Assembly (NCBI GenBank): GCA_017634065.1 | Contig: JAGBOC010000025.1 | Coordinates: 1 to 55,358, forward strand | DNA length: 55,358 bases | Source of the DNA: Lachnospiraceae bacterium | Lineage (GTDB): Bacteria > Bacillota > Clostridia > Lachnospirales > Lachnospiraceae | Direction: 5' to 3' | In this document: one piece after another, positions 1 through 55,358 of the stretch | Layout: every line of letters starts with the position of its first letter | Position numbering within the stretch: the stretch's first letter is position 1 | Notes under the pieces: generated by a model | Told to the model about the DNA's origin: nothing | What the model saw: the letters and a program-made list of their open reading frames with translations, nothing else | The model's database searches: none | Made by a program: the position numbers and the translations under genes

Positions 1-74
1 AAACTCTCTATACTCATAAGCACAACTAAAAATAGTGCCAACAATTTCTTAACTATTCTTGTGCTTTTTTTCAT
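1..74 (-). CDS. 5' end of a secreted surface-family gene, cut by window edge
   Basis: The first 24 codons run off the left end of the window. They encode a signal peptide (MKKSTRIVKKLLALFL and onward) that is nearly identical in DNA to the starts of the genes beginning at 2442, 4602, 51212 and 55123. It has the same upstream leader: a TAGGTCG box about 13 bases before the ATG and the C-rich/G-rich stem-loop element at 165-217. It is therefore a sixth member of the family. Whether the rest of the gene is intact cannot be seen here. Confidence 0.8.
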   Translation of the reverse strand, partial: MKKSTRIVKKLLALFLVVLMSIES

Positions 75-164
75 ATATCTATATCTAACGACCTATTCTT
101 TTACGGGCTCGTAAAGTTCCTTCCCTGCTACTCGGGCTCGCGATGCTCGCCCCTACGGCGAACG
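75..164 (-). promoter_or_regulatory. GC-rich leader segment of the left-edge family gene
   Basis: This lies between the start codon and the conserved leader element. It begins with the TAGGTCG box (89-95 on the minus strand). It continues with short G+C-rich inverted arms (GGGCTCG, GCTCGC, CGGCGAACG types) that stand out from the AT-rich genome. No Shine-Dalgarno sequence is visible near the ATG. Confidence 0.5.
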
Positions 165-217
165 CCAGTACCAACCACCTACAAGTCGCAAAAGTTAGGG
201 GGTACCCATAGGGGGTT
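165..217 (-). repeat. Conserved leader element, copy 1
   Basis: Read on the minus strand it contains CCCCCTATG, three variable bases, ACCCCCTAACTTT, about 12 bases of loop, then TGTAGGTGGTTGGTACTG. The C-rich and G-rich halves are largely complementary, so an RNA hairpin is likely. The same block precedes four other family genes. Here the 5' C-rich part doubles as the 3' end of the small ORF at 195-299. Confidence 0.75.
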
Positions 218-299
218 CGTTTTTTATGCTCATTAGCACTCTGTAACCATCATTCCCCTTGTTCTGCGCCATCTTTAATTGATTTGCAGGAAGGGACAT
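195..299 (-). CDS. Small ORF 1, GNDGY peptide (34 aa)
   Basis: ATG to TAA, 34 residues, beginning MSLPANQLKM with a core GNDGYRVLMSIK. A second ORF at 2603-2695, in the same position before another family gene, encodes MSLPTNSLKM and GNDGYIVLTSIK. Within the shared core several codon differences are synonymous (G, G, V, L), which suggests selection on the peptide. No good Shine-Dalgarno site is visible. The start lies just after the hepT terminator. Function is unknown; a relic of a longer gene or a leader peptide are both possible. Confidence 0.45.
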   Translation of the reverse strand: MSLPANQLKMAQNKGNDGYRVLMSIKNEPPMGTP

Positions 300-304
300 G
301 GAAA

Positions 305-333
305 GCAATAAAAATGCAGGGGGGTACCCTGCA
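305..333 (-). terminator. Intrinsic terminator of the mntA-hepT unit
   Basis: On the minus strand, TGCAGGG and CCCTGCA form a 7-bp stem with a 5-base loop followed by TTTTT. It lies about 120 bases past the hepT stop. The same TGCAGGG terminator recurs after the genes ending at 2992 and 51619. Confidence 0.8.
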
Positions 334-451
334 ATATTTAAACAAACTTTATTAACAAACAATAATTACATCTGCTACTTTTTCTAAAATTCAATAGCAA
401 AAACGCAGCACTTGAATTTTACAAACAACAATTAAATGTCATTCTCATATT

Positions 452-796
452 CTAATTTGATATATTGATTTTTAATAATTTATTTTTCAAATTTGGTATA
501 TCTTCAGTTAATGTTATCCACATCTGCTCCCTATCAACGTTTTCATATTCGTGTGCATGAATGTTTCTCATTCCTCTCATTTCTGCCCAAGGTATTTCTA
601 TGTGTTTCAATTTTAAACCATCAGACATATGAATTGATAATTCTCCTATTTGAAATATACACATATCAGTAGATAATTGATATAAATTACTTTTCAAATA
701 AGTATTTTTATCATTATCAATGCCTTCCAATATTTCTTTTATATTATCACAATACTTTATTAATTTTTCTATTATTATTTTATCTTTGTCTAACAT
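452..796 (-). CDS. hepT: HepT-like ribonuclease toxin (DUF86)
   Basis: Small all-helical protein of 114 aa. The HEPN RNase motif RX4HXY is visible as RNIHAHEY about two thirds along. Family knowledge: HepT is an RNase toxin neutralised when its partner MntA transfers AMP groups to the tyrosine of this motif. I place the start at the ATG at 796 because AAAAAGG lies 6 bases before it; an ATG at 820 in the same frame lacks this. The start overlaps the end of mntA by 17 bases, so the two are translationally coupled. The order antitoxin then toxin is usual. Confidence 0.85.
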   Translation of the reverse strand: MLDKDKIIIEKLIKYCDNIKEILEGIDNDKNTYLKSNLYQLSTDMCIFQIGELSIHMSDGLKLKHIEIPWAEMRGMRNIHAHEYENVDREQMWITLTEDIPNLKNKLLKINISN

Positions 797-1106
797 ATAA
801 AACCTTTTTATCTTTGTCAATTCTATCTAAAAAATCTTTATCTTCTATCCCATCCATAATAACATCAACATGACAATTAAAAATTTTCTCAAGTTCATTT
901 ACAAAATTAAAATAAGCAAAATATCCTCTTAAATCACCACTTTTGATAAAAAAGTCAACATCACTATTCTCATTCTGTTCATTTCTTGAGTACGAGCCAA
1001 ATAGACTAAGTTCATTTACACCATATGACTTAGCAATCGGAACTGCTTTTTCTTTAATTTCTTCAATCGTATATATTTTCTTTCCCATACATTCATATTT
1101 TATCAT
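780..1106 (-). CDS. mntA: MntA-like nucleotidyltransferase antitoxin
   Basis: Minimal nucleotidyltransferase (108 aa). It has the GSX10DXD signature, seen as GSYSRN...NSDVDFF, which carries the two metal-binding aspartates. Family knowledge: MntA AMPylates HepT and so blocks its RNase activity. Neither in-frame ATG (1106 or 1088) has a clear Shine-Dalgarno site; the family usually starts close to the second. It overlaps hepT downstream, and a shared terminator lies at 305-333. Confidence 0.85.
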   Translation of the reverse strand: MIKYECMGKKIYTIEEIKEKAVPIAKSYGVNELSLFGSYSRNEQNENSDVDFFIKSGDLRGYFAYFNFVNELEKIFNCHVDVIMDGIEDKDFLDRIDKDKKVLYVRQR

Positions 1107-1200
1107 ACTTTTTTACATTTCACAACATTAACATTTGCTTGAATAAAGCCAAGTAAAAATTAATTAAGCACAACTATTTTTTACAACTATAGTTTTATAA

Positions 1201-2442
1201 TTAAGTAGCTGTCAATTTTAAATCATCAAATGTTAATAAGCCATAGTCGGTAGTTGATGTTGGTTTATACTTAATATATAATGTTTCATTTTTTTTCATA
1301 GTAACATTATAAATTGTTACCCCAACACTAGATCCAGATGTTGTTGATTCATAGCTACCGAGTGTCCAAGCAGATTCTGCATTATTACCTATTGCATAAT
1401 ATAGCGATCCTTCAAGATTACCATGCCAAGTAAAAGTCAACTCACCATCTTTCGTACTTGTGCATAGAGGTAACCCATCCTGAATTTTTCCTACTTTATT
1501 ATTAATTTTATAAAAAGGTTTAAATATTTTAGTCTTTATTTTTATAGCATTATTGTACAATTGAGAAGGTATCTTGGCCGACACACGCAGAGAACCAGTG
1601 GAAATGCGAGATTTACCATGGGAATCAGCGGCATTACATGATAGTGGCGTACCTGGGAGGCTTAAATATAAATCGCCATCCTTTTGGTCCGTCACAGCTT
1701 TATCGATTTGATAAACATAGTCGTTTGCATCCGACCAGCAAGGATAAGGAACATAGTCCAAAACTGTGCGTTGTGATGCCTCTAGCTCCTCACCATGGAA
1801 AAATGCTACACCAGCTTTCTGACTCGCCATAGATGAAATAGATGTTCCAGAAAACAATTTAAATGAAGCACTAAAATTATGTGGTAGCTCCGCACCTATA
1901 CTTGTTGAATTTGCCGGCCACGTGTCAGTAGCATTACCTTGAATTACGGGCCGTATGTAAACGAATTCTTGGATATAATCTGCATCAGTCGAATTATACT
2001 CATAGACATTAGCTGTATATTTTCCATTTTTTGAGCCACTCACCTTAGCGTGAGCATATCGATCTGGTTGTACAGCATAAAGCACCATATCATACCAAAA
2101 ATCTGTTTTACTATTACCATTTGCCTGATAGGCACTATTGCTATACCAGCGAATTTCTTTAGTATTATTTAATGATGAATAAATATTTGGGATTATTTCA
2201 ACATTACTCACTGTTATTCCTGCCAAATATGATGCTATTGCTCCATCAATTTTAGCATCTATTGATGTATTATATTGGTCTATCTGACTTTGAAAATCAT
2301 TTTTAAGACTATCAAACTCTGCCTTTGTGATAAAGGCTGAGCCGTCATTATCACTCACGACCGCCCCAAAACTCTCTATACTCATAAGCACAACTAAAAA
2401 TAGTGCCAACAATTTCTTAACTATTCTTGTGCTTTTTTTCAT
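1201..2442 (-). CDS. Secreted surface-family protein (413 aa)
   Basis: Signal peptide at residues 1-27, then the family segment SDNDGSAFITKAEFDSLK followed by a heptad-like helix (QSQIDQYNTSIDAKIDGAI) to about residue 73. A variable body follows, then a beta-rich tail (ETLYIKYKP...LLTFDDLKLT). There is no LPXTG anchor or C-terminal membrane segment, so the mode of surface attachment is unknown. Residues 1-75 are almost identical to the genes at 4602, 51212 and 55123, while the body is unrelated to theirs. It is preceded by the shared leader (TAGGTCG box 2456-2462, element 2478-2530) and small ORF 2. No recognised enzymatic domain; adhesin or binding protein is a guess. Confidence 0.8.
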   Translation of the reverse strand: MKKSTRIVKKLLALFLVVLMSIESFGAVVSDNDGSAFITKAEFDSLKNDFQSQIDQYNTSIDAKIDGAIASYLAGITVSNVEIIPNIYSSLNNTKEIRWYSNSAYQANGNSKTDFWYDMVLYAVQPDRYAHAKVSGSKNGKYTANVYEYNSTDADYIQEFVYIRPVIQGNATDTWPANSTSIGAELPHNFSASFKLFSGTSISSMASQKAGVAFFHGEELEASQRTVLDYVPYPCWSDANDYVYQIDKAVTDQKDGDLYLSLPGTPLSCNAADSHGKSRISTGSLRVSAKIPSQLYNNAIKIKTKIFKPFYKINNKVGKIQDGLPLCTSTKDGELTFTWHGNLEGSLYYAIGNNAESAWTLGSYESTTSGSSVGVTIYNVTMKKNETLYIKYKPTSTTDYGLLTFDDLKLTAT

Positions 2443-2477
2443 AAATTAAAATCTACGACCTATGTGCGAACGCGAGT

Positions 2478-2530
2478 CCCCAGTACCAACTACCTACATT
2501 TTACAAAAGTTAGGGGGTACTCATAGGGGT
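2478..2530 (-). repeat. Conserved leader element, copy 2
   Basis: Same architecture as copy 1: minus-strand CCCCTATG, then ACCCCCTAACTTTTG, then TGTAGGTAGTTGGTACTGGGG. Copies 1 and 2 have GTACC before the C run, where copies 3-5 have CAACC. Both alternatives can pair with the conserved GGTTGGTAC arm, which hints at maintained pairing. It lies only 36 bases from the start codon of the gene at 2442, the shortest spacing in the set. Confidence 0.75.
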
Positions 2531-2602
2531 ACATACGACCCACTCAAAGCTGGTGGAGTAAAATAATTAGTTAAATTCCTTTTTCATTAAAAAAGTACAG
2601 TA

Positions 2603-2695
2603 TTAGAGGGCTTGTTTTTTTATGCTCGTTAAAACTATGTAGCCATCATTTCCCACGATCTTATCCATCTTTAGTGAATTGGTAGGAAGGGACAT
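2603..2695 (-). CDS. Small ORF 2, GNDGY peptide (30 aa)
   Basis: ATG to TAA, 30 residues, beginning MSLPTNSLKMDK with core GNDGYIVLTSIK. It is a homologue of the ORF at 195-299, in the same position relative to the leader element and terminator. GGATAG lies just upstream of the ATG as a weak ribosome site. It sits between the terminator of the gene at 2992-4602 and the leader of the gene at 2442. Function unknown. Confidence 0.45.
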   Translation of the reverse strand: MSLPTNSLKMDKIVGNDGYIVLTSIKKQAL

Positions 2696-2803
2696 TTCTA
2701 TCCAAAATGTCAATACCTATTTTTAACTAATTCTAACTACTATAATGCAATTTATACAATAAGGATGTATGTATACTTCTCTTGACTGATGTAGTTAAAA
2801 AAG
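2696..2803. other. AT-rich spacer upstream of small ORF 2
   Basis: AT-rich stretch between a terminator and small ORF 2. It must hold the promoter if the gene at 2442 is transcribed on its own. No convincing -35/-10 pair was found. One GTATAC occurs at 2771-2776, the hexamer that is repeated upstream of the gene at 55123. Confidence 0.3.
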
Positions 2804-2830
2804 CAATAAAAATGCAGGGGTTGCCCTGCA
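2804..2830 (-). terminator. Intrinsic terminator after family gene 2992-4602
   Basis: TGCAGGG and CCCTGCA stem with a short loop and TTTTT on the minus strand, 160 bases past the stop at 2992. It is the same terminator type as at 305-333 and 51439-51473. Confidence 0.8.
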
Positions 2831-2991
2831 ATTTTGTTATAAATATGCATTTATAAAATTGTACTCTAATCTACATTATACCATATAATATATATAGAAA
2901 ATAATATTATTTTCGCATTTATTTTGAAAATTGACCAATAATATTTAACAACATTTAAACTATTATGGATTTAAAAAATAGTGTTATTCTA

Positions 2992-4602
2992 TTAAGATTT
3001 TGCTGTATATTGGTAAGAATTACAGTTTTTTGTATCAAGTGTAATAATCCAGTCACTATTTAAATATGTAGTTTCATTATGTGGTACCCATTTGACATAC
3101 GCAATACCTGTTTTTGGCATTTCAAATTTTATTTTGCATTTTCTATTTGTTGTTGTAGCATAATTCTCCTTTGTTGTTCCATCATCAACTGTCACCTGAA
3201 TAGCATTTGATGTATTGACCTTATTAGTAAACGGACCAGAAGATAAATAGATATCAACTTCATGGGTATTATCAACATAAGTGTCTGCTGAATTATGTAC
3301 ATGTGTATAAGAAAATGTAGGTTCCCAAATTATTTCTGCTCCTTCTTCTCCTCCAAGTAATGCAAATCCTTTTTCTAAAGTTTCCTTTTCTTTTCTCACT
3401 GATATTTTATCTGTAACATCAACTATTAAATCTTTATCTACTTGATAAATCTCATCAGCTGTGACAGCACGAGGAATAAGTCCGATAGTTGGAAATTTTG
3501 TAGCTTCACTTTTAGTAAATTGTGTAGGCATATCTGCAATACCTCTTGGTACACTTGCTTTATCAGTAGCGCTAGTATGAAATGCCCATCCACCATAACG
3601 GCCTTTTGCATTGATGGTCATTGCATCATGTACATTCTTTGGTGTTATATTAGAATTTGTATCAGTACTCAAAAGCTTCGTCCAGTCTTTATTAGCTACA
3701 CGCCATTCAGCATCCCCATCATATGCTACAATATGAGTGTAATCATATTGCTTGCCATCTTTATAAATCAGCTCAACTTTTGGAGACCATTGGTCTCTCA
3801 ACTGATCATCAGTAAATGTATATGTGTCAGATCTGACAATATTTCCAGTAGATTTATTCTTTGTATCGTTTTGATAAGTTACTTTCCACACAGCAGCTCT
3901 AATATTTTCCCAACTGTCATACCATGCATCAACCCCAACAAAGGTTGTAAAATCTTTAAGAGTTATATTTTGAGTATACATATCAGGTCGATCTAATCCA
4001 TACCAATACCTTGTCGGATGTGACCAATCTACACATCTGCTAATATTATATACATCACACCAACGTAGAGCACGACCCGTCCAATAAAATTTTCCATAAG
4101 TTGCATATGTTGCCCCATCAGATGACACAACATTTCTATGGCAAGTATCAACTGATGTCCAATCATTTTCATATGTACCTCTAACAGCATGTGTAACTGC
4201 TTGATACTGTTCAGCTGCAGTGCCAATATCTCTACTCTCAAGCAGCAACATACCAAACATAAAGTTTATGTCAATATTAGGAACTATATATTCATTTTGC
4301 AGACTTCCACTTATCATTGATACATCAGTCCAATCATTATAGATAATACTTTTGTTTTGCTGCTTGGTCAAAGTTATGCCAGCCAAATAACTCGCTATTG
4401 CGCCATCTATCTTACTATCAATACTTGTATTGTATTGGTCAATCTGACTCTGAAAGTTATTTTTTAAACTGTCAAACTCTGCCTTCGTTATGAATGCCGA
4501 CCCATCATTATCGCTAACTACAGCACCAAAACTCTCTATGCTCATAAGCACAACTAAAAATAGTACCAACAATCTCTTAACTATTCTTGTGCTTTTTCTC
4601 AT
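2992..4602 (-). CDS. Secreted surface-family protein (536 aa)
   Basis: Signal peptide (MRKSTRIVKRLLVLFL...), then SDNDGSAFITKAEFDSLK and the QIDQYNTSIDSKIDGAI helix to about residue 75. A large tryptophan- and tyrosine-rich variable body follows, then a tail (AYVKWVPHNETTYL...WIITLDT) that resembles the other members' ends. The body does not resemble its neighbour at 1201-2442. No anchor motif. The leader is long (4603-4943) with a TAGGTCG box, GC-rich arms, a 72-bp hairpin repeat and the leader element. Function unknown; extracellular location is inferred from the signal peptide. Confidence 0.8.
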   Translation of the reverse strand: MRKSTRIVKRLLVLFLVVLMSIESFGAVVSDNDGSAFITKAEFDSLKNNFQSQIDQYNTSIDSKIDGAIASYLAGITLTKQQNKSIIYNDWTDVSMISGSLQNEYIVPNIDINFMFGMLLLESRDIGTAAEQYQAVTHAVRGTYENDWTSVDTCHRNVVSSDGATYATYGKFYWTGRALRWCDVYNISRCVDWSHPTRYWYGLDRPDMYTQNITLKDFTTFVGVDAWYDSWENIRAAVWKVTYQNDTKNKSTGNIVRSDTYTFTDDQLRDQWSPKVELIYKDGKQYDYTHIVAYDGDAEWRVANKDWTKLLSTDTNSNITPKNVHDAMTINAKGRYGGWAFHTSATDKASVPRGIADMPTQFTKSEATKFPTIGLIPRAVTADEIYQVDKDLIVDVTDKISVRKEKETLEKGFALLGGEEGAEIIWEPTFSYTHVHNSADTYVDNTHEVDIYLSSGPFTNKVNTSNAIQVTVDDGTTKENYATTTNRKCKIKFEMPKTGIAYVKWVPHNETTYLNSDWIITLDTKNCNSYQYTAKS

Positions 4603-4759
4603 AAATAATGTGTATCTTACGACCTATTCTTTTGCGGGCTCGCACCCCAAGGGTGCTTTGTCGCACTTCCTTCGCTACGCTCGGAAAAAACGCTCGGGCG
4701 CATGCTCGCCCCTACAAGCTACTCTCCTACAGATGCCCCCTTTATACTAATTCACTATC
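4603..4759 (-). promoter_or_regulatory. GC-rich leader segment of family gene 4602
   Basis: It contains the TAGGTCG box (4620-4626 on the plus strand as CGACCTA) and a run of palindromic GC-rich pieces (GGGCTCGC, CACCCCAAGGGTG, CTTCGCTACGCTCGG, GGGCGCATGCTCGCCC). The GC content is far above the surrounding sequence. This looks like structured RNA or a decayed repeat insertion; no gene is seen. Confidence 0.4.
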
Positions 4760-4831
4760 TCAAATGCCATCTTGTCTACCCTAGCAATCTCAAAAAATGC
4801 TTCTTTTTAGCATTTTTTGAAGAGCGGAGGC
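4760..4831 (-). repeat. 72-bp hairpin repeat, copy A
   Basis: It is almost identical to 51237-51308. Its core is an 11-bp inverted repeat, CAAAAAATGCT and AGCATTTTTTG, around a 7-base loop, beside GTCTACCCTAGC and AGAGCGGAGGC flanks. On the minus strand it lies inside the transcribed leader, and its poly-T arm makes it terminator-like. Confidence 0.7.
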
Positions 4832-4888
4832 GATGAAGCGTCAGTGGAATCGCGACTTCGCGGTTCCACGATAGCGAAATCCGGCGAA

Positions 4889-4943
4889 CCCCAGTACCAA
4901 CCACCTACAAGTTATGAAAGTTAGGGGGTTGGCATAGGGGGTT
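4889..4943 (-). repeat. Conserved leader element, copy 3
   Basis: Minus-strand CCCCCTATG, CCA, ACCCCCTAACTTT, CATAACT, TGTAGGTGGTTGGTACTGGGG. CAACCCCCTA can pair with TAGGTGGTTG over 10 positions with one mismatch. It abuts the rmuC terminator almost directly, which leaves no room for a promoter between the two. Confidence 0.75.
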
Positions 4944-4951
4944 CCAGGGAA

Positions 4952-4982
4952 TAAAAATGGTAGCCTATACCACAGCTACCAT
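4952..4982 (-). terminator. Intrinsic terminator of rmuC
   Basis: ATGGTAGC and GCTACCAT form an 8-bp stem followed by TTTTT on the minus strand, 22 bases past the rmuC stop. Confidence 0.8.
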
Positions 4983-5003
4983 ATAGTGAAAATCAGTTCT
5001 TTC

Positions 5004-6215
5004 TTATTCTTCTATCCCCAATATGCTATCCGACTCGGAAGCTCCAATAGTGTCAAATCCTTTTAATTTACTTGTTATCATAGAGTTTCTCTTTGATAAT
5101 TGCTCTGTTGACTTTGCTGCCGTGTCTATACTCTTCTTGGTTTTCTCTATTTCTTCTTCAAACTTTTCATATTGACCCTTTATTGCTCGAAGAATCTCAG
5201 CAATTTTTTTACTATTCTTATTTATTTGCAAAAACTTAAATCCTACACTAAAACTATTTATAAGAGCAGTGATAGTAGTAGGTCCAGCAAGTAAAACTCT
5301 ATGCTTCTTTTGACATTCATCCGCAAGGCTATCAATGCGAAGACACTCTGCATAAAGACCTTCTGTAGGCAAAAACATTATCCCAAACTCTGTTGTAATA
5401 GGTGGCTCAACATATTTTTCTGATATACTCTTTGCCTGTTTTATTACTTCTTCTTTCAATTTCTTTACTGCTTCATTTAGCATTATTTCATCCCTTCTAT
5501 TTGAAGCATCCACTATTGCCATATATCTATCATTTGGGAACTTGGCATCCACAGGTAGGTACACAAAACCATCATCATCTTTATTAGGTATCTTAATTGC
5601 AAAATCTACCATCCTATCCGCATCATCTTTTATCTTATACTGAACTTCATACATACTACTTGGCAATATACTTTCAAGTATGTTTTCAAGTTGTTTTTCA
5701 CCAAATATACCTCTTGCCTTTACGCTTGATAGAGATTGTTGCAAATCAGAAATGGTACCAGACATATTTAGGAGCTGACCATTTGTAACTTGCAAGTTTT
5801 GAAGTTGCTCTCCAATAGTTTTGAAGCTACTATCAAGTCTCTCATTCAATGACTTATCAAGTTTTTCATTTATATTTCGCTCAATTATGCCAAGTTTCTC
5901 TTCATTTGCATTTCGTATCTCATTTAACTTTTTTTCATTTGTATCATTAATCTTATCAAGAGATTCTTGCATACCTTTCGTGAGATTGCTTGAGTTTATC
6001 TGATTTTGATTTAGTATTTTGACAAAACCTTCATTTGAATCTTTAAGAACATTTTTTTCAAGGTCTTTAATCATATTTGCTAAAAATCTTGACTCGTCTT
6101 TTTTCTTTGAGCCATTATTAGCAACTAACACTATCAAAACTATTACCGCAATAAGTAAAATTGCAACCATTGCTATAACTACTATCATCATATTATTTAT
6201 TTCCATATTTCCCAC
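5004..6215 (-). CDS. rmuC: RmuC-family DNA recombination protein
   Basis: 403 aa. An N-terminal membrane segment (about residues 9-32) is followed by a coiled coil (about 45-150). The RmuC nuclease-like core then follows (KARGIFGEKQLENILE, YLPVDAKFPNDRY, FLPTEGLYAE). The family limits inversions at short repeats in E. coli; the biochemical activity is inferred from a predicted restriction-endonuclease-like fold. The start is GTG at 6215, 7 bases after AGGAGG. A -10-like TATAAT lies at 6252-6257 on the minus strand. It is a single-gene unit with its own terminator. Confidence 0.88.
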   Translation of the reverse strand: MGNMEINNMMIVVIAMVAILLIAVIVLIVLVANNGSKKKDESRFLANMIKDLEKNVLKDSNEGFVKILNQNQINSSNLTKGMQESLDKINDTNEKKLNEIRNANEEKLGIIERNINEKLDKSLNERLDSSFKTIGEQLQNLQVTNGQLLNMSGTISDLQQSLSSVKARGIFGEKQLENILESILPSSMYEVQYKIKDDADRMVDFAIKIPNKDDDGFVYLPVDAKFPNDRYMAIVDASNRRDEIMLNEAVKKLKEEVIKQAKSISEKYVEPPITTEFGIMFLPTEGLYAECLRIDSLADECQKKHRVLLAGPTTITALINSFSVGFKFLQINKNSKKIAEILRAIKGQYEKFEEEIEKTKKSIDTAAKSTEQLSKRNSMITSKLKGFDTIGASESDSILGIEE

Positions 6216-6319
6216 TGCTAATCCTCCTTAATATTTATATTATTACATTTGATTATATTTAACTAAACCCTAATGCTTAAAAATCAACTTTATACTGATA
6301 ACCAAATCGCAATTTTTTA

Positions 6320-6348
6320 TTGAAAATGAATGCTATATGGGTTAAAAT
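6320..6348 (+). promoter_or_regulatory. Promoter of the yihY gene, placing +1 at the ATG
   Basis: TTGAAA (6320-6325), a 17-base spacer and TAAAAT (6343-6348). The ATG at 6356 begins 7 bases after the -10, where transcription should start. There is no Shine-Dalgarno site, so a leaderless mRNA is predicted. Confidence 0.6.
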
Positions 6349-6355
6349 ATAGGCT

Positions 6356-7366
6356 ATGTATAAAGGTCTTAAAAAAGTATATGCCAAGTTTCCAAGATGG
6401 CTTAAAAAAGTTTTGCAATTTATCAAAAATGTAGTTTTGCTATATATGGCAAATGATATACCAATATATGCTGCAAGTTCTGCCTTCTTTCTCATCATAT
6501 CAAGCATACCACTATTTATGCTTGTTTTTTCTACTATATCTCTCATACCTCAAGTTAGCATAGATGACATTATAACGCACATAACATTACTATTCCCAAA
6601 TCTCCCATATATCACAAAGATAGTCGACTATGCTTTACTTATAGCAAGAAATCTCGCCAAGTCAAATGTCATCTACATAAACCTTATCACTGCACTCGTA
6701 ACTGGCTCTACTTGCCTTTTTGCATTTATAGTTGGCATACGAAAAATACATAACATTGAATACACGAGTAACTATGCACTACTTAAAGTTCTAACTATAT
6801 TCAATATGTTTATACTATACCTTGCAATCATTGTGACATTTATTCTTGTAATCCTTGGTGGTATGATAATAGGATATGTGAAACTCTATCTACCTTTTGC
6901 AACTGAAATAATTGACCAAATTTTAAGTTATAAATATTTAGTATCAGGTATAGCACTTATAATTCTAACAATGTCGCTTTATACGACGACAACTAATTTT
7001 GAAAGATCTTTTTTAAGAAATATCTATGGTGCCATCTTCGCAACATTTGCCTGGATCATAATTTCCAATTTATTCTCTTTATATTTTACAAGATTTCCAA
7101 TGAGTACAAGTACCTACGGCTCTCTTACAGGCATTATGATTGTTTTGCTTTGGATTTTCATTTGTATAAATATCGTTTTCATCGGTGCCTGTGTAAATGA
7201 AGTCATCTACCCACAAGAAAGAATTATAAATGAAAATAAAACTAAACTTAAACAAAAAATTGAGCTAGGTAAAATTAAAGAAGCCGATGAAGAAATTAGT
7301 AAAAAAAGAAATGTCACAAAAATCATCAAGTTTAAGAGACCACGACTAAATAATAAAAATCAGTAA
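6356..7366 (+). CDS. YihY/BrkB family inner-membrane protein
   Basis: 336 aa with about six membrane spans between residues 30 and 290 and a basic C-terminal tail. The family block around residues 38-70 (IPIYAASSAFFLIISSIPLF) and the late spans (GSLTGIMIVLLWIFICINI) match YihY/BrkB (formerly mis-called ribonuclease BN). The molecular role of the family is not settled. The gene stands alone on the plus strand, divergent from rmuC and convergent with the gene ending at 7378. It has no ribosome-binding site; see the promoter at 6320. Confidence 0.85.
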   Translation: MYKGLKKVYAKFPRWLKKVLQFIKNVVLLYMANDIPIYAASSAFFLIISSIPLFMLVFSTISLIPQVSIDDIITHITLLFPNLPYITKIVDYALLIARNLAKSNVIYINLITALVTGSTCLFAFIVGIRKIHNIEYTSNYALLKVLTIFNMFILYLAIIVTFILVILGGMIIGYVKLYLPFATEIIDQILSYKYLVSGIALIILTMSLYTTTTNFERSFLRNIYGAIFATFAWIIISNLFSLYFTRFPMSTSTYGSLTGIMIVLLWIFICINIVFIGACVNEVIYPQERIINENKTKLKQKIELGKIKEADEEISKKRNVTKIIKFKRPRLNNKNQ

Positions 7367-7377
7367 CTATATTTAAA

Positions 7378-8280
7378 TTATTTAATTTGACTCTTGAAAT
7401 GTCCCCGAGTAAAACTATCGGGGATTTTATTTTGGAGTATAGCCTTCATCTCATTTTCATTCTCAAAACTAAAATCCAACCTAAATCCGCTAATATTCTC
7501 AATCTCTGGCACTTTATCAAGCAAGTATAACGGTTCAGTATTAAATATTTTATTATAACAATACTTACAGTAAGTTTTGTAATGAAGTTTTTTGCCTTTT
7601 CTATCTATAATGTATGATGAAAAATCTTGTACATTATCAAAGTCAAATCTATATTTGCAGATTGGGCTTCCTACATCGTTATTATTTACCGCACTTACAT
7701 TTTTTTTAAGGCAATTAGCAGAAACCATAGTATCAATATAACTATAGACAAGCATCGTGTCATACCCTACTTCTGACAATTCATAAATATTTAATTCCAC
7801 CGGAGCAGTGAATTTTAGTGGTATATCTTTAGCGTTATTTCTCTTTTCATTATACAAAGTTTGATATACCTTCTTTGTCGCATCGTTATAGCAATTTATT
7901 GTATAGTTTAATTCTACTGATAGGTTAGGATTTGCCGATTTATTGATTTTTCGAAGCATATAAGCAAATGAATCAAGATTTTGAATTATAATCCCATCAA
8001 GATCAGCTATTTCAAAAATCCTATCAGTGCTTTTTCGAAGATCTGCTGTCTCACTATTTCTTTCATTACTTCCATTTATCTTTCTATCATATTTTTCCTC
8101 AAAGCGTGATATTCTCTCAAGCATAATCCACGAAAGTCTACCAGATTTTTTAATTCTTGCTAAAAGTTTTGCTAACTCACATTCAGCAAAACTATCTCTT
8201 GCCAAAATTATCTCACTTACATTTTTTGATGCAAGTGCTATATCAAGTTGTTTTTTATTTTCAACTTTAACTTTATACAT
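7378..8280 (-). CDS. C-terminal fragment-like protein of a U32 peptidase
   Basis: 300 aa. The last third (CKYRFDFDN, YCKYCYNKIFNTEPLYLL, FRLDFSFENE) matches the C-terminal end of the long clostridial collagenase-like U32 proteins, in which it normally follows the peptidase domain in one chain. The N-terminal U32 part is encoded just upstream as a separate ORF (8346-9314), with 65 bases between. The middle region expected in the long form (DUF3656) is not recognisable in either piece. The ATG at 8280 has only a weak ribosome site. It may be a split gene working as two subunits, or a decaying gene. Confidence 0.6.
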   Translation of the reverse strand: MYKVKVENKKQLDIALASKNVSEIILARDSFAECELAKLLARIKKSGRLSWIMLERISRFEEKYDRKINGSNERNSETADLRKSTDRIFEIADLDGIIIQNLDSFAYMLRKINKSANPNLSVELNYTINCYNDATKKVYQTLYNEKRNNAKDIPLKFTAPVELNIYELSEVGYDTMLVYSYIDTMVSANCLKKNVSAVNNNDVGSPICKYRFDFDNVQDFSSYIIDRKGKKLHYKTYCKYCYNKIFNTEPLYLLDKVPEIENISGFRLDFSFENENEMKAILQNKIPDSFTRGHFKSQIK

Positions 8281-8345
8281 GAATAAACTCTATACTAATT
8301 TAACTAACATTTTAGGAACTCTTTGACTTAAAACTAATTTCATAG

Positions 8346-9314
8346 TTATTTTCTCTCATATCTTTGTATCATATCACTGCCATTATGTTTTTCGTAATAA
8401 TTTGTAAATCCACCTTTATTATATAATTCAAGTAGATACTTTTCATCTTTTGCTATGTCAACTGGACTCATAGTGGCAGTTCCAGCATCACTCAAAATTA
8501 CATCAATGTACTTCCTATAAGTCTTCGTGACTCCTTCTACATAATCTGCCTGTCTCATACGCCCTTCTATTTTAAATGATGTGACACCAGCATTTATAAG
8601 TCCTGATAATGAGTTTAGTGCACACATATCTTTCATAGAAAGAATATATGGTGCTTCCTTCTCACCTTTTCGCTTTGAAGTTTTTACACTATTATAAGGC
8701 AAACGACATGGACCTTTACACCTTCCCCTATTTCCTGATTCGCCACCTATGAAACTTGACATAAGACACGCCCCGCTATAACTATAGCACATAGAGCCAT
8801 GAACAAATGCCTCAAGTTTTATATCATCACCAACTTCTTTTTTTATGGCCTTTATCTCTTTGATAGATAATTCTCTCGCAAGAACTACTTGCTTAAATCC
8901 AAGACTCTTTACAAGATTCACTGCCTTACTCGATGTTATGGTCATCTGTGTTGAAGCATGAAGTTCTACATTAGGATATTTCTCTTTTAATAACATAGCA
9001 ACACCTAAATCTTGAACGATAAATGCATCTACACCGGCTTTTACTATATCATCCAAAAATAAAAAAATCTCTTTAAGTTCCCGCTCCTTAAAGAGAGTAT
9101 TAACCGTAAGATAAAATCTTTTGCCATTTGACTTTATAAACTTTATAGCATCAATAATAGAATCATCACTTGCTGATTTTGCAAATGCTCTTGCACTATA
9201 TTTACTACCACCCATATAAATAGCATTAGCACCTGCAGAAACTGCTACTTTTGCACATTCAAAAGACCCTGCAGGAGAAAGTAATTCTATTTCACTTGAA
9301 TTAATACTATTCAT
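8346..9314 (-). CDS. U32 family peptidase, N-terminal domain only
   Basis: 322 aa. It starts with the U32 block ELLSPAGSFECAKVAVSAGA and contains the conserved cysteine-rich signature (EAFVHGSMCYSYSGACLMSS, GNRGRCKGPCRLPY) and IEGRMRQADYVEGVTK. Family knowledge: U32 proteins include collagenase-like peptidases and tRNA/ubiquinone hydroxylation proteins (TrhP, UbiUV); the cysteines can bind Fe-S. The chain ends at KHNGSDMIQRYERK, where longer relatives continue into DUF3656. It lies in a run with ruvB, 38 bases upstream. No clear Shine-Dalgarno site. Confidence 0.8.
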   Translation of the reverse strand: MNSINSSEIELLSPAGSFECAKVAVSAGANAIYMGGSKYSARAFAKSASDDSIIDAIKFIKSNGKRFYLTVNTLFKERELKEIFLFLDDIVKAGVDAFIVQDLGVAMLLKEKYPNVELHASTQMTITSSKAVNLVKSLGFKQVVLARELSIKEIKAIKKEVGDDIKLEAFVHGSMCYSYSGACLMSSFIGGESGNRGRCKGPCRLPYNSVKTSKRKGEKEAPYILSMKDMCALNSLSGLINAGVTSFKIEGRMRQADYVEGVTKTYRKYIDVILSDAGTATMSPVDIAKDEKYLLELYNKGGFTNYYEKHNGSDMIQRYERK

Positions 9315-9352
9315 TGATTTATACTTAACTACTTTACTTATTACTTTTATAT

Positions 9353-10360
9353 TTAAAAAACTGTTGTCTGATATGGTAGGTCAAGATGTTTGTAAGCAAG
9401 TTCTGTTGCGACACGACCCTGCTTTGTTCTTTTTATAAGACCCTTCATTATCAAAAATGGTTCATAAACCTCTTCTATAGTTCCAGCATCTTCTCCAAGA
9501 GTAATGGCGAGAGTATCAAGCCCCACTCCCTTACCATTTGAATTGCCAATCAAAACTTGTAAATATTTTCTATCATTTTCATCAAGCCCAAGTTTATCTA
9601 TATCCAAAATATCAAGAGTTTCATCAGCTACCTTTTTTGTTATGACACCATCATATCTAACTTCAGCAAAATCTCTTATTCTTTTCACTAGTCTATTTGC
9701 AATTCGTGGTGTGCCACGAGATCTCATACCTATCTCTCTTGCACCATCTTTATCAATTTTAATGTTTAATACTTTAGCAGTTCTATTTGCTATCTTCTCA
9801 AGATCTGAATCTTCATAATATTCTAATTTTGAAATAATTCCAAACCTATCGCGAAGTGGAGCAGACAAAAGTCCTGGCATAGTAGTTGCACCCACAAGTG
9901 TAAACTTTGGCAGGTCAAGACGAACAGAATGTGCTGTACTCTCACTTCCAAGAACGATATCTATATAAAAATCTTCCATCGCAGAATAGAGAACTTCTTC
10001 AACAGCAGAATTAATTCTATGTATCTCATCTATGAAAAGTACATCCCCTTCTTCAAGATTAGATAATATTGATGCAATATCAGCAGGTTTTTCAAATGTT
10101 GGACCACTTGTAGTCTTTATATTTACTCCCATCTCATTTGCGATAATGTATGCAAGAGTTGTCTTGCCAAGTCCTGGCGGACCATAAAAAAGACAATGGT
10201 CGAGTTGATCTTTTCTCTTTTTTGCCGCATCTATATAGATATTTAATTGACTCTTCAACTTTTCTTGCCCTATATATTCAGCCAAAGTTGCTGGACGAAG
10301 TTTTGCATCATCCTTTCTATCATCACTAGTGGTATTTAGATTTAATATTTTCTTCTTCAT
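9353..10360 (-). CDS. ruvB: Holliday junction branch-migration ATPase RuvB
   Basis: 335 aa, full length. Walker A GPPGLGKTT, Walker B DVLFIDEIHR, sensor 1 GATTMPG, arginine finger region SAPLRDRFG, and the C-terminal winged helix (GLDTLAITLGED). It forms hexameric rings that pull DNA through the RuvA tetramer at Holliday junctions. It starts 2 bases after the ruvA stop, so the two are co-translated. ruvC is absent, as is usual in Firmicutes. Confidence 0.97.
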   Translation of the reverse strand: MKKKILNLNTTSDDRKDDAKLRPATLAEYIGQEKLKSQLNIYIDAAKKRKDQLDHCLFYGPPGLGKTTLAYIIANEMGVNIKTTSGPTFEKPADIASILSNLEEGDVLFIDEIHRINSAVEEVLYSAMEDFYIDIVLGSESTAHSVRLDLPKFTLVGATTMPGLLSAPLRDRFGIISKLEYYEDSDLEKIANRTAKVLNIKIDKDGAREIGMRSRGTPRIANRLVKRIRDFAEVRYDGVITKKVADETLDILDIDKLGLDENDRKYLQVLIGNSNGKGVGLDTLAITLGEDAGTIEEVYEPFLIMKGLIKRTKQGRVATELAYKHLDLPYQTTVF

Positions 10361-10362
10361 AA

Positions 10363-10971
10363 TTATAGTTTGGTTTTAAGAGCAAGTTTCAAAATATCAC
10401 TTACTGATTCATTTTCAGTAACTTCAAGTTTTGAAATAATCTCTCTTGCTTTGCTTTCCTTAAATCCAAGTTTAATCATTGCTTCAGTTACTTCATCTTT
10501 TATAGCATTTATCTTACTATTTACAGCATTATTCTCTTTAATTATATCAACCTTTCCTTCAAAGTTCATCTTTCTCACTTTGTCACCAAGCTCTATACAT
10601 ATTTTACTTGCTGTTTTTGCACCTATACCTTGGACAGTTGATATAAGTTTACTATCTTCACTTGATATTGCCTTCATAAGAGTAGAAAAGCCAAGAGTTG
10701 AGATAATATTTAGTGCACCTTTTGGTCCAACACCATTTACACTTAATAATTTCAAAAACATCTCTCTATCTTCTCTTGTCAAAAAACCATAAAGACTCAT
10801 CTCATCTTCTTTTACATGCATATATGTAAATACTTTTATGTCTTCATCAATCGCTGGTAAGTTTACAAAATTAGATCGTGGAAAATATATGCCAAAACCT
10901 ACTCCATTTGTTTCAACCACAATCATATCATTTAAAACTTCATTTAGTTTTCCACTTATAAAATTAATCAT
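10363..10971 (-). CDS. ruvA: Holliday junction-binding protein RuvA
   Basis: 202 aa. N-terminal OB fold (MINFISGKLNEV), helix-hairpin-helix pair (LLSVNGVGPKGALNII and VQGIGAKTASKICIEL), and the C-terminal domain III that contacts RuvB (EAMIKLGFKESKAREII). The start ATG overlaps the stop of the upstream gene by one base (TAATG). Confidence 0.96.
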   Translation of the reverse strand: MINFISGKLNEVLNDMIVVETNGVGFGIYFPRSNFVNLPAIDEDIKVFTYMHVKEDEMSLYGFLTREDREMFLKLLSVNGVGPKGALNIISTLGFSTLMKAISSEDSKLISTVQGIGAKTASKICIELGDKVRKMNFEGKVDIIKENNAVNSKINAIKDEVTEAMIKLGFKESKAREIISKLEVTENESVSDILKLALKTKL

Positions 10972-11933
10972 TAAAGTTTCAATTTTGATTCTCTAAAGTT
11001 TGTCCCAAGGAACTTATTTGTTATAAAGCCACTTCTATCCATCTTGTTAGTAATTTTTGCATTTGCTATACTTTCTCTCATTATCTCAAGTCTCGCATCT
11101 GTATTATCAGCCTGTGAAACTACATAGGCTTCCATCAGCATAGGTTGTTTAGGTGAGCCAAACTCAGCTGTTCCATGGTGAGCCAAGATACAATGAAGTA
11201 ATTCGTATTTTTCTTCTTCTGTGAAACCTCCAAGTTCATCAATTCTTTTGCTAATGATTTCATAACCAAGCACAATATGTCCTACAAGCATACCCTCATC
11301 TGTATATTCATTCACTGGGAAAGATGCTATCTCATCCATTTTAGCAATATCATGAAGTAGTGATGCTGTGATAACCAAATCAAGATTTATGTCATTATAA
11401 TTAAGTGTTATTACTCTCGCAAGTCTTGTTGTAGCAAGTGTATGTTCCACAAGTCCACTAACAAACGAATGGTGAACTGTCTTTGCACCCTGGTGACTTA
11501 AAAACTTTTCTCTAAACTCTTTATCATCAATAAAAAATGATTTCAAGATTCTATTATAATTTTTATTTTTTACTTCATTAATAAATCCATCAAGTTCTTT
11601 CGCCATATCATCTTTACTGTACTTTGATATTGCAAAATAATCTTCTATATTTACTTCATCATTTTCAGCAATCCGAAGTCTTGTTATCCTTATTTGTAAT
11701 TGATTATTGTAAGATAAAACATCTCCATCTATGTAAGCAAAATCACCCGGCTTAAACTCTTCAATCCCAGGTGCTTCAGTATTCCAAATCTTTGCATCAA
11801 TAGTTCCAGTTCTATCCGCCAAAACAACATTGAAATATTCTTTGCCAGTTTTAGCGGTTGCTTTTGATTTTATAGTGACATGATAAATAGAGTTTATTTC
11901 ATCGCCATCTTTTATTTCATTTATAAATTGCAT
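10971..11933 (-). CDS. yhaM: YhaM-like 3'-5' exoribonuclease
   Basis: 320 aa. An N-terminal OB-fold nucleic-acid-binding domain (residues 1-100) is followed by an HD domain (HHSFVSGLVEHTLA, ASLLHDIAKMDE, LAHHGTAEFGSPKQP). This is the YhaM architecture; the family degrades single-stranded RNA/DNA from the 3' end in Firmicutes. GAGGAATTG precedes the ATG. It overlaps ruvA by one base, forming yhaM-ruvA-ruvB. Confidence 0.88.
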   Translation of the reverse strand: MQFINEIKDGDEINSIYHVTIKSKATAKTGKEYFNVVLADRTGTIDAKIWNTEAPGIEEFKPGDFAYIDGDVLSYNNQLQIRITRLRIAENDEVNIEDYFAISKYSKDDMAKELDGFINEVKNKNYNRILKSFFIDDKEFREKFLSHQGAKTVHHSFVSGLVEHTLATTRLARVITLNYNDINLDLVITASLLHDIAKMDEIASFPVNEYTDEGMLVGHIVLGYEIISKRIDELGGFTEEEKYELLHCILAHHGTAEFGSPKQPMLMEAYVVSQADNTDARLEIMRESIANAKITNKMDRSGFITNKFLGTNFRESKLKL

Positions 11934-11957
11934 TACAATTCCTCACTTTTATAAATT

Positions 11958-11980
11958 ATGGTCGACATTATGTCGACCAT
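11958..11980 (-). terminator. Palindrome/terminator-like hairpin after 11984
   Basis: ATGGTCGACAT and ATGTCGACCAT form a near-perfect palindrome between two minus-strand genes. The following sequence (AATTTAT) is a poor U tract, so it could equally be an operator or an intercistronic stem-loop. Confidence 0.45.
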
Positions 11981-11983
11981 TAC

Positions 11984-12973
11984 TTATTCTTCAAAGACTG
12001 GAGAAAGTGTCTCATCTTTTACTATATATCTTCTTGATATATATGCATCTCGTCCTTCAAAGACTATGATTGCCCAGTCAGCATTATAAAATGATTTTAC
12101 TTGTACCTTGCCACCACGACTTACTGTTCCTAAAACTTTAGACCCTTCTGTAGTCGCTGAATCTCGTATTTTCACAAGATCACCTGTGACATCATAGTAA
12201 CCTGCTTCTCGTGGCAAAGGTGGTTCTGTTGGTTCTGTCTCGGTTGTCTCTGGCTCTGTAGTTGCCACCGTAGGTACAGTTGTCTCTTCAATTCTATTTG
12301 TATCACTACCACTAAAGAACATACCTTTTACTACAAATGCAACTAGTAAAATCAGAACTATAGGTATAATTAAAGTTATAAGTTTTACTTTTTTTCTTCC
12401 ACTCTTTTTTCTTTCATTTGCAAGCATCTGCTCTCTCATCTTTTCTTTTTTTCTAAAGTCAACTTCGTCTCCAGCCTTTTGCATGAAAGCAGGTGTCTCA
12501 CCTTCCAAAGTCATATCCTTACTAAAATCTCCTGGATATGGCTCATCATCTTCATCATATTCATATAATGGCTTATCAGTATTTGCATTAAACTTTGATT
12601 TCTCTTCAAGATTTTCAGAAAGCGAAGGATTGATATCTTCATTTCCTAATATCAAATCTATCTCATTCGTCAAAACTTGCAAAGCTTGTTCTGCATGTTC
12701 TTTTGGTATATCAACACCATTATGTGCTTGAACACCACTTATTATCAATGTCTCAAAATTGTGTGCTGTATCTTCTGCAATGATACCACTTGCCCTTAAA
12801 GTCTTTAAATCTTCTTCATAGCCTTTAGAAACTATGAGAGCCTCATCAGTTAGATGCTCTATCACATCCATAGTTATTTGAGCCATAAGCATCATGGCTT
12901 CATTGTACTTATTCAAAATAAGGTGCTCTCTTGCCTCGCCAAGAGCATCTTGTATTCTATTTTTATTGGCCAT
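11984..12973 (-). CDS. Membrane protein with DUF4145-like and SH3 domains
   Basis: 329 aa. The N-terminal helical region (1-115: EAREHLILNKYNEAMMLMAQ, SGVQAHNGVDIPKEHAEQAL) resembles DUF4145/HEPN-like bundles. A charged linker leads to one membrane span (about 196-219). Then comes a threonine/glutamate/proline-rich stalk (TTVPTVATTEPETTETEPTE) and a C-terminal bacterial SH3 domain (DLVKIRDSATTEGSKVLGTV). The topology suggests a cytoplasmic sensor head with a wall-binding SH3 domain outside. GGGAGG precedes the ATG. Specific function unknown. Confidence 0.7.
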   Translation of the reverse strand: MANKNRIQDALGEAREHLILNKYNEAMMLMAQITMDVIEHLTDEALIVSKGYEEDLKTLRASGIIAEDTAHNFETLIISGVQAHNGVDIPKEHAEQALQVLTNEIDLILGNEDINPSLSENLEEKSKFNANTDKPLYEYDEDDEPYPGDFSKDMTLEGETPAFMQKAGDEVDFRKKEKMREQMLANERKKSGRKKVKLITLIIPIVLILLVAFVVKGMFFSGSDTNRIEETTVPTVATTEPETTETEPTEPPLPREAGYYDVTGDLVKIRDSATTEGSKVLGTVSRGGKVQVKSFYNADWAIIVFEGRDAYISRRYIVKDETLSPVFEE

Positions 12974-13084
12974 ATAAGCCTCCCTTATGCCCTACCTAAC
13001 ATTATATTATAACACATAAACGATTCAAATGCTACATTTTGCAACAATTTTTTAGCACTACTAATCTATTTATAATCGTTATAG

Positions 13085-14602
13085 TTATGGCTTCTTTATA
13101 AATATATAAAATGTCCCCGTAAACTCATTTGTCTTAAACTCATCAACTAATTCATAGGAAGTACTTAAAACTAATCTTATCTGATTAAACATATTTTGTG
13201 GCATATCAAGTGCTGCACTTGAATTTGCATACACTACGACATCTGGGTCTCTGTTCATTATATACTCATATTGCGCTATATATGGTGCTCTATCCGCACT
13301 ATATGGAATATTTGGAATGATAAAATATTTATAGTCAATAACTCCGCCAGTATATATATATGTCTCTGGGTTAAAGCCATATGACAGAACTTTAATGTTC
13401 TCTTTATTCAAGTGAGTGCTAATCGCATTATTTATTCTTTGTGCTCTATGCTCACAATTCAAATACCTAATTTGAATGTCCTTATTCATAAAGACATTAA
13501 TAAGTAAAAACATACCAGATACTAATAAATAGATAAAAGTTTTATTAAGGTTCAGTTTTAGATTTATCAATCGAATTATGAGAAAATATATTGACATAAG
13601 ATATGGCATTAAAATGACAAGATAATATGGGTTCGTGCGATTAGAAAAAATCACATACGCAATTGTAATAATTTGTGCAGTTATTATAGAATACTTAAGA
13701 TATTTATCAATTTTAAGGAAAAACCAAGAGAGTAGCGAAATAAAAACAAATATAAAAAAGACTATATTTTCTGAAATTAAAGTCAATGTAATTTCAAAAG
13801 TATTTTTATCTATAGTGAAACTACCTCTAGCATAATTAACATTTGAAACAATGATTGCATAAATCGCATCTTCCACACTTTCTGTTATAACTGCATAAAT
13901 AATATAAGGCAATATTGTTATGATAACTCCAAGTAAGCCAGATATAATCACAGCAAATAAGTTTTTGAGTTCTTTTAGCTTAACTAGTTTTATAAGAAGT
14001 GCAACTGCAAATGGCACAAATATCACCACTGCTCTTATATTGGTCATAAATGTTAATGTCGCAAGAATTCCAATTATAACCATATTAATTGGAGGAAAAG
14101 TATTAACCTCATCATCTCTCGATTTTCCATCTTTCACAAAATATTTCGCAAATAAAAAAATAGCTGGTATGATGAAAGCTATAGCATACATTTCTGTTCT
14201 GCTATAAGAAAATGTTATATGAGGTATAGATAAGATGACTGCCAAAACTATTGAAGATATAAATGATTTTGTTTTAGATATAAAAATCTGTGATAACTTA
14301 AAATTAAAAATCAAGATAATAGATAAAAGAGTTACTTCGATGATGAATAATCCTATATGATTCTTTTCAAAAAGAGAGGCAAATGCATTAAAAAAATAAA
14401 TATATGGCGTCTTGTGGTCAAATACATCTTTATACAAAACCTTGCCATTAAGCATTGCTTTACCAATGCTAAAAAAAATCGCTTGATCAGTATCAGTAAA
14501 AACTTCACTAAATCTTATAGAATTAATTGAAACTAAAAATTTGGTAAAAAATGCATATATGACTAAAATTAAATATTCAATTTTATTACTCTCTCTATTC
14601 AA
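13085..14602 (-). CDS. GT-C type membrane glycosyltransferase
   Basis: 505 aa with roughly 11-13 membrane spans. Near the N-terminus an acidic pair lies in the first loop (FTDTDQAIFFS) followed by VFDHKTPYIYFFN. This pattern is typical of polyprenyl-phosphate-sugar-dependent GT-C/PMT enzymes. It probably glycosylates an envelope polymer. The start is TTG at 14602, overlapping the aminotransferase stop by 8 bases with AAAGAGA just upstream, so it is translationally coupled. Confidence 0.75.
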   Translation of the reverse strand: MNRESNKIEYLILVIYAFFTKFLVSINSIRFSEVFTDTDQAIFFSIGKAMLNGKVLYKDVFDHKTPYIYFFNAFASLFEKNHIGLFIIEVTLLSIILIFNFKLSQIFISKTKSFISSIVLAVILSIPHITFSYSRTEMYAIAFIIPAIFLFAKYFVKDGKSRDDEVNTFPPINMVIIGILATLTFMTNIRAVVIFVPFAVALLIKLVKLKELKNLFAVIISGLLGVIITILPYIIYAVITESVEDAIYAIIVSNVNYARGSFTIDKNTFEITLTLISENIVFFIFVFISLLSWFFLKIDKYLKYSIITAQIITIAYVIFSNRTNPYYLVILMPYLMSIYFLIIRLINLKLNLNKTFIYLLVSGMFLLINVFMNKDIQIRYLNCEHRAQRINNAISTHLNKENIKVLSYGFNPETYIYTGGVIDYKYFIIPNIPYSADRAPYIAQYEYIMNRDPDVVVYANSSAALDMPQNMFNQIRLVLSTSYELVDEFKTNEFTGTFYIFIKKP

Positions 14603-15755
14603 ATCTCTTTACAAAGTTTGCTAGTTTTTCCATAGCAATTTTCAATTTTTCTATTGAATAAGCATAAGATATACGAAGAAATCCTTCACCACTATCACCA
14701 AAAGCTGTGCCTGGTATGACTGCCACATTTTCTTCATCAAGAAATCTCATAGCAAACTCTTCACTAGTCATACCATATTTCTTTATACAAGGGAACACAT
14801 AAAATGCACCAAATGGTTCAAAGCAAGGTATCCCCATTTCATTAAAAGATGATATTAAAAATCTTCTTCGCTGATTATAGGATTCTCTCATCATCTCAAT
14901 ATCTTTGTCACCATTTTTAAGTGCTTCAATAGCAGCATATTGACTCACTGTCGGAGCACACATAATTGCAAATTGATGAATTTTTGTCATTTGCGATATT
15001 ATTTCTTTCATACCACAGGCATATCCAAGTCTCCATCCTGTCATCGCATAAGCTTTTGAGAAACCATTTATGACAATGGTTCTCTCTTTCATACCATCTA
15101 TCTCTGCGATAGAATGATGCCTTCCACCATAAGTAAGTTCTGCATATATTTCATCAGATATAACATATATATCATTTTCTTTTACAATTTTTGCTATCTC
15201 TTCCAAGTCTTCCTTGAGCATTACTGCTCCAGTTGGATTATTTGGAAATGCTAATATGAGAACTTTCGTCTTTTTAGTGATAGCATTTTTTAATTCATCT
15301 GCTGTAAGTTTAAAATTATTTTCTGACTTTAAATTAATAATAACTGGCTTTGCATTTGCAAGGACAGCACAAGGCTTATATGACACATAGCAAGGTTCAG
15401 GAATTATTACTTCATCTCCTTCATTGATAAGAGCACGAAGACTTAAATCTATCGCTTCAGACCCTCCTACTGTAACCAAAACTTCATTAAGTGGATCGTA
15501 TGTTAAATTAAACTTTCTTTTTAAGTAATTACAAATCTCATATCTTAATTCTTTAAGCCCAGAGTTTGATGTGTAGAAGGTCTTACCTTTTTCTAACTCA
15601 AATATTCCTTCATCTCTTATATGCCATGGAGTATCAAAGTCAGGTTCTCCGACACCTAAAGATATGACATCTTTTTTTTCGGCTACTAAATCAAAAAACT
15701 TCCTTATCCCAGATGGTTTTATGCTCAAAACTTTTTCAGAAAGTTTGTGCTCCAT
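14595..15755 (-). CDS. Class I/II PLP-dependent aminotransferase
   Basis: 386 aa, full length. It shows NNPTGAV, SDEIYAELTYGG and the PLP lysine in GFSKAYAMTGWRLGY, with a C-terminal substrate-carboxylate arginine in FLRISYAYS. It belongs to the AspC/PatA-like branch; the substrate (aromatic, aspartate or N-acetyl-diaminopimelate type) cannot be set from sequence. It overlaps the Lrp gene stop by one base (TAATG), a common Lrp-aminotransferase pairing in Clostridia, which suggests amino-acid-responsive control. Confidence 0.9.
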   Translation of the reverse strand: MEHKLSEKVLSIKPSGIRKFFDLVAEKKDVISLGVGEPDFDTPWHIRDEGIFELEKGKTFYTSNSGLKELRYEICNYLKRKFNLTYDPLNEVLVTVGGSEAIDLSLRALINEGDEVIIPEPCYVSYKPCAVLANAKPVIINLKSENNFKLTADELKNAITKKTKVLILAFPNNPTGAVMLKEDLEEIAKIVKENDIYVISDEIYAELTYGGRHHSIAEIDGMKERTIVINGFSKAYAMTGWRLGYACGMKEIISQMTKIHQFAIMCAPTVSQYAAIEALKNGDKDIEMMRESYNQRRRFLISSFNEMGIPCFEPFGAFYVFPCIKKYGMTSEEFAMRFLDEENVAVIPGTAFGDSGEGFLRISYAYSIEKLKIAMEKLANFVKRFE

Positions 15756-16246
15756 TAAGAAATAACCTCTCTTTCATCTTCATGTTTACTATCAAAAACT
15801 ATTCCATGGTCTTTATATTTCTTAAGTATAAAGTGAGTTGCAGTACTTAAAACTGTGTCGAGAGTTGACAATTTATCTGATACAAATTGTGCAATCTCTT
15901 TTAATGAGTTTTCCTCCAAAGTAACCAGTAAATCATAAGCACCTGAAATCAAATATACCGAACTAACTTCTGGATAATTATATATTCTTTCTGCTATCTT
16001 ATCGAAACCTTGACCCCTTTGTGGTGTAACTTTTACTTCTATAAGCCCAATTACTTTTTCCACATCAGTTTTATCCCAATCAATAAGAGTGAGATATCCG
16101 CAGATGATATGTTCTTTTTCAAGTTCACTCATCTCATTCAAGACATCTGCTTCACTTACTCCAAGCATTTTAGAAAGTTCTGATGTAGCAACTTTTGAAT
16201 TCTTTTCAATTAATTTCAATAATTCTTTTCTTATATTTGTATTCAT
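15755..16246 (-). CDS. Lrp/AsnC family transcriptional regulator
   Basis: 163 aa: N-terminal winged helix-turn-helix (ATSELSKMLGVSEADVLNEM) and a C-terminal RAM/effector domain (VIGLIEVKVTPQRGQGFDKI). The start at 16246 is chosen because AAGGAGAGAGTT lies immediately upstream; a longer frame to 16279 lacks this. It is coupled to the aminotransferase and probably regulates it in response to an amino acid. The 13-base gap to the upstream surface-protein gene suggests read-through. Confidence 0.88.
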   Translation of the reverse strand: MNTNIRKELLKLIEKNSKVATSELSKMLGVSEADVLNEMSELEKEHIICGYLTLIDWDKTDVEKVIGLIEVKVTPQRGQGFDKIAERIYNYPEVSSVYLISGAYDLLVTLEENSLKEIAQFVSDKLSTLDTVLSTATHFILKKYKDHGIVFDSKHEDEREVIS

Positions 16247-16259
16247 AACTCTCTCCTTT

Positions 16260-17807
16260 TTATATCTTGTGAGAATCATTATCTTTATTTTCTCTATTCG
16301 ATTTAGTAAGATAAGCTACCATACCCACTAATAGTAATATAACTATTGCTGATATCGCGAGTGCTAAAAGGAGGAACCTATAGTTTTCAAGTATGCCTCC
16401 AAGTATTGAACCATCTCCATTTTTTCCTTCCTGCTCTTTTAGATACTCGTCAAGTTCCATGATTCTTCTTCCGTCTGTCTCTGAAACTTCTCCAGTTTCA
16501 TTATTACTCTCTGTCACACTTGACTCAATAGTTTCTTGCAAAGTAACAGTCTCTTCATTTTCTATATTTTTATCACTTGTACTTGCAAATGTCTCTATTT
16601 CTATTATGCTCGTTTCAACTATTGTTTCTTCAATACTTACACTATTTGCTTCTGCAGTTTGTGATACAGTTGGAACCATCTCTGCTTCATTTATAGTGCT
16701 CTCAAATGCACTACTTGACTTTGTTAAATCAGATGAAGGAGAAATAACATTCTTTGAAGTTAATTGTTCTTTTTCAGCATTATAGCCAGATGCACTATCT
16801 CCAACATATGGAATGATACCAGAACCATTACCATTTCCAGTTTCATTATCATACTCCGGTTCTTCTGCATAAGGTTGTGTCGTTTCTGGTTCAGTCACTA
16901 TATAGTTTGCACCATCCACCGGAACCGAACCTATATATTCACCATAGTCAGAATACTGATAATTGACATCTTTTATAAATCCTTCAACTTTGTCATCACC
17001 TGGTAGAGCATACTTTTCATACTCATCTTCTGGAATATCCACCGCTTTTTTGCCATCATTCGTTCTTAAGCAATGACATTCAGAAAACATTCTCGTGAAG
17101 GTTCTTACATTTTCTATATTCCATCTTGTTTTGTCAACATAAATATTTTTTAAATTATAGCATTTATAAAATAACTCATCCATGTTGTCAACCATTTTAG
17201 TATCAAATAATGTAAGATCAACATTTGTAAGTGACTGACAACTGAAAAACATTCCTTGCATCTCGGCAGGTGAAAAGGCTTGTGATGCTCCACCACTTTT
17301 AAATGTCAGATTTTTTAGATTTCTGCATTCCATAAACATATATCTTGTATCTGTCAGTCCATGTAAATACACAAAATCACTCAAATCTATATTTCGAAGT
17401 CGCACAAACTTGTCAAACATAAATGAAGCATCATTATTAAAATTAACTATATAGTCTGAATACCAATAAAGAGTATAATTGTAATCAGATACTTTAGTTT
17501 CTCTTTTATCTTTGTTATTGATATCATTTTCAACTGTGTATGCTATAACTGTGCCATCTTTATCTTCTGATATATCTACATAATATGCAGGGTCATCTGG
17601 AGGATTATAACCTCTCTTGAACTCTGTGATAGTATTATTTATTGTAACTCCTCTATCATTATTACTTAAAAACGATTTCACTCTTTGGTTAAACTCTCGA
17701 CCATTACATAAAGTATATGGCGTAGAATATCCTGGAAATGAGAAAAACTTAAGTGATAATAATACCGTGAATATAAATAAAATTATCTTCTTAAAATGTG
17801 ATTTCAT
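16260..17807 (-). CDS. BspA/DUF285-type membrane-anchored surface protein
   Basis: 515 aa. Signal peptide at residues 1-27. DUF285-like repeats lie at about 115-250, with recurring CxxLxxLTF and MDxLFYxCxNLKNI units (MFMECRNLKNLTF, MFFSCQSLTNVDL, LFYKCYNLKNIYV, MFSECHCL). A long Ser/Thr/Glu stalk spans 300-460. One membrane span (about 477-500) and a short basic tail complete the protein. The domain is common in adhesin-like proteins of gut and oral bacteria. Weak Shine-Dalgarno (AGAG). Confidence 0.8.
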   Translation of the reverse strand: MKSHFKKIILFIFTVLLSLKFFSFPGYSTPYTLCNGREFNQRVKSFLSNNDRGVTINNTITEFKRGYNPPDDPAYYVDISEDKDGTVIAYTVENDINNKDKRETKVSDYNYTLYWYSDYIVNFNNDASFMFDKFVRLRNIDLSDFVYLHGLTDTRYMFMECRNLKNLTFKSGGASQAFSPAEMQGMFFSCQSLTNVDLTLFDTKMVDNMDELFYKCYNLKNIYVDKTRWNIENVRTFTRMFSECHCLRTNDGKKAVDIPEDEYEKYALPGDDKVEGFIKDVNYQYSDYGEYIGSVPVDGANYIVTEPETTQPYAEEPEYDNETGNGNGSGIIPYVGDSASGYNAEKEQLTSKNVISPSSDLTKSSSAFESTINEAEMVPTVSQTAEANSVSIEETIVETSIIEIETFASTSDKNIENEETVTLQETIESSVTESNNETGEVSETDGRRIMELDEYLKEQEGKNGDGSILGGILENYRFLLLALAISAIVILLLVGMVAYLTKSNRENKDNDSHKI

Positions 17808-17844
17808 AATTGCTCTAACTACCGATAAACTAATTTTTAATTAG

Positions 17845-17865
17845 TAAAGGCGGATCATATCCGCC
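17845..17865 (-). terminator. Hairpin terminator after the 17943-18671 gene
   Basis: GGCGGAT and ATCCGCC form a 7-bp stem with a 3-base loop followed by TTTACT. The U tract is weak, but the position between two surface-protein genes fits a terminator. Confidence 0.6.
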
Positions 17866-17942
17866 CTCATTATTTTATATTATATATATTCTATTATATT
17901 TATACAAATGTTATTTAATAAAAATATATATACTATATAACT

Positions 17943-18671
17943 TTAATATACCATCCTTCCATTAGCATCAAAGAAATGTGTTATTCCATTATATATGATA
18001 GTTCCTGTAGCCATAGTTCCATCTGGATTGAAATAATAAGTGTATTGATTAATTGTCACAAGTCCTACGGACATATTTCTATTTATATCTATATAATACC
18101 AATTATTTCCAATTTGAAGCCAAGTATTTGATGCATATACACCATTAGCAAAAACATAATGCCAATATCCATTTCCTGCAACCCACTGCCCAACTGGATT
18201 AAACATAATCTGTGGTGTAGGAAGTGATGTCCCCTCTCCTGGACCTGTCCCCGTACCTGGATAAACTGGTGTCACTGGATAAACTGGTACCACTGGATAA
18301 TCTGGGTAATCAGGATAATAATGCTCTATATATGTTGAATCAGATTGTTCCCAATTTCCCCATCCAGTAACTGAATTATATGGGCGAACTTCAAAATAAT
18401 ATTCATGGTCGCCTCTTGACATCTCGCTTGTGAAATTTCGGCTACGTCCTGTTTGGGTTTTTGTGCTAACTCTTCTACCATCTCTATAAAGTCTTACCTC
18501 ATATTTATTTGCTCTACCATCAACTGACCACTTTGCAGTTTTATTATTCCAATATAAGTCATAGACCTGTGGATAATTATCTCCTATAATTGGTGAATAG
18601 GCAAATGAAAATATTGAGAATGCAAATGTTAAGGCAATCATTAATGAAACTACTCTAAACATTTTCTTCAT
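17943..18671 (-). CDS. Secreted protein with FN3-like and cell-wall-binding repeats
   Basis: 242 aa. Signal peptide at residues 1-24. A fibronectin-III-like segment (about 40-112: YDLYWNNKTAKWSVDGRANK, YYFEVRPYNSVTGWGNW) is followed by a proline/tyrosine/valine-rich linker. C-terminal choline-binding-type repeats lie at about 165-242 (WLQIGNNWYYID, YTYYFNPDGTMATG, THFFDANGRMVY). It probably binds teichoic or other wall polymers non-covalently. GGAGGATTTGAT precedes the ATG. The number of repeats is small compared with most wall-binding proteins. Confidence 0.78.
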   Translation of the reverse strand: MKKMFRVVSLMIALTFAFSIFSFAYSPIIGDNYPQVYDLYWNNKTAKWSVDGRANKYEVRLYRDGRRVSTKTQTGRSRNFTSEMSRGDHEYYFEVRPYNSVTGWGNWEQSDSTYIEHYYPDYPDYPVVPVYPVTPVYPGTGTGPGEGTSLPTPQIMFNPVGQWVAGNGYWHYVFANGVYASNTWLQIGNNWYYIDINRNMSVGLVTINQYTYYFNPDGTMATGTIIYNGITHFFDANGRMVY

Positions 18672-18769
18672 ATCAAATCCTCCATTTACAATTTGAATTA
18701 TACCATATTATTATAGAAATGTTAAACTTCAAAGCACCAAAGAATGTGGCAGAAATATGGTAAAATAAC

Positions 18770-19243
18770 TCACTTATGATAAGGCTCATTATTCGCTATT
18801 TTAAATACTCTATATATCTGTTCAAGTAAAATGACTCTAAAAAGTTGGTGGGGAAATGTCAGTTTTGAAAAACTTAATCTCAAATCAGCCTTTTCCTTTA
18901 CACTATTGCTTAAACCATATGACCCACCAATCACAAAATTAATTTGCGAATTACCTTTTACTATAATTTCATTAATTTTGTTGCCAAGTTCAGTAGTAGA
19001 ATACTCTTTACCATCTATATCAAGTACTATCACATATCCATCTTTGATTTTAGATATTATAGATTTGCCTTCGTCCTCAATTGATTTTTTTATATTTGAA
19101 TCATTTTCAATTTTAGCAATGCTCTCATTTACTTCTATTATATCAATAACGCAAAACTTGGACATTCGTTTTCTGTATTCATCAATTGCCTCTTTTAAGT
19201 ATTTTTCTTTGATTTTTCCTACTGCTATAATATTAATTTTCAT
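18770..19243 (-). CDS. rlmH: 23S rRNA pseudouridine-1915 N3-methyltransferase
   Basis: 157 aa, full length for RlmH. SPOUT fold with the N-terminal INIIAVGKIKEKYLKEAI, knot region FVIGGSYGLS and C-terminal SFSKLTFPHQLFRVILLEQIYR...PYHK, all hallmark motifs. It starts 4 bases after the upstream gene, with no strong ribosome site of its own. Confidence 0.96.
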   Translation of the reverse strand: MKINIIAVGKIKEKYLKEAIDEYRKRMSKFCVIDIIEVNESIAKIENDSNIKKSIEDEGKSIISKIKDGYVIVLDIDGKEYSTTELGNKINEIIVKGNSQINFVIGGSYGLSNSVKEKADLRLSFSKLTFPHQLFRVILLEQIYRVFKIANNEPYHK

Positions 19244-19247
19244 AGTC

Positions 19248-20597
19248 TTATTTGTTTATTGAAAAATATCCATAGACTGCATACTTGATAACTACTTTCG
19301 CATTTTTTTCTAATATATAACCTTTGTGAATGTTTTCAATTCCATTTATCAATATTTCTACGACCTCGCCTTCTTTTTGGAAAAATCCTTTTCTTCCTCT
19401 TTCAACTTTCACAAAATAAATATTCTCTGGTAAGAATCCAATCTCAAGTAACTTTTTCTCTACATCTATGAAGTTTTTACCAATGTACTTCTTTGAGTCA
19501 ACTGGCAACACAATTTCATTTGCATTACCTTTTTCAGAAGCAGAATGATTACTATTTTCAGTCATTTTAGAAATAGTTTTATTAATAAATGGCATCTTGT
19601 CTTTAAGTTCTGAAACAACTTCTTTTCTCGTATCATCAAATTCTTTGTCATCATCAAGTACATCAATATCTCCAAGTACAACCTGAAGTTTATATTCTTT
19701 TTTTAGATAATCTATTGCTTTATATCCTATCCACATAGTAAGTGTTCCATTCGTAAATGCTTGAACCCCTGCATCGACCAAGAAACTACTACTCTCATTT
19801 ATAATAGGTATGGCACGAGAACCGAGTTTTGCGATAAATGACCCAATACCACTTCCTTCTATACCATAAGCCGCAAGTGAACCTATGATAGAATTAATAA
19901 ATATTTTCACAAGTCTTGCATTTGTTGGTCTAAATCCATACAAAAATAATATATCTCTTATCATCTTAAAGTTTACTCCTGCCACAAGCAATGCATCAAG
20001 TTGTTGAGATGGAACTATCGCAGAATAAACTCCAGACTGAACAGCACTTGTAACTATCAACTTATTTGATGCTTTCTTTATACTTCCATTCATAAGTTTA
20101 GTAAGAGTTTCAAAAATCTTTTGATTGTCATTACTATGCACTGCGACTTTCAATTCCTGAACTAATACTTTGTCATACCAATTTGCATCTTTTACATGTT
20201 GATTAAAATTGATTATATGTTCTGCTATTTTTTTTCTTGTCTTTATATTGTGAGCATTAGCAAGTCTTGAGCTTCTGCCCTGAACCCTACTCTCAAAATA
20301 TAACATTCCATAGATGCTTAAAATAGGTCTTACATAGAAGTATAAAAATAATATCGCAAAAATAACAAGGCTTATAAGTCCCGCTACTTGATTAAAGTTC
20401 CTTATCCTATCACTTATATTGAGTAAAAGCGATATTACAAATAAACCGAATACAACTATGATTAGTTTAATGATATATCCAAAAGAGTTTCTATCTTCCT
20501 CTCGTATCCTTGTCTCTTCATAATCATAGATAGCATCTTTAAGTTCTTTCTCATTTTGATTTTCAAATTCCAATTCTTTGTAGATTTCTTGCTCCAT
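19248..20597 (-). CDS. DUF697 membrane protein with a PASTA-like C-terminus
   Basis: 449 aa. Two membrane spans (about 42-62 and 76-96) come first. A DUF697/YcjF-type region with glycine-rich hydrophobic helices spans about 180-305 (AVQSGVYSAIVPSQQLDALL, FLYGFRPTNARLVKIFINSI). The C-terminal 75 residues (KNFIDVEKKLLEIGF, KEGEVVEILINGIENI, AKVVIKY) have the length and pattern of a PASTA domain. DUF697 function is unknown. The combination is unusual and I infer a cell-envelope role. Confidence 0.65.
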   Translation of the reverse strand: MEQEIYKELEFENQNEKELKDAIYDYEETRIREEDRNSFGYIIKLIIVVFGLFVISLLLNISDRIRNFNQVAGLISLVIFAILFLYFYVRPILSIYGMLYFESRVQGRSSRLANAHNIKTRKKIAEHIINFNQHVKDANWYDKVLVQELKVAVHSNDNQKIFETLTKLMNGSIKKASNKLIVTSAVQSGVYSAIVPSQQLDALLVAGVNFKMIRDILFLYGFRPTNARLVKIFINSIIGSLAAYGIEGSGIGSFIAKLGSRAIPIINESSSFLVDAGVQAFTNGTLTMWIGYKAIDYLKKEYKLQVVLGDIDVLDDDKEFDDTRKEVVSELKDKMPFINKTISKMTENSNHSASEKGNANEIVLPVDSKKYIGKNFIDVEKKLLEIGFLPENIYFVKVERGRKGFFQKEGEVVEILINGIENIHKGYILEKNAKVVIKYAVYGYFSINK

Positions 20598-20943
20598 AAT
20601 TTTTTAACTCCACTCACCTAACTTATATATTTTTGCACTATTTCTTTCTCTTATACTTATGCATTTTCTATTTTCACAGCCACTATAGTGGATATTCATT
20701 ACAAACTTTACAACTTTTGATACAGTATCAAGCAACATTATGTATCTTATAAAGTATAATATACATAATAAAAAAAATAAAGAGTTTTTGGCTATTGATT
20801 ATACAATGTAACATTTAATACCTCGTTTTACACTATTGATTATGCTTACATCCACTTCAAAAATAAATATTTATAAATAATACTTTGAAAATCATCTCAT
20901 TATATGATATATTTAACATGTCATCAAAAAACGGAGGCAAACT
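20598..20943. promoter_or_regulatory. Divergent intergenic region with operator-like palindromes
   Basis: 346 bases without a gene. It holds a perfect 12-base palindrome CCACTATAGTGG (20680-20691) and a 7-1-7 inverted repeat TTGATAC-A-GTATCAA (20717-20731). The mscS promoter lies at the right end: TTGAAA (20885-20890), 17-base spacer, TATATT (20908-20913) with an extended TG. GGAGG lies 7 bases before the mscS ATG. Confidence 0.6.
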
Positions 20944-21780
20944 ATGACAAATACAACTTCTTATTTTCAAGATTTCATGAATGGAATAAATGATGCAGTC
21001 GGTGCTAACTTAAAAGCATTACCTATTGCGATTATACTCGCTATTATTTTTTATGTCATTTATAAGGTTGTAAATAAAATATTTAGGAAATATAGTCAGA
21101 AATTACCAGTTGAAAAAAATGTAACTAAAGCTGTAAATAAAATTATAGATATACTCATCATTTTCTTTGCGATAATGATAATAGCAAGTGCTCTTGGTAT
21201 CAACACCTCATCACTTATCGCTGCTTTCTCTATCTTTGGTTTGGCAATCTCTCTTTCTGTTCAGAATATTATGTCAAATGTTGCCAATGCTATAAACATC
21301 TATGCCAACCGCCCATTTAAAATTGATGATTATGTAGACATAGATGGCACAGAAGGCACTGTTATCGAAATAGGATTTATGTTCACAAAAATTAGGACAT
21401 ATAAAAATGAAATGATATATATGCCAAATAGTAAAGTAGGTTCCGCAATTATAAAGAATTATTCATATGAGAAATATAGAAGAATTGAATATACTATCGG
21501 AGTATCTTATGACAACGATATAGAAAAAGTTAAAAAGGCACTTCTTGAAGTTTTGAATGAAGATGAAGATGTAGTAAAAAGTGAAGAGATGGTTGCTTTT
21601 GTAAATGATTATGCCTCTAGTTCTATAAACTTTACCATAAGAGCATACACAAAAAATGAGAGTTTCCTAAAATGCTTATGGAATATAAAAGAGCATATAA
21701 AACCAAAGTTTGATAAATACGGCATTACCATTCCTTATCCACAACTTGATGTCTTAATAAAAAACAATGGTAATTCTTAA
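20944..21780 (+). CDS. mscS: MscS-type mechanosensitive channel
   Basis: 278 aa, the length of E. coli MscS. Three membrane spans lie between residues 22 and 120. The pore helix is rich in Ala, Ser and Gly (FSIFGLAISLSVQNIMSN). Then comes the beta domain (PFKIDDYVDIDGTEGTV, MIYMPNSKVGSAII) and a C-terminal alpha/beta domain. It opens on membrane tension to release solutes in hypo-osmotic shock. Good RBS and promoter; convergent with the gene ending at 21818. Confidence 0.93.
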   Translation: MTNTTSYFQDFMNGINDAVGANLKALPIAIILAIIFYVIYKVVNKIFRKYSQKLPVEKNVTKAVNKIIDILIIFFAIMIIASALGINTSSLIAAFSIFGLAISLSVQNIMSNVANAINIYANRPFKIDDYVDIDGTEGTVIEIGFMFTKIRTYKNEMIYMPNSKVGSAIIKNYSYEKYRRIEYTIGVSYDNDIEKVKKALLEVLNEDEDVVKSEEMVAFVNDYASSSINFTIRAYTKNESFLKCLWNIKEHIKPKFDKYGITIPYPQLDVLIKNNGNS

Positions 21781-21798
21781 GTAACTTATCACAGTGCA

Positions 21799-21829
21799 TT
21801 ATCAAATTAAATAAAGTTTAATTTGATAA
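21799..21829. terminator. Bidirectional AT-rich terminator
   Basis: TTATCAAATTAAA and TTTAATTTGATAA form a 13-bp stem with a 5-base loop between convergent genes. The stem overlaps the stop codon of the minus-strand gene at 21818. The low GC makes it weak by the usual rules. Confidence 0.5.
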
Positions 21830-23251
21830 AATATAAATTAACGGTATTAAATCATATAATACTGTGTCTGGAACTCGATTGACTAACTCATCATAAGTAA
21901 GTAGACACTTATGTCTAAACCTTGCTTTATCACCATCTGAACTATACCGGAATCCTTCAAATGCTTTTGAATAATTCCATCTTCTATGCTCTATTTTAAT
22001 GAAATCAAATAATTTAGATTTTTCGGAATCACGAAGATACTTCTTTAATGTCTGTTTAGTAAATCTCTTTTTCATAAGTGTATGAAGTTCATCTTTTATT
22101 TCCAATCTATTATAGCAATTATCAAGTAACTTTTCTTTTACTGTATTATGTAGCACAAGTCCCCAAGTTGCCTGCCTTTTTATAAAATCTAATTTTCTCC
22201 ATTCTCTGACAGCGCTTTCTCCATCTTTATCACCACTCTCTTCACTTAATTTGTTTTTCTCAAAATACTTTTTAAGATTACTAACTTTATCTATGTCAAA
22301 GAAAATATTTGTTTCGTCTTCACTCTCTACCGCTTTATAGACCGCATCTGATAATTCATTATAAATATAATGATAAGCTATAGCAATATTAGTATTAATG
22401 CTATCCTCTATCACATCTAATGATAAAGCGTCAGATGCTGGCGGCAAAATCTTACAATCAAAACCATTATTATGTAATAAACTAAAATCAGTAAACTTGC
22501 TCTGATTTTCAATTCGGAGATAAAGAGAAGTATTAGTAGTAAAAAGTTCACTATGCTTAACTCTCAAATCTGAAAAGATATTTATAGTTCGTAAAGTGAC
22601 TGACTCATTTTTTGTGCAAACATAGACATTATCTATTGCTTTAGTCTCACTCGCGATATTCTTTAATTCATTATAAAACTTTTTCTCTTCTATAACTACA
22701 TCATGGAAATAGATATCAAGTTTACCATCACATCTAAAATCATTAGCTTTTAAATCACTTGATAATTCATAGTGATCTTCAGAAACTTTCTTTACATACT
22801 CTGTGCTTATTCTATTAAGTATATAATTCTTTTCTATATTAATATCATTTCCTAATATGTCAATTCGTATAGTACCATTTTGATTATGCACACTTCTATT
22901 GATTATCTCATCAAAAAATGCATGTCCAAGCCTACCAAAACCAACAATTACATTGTGGATATCCACTTTTTTATAATCTTTTATTACATCATTAGTAGTA
23001 TCTTTAAAGAAACTTCTTGCTCGAAGTAGAGATAAGTCAAATACATTATAATCATCAATAATTGCATTTCTATTTTCAGAGGTCAAAACAATACCATGCA
23101 AATAATTGTTAATCATCACTCTTGACTGATAATCCTCTGCATAGCAATATATTTTTTTGCTAGTACATTTATCTAACCAATTATCACTTAAATACTTATA
23201 GATGCTTGTAAGTGTCGAATAGTTTGATAACGCATCTTCTTCAAATAACAT
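21818..23251 (-). CDS. NAD-binding/RyR-domain protein, downstream part of a frameshifted gene
   Basis: 477 aa from the first ATG. It contains a second TrkA-N-like Rossmann motif (HNVIVGFGRLGHAFFDEI, about residues 97-114). At the C-terminus is a RyR-like domain (IEHRRWNYSKAFEGFRYSSD...CLLTYDEL). The frame is open upstream of the ATG back to about 23309 and would continue the protein encoded at 23188-23829 if the ribosome slipped -1 near 23280. I regard the two as one gene of about 660 residues. The role is probably ion- or nucleotide-regulated membrane function, inferred from the TrkA-N and RyR domains. Confidence 0.65.
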   Translation of the reverse strand: MLFEEDALSNYSTLTSIYKYLSDNWLDKCTSKKIYCYAEDYQSRVMINNYLHGIVLTSENRNAIIDDYNVFDLSLLRARSFFKDTTNDVIKDYKKVDIHNVIVGFGRLGHAFFDEIINRSVHNQNGTIRIDILGNDINIEKNYILNRISTEYVKKVSEDHYELSSDLKANDFRCDGKLDIYFHDVVIEEKKFYNELKNIASETKAIDNVYVCTKNESVTLRTINIFSDLRVKHSELFTTNTSLYLRIENQSKFTDFSLLHNNGFDCKILPPASDALSLDVIEDSINTNIAIAYHYIYNELSDAVYKAVESEDETNIFFDIDKVSNLKKYFEKNKLSEESGDKDGESAVREWRKLDFIKRQATWGLVLHNTVKEKLLDNCYNRLEIKDELHTLMKKRFTKQTLKKYLRDSEKSKLFDFIKIEHRRWNYSKAFEGFRYSSDGDKARFRHKCLLTYDELVNRVPDTVLYDLIPLIYILSN

Positions 23252-23829
23252 AATATACTTAATATTTGATGTAAGTTCAAAAAACTTTTTTGAATACCGT
23301 CATTATTTTCAGCAAATGAATTAATATCTACTACCCATATCTTTTTCTTAAAGTACTGAATCTGTTCTTCACTCGTTATCTTTACTTTTGAAATTACTAT
23401 TATTTTTCTATTCTCACCACTTTTAGATTCATTTTCAAGGAACTTCTTAACTAAATCATTATATCCAAATATTATAATGTTTCTATCGTTATTTCTAAAT
23501 GAGCGTTTGAAAATAAACTCATCAATTTTTACTCTAACACTTGTAAATGCAGTTATTACTGATGCTGCCAAAAATAATGGTGCCAAATAAATAACTACCG
23601 CATATACTAATAGCAAAAACTTATCATAAAACTCATTTCGTGACAAACTGATTTCCGCAACTTCAGATAACTTTAGTGGTGAATTGCCTAAAAATGTTTT
23701 AATTGTATTTTCTATAACAAGCAAAACATATTCAAGAGTGTTATACCCCTTGCCTGAATAAAATTGAATACTAACCAAAGTACATAATCCAGCGAGTAAT
23801 ATTCCTATTATCCATTTTAATTTCTTCAT
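23188..23829 (-). CDS. Two-TM TrkA-N protein, upstream part of a frameshifted gene
   Basis: 213 aa. Membrane spans lie at about 7-25 and 68-93, then a Rossmann start (NIIIFGYNDLVKKFLEN) follows. The region between the spans has no TVGYG selectivity filter, so this is not an ordinary potassium channel. After about residue 180 the sequence becomes unlike the family and ends. The -1 frame instead continues smoothly as FFELTSNIKYIMLFEEDAL into the next ORF. The 64-base overlap and the homopolymers at 23279-23291 mark the switch point. Confidence 0.65.
   Translation of the reverse strand: MKKLKWIIGILLAGLCTLVSIQFYSGKGYNTLEYVLLVIENTIKTFLGNSPLKLSEVAEISLSRNEFYDKFLLLVYAVVIYLAPLFLAASVITAFTSVRVKIDEFIFKRSFRNNDRNIIIFGYNDLVKKFLENESKSGENRKIIVISKVKITSEEQIQYFKKKIWVVDINSFAENNDGIQKSFLNLHQILSILCYLKKMRYQTIRHLQASISI
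23278..23284 (-). other. Candidate -1 frameshift site (T TTT TTG)
   Basis: In the upstream frame the codons read AGT TTT TTG, which forms the heptamer T TTT TTG (pattern X XXY YYZ), just after a run of six A. A -1 slip here joins the two ORFs. The only alternative windows are between the minus-strand TGA near 23310 and the first-frame stop at 23188. A single-base indel in the A6 or T6 run (mutation or assembly error) would give the same picture. Confidence 0.45.
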
Positions 23830-24039
23830 AATTCGCTTTTTGACTTATAGATTTGATATATGCTTTTGTGCTTAATTTGTAAAATAGCAGGTATTCTTAT
23901 AATATTTATACAATAGTTCAATGCTATTTATTTGTAAAAATTATATCATATATTTACATTAAAGTATAAAAAGTTATTAATAATTTTTCTCTAAATAATT
24001 TTAATTGTAGCAATGATAAATAGAGGTATTTCATAATTA

Positions 24040-24116
24040 TGAAAAAACTATAGAATTATCAAAGTTTTTTCATACTAGTGAAAAAACTTGACAATTATAC
24101 AAATATCTGATATTAT
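24040..24116 (+). promoter_or_regulatory. Promoter with three TGAAAAAACT boxes
   Basis: TGAAAAAACT occurs at 24040-24049 and 24079-24088, with an inverted copy at 24063-24072. The direct copies also share AATTAT downstream. TTGACA (24088-24093), a 17-base spacer and TATTAT (24111-24116) form the promoter. The third box overlaps the -35. The ATG at 24124 is 7 bases after the -10, so the mRNA is probably leaderless. The layout suggests autoregulation or another DNA-binding factor. Confidence 0.55.
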
Positions 24117-24123
24117 ATACATT

Positions 24124-25311
24124 ATGATAAAACGAGTAGAATATATAAAAAAATTGAATAGTTTCAAAGAAAAAGAACTAATTAAAGTCATCACAGGTTT
24201 AAGAAGGTCTGGGAAATCAATTTTGATGGAACAGTTTATAGATTACCTAAAAGAAAATGGAGTAAAAGATAATCAAATCATTAAAATAAACTTTGAAGAA
24301 AAAGAAAACGAAGAGTTTCTAGATAAAGATAAATTATACAAACACCTTATTGAAATGATTAAAAAAAATAAAGAAGTATATAGTTATTTGTTTTTAGATG
24401 AAATACAAAAAGTTAGAGATTTCCAGATTATAATTGATAGCCTATATGTAAAAAAAAACATCGATATATATATAACAGGCTCAAATGCTGATTTATTATC
24501 AAGTGAACTTGCAACATTACTCACAGGAAGATATGTTGAAATTAAAATGCTTCCACTATCATACAAAGAATATATTGATAATAAAAATGATAGTGTAGAA
24601 TTATTTAATAATTATCTAAATAATGGTGGATTGCCTTATTTATTGAATTTGGAAACGGATACAATGAAATATGAATATATAATAGGATTGTATAATACGA
24701 TACTAAATAACGATATAATTAGAAGGCATAATGATATTGATATATCAACATTTGAAAATATTTTGAATTTCATTATAGATAATGTTTCAAATATTATATC
24801 CCCAAACTCTATTGCCAAAACATTAAACTCATATGGCAAAAAAGTATCATATAATACAGTCGAAAAGTACATAAGGTATATGAAAGAATGTTATCTAATA
24901 TATGAATGTGGCAGGTATAATATTTTAGGGAAGCAAAGTTTAAAAACTTTGTCAAAATATTATCTGGTTGATTTGGGATTTAAAAAAGTTTCCTCAATAA
25001 AAAATAATACAAATTTAGGATATAATATTGAGAATATAGTTTACCTTGAACTACTAAGAAGAGGAAATATTATAAATGTTGGCAAGGTAAATGATTTAGA
25101 AGTTGACTTTGTTGTAAAAAAAGAAAATGAAATAGAGTATTACCAAGTTTCAACTTCTTTATATGACGAGAAAACAAAAGTTCGAGAAATTAATTCATTA
25201 AAAGCCATAAAGGATAATTATAAAAAAACAATACTGACGCTTGATGATTATGGCATAGGAAATATTGATGGAATTAATATTGTGAATTTGAGAAAATGGC
25301 TACTTGCGTAA
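24124..25311 (+). CDS. AAA-family ATPase with DUF4143 domain
   Basis: 395 aa. N-terminal AAA_14 ATPase: Walker A GLRRSGKS, Walker B YLFLDEIQ, sensor ITGSNADLL, TGRYVEIKMLPLSYKEY. The C-terminal DUF4143 has PD-(D/E)XK-like residues (ENIVYLELLRRG, DLEVDFVV, EYYQVS). These proteins are widespread in anaerobes and often single, mobile-like genes; their substrate is unknown. I use the ATG at 24124; the TTG at 24088 in the same frame is part of the -35 box. The gene is strongly AT-rich and stands alone. Confidence 0.85.
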   Translation: MIKRVEYIKKLNSFKEKELIKVITGLRRSGKSILMEQFIDYLKENGVKDNQIIKINFEEKENEEFLDKDKLYKHLIEMIKKNKEVYSYLFLDEIQKVRDFQIIIDSLYVKKNIDIYITGSNADLLSSELATLLTGRYVEIKMLPLSYKEYIDNKNDSVELFNNYLNNGGLPYLLNLETDTMKYEYIIGLYNTILNNDIIRRHNDIDISTFENILNFIIDNVSNIISPNSIAKTLNSYGKKVSYNTVEKYIRYMKECYLIYECGRYNILGKQSLKTLSKYYLVDLGFKKVSSIKNNTNLGYNIENIVYLELLRRGNIINVGKVNDLEVDFVVKKENEIEYYQVSTSLYDEKTKVREINSLKAIKDNYKKTILTLDDYGIGNIDGINIVNLRKWLLA

Positions 25312-25390
25312 TCTAAATCTTCGCAAACAGATGATACTCATTCTTCTACAAAAGATTATTCATTTCTTGCACTATCATTATTAATATATA

Positions 25391-26848
25391 CTATTCTGTC
25401 ATAAGAAATTCAGTAATAAAGTTATAAGTCTTGCCTACTGTTTCGATATCCAATTTTTCATCTACTGAATGGACACTTAATAATGTTGGTCCTATCGCAA
25501 TAGCACTCGCATCACCCATCTTTTCTAGTAAAATACCACACTCTAAACCACCATGAGTAACTTCTACTTTTAAGTCACTTTCAAAAGTTTTCTTGAAAAT
25601 ATCTATAGCCCTATCTTCTAGTCTGTTCTCTTTATATTCCCATGCAGGATATGACGATTCAGCTTTTTTTTCAAATCCATATTTAGTAGCTATAGTATAT
25701 ATTTTATTTACAAGATTAATTCTTTCTTCATTTACATTTGATCTAACTAAATAAACAAAACTTATACTACTTTTAGAAGTTTTTAGGATACCCATATTTA
25801 GTGATGTTTTTGCAATATCTGGATTATTTTCAAATGTTGAAATTAGTCCATCAGGAAGTTCACTTAAGGCTGATAAAATACTCTTGGTACTTTCATCATT
25901 AAAAATCTCAACATTTGAACTTGTATTTACAGAATCAAATGTTATGGAAAGACCAGGTTCTGTAGCCTTATACTTATGCACTTCTTCTTCAATTATTTGA
26001 TTAAGAGATGAAATAAGTTCTTTGTCTGATACACTTTCTGAAATCAAAATCTTTGCTTCACTTTTATTTGGAATCGCATTATCAAAAACTCCGCCATCTA
26101 CACTTATCAAATTAAACTTAGTTTTATCACATAATTTGTACAATACATTTATTAGTATTTTATTTGCATTACCTCTATTTTTAGTAATCTCCATCCCAGA
26201 ATGACCGCCAAGCAAACCTGATACTTTTAATATAAGCAGAGTTCCATTTGTCCTACTTACTAATTTCGCTCTCTTTTCATATTCAAGTTGAGATCCACCA
26301 GCACAGCCAAACACCGCTACTCCAAAATCTTCAGAATCAATATTTATAAGTTCTGAAACTTTGACATTACTTAAGTCAATGTTATGAGCACCAATAAGGC
26401 CTATCTCTTCATCAGATGTAAAGATGCCGACTATATCTCTACCATAATCTTTATTATCTGCTAATATAGCAAGTATTATTGCAACACCTATTCCATCATC
26501 TGCACCAAGCGAAGTACCATCTGCCGTCAAATATTTTCCATCAATCAAAAAATCAATTCCATCACTTGACATATCTTTCTTATTTCCACTTGTTTTCACA
26601 CAAACCATATCCGTATGAGCTTGTAGTGCAATGGCTTCATATTTTTTGTTACCAGTCTTTTTTGTTATTATCACATTATTAAAGTCATCTTTCTTATACT
26701 CTAAACTATTACTAATAGCAAAATTGACAAGATAATCAGTTATCTTGTCAGTATTTCCACTCCCCCTTGGGATATCACTAATCTCTGCAAAATACTCAAA
26801 TACTTTTTTTGGCTCAAGATTTTTTACAATTTTTTTATTACTACTCAT
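25391..26848 (-). CDS. pepD: Aminoacyl-histidine dipeptidase (M20 metallopeptidase)
   Basis: 485 aa, usual length. Zinc and catalytic motifs: LQAHTDMV, SLGADDGIGVA, TSDEEIGLIGAHNID, GLLGGHSGMEI and the C-terminal THGGLECGIL. PepD cleaves a broad range of dipeptides (carnosinase-like) in the cytoplasm. Shine-Dalgarno AAGG about 10 bases from the ATG. It follows the TIR-like gene by 15 bases, in the same direction. Confidence 0.95.
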   Translation of the reverse strand: MSSNKKIVKNLEPKKVFEYFAEISDIPRGSGNTDKITDYLVNFAISNSLEYKKDDFNNVIITKKTGNKKYEAIALQAHTDMVCVKTSGNKKDMSSDGIDFLIDGKYLTADGTSLGADDGIGVAIILAILADNKDYGRDIVGIFTSDEEIGLIGAHNIDLSNVKVSELINIDSEDFGVAVFGCAGGSQLEYEKRAKLVSRTNGTLLILKVSGLLGGHSGMEITKNRGNANKILINVLYKLCDKTKFNLISVDGGVFDNAIPNKSEAKILISESVSDKELISSLNQIIEEEVHKYKATEPGLSITFDSVNTSSNVEIFNDESTKSILSALSELPDGLISTFENNPDIAKTSLNMGILKTSKSSISFVYLVRSNVNEERINLVNKIYTIATKYGFEKKAESSYPAWEYKENRLEDRAIDIFKKTFESDLKVEVTHGGLECGILLEKMGDASAIAIGPTLLSVHSVDEKLDIETVGKTYNFITEFLMTE

Positions 26849-26863
26849 AACTTAAATACCTTA

Positions 26864-27946
26864 TTACTTCCATTCCTTTCCATCGTAATCAAGAACATTT
26901 TGGTCTTCAAGTAATGACTCTATTTCTTGCTGAACGATAGGTATCTTATTATAATCACCTTTAATATAAATACACTGTTCAGAATGATTATCAGTAGACA
27001 TCTTTATCCTAAAAAAGATTTCAGGCCTTTGATCACCTTTAAATTCGTAAATCTTAACTAGTAAAATATCCGCTCCAATCCAAGCTTTACTCTTAACATA
27101 TTTTATATGTAATCTATCCCTAACCTCTGGAGAATGACCTTGATAAATATTTTCCAACTGTTTTTTGGCTCCAGGATATTCAAAAAACAAATATGTATAT
27201 TCAACTCCTCTTAATAAGTTTTCTTCAACAAGTGGAAAAATTGCTCCTCCTTTAACATCATCAGTAGTATTCGCAGCTATGAGCGTTAATGAACTCAAAT
27301 CTTGTGATATTCTTTTTTCATATGTAAGAAGTTCTTTAGGTGAAAATAGTATACTTTTTCCCCACCCAAGACCTGATAGCAATTCTCTCAACTTTTTTAA
27401 CTGCTTCGTTTCATCATCAGCAGAACAACCTCTTTTAGTCAACCATTCTTTTACCAATTCAAATTTCTCGTTTTCATTATTCTTATCAAAAGTTATTAAA
27501 TCGTTATGTCCATTAATTATTTGAGAATGTAATTCTCTAAAAAAATTAGTTTGTTCTTCACCATACAATTTATTTCCAGCATAAATAAAATTAAAATCAT
27601 GTCTATCTCTCATATTCCTATTTATGAGGTCAAAAAATGCATCAACTTCTGCTCTGATTTGAGATTCTGCTTCTCCAATTTCATTCCCTAATTTGCCATT
27701 ACTATTTCGTGGAACTGCATCATTAACAACAGTAATCATACATTGGCAATCATCTACGATTTCCCAAGTTCTATTCCATTGAATATCTTTATGCTCTGGT
27801 AAGCATGAATATCCATGTAAATACACTTCAAACCCATTTTCAGGACTTGTTAAGTAATCACATAATTTTTTCGCAAATCCATATGATCCTTTCTCTGAAA
27901 ATGTCCCATGATACGCTATAAATAAATCATATTTTTTCGAATTCAT
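26864..27946 (-). CDS. TIR-like domain protein, candidate signalling or defence protein
   Basis: 360 aa. The N-terminal 140 residues look like a TIR fold. Beta-A YDLFIAYHGTFSEKGSYGFA leads to a short helix, then FEVYLHGYSC, a WNRTWEIVDDCQCMITVVND segment typical of TIR beta-C/D, and an acidic helix (EIGEAESQIRAEVDAFF) where NADase TIRs keep the catalytic glutamate. The C-terminal 200 residues are unrecognised and could be a sensor or effector-binding domain. It overlaps the acetyltransferase stop by 4 bases (ATGA) with AGGAGG inside that gene. Bacterial TIR proteins often act in anti-phage defence, but no partner genes of a known system are visible. Confidence 0.5.
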   Translation of the reverse strand: MNSKKYDLFIAYHGTFSEKGSYGFAKKLCDYLTSPENGFEVYLHGYSCLPEHKDIQWNRTWEIVDDCQCMITVVNDAVPRNSNGKLGNEIGEAESQIRAEVDAFFDLINRNMRDRHDFNFIYAGNKLYGEEQTNFFRELHSQIINGHNDLITFDKNNENEKFELVKEWLTKRGCSADDETKQLKKLRELLSGLGWGKSILFSPKELLTYEKRISQDLSSLTLIAANTTDDVKGGAIFPLVEENLLRGVEYTYLFFEYPGAKKQLENIYQGHSPEVRDRLHIKYVKSKAWIGADILLVKIYEFKGDQRPEIFFRIKMSTDNHSEQCIYIKGDYNKIPIVQQEIESLLEDQNVLDYDGKEWK

Positions 27947-28503
27947 TGTCTTCCTCCTAATTGCTTAATTAATTTTGACGGAACCCCACCATATATACAA
28001 TTTGACTTTACTTCACCTTTTACTAATGAATTAGCACCTATTACTGCTCCCTTATGTATATGTGCACCAGGTAATATAACACTATTTGCTCCTATCCATA
28101 CATCATCTTCAAGAATAACTTTTTTAATCAATAAACTCCTTCGTTCACTATAGTTATTAGGATGAGTCACAGCAGAAATTACAACATTAGGTGCTATAAA
28201 AACATTATTTCCAATGACAACTTCATAACTATCTAATATTGTTACATTATGATTTATATAACAACCTTCACCTATAAATATATTAAACCCAAAATTGCAA
28301 GTAAAGTTATTCTTTAAAACATTTTTATTTCCATAAGATCCAAAAAAATGTTTTAAAATATTATCCCTTATGCGAGAAGAAAATGGCAAAAAATTAATAA
28401 TTCTTAATTTTCTAAAGCATTTTTTTTGTAATTTATATAAGTAATCATCAAAAACATACTGTTTACCATCTTTCATCAAATCATATTGTAAACTTTTGCT
28501 CAT
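27943..28503 (-). CDS. Hexapeptide-repeat O-acetyltransferase (LbH)
   Basis: 186 aa. An N-terminal helical cap is followed by left-handed beta-helix repeats (IGEGCYINHNVTILD, IGNNVFIAPNVVISAVTHP, LEDDVWIGANSVILPG, IHKGAVIGANSLVKGEV, IYGGVPSKLIKQLG). This is the maltose/galactoside/NodL acetyltransferase pattern, with the catalytic histidine in SAVTHP. It acetylates a sugar or polysaccharide from acetyl-CoA; the acceptor is unknown. GGAAGG precedes the ATG. Translationally coupled to the TIR-like gene. Confidence 0.85.
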   Translation of the reverse strand: MSKSLQYDLMKDGKQYVFDDYLYKLQKKCFRKLRIINFLPFSSRIRDNILKHFFGSYGNKNVLKNNFTCNFGFNIFIGEGCYINHNVTILDSYEVVIGNNVFIAPNVVISAVTHPNNYSERRSLLIKKVILEDDVWIGANSVILPGAHIHKGAVIGANSLVKGEVKSNCIYGGVPSKLIKQLGGRQ

Positions 28504-28570
28504 AATCCTTCCCCTATATATTTCTACCGAGTTTTTTTACTAACTAAATATTTATGCTAAAAGTTAATAA

Positions 28571-29116
28571 TTATAATTGCTTCTCCATATAGGTCACACC
28601 ATCCAAGTTCTTCCACTCAAACTTTCTATTCTCATACATCATATATGAATGGTCAGAATTACCTTTTGGTATGGACACAGAACCTGGATTCATATAATAC
28701 TTATTATCCCCTATCTCTTCACACACTGGTATATGAGTATGTCCGTGCATAAGCACATCAATAGACATCATAGGTGGAAGATGACCGGTATTGTAATAAT
28801 GACCATGTGTTATAAAAATATTTAATCCATTATCTGATAGTATCATGTGAGGTGCTTCAACCAAAAAATCGAGAACCATTTGGTCAACTTCAGAATCACA
28901 ATTTCCTCTCACACAAGTTATCATATCTGATTTACTATTTAATAAATCAATCGCTACTTGTGTGTCATACTCTTCAGGAAGACCATTTCGTGGACCATGA
29001 TAAAGAAGATCTCCAAGTAAAATAATTCTATCTGGCTTTTCAACCTGAACTCTATCCCAAAGTTTCTTTATATACTTACTTGACCCATGAAGGTCTGAAG
29101 CTATAAGCATTTTCAT
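28571..29116 (-). CDS. yfcE: YfcE-family metallophosphoesterase
   Basis: 181 aa. Calcineurin-type motifs in order: SDLHGS, LGDLLYHGPRNGLP, VRGNCDSEVD, FITHGHYY, MHGHTHIPV. Family members hydrolyse phosphodiesters such as bis-pNPP or cyclic nucleotides with two metal ions; the natural substrate is uncertain. It starts 2 bases after the DUF362 stop with AAAGGTG upstream, so it is co-translated. Confidence 0.92.
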   Translation of the reverse strand: MKMLIASDLHGSSKYIKKLWDRVQVEKPDRIILLGDLLYHGPRNGLPEEYDTQVAIDLLNSKSDMITCVRGNCDSEVDQMVLDFLVEAPHMILSDNGLNIFITHGHYYNTGHLPPMMSIDVLMHGHTHIPVCEEIGDNKYYMNPGSVSIPKGNSDHSYMMYENRKFEWKNLDGVTYMEKQL

Positions 29117-29118
29117 GA

Positions 29119-30249
29119 TTACACCTTTATCAATTCATAATCGAGACTTCCAAGACCAATCTTCTCGGCATGGTTAAGACAATCTTTCCAATTTGTATTT
29201 GGATTTAAGTTAGTAAAATGATCACCATGGTCATGACCACCATTCTTTTCCATTGTTTCAGTTAACAAAGTATTGTCAAATGCCTTTTGCTTCATACACA
29301 TATCTACACATGCTTTATCAAGTGCAACTGGATCAAAAGAGCAAAACATTCCTATATCTGGAATTAGTGGCACATCATTTTCAGGGTGGCAATCACAATT
29401 TGGAGACACATCAACAATTAATGATATATGAAAACTAGGTCTTCCATCTACAACAGCTTTTGTATATTCTGCCATTTTTTCATTTAAATCTTTAAGTGCT
29501 GTATCATTTTCAAAATAAATAGCATCAAAATTACAAGAGCCAAGACATCTACCACAACCTACACAATTGTTTTCATTTACTGTCATTTTCTTTTTAGTTT
29601 CATCAAACTTAAGTCCACCATTAGCACACTCTTTCAAACATGACTTACAGCCTCTGCATAATTTTTCATCTATCTTTGCTTTACCATCACTATGTTGCTC
29701 ACATTTTCCTGCACGGCTACCAGAACCCATACCAATATTTTTCATCGTACCACCAAAACCAGTCATCTCATGTCCCTTAAAATGAGAAAGTGATATAAAG
29801 ATATCTGCATCCATAATTGCTTTTCCAATTTTTGCAGTTTTAATGTGCACTCCACCGTTTACTTTTACTTCAGCCTCATCTTGACCTTTTAATCCATCCG
29901 CTATTATAAGTGGACATCCAACTGTCATAGGCGTAAAACCATTTTCCCAAGCACACTCAAGATGCTCAAGTGCATTTTTTCTTGAGCCTGGATACATTGT
30001 ATTACAGTCTGTCAAAAATGGTTTCCCACCAAGTGACTTAACTATATCTACTACCACTCTTGCATAATTAGGTCTTAAAAATGCAAGATTTCCATGTTCG
30101 CCAAAGTGCATCTTAATTGCAACAAACTTATCTTTCATATCAATTTGTTCAATACCGGCTTTTTTAATTAACTTTTGTAACTTGACATTTAAACCATCTC
30201 CAAATGCTACTGTTCTAAAATCTGTCCAAAAAACTTTTGACTTGCTCAT
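29119..30249 (-). CDS. DUF362 protein with two 4Fe-4S clusters
   Basis: 376 aa. A DUF362 core (about 1-185: KMHFGEHGNLAFLRPNY, SLSHFKGHEMTGFGGTMKNI) is followed by a ferredoxin domain with two CxxCxxCxxxC sets (CRGCKSCLKEC, CVGCGRCLGSC), then a DUF362 C-terminal part. It is a cytoplasmic Fe-S protein of unknown reaction, common in anaerobes. CAGGAGG precedes the ATG at good spacing. Confidence 0.9.
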   Translation of the reverse strand: MSKSKVFWTDFRTVAFGDGLNVKLQKLIKKAGIEQIDMKDKFVAIKMHFGEHGNLAFLRPNYARVVVDIVKSLGGKPFLTDCNTMYPGSRKNALEHLECAWENGFTPMTVGCPLIIADGLKGQDEAEVKVNGGVHIKTAKIGKAIMDADIFISLSHFKGHEMTGFGGTMKNIGMGSGSRAGKCEQHSDGKAKIDEKLCRGCKSCLKECANGGLKFDETKKKMTVNENNCVGCGRCLGSCNFDAIYFENDTALKDLNEKMAEYTKAVVDGRPSFHISLIVDVSPNCDCHPENDVPLIPDIGMFCSFDPVALDKACVDMCMKQKAFDNTLLTETMEKNGGHDHGDHFTNLNPNTNWKDCLNHAEKIGLGSLDYELIKV

Positions 30250-30269
30250 AATGTTTTCCTCCTGTGTGT

Positions 30270-30737
30270 TTAATTATTTAAATATTTATCTCCTACTTTA
30301 TAACCTTTAAAACCATCACTATTATACTCAAGTTCAAATATCAAGCTTTTATCAGAATCTAAATATCTATACAATAAACTTAAATCCTTTGCTTTAAGAA
30401 AACTATTAATCTTTTTTATATTTCCGTTCATGTCCTGATTATCTAATTCATTCATAGTTGCTGTTATTGCATTATTGACACTATCTTTTGTATACTCTAC
30501 ACTTGCTATATACTCCAAAACAACTTTATTGTCACCTTCTTTATATACATTAACACTACTTATAACATTGCTGTCTAATCTATTGTTAATATCTACTTCT
30601 ACTTCTTCGAAAAATTTAGTTACCTGTTGTTCACTTGGTTTTCTAGTAAGATTAATTATTTCACGAGTAACGCTAAATATTGCAATAAATACCATTACGC
30701 TGATAATAATTCTTTGATCAACTTTCTTATTATTCAT
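30270..30737 (-). CDS. Small membrane-anchored protein of unknown function
   Basis: 155 aa. One N-terminal hydrophobic segment (about residues 9-26) is followed by an extracytoplasmic domain of about 120 residues with alternating strands (NKVVLEYIASVEYTKDSV, SLIFELEYNSDGFKGYKVG). It weakly recalls DUF4854-type lipoprotein domains, but there is no lipobox cysteine. AAAGGTAAAAA precedes the ATG. It lies between the PPTase and DUF362 genes in one direction. Confidence 0.55.
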   Translation of the reverse strand: MNNKKVDQRIIISVMVFIAIFSVTREIINLTRKPSEQQVTKFFEEVEVDINNRLDSNVISSVNVYKEGDNKVVLEYIASVEYTKDSVNNAITATMNELDNQDMNGNIKKINSFLKAKDLSLLYRYLDSDKSLIFELEYNSDGFKGYKVGDKYLNN

Positions 30738-30763
30738 TTTTTACCTTTCTATAGCTTTCTAAC

Positions 30764-31351
30764 TTATACTATAGCTAAAATGTATTTTTCTGCTACACCG
30801 TTATTCTCTAAATATTTTTTTTCTATGTAAACATTATCATCATGCACATCTGCTAGATTGTCCCTTAGACCTGTGCCATCTTTTTTTATGATAGCTTCTT
30901 TCATAGCCCATAACTCATAAAATCTCTCACAAATCTTTTTTTCATCTGTCATTGATTCTATTTCTTTCTTTTCTTCATCAGAAAGTACTGCATCAAATAT
31001 CTTTCTATCCACCTTATCAACATATTGAATGTCACATCCAACAGGTTTATCACTCACAACTGCAAGAGACATATTCTTACTATGTGATAAATTAAAATGA
31101 ACATCTGGAGCATTTGCAAACTTAAGTTTGCCATTTTTTTCTACGATATATTCCATATCTTTTTCATTAAGTCCAATCTCATTTAAGCATTTATTTAAAA
31201 GAAAGGTATTCGCAATTACTTGAAGTTTCCCAATTTCATTCTTTATAGTATCATACTTCTGTCTTCTAAATGGTGAAGCATTTAATAATGCATCATTTAA
31301 CACCTTATCATCTCTAAACTTTCTAATATCGGTTGTGGAAAATACCTTCAT
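30764..31351 (-). CDS. 4'-phosphopantetheinyl transferase (Sfp type)
   Basis: 195 aa. The Sfp/AcpT signature is present: HFNLSHSKNMSLAVVSDKPV, GCDIQYVDK and FYELWAMKEAIIKKDGTGL, which give the Mg2+-binding and CoA-binding residues. It transfers phosphopantetheine to carrier proteins. The start is ATG at 31351, in TGATG overlap with the NUDIX stop (an in-frame GTG lies one codon earlier). No carrier protein or PKS/NRPS gene is in the window, so its partner is elsewhere. Confidence 0.88.
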   Translation of the reverse strand: MKVFSTTDIRKFRDDKVLNDALLNASPFRRQKYDTIKNEIGKLQVIANTFLLNKCLNEIGLNEKDMEYIVEKNGKLKFANAPDVHFNLSHSKNMSLAVVSDKPVGCDIQYVDKVDRKIFDAVLSDEEKKEIESMTDEKKICERFYELWAMKEAIIKKDGTGLRDNLADVHDDNVYIEKKYLENNGVAEKYILAIV

Positions 31352-31896
31352 CACTTATTTCCAAACTTTGCTGCATATGTCATTATGGCGGCTACTGTCT
31401 TGCCATCTTTTATTCTACCAGCATATATTTCTTTCTTTAAGTCCTCAATGTTCCATTCTTCTGTAACTACTTCTTCATCCCTATCAAAATGCTGTTTACC
31501 TTTCACAAGATTAGTTGCCACAAAACTTCTAACTATTTCAGAGCAAAATGCAGAAGCAGTGTATGTGTCACATAAAAACTCTATGTTATCGCTTTTATAC
31601 CCTGCCTCTTCTTCAAGTTCTCTTCTTGCACACACTATGTAGTCTTCATCGCCATCAAGTTTTCCTGCTGGTATCTCAAGGGTCCATTCATCTACTGCAA
31701 GGCGATACTGTCTAACCATCACTATATTTCCATTTGGGAGAACTGGCACAACCGCTGCTGCATCACATTTGCCCATATAATCCCAATGCGTTATATGACC
31801 ATCCACTTCTACAGTATCATCATAAATATCCATAATAGTCCCTTTATACTTAAGGTCACGACTTATTAATTTAATTTTTTTCTTAAACTCTTCCAT
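31351..31896 (-). CDS. NUDIX hydrolase, ADP-ribose pyrophosphatase type
   Basis: 181 aa. The Nudix box is visible as GKLDGDEDYIVCARRELEEE followed by AGY. The family context (VRQYRLAVDEWTLEIPAG) is that of NudF/ADP-ribose pyrophosphatase. It hydrolyses ADP-ribose or related nucleoside diphosphate derivatives. It begins 2 bases after the ABC ATPase gene and overlaps the PPTase gene by one base. Confidence 0.92.
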   Translation of the reverse strand: MEEFKKKIKLISRDLKYKGTIMDIYDDTVEVDGHITHWDYMGKCDAAAVVPVLPNGNIVMVRQYRLAVDEWTLEIPAGKLDGDEDYIVCARRELEEEAGYKSDNIEFLCDTYTASAFCSEIVRSFVATNLVKGKQHFDRDEEVVTEEWNIEDLKKEIYAGRIKDGKTVAAIMTYAAKFGNK

Positions 31897-31898
31897 AA

Positions 31899-33224
31899 TT
31901 ACCTAATTCTCACCTTACTCTCGGAATCAAATATGCCTACTTTATTTTCATTTATAAGGACTGTAAGACTTATCACGTCGTACATCCTATGGTGGACCTT
32001 TAACTCATCTCCCTCAAAGCTTGTGCAAGACATAGAGAGAAGATATTCTCCACCTTGAAGTCTCATCTTCTGTGTAAATGACACATCATACACTTTTCCT
32101 TTTTTACCAAAACCAGTATCAACTTTTTCAAGCATGGTGTTTGTACCTGTAAGATCAGTACCTCTTTTATCTTTTATAGTCCACGTAAATATTGGGTCTT
32201 TTATATCTTCATTCATTCTGATTTTTTCTCTAATAGTAAATGTCTCACCTTTCACTATGACTGTAGCTGGATTTCCTTTCTGATCAAGAATTCCAAAATC
32301 TACAAACTCTGCCTTCATATCTCCATAGATATCAGCATGTGGATTTATAGACATTTTATCTTTAAGCACTTCTAAAGAGTTCTCTTTCATACCTAAATCC
32401 GAAGTCTCTAACTCTTCATCATTAATCTTTGACTTTCCTTTATTCTCTTCGCTATCAACATTATTTTCAATATCATTTATATGTGGCTCTTGACCCGCAA
32501 GAATCTTTTTATAAAGGTCAACCATCTCATGAGGTGTGCCTATTGCCACTTGATTTCCATTGTGAAGTACCAAAGTTCTATCACAGTATTTTATTACAGC
32601 ACCCAAATCGTGTGTTACCATTATGATAGTAGTTCCATTATTTTTTAGTTCATCCATTCTCTTGTAACATTTAGTTTGAAAAAAAATATCGCCGACCGAA
32701 AGTGCCTCATCAACTATAAGTATCTCTGGCTCTACTGCTATAGAGAGAGAAAATGCAAGTCGCACAAACATACCACTACTGTATTCTTTTACTGGTCTAT
32801 AAATAGCATTATCTTTTAAATCTGCAAACTCAATTATCTTTGAAAGTTTACTATCCATCTCTTCTTTAGAAAATCCCATCATAGTGCCATTTAGATAAAT
32901 ATTTTCTATACCAGTATAATCCATATTAAAACCTGCTCCAAGTTCAAGTAGAGCAGAAACTTTACCATTTACCTTGACATCACCTTTTGTCTTTGAAAGC
33001 ACTCCTGTAAGTATCTTAAGTAGAGTTGACTTTCCAGAGCCATTTACCCCTATTATGCCAAATGATTCACCTTTTTCAACATCAAATGAAATATCATTTA
33101 AAGCATAAAAATCCCTATGATAGTTTTTTCTTACAGGACTAAGTCCTTCTTTCAACCTATCAATGGGCTTATTATAAAGCTGATAAACTTTTGTTAAGTT
33201 TTTAACTTCTACGATCTTTGACAT
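31899..33224 (-). CDS. Polysaccharide-export ABC ATPase (Wzt/TagH type)
   Basis: 441 aa. The ATPase domain has Walker A GVNGSGKST, the divergent signature EYSSGMFVRLAF and Walker B PEILIVDEALSVGD. A charged linker (about 245-295) leads to a C-terminal Wzt_C-like beta-sandwich (about 300-440) that in Wzt proteins recognises the exported glycan. The matching permease (Wzm/TagG) is not in the window. I choose the ATG at 33224; the frame extends to 33254 only through a terminator hairpin. Confidence 0.85.
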   Translation of the reverse strand: MSKIVEVKNLTKVYQLYNKPIDRLKEGLSPVRKNYHRDFYALNDISFDVEKGESFGIIGVNGSGKSTLLKILTGVLSKTKGDVKVNGKVSALLELGAGFNMDYTGIENIYLNGTMMGFSKEEMDSKLSKIIEFADLKDNAIYRPVKEYSSGMFVRLAFSLSIAVEPEILIVDEALSVGDIFFQTKCYKRMDELKNNGTTIIMVTHDLGAVIKYCDRTLVLHNGNQVAIGTPHEMVDLYKKILAGQEPHINDIENNVDSEENKGKSKINDEELETSDLGMKENSLEVLKDKMSINPHADIYGDMKAEFVDFGILDQKGNPATVIVKGETFTIREKIRMNEDIKDPIFTWTIKDKRGTDLTGTNTMLEKVDTGFGKKGKVYDVSFTQKMRLQGGEYLLSMSCTSFEGDELKVHHRMYDVISLTVLINENKVGIFDSESKVRIR

Positions 33225-33228
33225 AAAA

Positions 33229-33257
33229 ATAGTGCGGTAATAATTATACCACACTAT
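33229..33257 (-). terminator. Terminator of the glnQ-like gene with embedded -10 box
   Basis: ATAGTGTGGTA and TACCGCACTAT pair (one G-U) around a 7-base loop, followed by TTTTT, on the minus strand. The loop/stem region also holds TGGTATAAT (an extended -10, 33243-33248), positioned to start the next gene's mRNA about 12 bases before its ATG at 33224, which has no Shine-Dalgarno site. Confidence 0.65.
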
Positions 33258-33279
33258 TTATTAAAATGCATTATTTAAT

Positions 33280-34389
33280 TTACTTGTTTTCACTTGCCTG
33301 TTTTATGATAATCTCAACCAAGTTATTATAGGTTTCATCGTCTTTTAATTCGCTATATTTAATCTCACTTGTTGCACTACTCAAAACATGGTATGATAAG
33401 TCATTGTCAGTGTCTTTTGGATCAAAGTAATCTCCATTATACTTCACAGTCATTTTGAGAACATCAGTTTTTTTCGAATACTCTATAACTACATTTATCT
33501 TTGGTTCATCTAATCTGTCTAAAATAATCTCTCTAACCAACTCCTCAAATGCAAGGTTGAGTCTAGTCTTACTCTTTGGAGATATATGGTTCTTATTTGC
33601 ATAACGAGCGATTTCTGCTCCAACTTCCCAAAAATCTTTATCTTTATTTTCAATATTGATTGTAAGTAACTTTAAGTTATTTACAAATCTTTTAGTTTTT
33701 GCTCTTTTAGGATTATCAAATATCTCATCAGGAGTTCCTTCTTCATATATAGTATTTTCATCCATGTAGATAATACGATTAGAGATTTTTCTTGCGAACT
33801 CCATCTCATGAGTTACTACGACCATCGTCTTGCCCATTTGAGCAAGTTCACCTATTACTTCTTCAACCTCTTCAACCATGTTAGGGTCAAGTGCACTTGT
33901 AGGCTCATCAAATAAAATAATCTTTGGGTCCATCGCCAGTGCTCTTGCTATGGCAACTCTTTGCTTCTGTCCTCCTGAAAGTTCACTCGGATAACTATAT
34001 GCTTTTTCACTTAAAGAGACAAGATCAAGTAATCTCTTACTGACTTTATATGCTTCTGGAATAGATTTGTAAAGAACATCAATTTGTGGTCTCATTATAT
34101 TTTCTATAACAGTAATATGCTTAAATAGATGAAAATCTTGGAAAACCATACCTATCATTTTTCTTGCATGAACAATATCATAACCAGGTGCAGTCACTTC
34201 TTCATCATCAATAAATATCTTCCCTTCACTTGGTATCTCAAGCAAGTTAATCATTCTCATGAGAGTTGACTTTCCTGCACCAGATGGTCCAATGATAGAT
34301 ATCACCTCTCCATCATTTATAGTTAAATTAATGTTTCTATTAACTACTTCGTTGCCAAATCTTTTTGTCACATTTTCAAACTTAATCAT
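33280..34389 (-). CDS. Amino-acid ABC ATPase with fused RsbW-like domain
   Basis: 369 aa. Residues 1-240 are a GlnQ-type ATPase (Walker A GPSGAGKST, Q-loop MVFQDFHLF, signature LSGGQKQR, Walker B ILFDEPTSAL, TVVVTHEMEF). Residues about 245-369 form an extra domain of alternating helices and strands (EVGAEIARYANKNHIS, RLNLAFEELVREIILD, INVVIEYSKKTDVLKMTVKY). Its layout is that of RsbW/HATPase anti-sigma-type ATPases, with a degenerate N-box and no clear G-box. ATPases of this class normally end near residue 245. It overlaps its permease gene by 8 bases. Confidence 0.85.
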   Translation of the reverse strand: MIKFENVTKRFGNEVVNRNINLTINDGEVISIIGPSGAGKSTLMRMINLLEIPSEGKIFIDDEEVTAPGYDIVHARKMIGMVFQDFHLFKHITVIENIMRPQIDVLYKSIPEAYKVSKRLLDLVSLSEKAYSYPSELSGGQKQRVAIARALAMDPKIILFDEPTSALDPNMVEEVEEVIGELAQMGKTMVVVTHEMEFARKISNRIIYMDENTIYEEGTPDEIFDNPKRAKTKRFVNNLKLLTINIENKDKDFWEVGAEIARYANKNHISPKSKTRLNLAFEELVREIILDRLDEPKINVVIEYSKKTDVLKMTVKYNGDYFDPKDTDNDLSYHVLSSATSEIKYSELKDDETYNNLVEIIIKQASENK

Positions 34390-35929
34390 TTTCTTTAGTT
34401 TCCTTTAGTTTTTCTTTTTCAATTTTAAGTTTTTTAAGTAAGACTTTGCTTAAGCCATCTATTATCACAGTAATAACTTTTGCAAGTATTATATAAATTA
34501 TTGCTACAACTATGAGAGGAAAGAACGGAGCATATGTTCTGCTTCTTACCAAATCTCCTACCTTTGTCAAATCTGAAACCATTACATAACCTACTATAGA
34601 TGTAGATTTAACAAGACTTAATATTTCTGCACGATATGTAGGAAGTGCATTTGGAAGTATTTGAAGTAGTATTATCTTAAAGAATATTTTTATTCTATTA
34701 TATCCAAGAGATGATGCAGCTTCTATCTGACCATGCTCTATATTTTTTACATTGCTCTCAAGTATAGAGAATACCGTAGTTGCAAATACGATGGTAAAAC
34801 TTATGACACCTACTATCACACCACTTATGTCTACCTTTTCAAATACGACATAAAGTATAAACATAAGGAATACAACCATCGGTAGTCTGCTAAATAGCCA
34901 AGAAAGGAAATTGAAAACTTTTGCTATGAAAGTAAATCCATTATAATATGCTATGTAAAGTAAAAATCCAATTAAAGTTCCGAGTATTAGAGTAAGCATT
35001 GATATTACAATTGTAGTTAAGGTTCCATTTATGAAAAGTTTATATCTTCCTTCGCTTATAAATGTCTGTTTAAATCCAGTTTTCAAACCTTCAACAAAGT
35101 TACTTTCTTTAACAAAAGACGGGTCTCTTATGACGATGTAATCTTCGGCAACATATATAGGGTCAGAAAAATAAATCTTTGATTCTTTTTCTTTCATAAT
35201 TTCCATAGCACTGCCGACAATGTCACACTTTCCTGATGTAAGTGCTGGTAAAACTGAACTTGTTCTTACTAAATTAACTGCATATCCTTTTTCTTTAGCA
35301 AACATTCTAACTATCTCAAGCTCTAAACCAACATTCTTACCATAATATACAAATGAAAATGGTCTACCCTGTGCTTCTGTAAACATAGAAATCTCACCAT
35401 TGATATTTTCAAGGTCACTAAAATCAACTTGAATCTCTGGTGGAAGTCCTAAATCCATCCAGTAGTCTATCATCTTTTGCAATTCACCACTTTGTTTTAG
35501 ACGTGCTATAAACTCATTTAACTCACCGTGAAGTTTTTTGCCTTTATCAGTCTTTGGAAATGCAAAAGCAATCTCTGTCTCTCCGACTTTACCATCATCT
35601 ACTATATGTAAGAATGGAGAGTCTCCTTTCAAAAGATAAACTGCATATTCTTCAAGTATCAAAGCATCTACTTTTCTTTGCTCCAGTGCACTCATCTGAT
35701 CAGGTCCACTAGAAAAATACTCAATACTTGCATTATTTAAAACTTTTTCAGTTATCTCTGCAATTCTTGAAGATATAGGCACACCGATCTTTACATCTTT
35801 CCTATTAAACTCTTCAATTGTCTTAAAATTACTAACATCAACTCTTCTTCTAGTGCATGAGTTTAATGTTAATGCAAATAGAACTCCAAGCAGTAAGATA
35901 ATAATACTTTTTTTAATTAGTTTAGACAT
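34382..35929 (-). CDS. Amino-acid ABC substrate-binding/permease fusion lipoprotein
   Basis: 515 aa. Signal peptide with lipobox-like LNSC at about residue 25. Two periplasmic-binding-protein-3-like lobes in tandem: a first, shorter one (about 40-165: VKIGVPISSRIAEITEKVL) and a second (about 175-290: NGEISMFTEAQGRPFSFVYY, GLELEIVRMFAKEKG). A HisM/GlnP-type permease (about 300-500) has the EAA loop EAASSLGYNRIKIFFKI. Fused SBP-permeases are known; two binding lobes here are less usual. The start at 35929 is set by AAAAAGG 7 bases upstream. Confidence 0.85.
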   Translation of the reverse strand: MSKLIKKSIIILLLGVLFALTLNSCTRRRVDVSNFKTIEEFNRKDVKIGVPISSRIAEITEKVLNNASIEYFSSGPDQMSALEQRKVDALILEEYAVYLLKGDSPFLHIVDDGKVGETEIAFAFPKTDKGKKLHGELNEFIARLKQSGELQKMIDYWMDLGLPPEIQVDFSDLENINGEISMFTEAQGRPFSFVYYGKNVGLELEIVRMFAKEKGYAVNLVRTSSVLPALTSGKCDIVGSAMEIMKEKESKIYFSDPIYVAEDYIVIRDPSFVKESNFVEGLKTGFKQTFISEGRYKLFINGTLTTIVISMLTLILGTLIGFLLYIAYYNGFTFIAKVFNFLSWLFSRLPMVVFLMFILYVVFEKVDISGVIVGVISFTIVFATTVFSILESNVKNIEHGQIEAASSLGYNRIKIFFKIILLQILPNALPTYRAEILSLVKSTSIVGYVMVSDLTKVGDLVRSRTYAPFFPLIVVAIIYIILAKVITVIIDGLSKVLLKKLKIEKEKLKETKEND

Positions 35930-36096
35930 ACATTTTTCCTTTTTACTTTTAACTATCCTACCATTATAACAAAAATAAACAGTATTTGGCAATATATTTA
36001 TATTTATATGAAAGATTAAGTCTTGATTATTAGATTTTATTATACAAAATACTCACTTTTTATTGCTAAATTGTTATCATGTGATACATTTTATGA

Positions 36097-36138
36097 TATA
36101 ATAAATTGATATTAAGTATAAATCTAAAGGAGATAAAT
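36097..36138 (+). promoter_or_regulatory. Promoter and RBS of the DAACS fusion gene
   Basis: TGATATAAT gives an extended -10 (36097-36102) with TTATCA as a weak -35 (36074-36079, 17-base spacer). AAAGGAGAT lies just before the ATG at 36139, which fixes that start over the upstream in-frame ATG at 36106. Confidence 0.55.
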
Positions 36139-37791
36139 ATGTTTGCAACAGCAAAGTTTCCACTTAATAATGACTGCATTAAAAATGTCACAGAGTTTGT
36201 TAGTGATATTTTAGATAAACATAAAGTTTCACAAAAGGATAAGACAAAGGCTATCTTAATTCTAGATGAAGCAACTGATAGCTTAATTAAGCATGGAAAT
36301 GAAAATACTGAAATCACAGTTAGCTTAAAGTCATTTTTAGGCACTATACACATTGAGCTATTATCTCAAGGCGAAGAATACTCACTTGCAAGTAATATGT
36401 CTTCTTCTTCATTGTATTCAGATGATGGATACAGTGATGACATTTATGACAACATTCAAAATATAATTCTCAAATCACTTCCATATAATCTTAAATACAA
36501 ACACAAAAACGGCAAGAACTCTATCTTTATGACTGTTGTAAAGTCCAAGCATATTTTCCTATATCAGACACTAGGTGCTATGGCTATTGCAATACTGCTT
36601 GGAATTATTTTTGCTAATGCAGTACCTGCAGAAATCAATACTGCATTAAATGATTATATATTTGAACCAATTAAGACTATGTATATGAATGCTCTCAAAA
36701 TGGTGGTCGCACCAGTAGTATTTTTATCAATAACTTCTTGCCTAGTCCAATTTTCAGACCTAACATCACTTGGAAGAATCGGTGGAAAGATAATTGGTTT
36801 TTATTTATTTACAACTGTGCTATCAATTCTACTTGGCATAGGCATATTTTTTCTAATGCAACCTGGTGACGCATCTCTTGCAACTAATCTTATGACAGAT
36901 TCATCTAGTATTACATCAACTACAATAGATGTATCAATTAAAGACACTATCATAAATATAGTACCTACTAATATCATAGAGCCATTTTATAAAAATAATA
37001 TGCTCCAATTAATTTTTATTGCTACGCTTCTTGGCATTGCTACCAGTCTGATTACAAATTATTCAGATATATTAAAAAATATTTTTCAAGCCTTAAATGA
37101 ACTTTTTCTTAAAGTGACATCACTAATCATTAAACTCATACCTATCGCAATCTTTTGCTCTATTATGTCGATGATGATTACTATAGGAATAAAGACCCTG
37201 CTCTCTGTACTTGCTATGTTTGGAACTGTCCTCGTAGGATATTTAGCTATGACTATATTTTATTACCTACTTATATTTATAGTAGGGAAATTAAATCCTA
37301 TCCCTTTTGCAAAAAAATATGCACCAACAATGCTTCAAGTTTTTTCTCTATCATCTTCTAATGCTGCAATTCCTATAAATATGGAAGCCTGTGACAAGAT
37401 GCTTGGCATCAAAAGAAAAATATATTCTCTCTCAATTCCAATAGGTGCCACACTAAATATGTCAGGGACTTGTATACACTTGGCAATATTTGCACTGGCA
37501 CTCGCAAAAGCCTATGGAGTTCCATTAAGTGGTAGTATAATGATTTCTATTGTTATATCAATCATTGTGCTCTCTATGGGGTCTCCTGGTATACCTGGTT
37601 CAGGTCTCATTTGTCTATCAGTTTTAATTGCACAAATCGGCATCCCTATTGAAGCAATCGGACTAATTATGGGAATTGATCCTTTATGCAGTATGTTTAG
37701 AACTATGATTAACTGTCTCGGAGATGTTGCCGTATCAACGATTGTAGCGAAAGATGAAAACGAAATGGATATGGCTGTTTATCAATCATAG
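36139..37791 (+). CDS. DAACS symporter with fused N-terminal RsbW-like domain
   Basis: 550 aa. Residues 1-145 form a soluble domain (TEFVSDILDKHKVSQKDKTK, ILDEATDSLIKHGNENTEIT, HIELLSQGEEYS, NSIFMTVVK) with the order of an RsbW/HATPase fold and a degenerate N-box. Residues 150-545 are a Na+/dicarboxylate-amino acid symporter (SSSNAAIPINMEACDK, GATLNMSGTCIHLA, GIPGSGLICLSVL, FRTMINCLGDVAVSTIVAK). The usual NMDGT reads NMSGT, and the aspartate that binds substrate amino groups is serine (LCSMFRTM). Typical family length is about 400-430, so the N-terminal domain is an addition. Divergent from the ABC locus. Confidence 0.85.
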   Translation: MFATAKFPLNNDCIKNVTEFVSDILDKHKVSQKDKTKAILILDEATDSLIKHGNENTEITVSLKSFLGTIHIELLSQGEEYSLASNMSSSSLYSDDGYSDDIYDNIQNIILKSLPYNLKYKHKNGKNSIFMTVVKSKHIFLYQTLGAMAIAILLGIIFANAVPAEINTALNDYIFEPIKTMYMNALKMVVAPVVFLSITSCLVQFSDLTSLGRIGGKIIGFYLFTTVLSILLGIGIFFLMQPGDASLATNLMTDSSSITSTTIDVSIKDTIINIVPTNIIEPFYKNNMLQLIFIATLLGIATSLITNYSDILKNIFQALNELFLKVTSLIIKLIPIAIFCSIMSMMITIGIKTLLSVLAMFGTVLVGYLAMTIFYYLLIFIVGKLNPIPFAKKYAPTMLQVFSLSSSNAAIPINMEACDKMLGIKRKIYSLSIPIGATLNMSGTCIHLAIFALALAKAYGVPLSGSIMISIVISIIVLSMGSPGIPGSGLICLSVLIAQIGIPIEAIGLIMGIDPLCSMFRTMINCLGDVAVSTIVAKDENEMDMAVYQS

Positions 37792-37810
37792 TCTTTATAA
37801 ACTCTACCAA

Positions 37811-38287
37811 CTATTTTTTTGATAAAGTTTTTAGTTCATCTTTTGCTTTTTCTATAGAATTAAGAATTGGCACGTAACCTGTGCATCTGCAAAGATTTCC
37901 AGACATTGCCTCTTTTATTTCTTCTTTACTTGGGTTTTGATTTTTATTTAAGAGTGCATAAGCTGACATAAGCATTCCTGGTGTGCAAAAGCCACACTGA
38001 ACTGCACCATTTTCTACAAAGCACTTTTGAAGTATTCTTCCTATCTCTAATTCAGATAGACCTTCTATAGTAAGTACATTTTTACCTTGTACTTGTCCTA
38101 CAAGCACAAGACAAGATGTCACTGCCTCACCATCTATCACAACAGTACAGGCTCCACATTCTCCAACTTCACAACCAATCTTTGTACCAGTTAAACTTAA
38201 ATCATCTCTTATTGCATCAACTAATCTTTTGGTTGGTTCTGTGTCAAGAGTTATGTGTTTATTATTTAATGTAAAATCTATCTTCAT
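37811..38287 (-). CDS. xdhC: Xanthine dehydrogenase-type 2Fe-2S subunit
   Basis: 158 aa. An N-terminal plant-type ferredoxin cluster (CEVGECGACTVVIDGE) and a helical second cluster (CGFCTPGMLMSA, NLCRCTGYVPI) carry electrons from the molybdenum centre to FAD. It starts one base after the FAD subunit stop, with GAGGAGG upstream. The symbol follows E. coli xdhABC and is by analogy. Last gene of the trio. Confidence 0.92.
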   Translation of the reverse strand: MKIDFTLNNKHITLDTEPTKRLVDAIRDDLSLTGTKIGCEVGECGACTVVIDGEAVTSCLVLVGQVQGKNVLTIEGLSELEIGRILQKCFVENGAVQCGFCTPGMLMSAYALLNKNQNPSKEEIKEAMSGNLCRCTGYVPILNSIEKAKDELKTLSKK

Positions 38288-38288
38288 A

Positions 38289-39167
38289 TCAAACCTCCTC
38301 ATTAAGTAGCATCTTGCTTAAAACTCTTTTCACCATTTTCTCACACACTGGTTGTTTATATGCAGTAGATTTTCTAATTCCTGCTATCTCTGGTATCTTA
38401 TCTGAAAGTTTCTTTGCTACTTCATCAATTAATTCTTTTGAAGGCTTTTTACCTATCAATATATTATTTACATCTTCAAATGTCATAGGTTTTGGGAATG
38501 TCGCTCCACAAGTGATATTAAATAGTACGACATTTCCAGATTCGTCAGTTTTACAAATTGTCGATATAGTCATCCTTGATATAGCAAGTGCTTTTCTTCT
38601 ACCTAGTTTAAAGAAATCACATTTTACATTTTCATCAAGTTTGTTGATGACTATTTCAACCACCAAATCTTTGTTTTGTAATTTATTAACTTCTGGTTTA
38701 TCAATGACATCAAAAAAATCTAATTCTATAATTTTATCATCTCGAAGAACTCGAAGTTTCGCACCAAGCACAGCAAGACTTGAAAGTGAGTCACCTGCAG
38801 GACTTGCATTGCAAATATTTCCACAAAGTGTGGAATGATTTCTTATAAGTACTGAACCTACTGACCTACATGCAAGTGCCAAAACTTTTGCATATTTATT
38901 TACAATATCACTCTGTTCAACATCTGTATGTGTGGCACCTGCACCAATTACTATTTTGTCACCTTCTTCTTTTATGCCTTTCAATTCTTTTAGATTAAAA
39001 ATATCAACAATGATATTATTTTCATATATATCTTTTTCTCTTGCATGAAGTATTAAGTCTGTCCCTCCTGCTATATAACTTACATTTTCACTTGTATTTT
39101 TTAAGAAGTCTTTCAATTCGAGGAGAGTTTCAGGTCTAAAATATTTTTTGCACTTCACATTATTCAT
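38289..39167 (-). CDS. xdhB: Xanthine dehydrogenase-type FAD subunit
   Basis: 292 aa. FAD-binding PCMH domain (SYIAGGTDLILHAREKDIYE, IGAGATHTDVEQSDIV, SVGSVLIRNHSTLCGNICNA SP motif region) and the CO dehydrogenase flavoprotein C-terminal domain. It passes electrons from the 2Fe-2S clusters to NAD+ or another acceptor. AAGGAGGG precedes the ATG at 39167; it begins one base after the molybdenum subunit stop. Confidence 0.92.
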   Translation of the reverse strand: MNNVKCKKYFRPETLLELKDFLKNTSENVSYIAGGTDLILHAREKDIYENNIIVDIFNLKELKGIKEEGDKIVIGAGATHTDVEQSDIVNKYAKVLALACRSVGSVLIRNHSTLCGNICNASPAGDSLSSLAVLGAKLRVLRDDKIIELDFFDVIDKPEVNKLQNKDLVVEIVINKLDENVKCDFFKLGRRKALAISRMTISTICKTDESGNVVLFNITCGATFPKPMTFEDVNNILIGKKPSKELIDEVAKKLSDKIPEIAGIRKSTAYKQPVCEKMVKRVLSKMLLNEEV

Positions 39168-39168
39168 A

Positions 39169-41493
39169 TTAAAAGCCCTCCTTCTCAAGATTTCTACAAG
39201 CAAAATAAACTTTATCTAAATCATATGGAAGTGTTTTTATACACCCAGCTTTTCCAAGAGCCATATTGACAGCACAGGCAATCGCAGATGCTGATGTCTC
39301 TGTCCCAGGTTCTCCGAGTGAATGGCCTCCAAATGCAGAACGACCATCTGGATGTTCGTTTAATATTGCCACATTTTCATCAGGCACATCTGAAAATGTC
39401 GGCAGAATATAATTATCAAAGTTTAAGTTTTTAAGCGTCCCATCTTTTTTGTTATGAGCAAGGTCTTCCGTGAGACCCATCCCCTGTCCCATCACCATAC
39501 CACCATAGATCTGACCTTTCGCCATTATAGGATTTATTGCTCTACCCATATCAACTGCATCTACCATCTTTATCACTTCTGTGAAACCTGTGTCGGTATC
39601 AACTTCTACCTCTGCCATCGCACAAGAAAATGTATAAGTATAAAATGGCTCTCCAGTCATACCACCCCTATATGGGACCCAGTTAGTCTTTGGCACCTGA
39701 TATGTTCCTACTGCCATAGGAGTCATATTTATGCTGTAACATTTTTTTACTGCCTCTTCAAATGATATTGTTTTACCATTAAATGTAACTTTTTCATTTT
39801 CAAATATAATGTTATCTATTTCTTCATCATTTACTTTCTCAAGTGCTACTTTTATAATGTCGTGTATTTTATCACAAGCATCTTTTATAGCACCACCTCC
39901 AAGCATCGTTCCTCTTGATGCTATACATGCACCAGTCACCGGCGACCTTGAAGTATCTGTCTCACCTATCGTAACTCTATCAAGACTGCACCCAAGACCT
40001 TCTGCACACATCATTGCTTGAGTAGTCCTTAAACCTTGACCAAGTTCTACAAGACCTATATTAAAGTGAACACTTGCATCAGGTTCAATTTCTATGAGAC
40101 ATCTTGACACATCAAATCCATTTCCATCGGCACCTATGCTTCCACCTCTCATAGCAAGTGCAATGCCAAGACCTTTTTTCTTTTTGTGAGTTTTATTATA
40201 TTCCTTAAACTCTTTATACTTACTTTCATAGTCAATTTCCTTCGCACATTTTTCCATGCATTCGCCTATGGAAACATTTATGAAATCAAGCTTGTGACCA
40301 CATGGTGTTATATCATTATCGTGTAAAATATTTCTTTTTCTAATCTCATAAGGTGATACATTTACTTTTTCTGCAAGTTCATCCATAAGATTTTCCATAG
40401 CAAATATTGCCTGTGGAGTTCCAAATCCTCTCATAGAGCCAGTGTGACTATTATTCGTTAATACTGCTTTGGCATCGTAGTCAAGTGCATTCATCTTATA
40501 AGGTCCAGGACCAAGTGTCGCTGTCTTATAAGCAACTCCCACTGACATATTGATATATGCCCCTGCATCATTTATAGAATCAACTTTAAGACCTTTTATT
40601 TTTCCATCTTTGTCAGCACCAAGTTTCATATCAAAATAAATTGGATGTCTTTTATAGCTCTCTCTTATTGATTCTTCTCTCGTAAGTTTATAATGTACAT
40701 TTCTCTTTGTGATATTTGCAACTATCGCAGCTCTACAAGCCATCGCCTCTGCTGTCTCAATCTTTCCACCAAAAGAACCACCAATGTTACTTGGCTTAAT
40801 AATTATCTGTGATTCTGGTATACCAGTCATTCTACTAACTGATATTCTTAAATTATATGGTGCTTGAAGAGAACCATATATTGTAAGTTCATCTCGCATA
40901 AGGCTTGGCTCAACCACCACACATTCAGGTTCAATATATGCATGTTCTACAAAGTCTGTCTCAAACTTATCTTCCACTATTATGTCAGAGTTATTAAGTT
41001 CTTCTTCAATGTCACCTTTTATAGCATGAATGTCACCACAAACATTATCCTTATAATTTTTATTTATAACCTGTTCATTTCCTATCGCTGTCCTTGGGTC
41101 CGTAAGTACAGGTAGTGGTTCATAATCTACTTTTATAAGTTTTGAAGCCTCATCAGCTATCGCTTGGCTCTCTCCTGCAACTACACAAATTACATCGCCA
41201 AAATATCTTGTCTTATCATCAACGAATACATATTGGTCGACAAAAAGTTCCCCAATCATTTTTTCTTTTGGGACATCATTTGTATCAAATACTCCTACAA
41301 CTCCATCAACTTTTAATGCATCTTCTTTATGTATTTTTATAAGTTTTGCATGAGCATATTCAGCATAGACAGCTTTTAAGAAAAGAGGTCTATCAAGTCT
41401 TAAATCATCACCATATTTAGCCTCGCCTCTCACTTTCGCCCACGCATCAACTCTTACAGTATCATGACCTATCGTCCAAGTCTTATCAATCAT
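39169..41493 (-). CDS. xdhA: Xanthine dehydrogenase-type molybdenum subunit
   Basis: 774 aa. Molybdenum hydroxylase large subunit: N-terminal a/b hammerhead (DDLRLDRPLFLKAVYAEYAH), the Moco-binding GGSFGGKIE, the substrate arginine loop RGFGTPQAIFAMEN and the catalytic glutamate motif SLGEPGTETSASA. It hydroxylates a purine or another N-heterocycle using water. Substrate cannot be fixed: xanthine, hypoxanthine, nicotinate or pyrimidine hydroxylases share these motifs. The selenium/Moco assembly genes are not in the window. AGGAGC precedes the ATG. Confidence 0.92.
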   Translation of the reverse strand: MIDKTWTIGHDTVRVDAWAKVRGEAKYGDDLRLDRPLFLKAVYAEYAHAKLIKIHKEDALKVDGVVGVFDTNDVPKEKMIGELFVDQYVFVDDKTRYFGDVICVVAGESQAIADEASKLIKVDYEPLPVLTDPRTAIGNEQVINKNYKDNVCGDIHAIKGDIEEELNNSDIIVEDKFETDFVEHAYIEPECVVVEPSLMRDELTIYGSLQAPYNLRISVSRMTGIPESQIIIKPSNIGGSFGGKIETAEAMACRAAIVANITKRNVHYKLTREESIRESYKRHPIYFDMKLGADKDGKIKGLKVDSINDAGAYINMSVGVAYKTATLGPGPYKMNALDYDAKAVLTNNSHTGSMRGFGTPQAIFAMENLMDELAEKVNVSPYEIRKRNILHDNDITPCGHKLDFINVSIGECMEKCAKEIDYESKYKEFKEYNKTHKKKKGLGIALAMRGGSIGADGNGFDVSRCLIEIEPDASVHFNIGLVELGQGLRTTQAMMCAEGLGCSLDRVTIGETDTSRSPVTGACIASRGTMLGGGAIKDACDKIHDIIKVALEKVNDEEIDNIIFENEKVTFNGKTISFEEAVKKCYSINMTPMAVGTYQVPKTNWVPYRGGMTGEPFYTYTFSCAMAEVEVDTDTGFTEVIKMVDAVDMGRAINPIMAKGQIYGGMVMGQGMGLTEDLAHNKKDGTLKNLNFDNYILPTFSDVPDENVAILNEHPDGRSAFGGHSLGEPGTETSASAIACAVNMALGKAGCIKTLPYDLDKVYFACRNLEKEGF

Positions 41494-41527
41494 AATTCTG
41501 CTCCTCTAAATATTAACTCTTAAAACA

Positions 41528-41556
41528 TAGGGATGATATATGTCATATCATCCCTA
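41528..41556 (-). terminator. Terminator between permease and xdh operon
   Basis: TAGGGATGATAT and ATATCATCCCTA form a 12-bp stem with a 5-base loop, then TGTTTTA on the minus strand. It separates the permease gene from xdhA, so some xdh transcription may be read-through. Confidence 0.75.
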
Positions 41557-41584
41557 CTAAAACAACTCAAACTCTCACAAAATA

Positions 41585-42835
41585 TTATGCCTTTTTCTTA
41601 CCAAGCATAACTTCGCCTATGAAATATACTATTATTGCTGCCACCATTGCATTTATAGCTTTAACACCAAAGTTCAGAGTATTTCCTACTACTGCACCAG
41701 CTAAAACTCCAACTACAGAATGCCATTTAATGTTTTCTTTCTTAAAATTATCTTCCATATAATCTTTAGTATGTCTAAAATAGTCTATCATAATGATAGC
41801 ACCTATTGGTGGGAGGGTAGCATTCAAAATATTTAACCAACTTACAAAATTATTATAAAGCCAATCTGCTGCAACTATTGAAATGATACCTGCTATAAGA
41901 ACCATTGGTCTCTTTTTAATTTTAAATATATTTGAGAAACCAAGTGCACCAGTATAAAGTCCATTATCATTTGTAGTCCAAATATTTGCGCCTAAAACTA
42001 TAATTGCTGGTATCATAAGTCCAAGTTCTGCCATTACATAAAAAATATCATTCTTACCAGTAAATGCTCCTGCAACTCCACCAAAGAAAAACATAAGTGT
42101 ATTTCCAATCATAAAAGCTATAACTGTAGTAATGACTGCAGGTTTTACTTTTGAAAACCTAACGAAATTTGGAGTTGATGTTCCACCTGATACAAATGAA
42201 CCTATAACCATAGCCATACCAGCTGGAATAGTTAGTCCACCTACACTTTTTGCAAACACCGCCTCCATCCCACCACCTTTTGTAAGCGAAATAGACATTG
42301 CATAGATACCGAGAATAGCAATAAGTGGAACTGAAATCCACGAAACTACTTCAAGTCCTTTAACTCCAAAGTATGCTGATGCCATGATACATAATCCTAT
42401 TATGATAATCATAACCCATAGTGTACCAGTACCACCATTAGGAAAGAAAACTTCTCTCATAGGATAAGCAAACATTGCAAGTCCTACTCCGCACCACCCT
42501 ATTTGAGTAAGGCCTATCATAAGTGATGGAAGGTATGAGCCCTTTTCGCCAAATGCTCTATGACAGAGCAAGTCAAAATTAAGACCCGTTTTAGCTCCAA
42601 TATAGCCGAGAGTTCCACAATACGCCGAAAGAATAGCACCTCCTAAAAGTACTGCTGCAAGAAACCCACTGTAATCAAGTCCATTTGCTAGTGTTACACC
42701 TGTCCACATACTTGCTGAAAAAAATGTGAAACCAAGCATAATCATAAACATTGACCAAAACCCTTTTCGGTTGGTCTCTGGAACACGTTCAAATGTGTAA
42801 TCAATGTCTACGTGTTCAGTTTTTACATTTGCCAT
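41585..42835 (-). CDS. NCS1 nucleobase permease (CodB-like)
   Basis: 416 aa with about 12 membrane spans. NCS1 signature at the N-terminus (VPETNRKGFWSMFMIMLGFT, GAKTGLNFDLLCHRAFG) and WTTNDNGLYTGALGFSNI in the middle, as in CodB and related purine/cytosine/allantoin permeases. It imports a nucleobase or related heterocycle with Na+ or H+. AAAGGAGG precedes the ATG. It lies directly downstream of the CodA-like gene, the common codBA pairing in reverse order. Confidence 0.88.
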   Translation of the reverse strand: MANVKTEHVDIDYTFERVPETNRKGFWSMFMIMLGFTFFSASMWTGVTLANGLDYSGFLAAVLLGGAILSAYCGTLGYIGAKTGLNFDLLCHRAFGEKGSYLPSLMIGLTQIGWCGVGLAMFAYPMREVFFPNGGTGTLWVMIIIIGLCIMASAYFGVKGLEVVSWISVPLIAILGIYAMSISLTKGGGMEAVFAKSVGGLTIPAGMAMVIGSFVSGGTSTPNFVRFSKVKPAVITTVIAFMIGNTLMFFFGGVAGAFTGKNDIFYVMAELGLMIPAIIVLGANIWTTNDNGLYTGALGFSNIFKIKKRPMVLIAGIISIVAADWLYNNFVSWLNILNATLPPIGAIIMIDYFRHTKDYMEDNFKKENIKWHSVVGVLAGAVVGNTLNFGVKAINAMVAAIIVYFIGEVMLGKKKA

Positions 42836-42850
42836 ATTTCCTCCTTTGTT

Positions 42851-42911
42851 ATCGCATTGATGCGACCGCTAATTTATCTATAAGCCAGGTCAGCCGGGCA
42901 CTTTGGCTGAC
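42851..42911 (-). other. Two intercistronic stem-loops before the permease gene
   Basis: GTCAGCC/GGCTGAC (42889-42911) and TCGCAT/ATGCGA (42852-42865) can form hairpins in the mRNA between the deaminase and permease genes. Neither has a U tract. They may stabilise mRNA or set relative expression. Confidence 0.4.
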
Positions 42912-42983
42912 TTTCTAGAAGTAACTAATTAATTATAAGTAAGCTTTTAATATCTCATTACGACAGAAGAATATTTATGACTT

Positions 42984-44177
42984 TCAAATTATTTTTCCAT
43001 TCTTTATTACTTTAACTGGTTCTTCATGATACCAAATAGCGTGTTTTACATCTTTTTCTTTAAGCACTACCAAGTCAGCATTTCCACCAACAGTTAATTC
43101 ATGGCCTTTCATATTTAATACTTTTCCAGCCATATTAGTTATCATATCATAGACTAATTCCAAATCCTTATCGCTACACATCCTAAGCAAGTGTGCTCCT
43201 AGAAATGCAACTTCAAGCATATTATTTTGTCCAAATGTATAATAAGCATCATTTATATCATCTTGACCAAGACCAACCGGTATACCCTCTTTAATTAAAT
43301 CTTGAACTCTTGCATGAAGTGGTCCTGTCTGTGGGTCAGATATAACACCCATTTTTGCTTTTTTAAGAAGAGTGCAAAGTTTCCTAAATTGATTCTCTGG
43401 ATATAACATCATCGCACGGCAATGTTGTCCTGTCGCTCTACCATACCATCCCATCTCCAAAACTTTTTTTATCAGCATTTCAAAAGTTCTTTCTTCTGGG
43501 TCACCTACGTCATCACAAAGCATAGATATATCTTTATTATATTTCTTCGCAAGGTCGCACATCTTATCTACATGGTCTTGCTCATCTTCACGAGTAAACT
43601 CTATCCAAGGAATGCCACCTACCACATCTGCACCAAGTTTAAGAGACTCCTCTACATATTCATAAGCACCAGGCTCTCTTGCTATGCCATCTTGTGGAAA
43701 TGCAACGACCTCAAGTGTGACCTTATCTTTATACTCTTCTTTTGCCTTGAGAAGTGCTTTCACGCCTTCAAGTTTTGCTTTACTATCTACATCAGCAAAT
43801 GCTCTTATATGAGTGTTGCCAAACTTTACAGCAAGGTCAAGAGCTTTACGAACATTTTCTATAATCCATTTCTCATTATACTCTGACTTAAACTCTGCAG
43901 CGGATGCTATAGATGAAAGAGCATTACTCATACCTCCATCATTATACTCTTCGATTGCTTTTTGACCTGCTCTATCAAGAGTATAAACTTTATCAAGATG
44001 TAAATGTCCATTTACAAAACTTTCAGTTACAAGATTACCCTTTGCATCAATTTCTTCACTTCCCTTATCGCTAATTTTTTCCTTTATCTCAACTATTTTG
44101 CCATCCTTAATCGCTATGTCAACTTGATCACCTCCTGTCTTTCTCGTTAATGCATTTCTAATGATTAAATCACTCAT
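42984..44177 (-). CDS. CodA-like amidohydrolase with altered metal site
   Basis: 397 aa. The cytosine deaminase-like frame is clear: NGHLHLDKVYTLD, AFPQDGIAREPGAYEYVEES, GADVVGGIPWIEFTREDEQD, NNMLEVAFLGAHLLR. But where CodA has HCDE the sequence reads LCDD, and where CodA has GHDD it reads GQDD. One zinc ligand and the catalytic acid pattern are therefore changed while the HLHLD and final Asp remain. It may use one differently bound metal or a different substrate. The start is 44177 (AAAGGAG upstream), not the in-frame ATG at 44252. A 260-base leader with a terminator precedes it. Confidence 0.75.
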   Translation of the reverse strand: MSDLIIRNALTRKTGGDQVDIAIKDGKIVEIKEKISDKGSEEIDAKGNLVTESFVNGHLHLDKVYTLDRAGQKAIEEYNDGGMSNALSSIASAAEFKSEYNEKWIIENVRKALDLAVKFGNTHIRAFADVDSKAKLEGVKALLKAKEEYKDKVTLEVVAFPQDGIAREPGAYEYVEESLKLGADVVGGIPWIEFTREDEQDHVDKMCDLAKKYNKDISMLCDDVGDPEERTFEMLIKKVLEMGWYGRATGQHCRAMMLYPENQFRKLCTLLKKAKMGVISDPQTGPLHARVQDLIKEGIPVGLGQDDINDAYYTFGQNNMLEVAFLGAHLLRMCSDKDLELVYDMITNMAGKVLNMKGHELTVGGNADLVVLKEKDVKHAIWYHEEPVKVIKNGKII

Positions 44178-44297
44178 TTTTTCTCCTTTCAGGGTCACAC
44201 CCAAAAATATTTTTATACTGGTACATCCAAAAGTCCACATTATGACTTTCAAAGCTTTTGTACTTTATCATTACTTTTTAAGTAAAAGTTTTGCAAT

Positions 44298-44321
44298 AAA
44301 AAATCACCACAAAATGGTGAT
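44298..44321 (-). terminator. Leader terminator (attenuator) of the deaminase operon
   Basis: ATCACCA and TGGTGAT form a stem with loop TTTTG and a TTTTT tail, 120 bases upstream of the deaminase start. The 5' arm (TCACC) is also complementary to GGTGA in the leader peptide's ribosome site (44359-44363), so two exclusive structures are possible. Confidence 0.65.
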
Positions 44322-44323
44322 AA

Positions 44324-44356
44324 TTATTTATAGATTATTAGTTTCTTTATATTCAT
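44324..44356 (-). CDS. Candidate leader peptide MNIKKLIIYK
   Basis: A 10-codon ORF with a near-perfect ribosome site GGAGGTGAGT immediately before its ATG. It stops 3 bases ahead of the attenuator hairpin. The strong RBS on so short a frame, in a leader that ends in a terminator, is typical of translation-controlled attenuation. No obvious run of one control amino acid is seen (Ile and Lys dominate). Confidence 0.5.
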   Translation of the reverse strand: MNIKKLIIYK

Positions 44357-44445
44357 ACTCACCTCCACAAAAATTTGCAGAGCTTTCTAGTATGAAAAGC
44401 TTTGGAAAAATGAATTGATAATATACTGCATTATCAATTAGTTTA

Positions 44446-44473
44446 ATTATAGCATAGATAAGTTAAAAGTCAA
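44446..44473 (-). promoter_or_regulatory. Promoter of the deaminase-permease operon
   Basis: On the minus strand TTGACT, a 16-base spacer and TATAAT with extended TGC. The start is predicted near 44439. TGAAAC repeats lie just upstream at 44482-44497. Confidence 0.7.
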
Positions 44474-44481
44474 CTTATTTA

Positions 44482-44548
44482 TGAAACATTATGAAACATA
44501 TAGGTAAGTTTCACATTTAATTAAAGTTATTATGAAACATTATGAAAA
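44482..44548. promoter_or_regulatory. TGAAAC direct-repeat operator region
   Basis: TGAAAC at 44482-44487 and 44492-44497, GTTTCA at 44508-44513, TGAAAC at 44533-44538 and TGAAAA at 44543-44548. Direct copies are exactly 10 bases apart. The region lies between the divergent deaminase and LacI promoters. The same 10-base array occurs at 49297-49322. Likely binding sites of the LacI-family regulator, inferred from location. Confidence 0.6.
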
Positions 44549-44573
44549 AAATATTTAATTCATCTCTAAACTG

Positions 44574-44589
44574 TGTTATAATTTTTATC
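44574..44589 (+). promoter_or_regulatory. Extended -10 promoter of the LacI-family gene
   Basis: TGTTATAAT (TATAAT at 44577-44582) lies 7 bases before the ATG at 44590, with only a weak TTTAAT -35. No Shine-Dalgarno site, so a leaderless transcript is expected. Confidence 0.55.
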
Positions 44590-45600
44590 ATGAATATAAG
44601 GAAAATAGCAAAACTTTGTAAGGTGTCACCTAGTACAGTGTCAAGAGTACTAAATCACCCAGAGCTTGTAAGTACTGATACTCGTGATAAAATCCTATCT
44701 AAACTTGGCGAAAAAGAGTTTACAGTAAGAAAGTATAGTAAGAAACAAGATATTAATAATAATCTTGTGTATTTTATATATGATGCTAATTACGAACAAC
44801 TTTATAGCGATATGTATCGCGGTTTTGAATCAATACTTCGCTCAAAGAATATCTATGTAAGTCTATGTCCCATAGCAAATGATGATATAAGAAGAAGCTA
44901 TGTTATAGATATGCTATGTACTACAAAATGCGCTGGAGTAATATGGGCTTTAGAGGAATTGCACCTTGAAGAAATAAATAAGTTTATAAAGAATAATGTC
45001 CCAGTAATTCTTTCGAGAAAATATAAAGATTCACCTTCTGAATTATCAAATTGCTATATAGATTTATCTATAGTAGCAACGAAAATGACAGATTTTCTTA
45101 TAAAGCAAGACCTAAATAAAGTTTATCTTCTTCTAAATACCGATAATACTTATCAAGAGTCAGACATTGTAGAAGGTTTTAAAATGTCATTTTTCGCAAA
45201 TAAAAGAAAATATAATGATAAACTTGTCGTAAAAATTAAAAAGACTTATGAAAATATTGTCGGCGAGTTAAAGAAAATAATAAGTCAAGACCAAAAAGTA
45301 GATGCTTTTTTCTGCTTGGATAACGATATAGCCTTTATGGTTATAAATGCACTTCACGAGATGAAAATATCTGTCCCAAAAAACATATCAGTAGTTAGTT
45401 TCATAGACACCAAACTCTCTGAACTATGTAATCCAAAAATCACTTCAATGGATCTCTCTATCAAACAACTTGGTATCATCACTGCTGAAACTTTATTAAA
45501 ACAAATCGAATCTCGAAATACAAAATATGTAAAAAATGTAGTAGTCCAGCCTAAAATTTGTATAAGAGAATCTTGCAAAATAAAAAATAGGAGTGAGTAA
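44590..45600 (+). CDS. LacI-family transcriptional regulator
   Basis: 336 aa. N-terminal helix-turn-helix (IRKIAKLCKVSPSTVSRVLN) and hinge, then a periplasmic-binding-protein-like effector domain (about 60-330: FIYDANYEQLYSDMYRGFES, VDAFFCLDNDIAFMVINAL). Start chosen at 44590, since the longer frame to 44542 would run through the promoter. It is divergent from the nucleobase operon and followed by a bidirectional terminator. It probably represses the deaminase/permease and SSS symporter genes through TGAAAC arrays. Confidence 0.88.
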   Translation: MNIRKIAKLCKVSPSTVSRVLNHPELVSTDTRDKILSKLGEKEFTVRKYSKKQDINNNLVYFIYDANYEQLYSDMYRGFESILRSKNIYVSLCPIANDDIRRSYVIDMLCTTKCAGVIWALEELHLEEINKFIKNNVPVILSRKYKDSPSELSNCYIDLSIVATKMTDFLIKQDLNKVYLLLNTDNTYQESDIVEGFKMSFFANKRKYNDKLVVKIKKTYENIVGELKKIISQDQKVDAFFCLDNDIAFMVINALHEMKISVPKNISVVSFIDTKLSELCNPKITSMDLSIKQLGIITAETLLKQIESRNTKYVKNVVVQPKICIRESCKIKNRSE

Positions 45601-45620
45601 CTTACTCACCCCTATTTTTT
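45582..45620. terminator. Bidirectional terminator between LacI and nitrilase genes
   Basis: AAAAAATAGG and CCTATTTTTT flank an inner GTGAGT/ACTCAC stem. There are T runs on both strands between two convergent genes. Confidence 0.9.
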
Positions 45621-46420
45621 TATAATTTATAAATCTCCGGTCTTCTGTCATTTAACATATAGAAATATTCTCGGTCTTTTTTTTGTTTTGCAAAGTCAAT
45701 TTCTCCATACAGTACTCCTTCCTTATCAGAAAGTGCTTCTACTTTTTCACCAAGTGATGACACGAAGATACTATTTCCAGAAAAATCAAGAGTTCTATCT
45801 TTCCCTACATGGTTTGCAGAAATTAGGTGTATAGTATTATCCATAGCTCTTGCTCTCAAAATTAATTCCCATTCATTTTCAATTCCCTTTTCCACTGCTT
45901 CCAATACAAGTATGACATCTGCTCCTCTCACAGCAAATTGTCTCGCAACTTCTGGAAATGCTGATTCCCAACATATCATCATCGCAATTTTGCCAAGTTT
46001 AGTGTTAAAGACCTCAAATTCTTTTCCCATATTGAATGCATACATCTCAAAGCCTCTAACCAAATGAGTTTTCCTATGAACTCCAACTACTTTCCCTTCA
46101 TCATCAATTAGTGCGGCACTATTGAAAAACTTATTATTTTTCAATTTATCACTTCTTTCCACAAAGCCGAAAGCAATATGAACTTTGTTTTCTTTCGCAA
46201 GAAGTTTCATCTTTTCTATATAGATGCCACCATCTATAGTTTCTGCCGTATCTTCAAATGTCTCTGGACATTCATAACCATTTATGGCACATTCTGGAAA
46301 AAGTATTAAATCTGTGTCAGGACTTTCCTTTTTTATTTTAGTGACAAAACTTTTGATTTTAGTAAAGTTTTTTTCTTTATTTCCAAGTTCTGATTTTAAT
46401 TGAACTGAAGCAATTTTCAT
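45620..46420 (-). CDS. Nitrilase-superfamily carbon-nitrogen hydrolase
   Basis: 266 aa. The Glu-Lys-Cys triad is visible: LFPECAINGYE, HRKTHLV and MICWESAFPE. The family hydrolyses amides, nitriles or carbamoyl groups (e.g. beta-ureidopropionase, omega-amidase). In this neighbourhood an amide or ureido product of ring cleavage is a reasonable substrate, by inference. It follows the amidohydrolase gene by 31 bases. Confidence 0.9.
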   Translation of the reverse strand: MKIASVQLKSELGNKEKNFTKIKSFVTKIKKESPDTDLILFPECAINGYECPETFEDTAETIDGGIYIEKMKLLAKENKVHIAFGFVERSDKLKNNKFFNSAALIDDEGKVVGVHRKTHLVRGFEMYAFNMGKEFEVFNTKLGKIAMMICWESAFPEVARQFAVRGADVILVLEAVEKGIENEWELILRARAMDNTIHLISANHVGKDRTLDFSGNSIFVSSLGEKVEALSDKEGVLYGEIDFAKQKKDREYFYMLNDRRPEIYKL

Positions 46421-46451
46421 TCTATCTCCTTACTTCCAAATGTAATTCATA

Positions 46452-47849
46452 CTATTCTATATTTACACTTAGTGGTGATAACTTGTTAAGATTAGGAATT
46501 CTACTCCATATCGTCTCTGTTGCCACAAGTGCTTCCTTACAAACCTGCTCTTTATTTATACTCTTGACTATCTTATTTTCCATAAGTATCTTGCCATTTA
46601 CAATAGTATCTGTCACATTATGAGAAGTTCCACAGCTTATAAGAACTCTGACAGGATCTCTTACTGGGACAGTATTAAAGTCACACATATCTACGATTGC
46701 TATATCTGCTTTTGCTCCCACTTTTATACATCCAATGTCATCACGATTAAGTGCTTTTGCACCATTCTTTGTAGCACACTTGATAAGAAGTTCTGATTTT
46801 GCACTTCTGAAATCATTATCTGCTACCTTTGACATTGATGTAGCAACTCTCATCTCCCTTATCATATCTTGTGGGAAGGTATCAGTTCCTATGCCGACAT
46901 TTATCCCAAGGTCAGTGTAGTGCTGAAGTGATTTCATATATCTTCCTCTTATGACAAATACCGAAGGACAATGTGCAACATTTGTCTTTGTCTCTGCTAA
47001 AAGCTTCTTCTCTTCTTCATTTGCATATACTGTATGTGCCAAGATGACATCTGGTCCTACTATTCCATTTTCATATAGATAGAATATCGAATCTTTTCCA
47101 TATTCATTTTTTATATATTCTCTTTCAATTTTAGTCTCTGCTGCATGCATCGTGATAGGAACTTTGTAAGTTGCACTAAGTTTTCTAACTTCTTTTAGAA
47201 GTTCTGGTCTACATGCAGGTGGCTCTGTAGGTCCAAGTGTCACTCTTATCCTGTCATCGCAGGTTCCGTTATACTTTTCTATCAGGTCACAATTTCTCTC
47301 AAGCTTCTTAAACATATCCTTATCTTTCTTATGTTCTATAATGACATGCTCCCCATCAGGTGAATATGGAAATCCATCAAGTGAATTTGTTTCAGGAGCA
47401 ATGTATCCTCTTAAGCCACATTCCCCTAAAAGCTCTGCCATTTTTTCTGGATAATAAGAATTAAACTCTACACAAGTAGTGATGCCACCACAAATCATTT
47501 CTAAAAATGTTAGATTTGCTATCTTTTTCCATTCTTCTTCAGTTGTAGCAGAATAAATCGCAGTAAGATACTCATATAATATAGAGCCATCCATCTTTAC
47601 TGTGCCACAATCTTCACAGAAACCTTTATTTGCAGGTGAATCGCTATGGTAGTGCAAATCTATAAGCCCTGGTATCACAAATCCATAAGGTCTATCTAAA
47701 AGAATAGCATCTTCATACCCAGATGGTTTTTCATTTCCTACATATGTTATCTTATCATCTGTGATACCCACATATGAATCTTTAAGAACTACTTGTTCAT
47801 TATTCTTTTCAGTAAGAGTAAACTTTGCTTTAATTAAAATCTTTGACAT
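46452..47849 (-). CDS. TrzA/guanine deaminase-type amidohydrolase
   Basis: 465 aa. Metal motifs of the AtzA/TrzA/GuaD group: GLIDLHYHSD, TMHAAET, ILAHTVYANE and GIGTDTFPQDM. These enzymes deaminate or dechlorinate aminated heterocycles (guanine, 8-oxoguanine, S-adenosylhomocysteine, triazines); SsnA-like members also match. The start is the ATG at 47849 with GGAG 6 bases before; a TTG at 47861 is in frame. Together with the nitrilase and XDH genes it suggests heterocycle catabolism. Confidence 0.85.
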   Translation of the reverse strand: MSKILIKAKFTLTEKNNEQVVLKDSYVGITDDKITYVGNEKPSGYEDAILLDRPYGFVIPGLIDLHYHSDSPANKGFCEDCGTVKMDGSILYEYLTAIYSATTEEEWKKIANLTFLEMICGGITTCVEFNSYYPEKMAELLGECGLRGYIAPETNSLDGFPYSPDGEHVIIEHKKDKDMFKKLERNCDLIEKYNGTCDDRIRVTLGPTEPPACRPELLKEVRKLSATYKVPITMHAAETKIEREYIKNEYGKDSIFYLYENGIVGPDVILAHTVYANEEEKKLLAETKTNVAHCPSVFVIRGRYMKSLQHYTDLGINVGIGTDTFPQDMIREMRVATSMSKVADNDFRSAKSELLIKCATKNGAKALNRDDIGCIKVGAKADIAIVDMCDFNTVPVRDPVRVLISCGTSHNVTDTIVNGKILMENKIVKSINKEQVCKEALVATETIWSRIPNLNKLSPLSVNIE

Positions 47850-47864
47850 ATATATCTCCAATCT

Positions 47865-47891
47865 AAAAATAGCGGGTTTTTAAACCCGCTA
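47865..47891 (-). terminator. Terminator of the SSS symporter gene
   Basis: TAGCGGGTTT and AAACCCGCTA form a 10-bp stem with a very short loop, followed by TTTTT on the minus strand. It ends 4 bases before the next gene's longest possible start. Confidence 0.9.
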
Positions 47892-47899
47892 ATTAATAT

Positions 47900-49279
47900 T
47901 TACTTTTTTGCTGACTTATCTATAACGCTTATAAGGAAGAAAGGTATTACTGATGCAAGAAGCGCAACTATACCTGTTGTAAGATATGGAGAACTATATT
48001 GAAGTGGAGTGAACTGCCATATCATTGCAAAAACTAAACTTATAAGCATACTATAAAATGCTGCCTTTTCAGTAGCACCTTTCCAAACTCTTCCAAAAAT
48101 AAATACTATAGATATACCAATATATACATAATAACTAAATAGCACAAGTCCTAATACTCTATCAAATGCTGTTCCAAATAATACTGTTATCCCAGCAACT
48201 ATGAATATAAATAAACGAAGTAAAAACATATTTTCTTTTTCACTCATAGGAGTCTTTCTGAAAGGCTTAATCAAATCTTCTACTATCATATTAGAGCAGA
48301 TGAGAAGCATAGTATCAGCAGTTGATACAAGAGCGGCAAGTATTGCTAAAATAATTGTAATGCCTAAAACATTTGGGAATAAATACATAACGAGTTCTGG
48401 CATAGCGACACCTGCTTCAACATTTGGTACAACCATATAAGCTATAAGTCCTAGGAATAAACTACACATACCAAGTGCTATATAAACTATACCACCAATA
48501 ATACATGCATTCTTTGCTACTTTTTCAGTCTTACATCCCCAGATTCTTTGGATAAGTTCTGGAACTGCAAGCATAACTAATGTACTTGATGTGAGATAGT
48601 CTACTGCCCAAATCCAAGAACCAAATGGTCTTGGGTCAAGTCTTTCTGGAGTAAGTGATGCCATAACATTTCCCATACCACCTACATTCTTCAAACCAAA
48701 TACAAGAACTAATATAACTCCTAGTGCTCCAAAGCATAGATTGAAAGTATCATTCCAAGCTACTGCAAGAAGTCCACCTATACAAGTATAAATTGAAACA
48801 ACAATTGCAAATATTGTGATTGCTACGATTGGATTCCATCCAAAAAGTGTCTGTGCAAGATTTCCACCTGCTTTAAATTGAGAACCAGTTACAAGCATAA
48901 TTGATAAAAGCATAAGAATTGTTGCAAGAAGTTCACATCTTTTAGAATATCTCTTATTGATGTATCTGCACATTGAAGCTTCTTCAATATTCCAATAACT
49001 CTTTGCAAGGAATACACCTAATAAGAAAATTCCGATACCCATAGAAACCGGGAATATATAAGCACTTATACCATACGCAAAACCATCTGATGCTGTTCCC
49101 ATGACATTTCCACCGCCCCATTCAGATGCAACTATTGTACAGATTGCAACGAAAAGGCCGATTCTTCTACCAGCATTTGAAAACTCTGATGCATTTTTTG
49201 CTTTTTTACCAGCTACTATACCAATAATGGTAAGTACAGCAAAATACAAGATGCATAGCACAATTGCCATTAACTTCAT
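47900..49279 (-). CDS. Sodium:solute symporter (SSS family)
   Basis: 459 aa with 12-13 membrane spans. SSS features: ASEFSNAGRRIGLFVAICTI, SEWGGGNVMGTASDGFAYG, YTCIGGLLAVAWNDTFNLCF and AALVSTADTMLLICSNM (the Na+-site serine/threonine motif). The substrate is unknown; a nucleobase or its breakdown product fits the neighbourhood. AAGGAGG precedes the ATG. Its promoter is followed immediately by a TGAAAC repeat array. Confidence 0.88.
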   Translation of the reverse strand: MKLMAIVLCILYFAVLTIIGIVAGKKAKNASEFSNAGRRIGLFVAICTIVASEWGGGNVMGTASDGFAYGISAYIFPVSMGIGIFLLGVFLAKSYWNIEEASMCRYINKRYSKRCELLATILMLLSIMLVTGSQFKAGGNLAQTLFGWNPIVAITIFAIVVSIYTCIGGLLAVAWNDTFNLCFGALGVILVLVFGLKNVGGMGNVMASLTPERLDPRPFGSWIWAVDYLTSSTLVMLAVPELIQRIWGCKTEKVAKNACIIGGIVYIALGMCSLFLGLIAYMVVPNVEAGVAMPELVMYLFPNVLGITIILAILAALVSTADTMLLICSNMIVEDLIKPFRKTPMSEKENMFLLRLFIFIVAGITVLFGTAFDRVLGLVLFSYYVYIGISIVFIFGRVWKGATEKAAFYSMLISLVFAMIWQFTPLQYSSPYLTTGIVALLASVIPFFLISVIDKSAKK

Positions 49280-49296
49280 AATAATCCTCCTTAATA

Positions 49297-49358
49297 TGAA
49301 ACATTATGAAACAAAATGAAACTATTATTATTATACCACTGTCTAAAAAACATTTCAA
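49297..49358 (-). promoter_or_regulatory. SSS symporter promoter with TGAAAC operator array
   Basis: On the minus strand TTGAAA, a 17-base spacer and TATAAT (49330-49335), with the extended form TGG. Three TGAAAC copies at 49297, 49307 and 49317 (plus-strand coordinates, exact 10-base period) cover the transcription start and the first bases of the mRNA, a repressor position. Confidence 0.7.
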
Positions 49359-49523
49359 TATCGGATTTTAGAAGTAAAGAAGCAGGGTTATGAAAACTTA
49401 AATTATCTCTCATTATTCATAAAAAAAATATGCCAAATATCTACTAATATCGATTTGGCATATTTTTAATAAATATGATACTATGAAAGAATTATATTAT
49501 GATTACTTAAAATTATTTAATAA

Positions 49524-51212
49524 TTATTCAGATACTACCTTTATGTCAAGACTATTAGCTTCTATTCTAGTGTACCTAGATTGGTCAGCAGGAATAAAGC
49601 GTAAATAAAGTTTATCACCAATATCTGTATTCTGGATTTTATATTCAGGAATAGTAATTGTATATTGTTTTCCACAATCTAATTGCAAATTATTCAATAC
49701 CCTATCAGTATATATGTTACTTGTACCATCATTTATAGTTCCTGTCAAATAATTTGGACTATCATACAATTCTTTGTTACTTATAAATATATTAGTTTTT
49801 TCATCATTATTTATTGCCTCTGTCAAAGCATCGTACCCTATAATTTTTAACTTAATAACTATATCACCATTTTGTAATAAACCTTCTGTTAATACAAGAC
49901 CATCGCAGTATTTTAGCATTGTATCATTATTAGTTATGAATTGTCCATTGCCATAATCCTTTAAATAATAACTTGGTGGAATTGGAAGATACATTACACC
50001 GGTGGCTTCATTACCACTAGCGGCAATAGGTTTAAATGTAGTACTCCAGCCCCAATCCACTAACGAAGCATGTCCTAACACTGCTGTTCGAACAGAGCAA
50101 TTGGCCTTGTTATATGCAGTAACCTCGGAATAATCTATATTCCCATCGGAATCCACTTTCCAGCCCTGAAATTGTTTCGTTGCAGAATATGGGAAAGAAC
50201 CATATTTAATCAGATTATTAGTATAGTTCATATTATAAGGTATTACAGCTTCCAAATTTCGTGTGATTTGTACAGATCCATTAGCACCATAATGTGAGGT
50301 AGACGATATACTTTCAGAAGTATTACCATTTCCACCTATAAATTGATACATGCCATTATAAATATCACCAGCGCTAAAAGCTAAATCCAACGTATAATCT
50401 GATTTAGTACTACCCGCAAGTTGCGCTCCAGTAAATGTTCCCGACAAAACTTTAGAACTATCATTATTTAAAGTAACATTAAAAGTGTGATCCTCATCTG
50501 TTTGCGACCAGTATAAGTGCATAGCTCTTTCGTCAAGTGAGCCATTGCGATTTTTTCTCTTAAAGTTTACCGTCCAATATTGATTTGGGTAAATACGATT
50601 TTGATAATCAACCACATAATATCTCTTTTTGCTATCCTGTAACAATCTAAAAGTTTCGTGCGGAACAGTACATGCATTCCTCAAATCGGTTCCGGCCCAG
50701 TCAGTGTTTTCTGGTTGCGTATATCCAATCGTCCCACCGAAAATAGTTTGTGCTACACTTACTTGATTTACTAAACCATAGGCACCTGTAAAACTCCACA
50801 TTCCACCACGTGTACCTCGTGAAGATTGAGGAAGTTTTAGATCCTGCCAACCTAAAGTGCTTACTGACTTGGTTTTTGATGTGTTAAGTGAATATACCCT
50901 TCCGTATAATTTAAAATCTTTATAAAATCTCATGTTTGCATAATTATCCACAGCAATTTTTACCTTTGTTTCTTTATTTACCCTAATTCCACTTAAATAT
51001 GCTGCTATCGCCCCATCAATTTTACTATCAATGGATGTATTATACTGGTCAATCTGGCTTTGGAAGTTATTCTTTAAACTGTCAAACTCTGCCTTTGTGA
51101 TAAAGGCACTTCCATCATTATCACTAACTACAGCAGCAAAACTATTTATACTCATAAGCACAACTAAAAATAAAGCCAGTAGCTTTTTCACCATTTTTGT
51201 GCTCTTTCTCAT
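49524..51212 (-). CDS. Secreted surface-family protein (562 aa)
   Basis: Signal peptide and family segment (SDNDGSAFITKAEFDSLK, QSQIDQYNTSIDSKIDGAI) to residue 75. A variable body rich in Asn, Gly, Ser, Thr, Tyr and Trp follows, then the C-terminal beta-rich tail (KLYLRFIPADQSRY...LDIKVVSE). The body is unlike the other members. Leader: TAGGTCG box (51227-51233), 72-bp hairpin repeat, GC-rich arms and leader element. No anchor motif; extracellular location inferred. Function unknown. Confidence 0.8.
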   Translation of the reverse strand: MRKSTKMVKKLLALFLVVLMSINSFAAVVSDNDGSAFITKAEFDSLKNNFQSQIDQYNTSIDSKIDGAIAAYLSGIRVNKETKVKIAVDNYANMRFYKDFKLYGRVYSLNTSKTKSVSTLGWQDLKLPQSSRGTRGGMWSFTGAYGLVNQVSVAQTIFGGTIGYTQPENTDWAGTDLRNACTVPHETFRLLQDSKKRYYVVDYQNRIYPNQYWTVNFKRKNRNGSLDERAMHLYWSQTDEDHTFNVTLNNDSSKVLSGTFTGAQLAGSTKSDYTLDLAFSAGDIYNGMYQFIGGNGNTSESISSTSHYGANGSVQITRNLEAVIPYNMNYTNNLIKYGSFPYSATKQFQGWKVDSDGNIDYSEVTAYNKANCSVRTAVLGHASLVDWGWSTTFKPIAASGNEATGVMYLPIPPSYYLKDYGNGQFITNNDTMLKYCDGLVLTEGLLQNGDIVIKLKIIGYDALTEAINNDEKTNIFISNKELYDSPNYLTGTINDGTSNIYTDRVLNNLQLDCGKQYTITIPEYKIQNTDIGDKLYLRFIPADQSRYTRIEANSLDIKVVSE

Positions 51213-51236
51213 ATATCTATATCTAACGACCTAATT

Positions 51237-51308
51237 TCAAATACCCTCTTGTCTACCCTAGCAATCTCAAAAAATGCTTCTTTTTAGCATTTTTTGAAGA
51301 GCGGAGGC
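51237..51308 (-). repeat. 72-bp hairpin repeat, copy B
   Basis: Nearly identical to 4760-4831, including the 11-bp inverted repeat around TCTTTTT. It sits at the equivalent place in the leader of the gene at 51212. After it the sequence is again GC-rich and palindromic (GTGTCCGCG/CGCGAACAC, GCGCCGACGGCG). Confidence 0.7.
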
Positions 51309-51374
51309 CACGAAACGGTTAAGTGTTCGCGTTTACGCGGACACTTTGTAGTGAAGTGCGCCGACGGCGACGCT

Positions 51375-51429
51375 CCCCAGTACCAACCACCTGCAAGTTA
51401 TGAAAGTTAGGGGGTTGACATAGGGGGTT
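51375..51429 (-). repeat. Conserved leader element, copy 4
   Basis: CCCCCTATG, TCA, ACCCCCTAACTTT, CATAACT, TGCAGGTGGTTGGTACTGGGG on the minus strand. The preceding gene's terminator ends only about 10 bases upstream. Confidence 0.75.
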
Positions 51430-51438
51430 AAAAAGAGC

Positions 51439-51473
51439 AATAAAAATGCAGGGTTCGTAGCACTTCCCTGCAT
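51439..51473 (-). terminator. Terminator of the tandem surface-gene operon
   Basis: ATGCAGGG and CCCTGCAT stem with a 12-base loop, then TTTTT on the minus strand. It lies 145 bases after the stop at 51619, directly before leader element copy 4. Confidence 0.75.
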
Positions 51474-51618
51474 TTAAAATATTTTAATCAACTTCACTAT
51501 ATCAATCGTTTTATCATTTTCTTATGCTATATAAAGAAACTTTAATACTATATTATCATAATACATACTTTTTTTCATTGTTAATCATTGTATGCGGAAA
51601 AAACATTATGCAACATTA
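51474..51618. other. AT-rich 3' untranslated spacer
   Basis: AT-rich sequence between the stop at 51619 and the terminator. No gene, repeat or clear promoter is seen. Confidence 0.4.
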
Positions 51619-53286
51619 CTAGCTCTTCAAGATTCGACCATTTTCAAGTAAATCAATCTGTCCACCTGCATAATCTGCATTCCCACTTTCCCACCATCTT
51701 AAGAAATATGTTTTATTAGTATCCGGGTTATCAATTGTTATAGTAACAGTAGTATTTGCTGGTATACTTAAGTAATTATTAGTGCTGTCATATGAATAAT
51801 TTGTTGTTGCTCCTGCTGAAACTGAACTACCAGTTATCTTTTTAATTGAATTCTTTTTATGAGATGTCCAAGTATTCATATCATAACCATTTGGAAACTC
51901 TTCACTCATAACTTGCACACAAATATTTGATACCGTATTGCTAATTGTTGGTGAAATTCTAACATCAAATCTAACTCTTGATGCATTATTAGTTACAGTA
52001 AATATTGGTATCCCAGAATAAAAATGAGCATATTGCACTTTCCCTTCATAATCAGTATATTTTAATTTCCCATTTTTAAACTGATTTAATGTATTCCAAT
52101 AATTTGTGCCACCACTAATACTTGGAGTATTAGGTGCTACTTCAGAATATGTATTTTTTAGTTTAAACTTTGGAGTAAATCTCCAATTTCTTCTTGGCCC
52201 TATCACTTGCCCCTGATCAGTACCCCAATTAATCCACCACATCCATTTTTCTGTTTTATCTGTTATGTATAGATTTGTAGCTTCTCCGCCTATAACATCG
52301 GCAGTTTCAACATCAACCATATAATCTCTATATTCTTCAAGTTTTGTCTCATCAGTTTCATGAGCATATATAACATCTTCGCATAGAGTATACAAATATA
52401 CATTTTTATCTTCACTATTGGTTGAATGTGATATTAAATATTCTATTGCCCTTACTTCTTCCCCATAATTAGAAGTATTTGCTCTTTTAGCATATCGTTC
52501 TGCGAAATCCCGTGGAATTGGTAATTCATCTACCCAATTATTTTTTACAAGAGTATCAGTAAGATTATCTGCAAGCCATGATTGTCGTGTCCCACAAGCC
52601 CAATTACCTACACCATTACCAATGCCTGTAGCATCTGTATATACAGTATTGATATTTTTATTATTAAATGTACCCGGTTGTACTCCCATTACCCAAGTAT
52701 CAGCTGTGCCACCATATCCAAAGTTTTGATTCATTGTAGTTGTTGTAGACAAGAATAAATTGCAATTATCATAGCCATACTTGCTTATAAGTACAGATGG
52801 GTTCTCTTTATCAAATGTCCATCCTTCCATTTGATCAAAATAACCATTCCCAAGCAATGATAGTTGTGTAAGATTACCATAAGTATATGGCATAAACTCC
52901 AAGTTAACTGGAGCACCAAAATTAGCCCACAATGAATTGATGAATGTGCCACCCTGAAATGTTTGTTTTTTAATACTATTTGTTTTATTTTTTACCATTT
53001 TAGGTTTATTTAAAGTAGCACTATTTACAGGAAAAAAGAGTGATATTTGTTCTTCGTTTTGAACATTTAACCCTGCTAAATATGAATCAATCGCAGCATC
53101 AATTTTATTACCAATACTATAATTATAACTATCTACTTGAGTCTGAAAATTACTTTTAAGTGAATCAAATTCAGCCCTTGTAATAAATGCTGATCCATCA
53201 TTATCACTTACTACGGCTGAAAAAGTGCTAGTGCATAATAACATAGCTATTGATATTATCAAACTCTTTATTTCTTTTACATACAT
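51619..53286 (-). CDS. Secreted surface-family protein, second of a tandem pair (555 aa)
   Basis: The signal peptide is different from the others (MYVKEIKSLIISIAMLLCTS), and the family segment is diverged (SDNDGSAFITRAEFDSLK, QTQVDSYNYSIGNKIDAAID). The body is homologous over its whole length to the protein encoded at 53339-55123 (FQGGTFINSL, YFDQMEGWTFDKE, IIGPRRNWRFTPKFKLKNT, GTNYWNTLNQFKNG, FLRWWESGN). It has no leader element; AAAGGG gives an ordinary ribosome site. It follows its paralogue by 52 bases, so it is co-transcribed. Probably an old tandem duplication. Confidence 0.82.
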   Translation of the reverse strand: MYVKEIKSLIISIAMLLCTSTFSAVVSDNDGSAFITRAEFDSLKSNFQTQVDSYNYSIGNKIDAAIDSYLAGLNVQNEEQISLFFPVNSATLNKPKMVKNKTNSIKKQTFQGGTFINSLWANFGAPVNLEFMPYTYGNLTQLSLLGNGYFDQMEGWTFDKENPSVLISKYGYDNCNLFLSTTTTMNQNFGYGGTADTWVMGVQPGTFNNKNINTVYTDATGIGNGVGNWACGTRQSWLADNLTDTLVKNNWVDELPIPRDFAERYAKRANTSNYGEEVRAIEYLISHSTNSEDKNVYLYTLCEDVIYAHETDETKLEEYRDYMVDVETADVIGGEATNLYITDKTEKWMWWINWGTDQGQVIGPRRNWRFTPKFKLKNTYSEVAPNTPSISGGTNYWNTLNQFKNGKLKYTDYEGKVQYAHFYSGIPIFTVTNNASRVRFDVRISPTISNTVSNICVQVMSEEFPNGYDMNTWTSHKKNSIKKITGSSVSAGATTNYSYDSTNNYLSIPANTTVTITIDNPDTNKTYFLRWWESGNADYAGGQIDLLENGRILKS

Positions 53287-53338
53287 AATTCAATTCCCTT
53301 TATAAATAATTTATAAATGTAAAAATAGTAAACAGTAT

Positions 53339-55123
53339 TTATGTAATTGTTATGCTACTATTATTTAGCTCTACTATTTTCCCACCACTAAAATTAGTGT
53401 TCCCATTTTCCCACCATCTTATGTAATATGTGGTCTTTCTTTCAGGTTCAGTAAGTTTTATACTAACTTTTTTATCTACAGGAATCTTAAGATAATGATT
53501 TGTCACATCATAGTTATAAACAGTATTGTTATAAGTTCCAGTAAAAGGAACCAATGCATTTAAATCATCAGAGGAAAAACTGCTTATATCATTCTCGTTT
53601 GGGAACTCACTTTTTTTAATTTGAATACAAATCTCTGTAGGTATAGGACTGGTAGTAGTTGTTGGTGTAATTTGTAAATCGAAAGTCCATTCATCAACTA
53701 AATCACTACCAAATGAGTATAATGGCAATCCACCATAAAAATGTGGTACTTGTTTTAGACCTTCATAATCATTAAATTCAAGATAACCATTTTTAAATTG
53801 ATTCAAAGTATTCCAATAATTTGTGCCACCAGTAACACTTGGAGTATTTGGTAATACTTCTGTAGATGTATTTTTTAATTTAAACTTTGGTGTAAACCTC
53901 CAATTTCTACGTGGCCCAATTATTTTATCTTGTGGAACTGGATCAATAAATTGTGGTTTACCAGCAGTACCATTCCATGGTGCACGTGACCAAGCCCATT
54001 TTGATGTAATATCAGATATATATACATTAGTTAGAGCACCACCAATTTTCAAATCATCTTTATTTGGCAAACTATTTATCTTATCCATATAGTCACTATA
54101 TTCCTCTATCTCCGTAGCCCCATCTTCATATGCATATATCACATCATGACATGATGTGTAAATATATAAGTTTTTATCTTCATTTTTAGACTCATGTGTT
54201 AATCGATATGTAGCATTGATCGTATCTTCAGGGTAAGACTGCGCAGTACTAGTATATTGCGTAACATATTTGTCTCTATAAGCTTTATTTACCGGCAGTA
54301 CATCGCACCAATTTGCTTCAACTGTTGTTGCATCTAATGCTCCTTCAGTGAACCAACCATCATACCTCGCAGCCCAAACATCATCACGTGTATTTCCATG
54401 CCCAATACCAGCAGTTGATGTATATGTTATATTAATTCTTTTACCAGTTAATGTACCGGGATAAATTCCTGTCATCATTCGTTCTCCAGCACCACCAGCT
54501 CCATAGTTTTGGTTTCCAGCGCTAGTCATCGCTAAATTCAATTTACAATTATCATAAGCATATTTTTTTGTTAGAATTTCATTTTTATCCTTGGAAAATA
54601 CATAACCTTCCATTTGGTCGTAATAGGAACGACCAAGTAAAGAAAGCCAAGTCCAATTCCAATCAAGTCCAGCCCAACCAGCCTGGTTCCAATTCCCATT
54701 AGAAGGAGCAAGTCCTTCATAACCCTTTGCTGGCCAAGTTATTGAGTAATCAGTAAATAGAGAGTTTAAGTATGTTCCTCCCTGAAATGTTTGTTTAGCG
54801 ATAGTATTATAACCATCTTCCACTGATAAAACCTTATAAGATGATGAGGTTGTAACGGGAAATAAAAGTGCTGCATTTCGCTTTCTAGCAACTCGTATAC
54901 CAGCTAAATATGAACTAATGGCACCATCTATTTTTGCATCAATTGATGTATTATATTGGTCTATTTGGCTCTGAAAACTATTTTTAAGGCTATCAAACTC
55001 TGCTTTTGTGATAAATGCCGATCCATCGTTGTCACCTATCACCGCCCCAAAACTCTCTATACTTATGAGCACAATTAAAAATAAAGCCAGTAGCTTTTTC
55101 ACCATTTTTGTGCTCTTTCTCAT
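53339..55123 (-). CDS. Secreted surface-family protein, first of a tandem pair (594 aa)
   Basis: Standard signal peptide and family segment (residues 1-75), here with GDNDGSAFITKAEF. The body shares FQGGTYLNSL, YYDQMEGYVFSKDKNE, IGPRRNWRFTPKFKLKNT, GTNYWNTLNQFKNG and a C-terminal YYIRWWENGNTNFSGG with the next gene. Aromatic-rich and beta-rich, so a ligand-binding surface is likely, but no known domain is recognised. The leader has the TAGGTCG box (55138-55144) and leader element copy 5, with no 72-bp repeat. Confidence 0.82.
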   Translation of the reverse strand: MRKSTKMVKKLLALFLIVLISIESFGAVIGDNDGSAFITKAEFDSLKNSFQSQIDQYNTSIDAKIDGAISSYLAGIRVARKRNAALLFPVTTSSSYKVLSVEDGYNTIAKQTFQGGTYLNSLFTDYSITWPAKGYEGLAPSNGNWNQAGWAGLDWNWTWLSLLGRSYYDQMEGYVFSKDKNEILTKKYAYDNCKLNLAMTSAGNQNYGAGGAGERMMTGIYPGTLTGKRINITYTSTAGIGHGNTRDDVWAARYDGWFTEGALDATTVEANWCDVLPVNKAYRDKYVTQYTSTAQSYPEDTINATYRLTHESKNEDKNLYIYTSCHDVIYAYEDGATEIEEYSDYMDKINSLPNKDDLKIGGALTNVYISDITSKWAWSRAPWNGTAGKPQFIDPVPQDKIIGPRRNWRFTPKFKLKNTSTEVLPNTPSVTGGTNYWNTLNQFKNGYLEFNDYEGLKQVPHFYGGLPLYSFGSDLVDEWTFDLQITPTTTTSPIPTEICIQIKKSEFPNENDISSFSSDDLNALVPFTGTYNNTVYNYDVTNHYLKIPVDKKVSIKLTEPERKTTYYIRWWENGNTNFSGGKIVELNNSSITIT

Positions 55124-55163
55124 ATATCTATATCTAACGACCTATTTAATTAGGGGGCTCCCT

Positions 55164-55217
55164 CCCCAGTACCAACCACCTACAAGTTATGAAAGTTAGG
55201 GGGTTGACATAGGGGGC
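55164..55217 (-). repeat. Conserved leader element, copy 5
   Basis: CCCCCTATG, TCA, ACCCCCTAACTTT, CATAACT, TGTAGGTGGTTGGTACTGGGG on the minus strand, followed closely by a second C run and the TAGGTCG box. This is the most compact leader apart from copy 2. Confidence 0.75.
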
Positions 55218-55235
55218 TAGATTGCTATACTTTTT

Positions 55236-55358
55236 GTATACATATTTTATACCCTTTGTATACATATAAGAGAATTAGTATACACACCTTATTATTTATG
55301 TATACAAATATGTTATAATTTATATACAGCTATATGATTATAATGTATCTTAGTATAC
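55236..55358. promoter_or_regulatory. Phased GTATAC operator array
   Basis: The palindrome GTATAC occurs at 55236, 55258, 55278, 55300 and 55353 (first base). Spacings are 22, 20, 22 and 53 bases, close to whole helical turns, so all sites face the same side of the DNA. Several copies are embedded in TTTGTATACATA or its complement. It lies upstream of the tandem surface genes and continues to the window edge. Probable binding region of an unknown regulator. Confidence 0.5.

Follow-up and report, generated by a model that had tools for sequence, protein, structure and literature searches.

A multicopy secreted protein family of one Lachnospiraceae genus whose helical N-terminal module may govern how its chains assemble

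The window, a 55,358-nucleotide stretch of DNA from a Lachnospiraceae bacterium, encodes several secreted proteins that begin alike and continue differently, which raises the question of what a nearly constant N terminus does in front of changing bodies. A preliminary description had suggested that six genes share a constant oligomerizing or export module carrying interchangeable displayed domains. We found five complete family genes and one cut at base 1, all on the minus strand (Table 1). The cut gene is genuine, because from its ATG to the window end it encodes MKKSTRIVKKLLALFLVVLMSIES and it is preceded by a family leader; the signal peptide alone lies inside the window, so that any invariant segment would fall outside. 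The five complete genes carry the N-terminal segments described with zero to one substitution, except for the second gene of the tandem pair, in which 6 of 17 residues of the helix segment are changed. Signal peptides were called by eye, with a helix predicted at residues 4 to 25 in one protein.

Table 1. Family genes and their leaders in the window
Feature	Coordinates	Strand	Details
Sixth family gene, cut by window edge	1..74	-	Start codon ATG 74-72 and signal peptide only
Leader of cut gene	134..217	-	Hairpin head core 168-182; GGTCGT box 87-93, nearer start
Family gene, singleton, 413 aa	1201..2442	-	Gly at column 37, codon 2242-2244
Leader of 1201-2442	2454..2529	-	GGTCGT box 2454-2460; head core 2483-2497, one mismatch
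Family gene, singleton, 536 aa	2992..4602	-	Gly at column 37, codon 4402-4404
Leader of 2992-4602	4618..4943	-	GGTCGT box 4618-4624; head core 4894-4908
Family gene, singleton, 562 aa	49524..51212	-	Gly at column 37, codon 51012-51014
Leader of 49524-51212	51225..51429	-	GGTCGT box 51225-51231; head core 51380-51394, one mismatch
Family gene, second of tandem pair, 555 aa	51619..53286	-	Ala at column 37, codon 53095-53097
Family gene, first of tandem pair, 594 aa	53339..55123	-	Gly at column 37, codon 54923-54925
Leader of tandem pair	55136..55216	-	GGTCGT box 55136-55142; head core 55169-55183

The resemblance between these genes is not due to chance. The host genome (G000) contains 50 matches to the module, from which 49 ORFs were extracted, and four congeners contain 31, 30, 22, and 44; among the genomes searched, the module is confined to one Lachnospiraceae genus. 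As the preliminary description had supposed, our searches assigned these proteins to no named family. There was no convincing match to a characterized family when Pfam, NCBIfam, and PHROGs were searched with the five complete window proteins, Pfam with 46 of the 49 G000 proteins or with 51 C-terminal domains chosen from 81, and PDB profiles with the module, the whole protein, or the C-terminal domain. Weak matches of single proteins to LysM2 (E 0.017), NarU (0.0066), PUA_4 (0.00069), DUF6061 (0.00094), Big_7 (0.0029), DUF4453, and others were taken as chance, as was the best PDB match of the C-terminal domain, ribosomal L16 (E 0.29). A match over 28 positions in the genome G749, which comes from another bacterial family, was treated as a chance helix despite an E value of 5e-5. 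Nor did we find the family reported in those parts of the open-access literature that our search covered, searches with module strings included. With ~49 genes of ~1.6 kb, about 5% of a 1.6-Mb genome is thus given to a family unnamed in the libraries searched, and its hosts are uncultured rumen bacteria.

The module consists of the mature segment AVVSDNDGSAF followed by a helix of ~36 residues. Structure prediction for the gene at 2992-4602 gave a single helix at residues 40 to 75, with a block pLDDT of 71 to 83. Contrary to what had been proposed, the helix is not one constant sequence. It comes in several types, which are called single, A, and B, with alpha, beta, and gamma in one sister species (G004) and yet another in G008 and G003. 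A hydrophobic stripe with a period of 3.54 to 3.75 runs along the single, A, B, G008, alpha, and gamma types, and these agree with a coiled coil in having a stripe with a period near 3.5 to 3.7; the exception is the beta type, which has no helix-like period by this measure (peak at 129 degrees per residue).

Family genes are arranged either as singletons or as tandem A+B pairs, and one position of the helix, the x of KID[x]AI (column 37), follows this arrangement closely. All 77 singletons have Gly there, as do 45 of the 46 paired B copies, while 44 of the 46 paired A copies have one of ten other residues; exactly one Gly per pair is found in 45 of the 46 pairs (Fisher p 2e-31, a statistic that ignores the relatedness of copies). 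These counts start from 177 copies and leave out four fragments shorter than 150 aa, G000 C33:351, which has Gly, together with a neighbor of 57 aa, and two G002 C3 copies, 98 bp apart and both Gly, that had earlier been labeled a pair; they include G010 C69 (gap 138 bp) among the pairs and G001 C5:2, a B-type copy at a contig end, among the singletons. The rule was fixed before further genomes were taken up as a test set, in which 12 of 13 close pairs follow it, counting one pair with an N terminus reading KIDGAI. Of the 24 unpaired copies in this set, 21 carry Gly; among the three that lack it, two have a B-type copy 1.0 to 1.1 kb away, and the third, G006 C173, stands alone. Two Gly, contrary to the rule, occur in the pairs G010 C57 and G009 C83 and also in G009 C153, where the spacing is wider.

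The A and B proteins might nevertheless assemble separately as homomers and have no more than their operon in common, the loss of Gly in A being inherited drift. Pairs do resemble tandem duplicates with similar bodies, and A-type N termini are close to those of singletons (mean identity 0.76). However, nearly all losses of Gly are in copies that have a B partner; many different residues take its place, and in the body tree the loss recurs along branches that have support. Of 15 supported contrasts between single and paired A copies on this tree, pairing goes with non-Gly in 14.6 on average and the opposite in none, and 40 of 43 contrasts between A and B fit, again with none opposite, although these contrasts are not wholly independent since N termini may be copied between loci. 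We therefore regard separate homomers as improbable.

Where column 37 lies on the helix bears on what its Gly might do. It is predicted to sit ~160 degrees from the hydrophobic center, on the outer face in the single, A, and B types, so we dropped the idea that the Gly simply packs in the core. According to the helix model, an outward Gly may serve as a docking spot. Taken further, the module might be a docking tag in the main, with oligomerization secondary: the outer face near the Gly would bind a common scaffold or envelope component, and in pairs B alone would dock, with A either retained by B or set free. The predicted outward position of column 37 agrees with this, and so does the result that Pfam, run on 46 of the 49 G000 proteins, found no cell-wall anchor domain; LPXTG and SLH anchors gave no Pfam match in these 46, and none was seen by eye in the C termini. 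Moreover, the N-terminal consensus shifts jointly from one genome to another, as if all copies tracked one partner; singletons of G000 and G002, for example, differ in 12 of 51 columns. Docking alone, however, leaves the matched bodies of partners and the triplet operons described below unexplained, and we consider it unlikely as the main role.

Bodies had been called unrelated in the preliminary description. Their middles do differ, but the bodies link into groups, and a diverged C-terminal beta domain is common to 130 of 163 (0 of 163 in shuffled controls). Queries made from one body reached 26 of 163 with its first 150 residues and 25 of 163 with its middle. In the model of the gene at 2992-4602, the domain spans residues ~380 to 536. 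The [YF][LI][RK][WYF] strand of the beta-rich tail noted earlier is its last well-aligned strand. In the window's pair, the bodies are ~41% identical. More generally, the nearest body is that of the pair partner for 40 of 46 and 39 of 46 copies, whereas the nearest N terminus is the partner's in 0 of 46 and 0 of 46. N-terminal and body histories thus disagree, and the single or paired format changed at least 27 times on the body tree. The proposal of a fixed module with interchangeable domains stands in part: a single predicted amphipathic helix, types that track operon structure, and bodies that evolve separately support it, but most bodies have the tail domain in common and the helix is not constant.

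A constant 5' part in many copies could also serve recombination within an antigenic-variation repertoire of which few copies are expressed. The leader and 5' coding region are common to copies, and DNA appears homogenized in two genomes: third-position identity in G002 is 0.69 within the genome and 0.46 to other genomes, and in G008 the constant part is 93% identical in DNA and the next 300 bases 38%. Recent gene conversion is likely to have contributed in part in these two. In G000, by contrast, module copies are 92% identical in protein and 76% in DNA, with a third-position agreement of 0.52, which points to old copies under purifying selection and does not favor recent gene conversion as the origin of the constant N terminus. 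Since leader boxes lie upstream of most family units, silent cassettes are not evident, and we hold such a repertoire to be very improbable. An Rfam search of the window found nothing convincing. Integron cassettes, with their attC pattern, were also considered as a reading of the leader, which was dropped because the units are dispersed.

Other arrangements occur in sister species. G004 has eight complete alpha-beta-gamma triplet operons, all in one order, and a ninth that is truncated where its contig stops; its bodies group by type and not by operon. G008 and G003 have a diverged single form with Ser at column 37, and pairs were not seen. Judged from sequence, these patterns across related species suggest a deciding role for the helix: depending on it, a protein would act singly, with one matched partner, or, in the relative G004, in a set of three. 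On balance we favor the view that a helical assembly module carries interchangeable bodies as homomers and heteromers. The coiled-coil-like module would join secreted chains into small complexes, whose variable beta-rich bodies would probably be presented on the cell surface and serve as adhesins or receptor-binding heads. Singletons would form homomers. Tandem A+B operons would give heteromers whose bodies match and for which an outward Gly on one of the two kinds of chain is enough, and the G004 operons would give three-chain heteromers; the latter suggest a trimer as the basic unit. A bolder version, which we put forward tentatively, is that within this genus the helix is an assembly code under which the same kinds of heads occur as homomers, A/B heteromers, and alpha-beta-gamma heterotrimers, with one outward docking Gly per complex and the format switched many times by exchange or re-typing of the helix. 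If so, the family would offer dozens of natural short coiled coils, homo- or hetero-specific under a simple rule, and would show a surface repertoire moving between one-, two-, and three-chain complexes.

Several known systems share parts of this design. In bZIP proteins and other paralogous coiled coils, the choice between homo- and heteromers is coded in few helix positions, much as proposed here within one family, but our proteins are secreted, and their informative position, column 37, is predicted to face outward. Phage tail fibers and receptor-binding proteins, often trimeric, likewise combine a constant N-terminal mount with a variable C-terminal head, whereas this family has signal peptides and dispersed chromosomal multicopy genes. 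Membership among them was rejected: the best PHROGs E value for the five window proteins was 0.023 and no match was accepted, tblastn of one window protein against 50,697 phage records gave no match, and three IMG/VR loci match over short, chance-like stretches only, the two inspected having ITKAEFEELK-/ITKQEFESFK-like stretches in proteins without the family architecture. BclA-like exosporium glycoproteins of Bacillus have a short N-terminal targeting part and trimeric beta heads, a likeness to the design proposed here, and are defined by collagen-like repeats, of which Pfam found none in the five window proteins or 46 G000 members. CwpV of Clostridioides difficile appears to differ from the family in architecture. 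The likeness is that of a clostridial surface protein varying between strains (PMC3080850). Finally, DNDGSAFITKAEF resembles an EF-hand loop, as in dockerins, at positions 1, 3, 8, 9, and 12, but has Ala at position 6, usually Gly, and Ser or Ala at position 5. Neither the five window proteins, searched up to an E value of 1, nor 46 members, searched at 0.01, gave a Pfam match to EF-hand or dockerin. The PDB profile of the module reached calmodulin-type chains with E values no better than 0.27, and membership was rejected for want of a profile match and of the acidic Ca2+-ligand positions. Main-family copies retain positions 1, 3, and 12, whereas the G008, alpha, and beta forms have a residue other than Asp at position 1.

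All six family genes of the window lie on the minus strand, five complete and one truncated at base 1, which bears out the preliminary count of six with one cut at the edge. In each complete gene, a signal-peptide-like start precedes a mature segment near AVVSDNDGSAF and a helix, after which come a long body and a beta-rich end. The window is contig C21 of the host genome (G000; 1.61 Mb, 87% complete), which contains 50 family matches; from these we extracted 49 ORFs of 413 to 618 aa, one of which runs off a contig end. These genes amount to ~5% of the genome and are interspersed among other genes on 17 of 33 contigs. Many contigs of G000 and of the related genomes G001, G006, G009, and G010 start or stop no more than a few hundred bases away from a family gene; because assemblies seem to break there, copy numbers may be too low. 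Two small ORFs between two family genes of the window resemble a nucleotidyltransferase plus HEPN toxin-antitoxin pair. DUF4143 ATPase genes or remnants adjoin family units of G000 in 9 of 13 matches by position (7 of 11 above the Pfam cut-off); one match has five internal stops, and the window's own has no adjoining family unit. Family loci look like variable islands.

Within the genomes searched, the family is restricted in range. At E 0.001, it was matched in 11 of 60 related genomes (host included), all from the window's genus, which contributes 12 members to the set, and in none of the 48 genomes of other genera. A 61-row profile found it in 2 of 397 Lachnospiraceae genomes (334 genera), both of the window's genus, and in 2 of 391 genomes of the class, the second being a weak 28-residue match. 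Named relatives are Lachnospiraceae or Clostridiales MAGs, and three of the five assemblies mention ruminant reticulum or omasum.

An AlphaFold2 model of the protein encoded at 2992-4602, with a mean pLDDT of only 62.8, predicts a helix at residues 4 to 25 (signal), a low-confidence link, a module consisting of one helix at 40 to 75 (block pLDDT 71 to 83), a beta middle of low confidence, and, from ~381 on, a C-terminal beta domain (block pLDDT 75 to 94). When the last 155 residues of a body were used as an iterated profile, 130 of 163 bodies were matched and 0 of 163 shuffled bodies, while that body's first 150 residues and its middle, used as queries, reached 26 and 25 of 163. The plan is therefore a constant helix, a variable middle, and a diverged but mostly homologous tail, which tempers the earlier view of the bodies as unrelated.

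How are these genes arranged? In five genomes (G000, G001, G002, G005, and G010), the 177 family copies divide into singletons and tandem pairs (46 pairs, median gap 15 bp). Nearly every pair combines one singleton-like N-terminus (type A) with one of type B, marked by V8, E14, A15, and not Q21; among the 46 pairs first listed, the leading gene is of type A in 19 and of type B in 27, and the sole partnerless B-type copy sits at a contig end. Types differ at column 37 (numbered from the first D of DNDG), the variable residue of the helix motif KID[x]AI. Gly occupies it in 77/77 singletons and 45/46 B copies, while 44/46 paired A copies have another residue (S, N, T, E, A, D, Y, L, K, or V), which leaves exactly one Gly per pair in 45 of 46. 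The window pair fits this rule with roles reversed (53339, KIDGAI; 51619, KIDAAI), and the four Gly-bearing window copies use four different Gly codons at this column.

The rule had been fixed before copies from G006, G007, G009, and G011 were fetched. There, 12 of 13 close pairs (gap ≤150 bp) obey it, the true exception being G009 C83, and 21 of 24 unpaired A- or single-type copies have Gly. The unpaired non-Gly copies of G006 C112 and G009 C184 have a B-type copy 1.0 to 1.1 kb off, one member being shortened, and that of G006 C173, with Ser, stands alone. The wider-spaced A and B of G009 C153 both have Gly, as in the look-alike G010 C57.

Bodies and N-termini have different histories. Among 165 bodies, the partner is the best match for 40/46 A and 39/46 B; of the 13 others, 12 match an orthologous or duplicated pair and one a singleton. 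The N-terminus is nearest to the partner's in 0/46 A and 0/46 B. On a body tree (FastTree, 163 rows, 317 columns), the single or paired state changed at least 27 times. Non-Gly went with pairing in on average 14.6 of 15 supported independent contrasts, the opposite never, and lay on the A side in 40 of 43 A versus B contrasts, the opposite in none, contrasts that are imperfectly independent because one locus may have copied its N-terminus from another. In three cross-genome pairs of singletons with bodies at least 50% identical, bodies were more alike than N-termini once (83 versus 76%) and less alike twice (73 versus 86% and 77 versus 94%). The singleton module of G000 shows 92% protein versus 76% DNA identity, and where residues are shared, third positions match in only 0.52. 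Judged by sequence, the G000 modules appear to be old copies kept by purifying selection, so most copies are probably in use. Homogenisation also occurs, since the consensus of 21 G002 singletons departs from the G000 consensus in 12 of 51 columns and third positions within G002 agree in 0.69.

Two further forms occur in three relatives from the window's genus. The module of G008 and G003 is diverged (ISVSDGSAFVTKAEFAADLNNLSNRMSSLENSLDAKIDSLVSSYL in G008), has Ser at position 37, and precedes short, different bodies. Ten G008 copies, chosen for an identical protein segment, share 93% DNA identity within it and 38% over the next 300 bases. G004 has three-gene operons: of nine alpha loci, eight are complete in the order alpha-beta-gamma and one is cut by a contig end. 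Alpha and the main module are related (E 1.6e-5 when compared with G000); mean identity within types is 41.3 (alpha), 42.1 (beta, six of nine genes), and 36.5% (gamma), and alpha versus beta 27.6% over 124 residues on average. Bodies in G004 follow type, unlike those of A+B pairs. ORFs resembling large serine recombinases by motif adjoin family genes in G008 and G004.

Units of one, two, or three genes with matching numbers of helix types would most simply be read as encoding homomers and two- or three-kind heteromers, for which a trimer would be the natural common unit. By the Gly rule, paired A copies would be freed from a constraint still binding singletons and B copies, which suggests that A depends on B. 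By hydrophobic-moment analysis, column 37 of single, A, and B types points ~160 degrees away from the hydrophobic centre; alpha, gamma, and G008 types also have the stripe, and beta lacks it. The constraint is therefore probably an outward contact, be it a docking spot of which each complex needs one or a contact made with the body. Secretion, copy number, diversity, and beta-rich predictions lead us to guess that bodies are adhesins or receptor-binding heads.

Units also share leader elements, which suggests common regulation. G000 has 36 occurrences of a 15-base head core (≤1 mismatch), of which 35 precede a family start (cut gene included) by no more than ~0.65 kb and one runs into a contig end. 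A GGTCGT[AT] box, mostly 16 to 19 nt ahead of the ATG, lies ≤60 bases before the start of 96/118 lead genes (the first of a unit), 0/46 second genes, and 1/283 other ORFs; a looser head pattern precedes 89/118, 7/46, and 19/283, respectively. None of six G008 copies examined showed the box. By eye, lead genes have the box in place of an evident Shine-Dalgarno sequence. Of four leader folds tested, two had z below -3 (one a composite sequence), and the others -1.8 and -0.2. Between head and box are variable repeat modules, one also present elsewhere in the genome. An interspersed 22-base module, TAGGGGCGAGCANNNCGAGCCC, has 50 matches in G000 (≤2 mismatches), in many family leaders and elsewhere, in varying number.

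Coordinates of features in and around family loci
Feature	Genome	Position
GGTCGT[AT] box sites	G000, window	2454-2540, 4618-4624, 51225-51231, 55136-55142
22-base module (examples)	G000	C6:60911, C7:67533, C25:730-9755; window 134-155
DUF4143 genes or remnants beside family units	G000	C1:21022, C6:120615, C15:76037, C16:52704, C22:46386, C24:4338, C28:33483, C28:35404, C30:3204
DUF4143 match of the window	G000, window	24709-25149
Two small ORFs	G000, window	452-1106
Recombinase-like ORF, locus L210	G008 (sister species)	C4:31042-33824
Recombinase-like ORF, locus L214	G004 (sister species)	C45:147-2042
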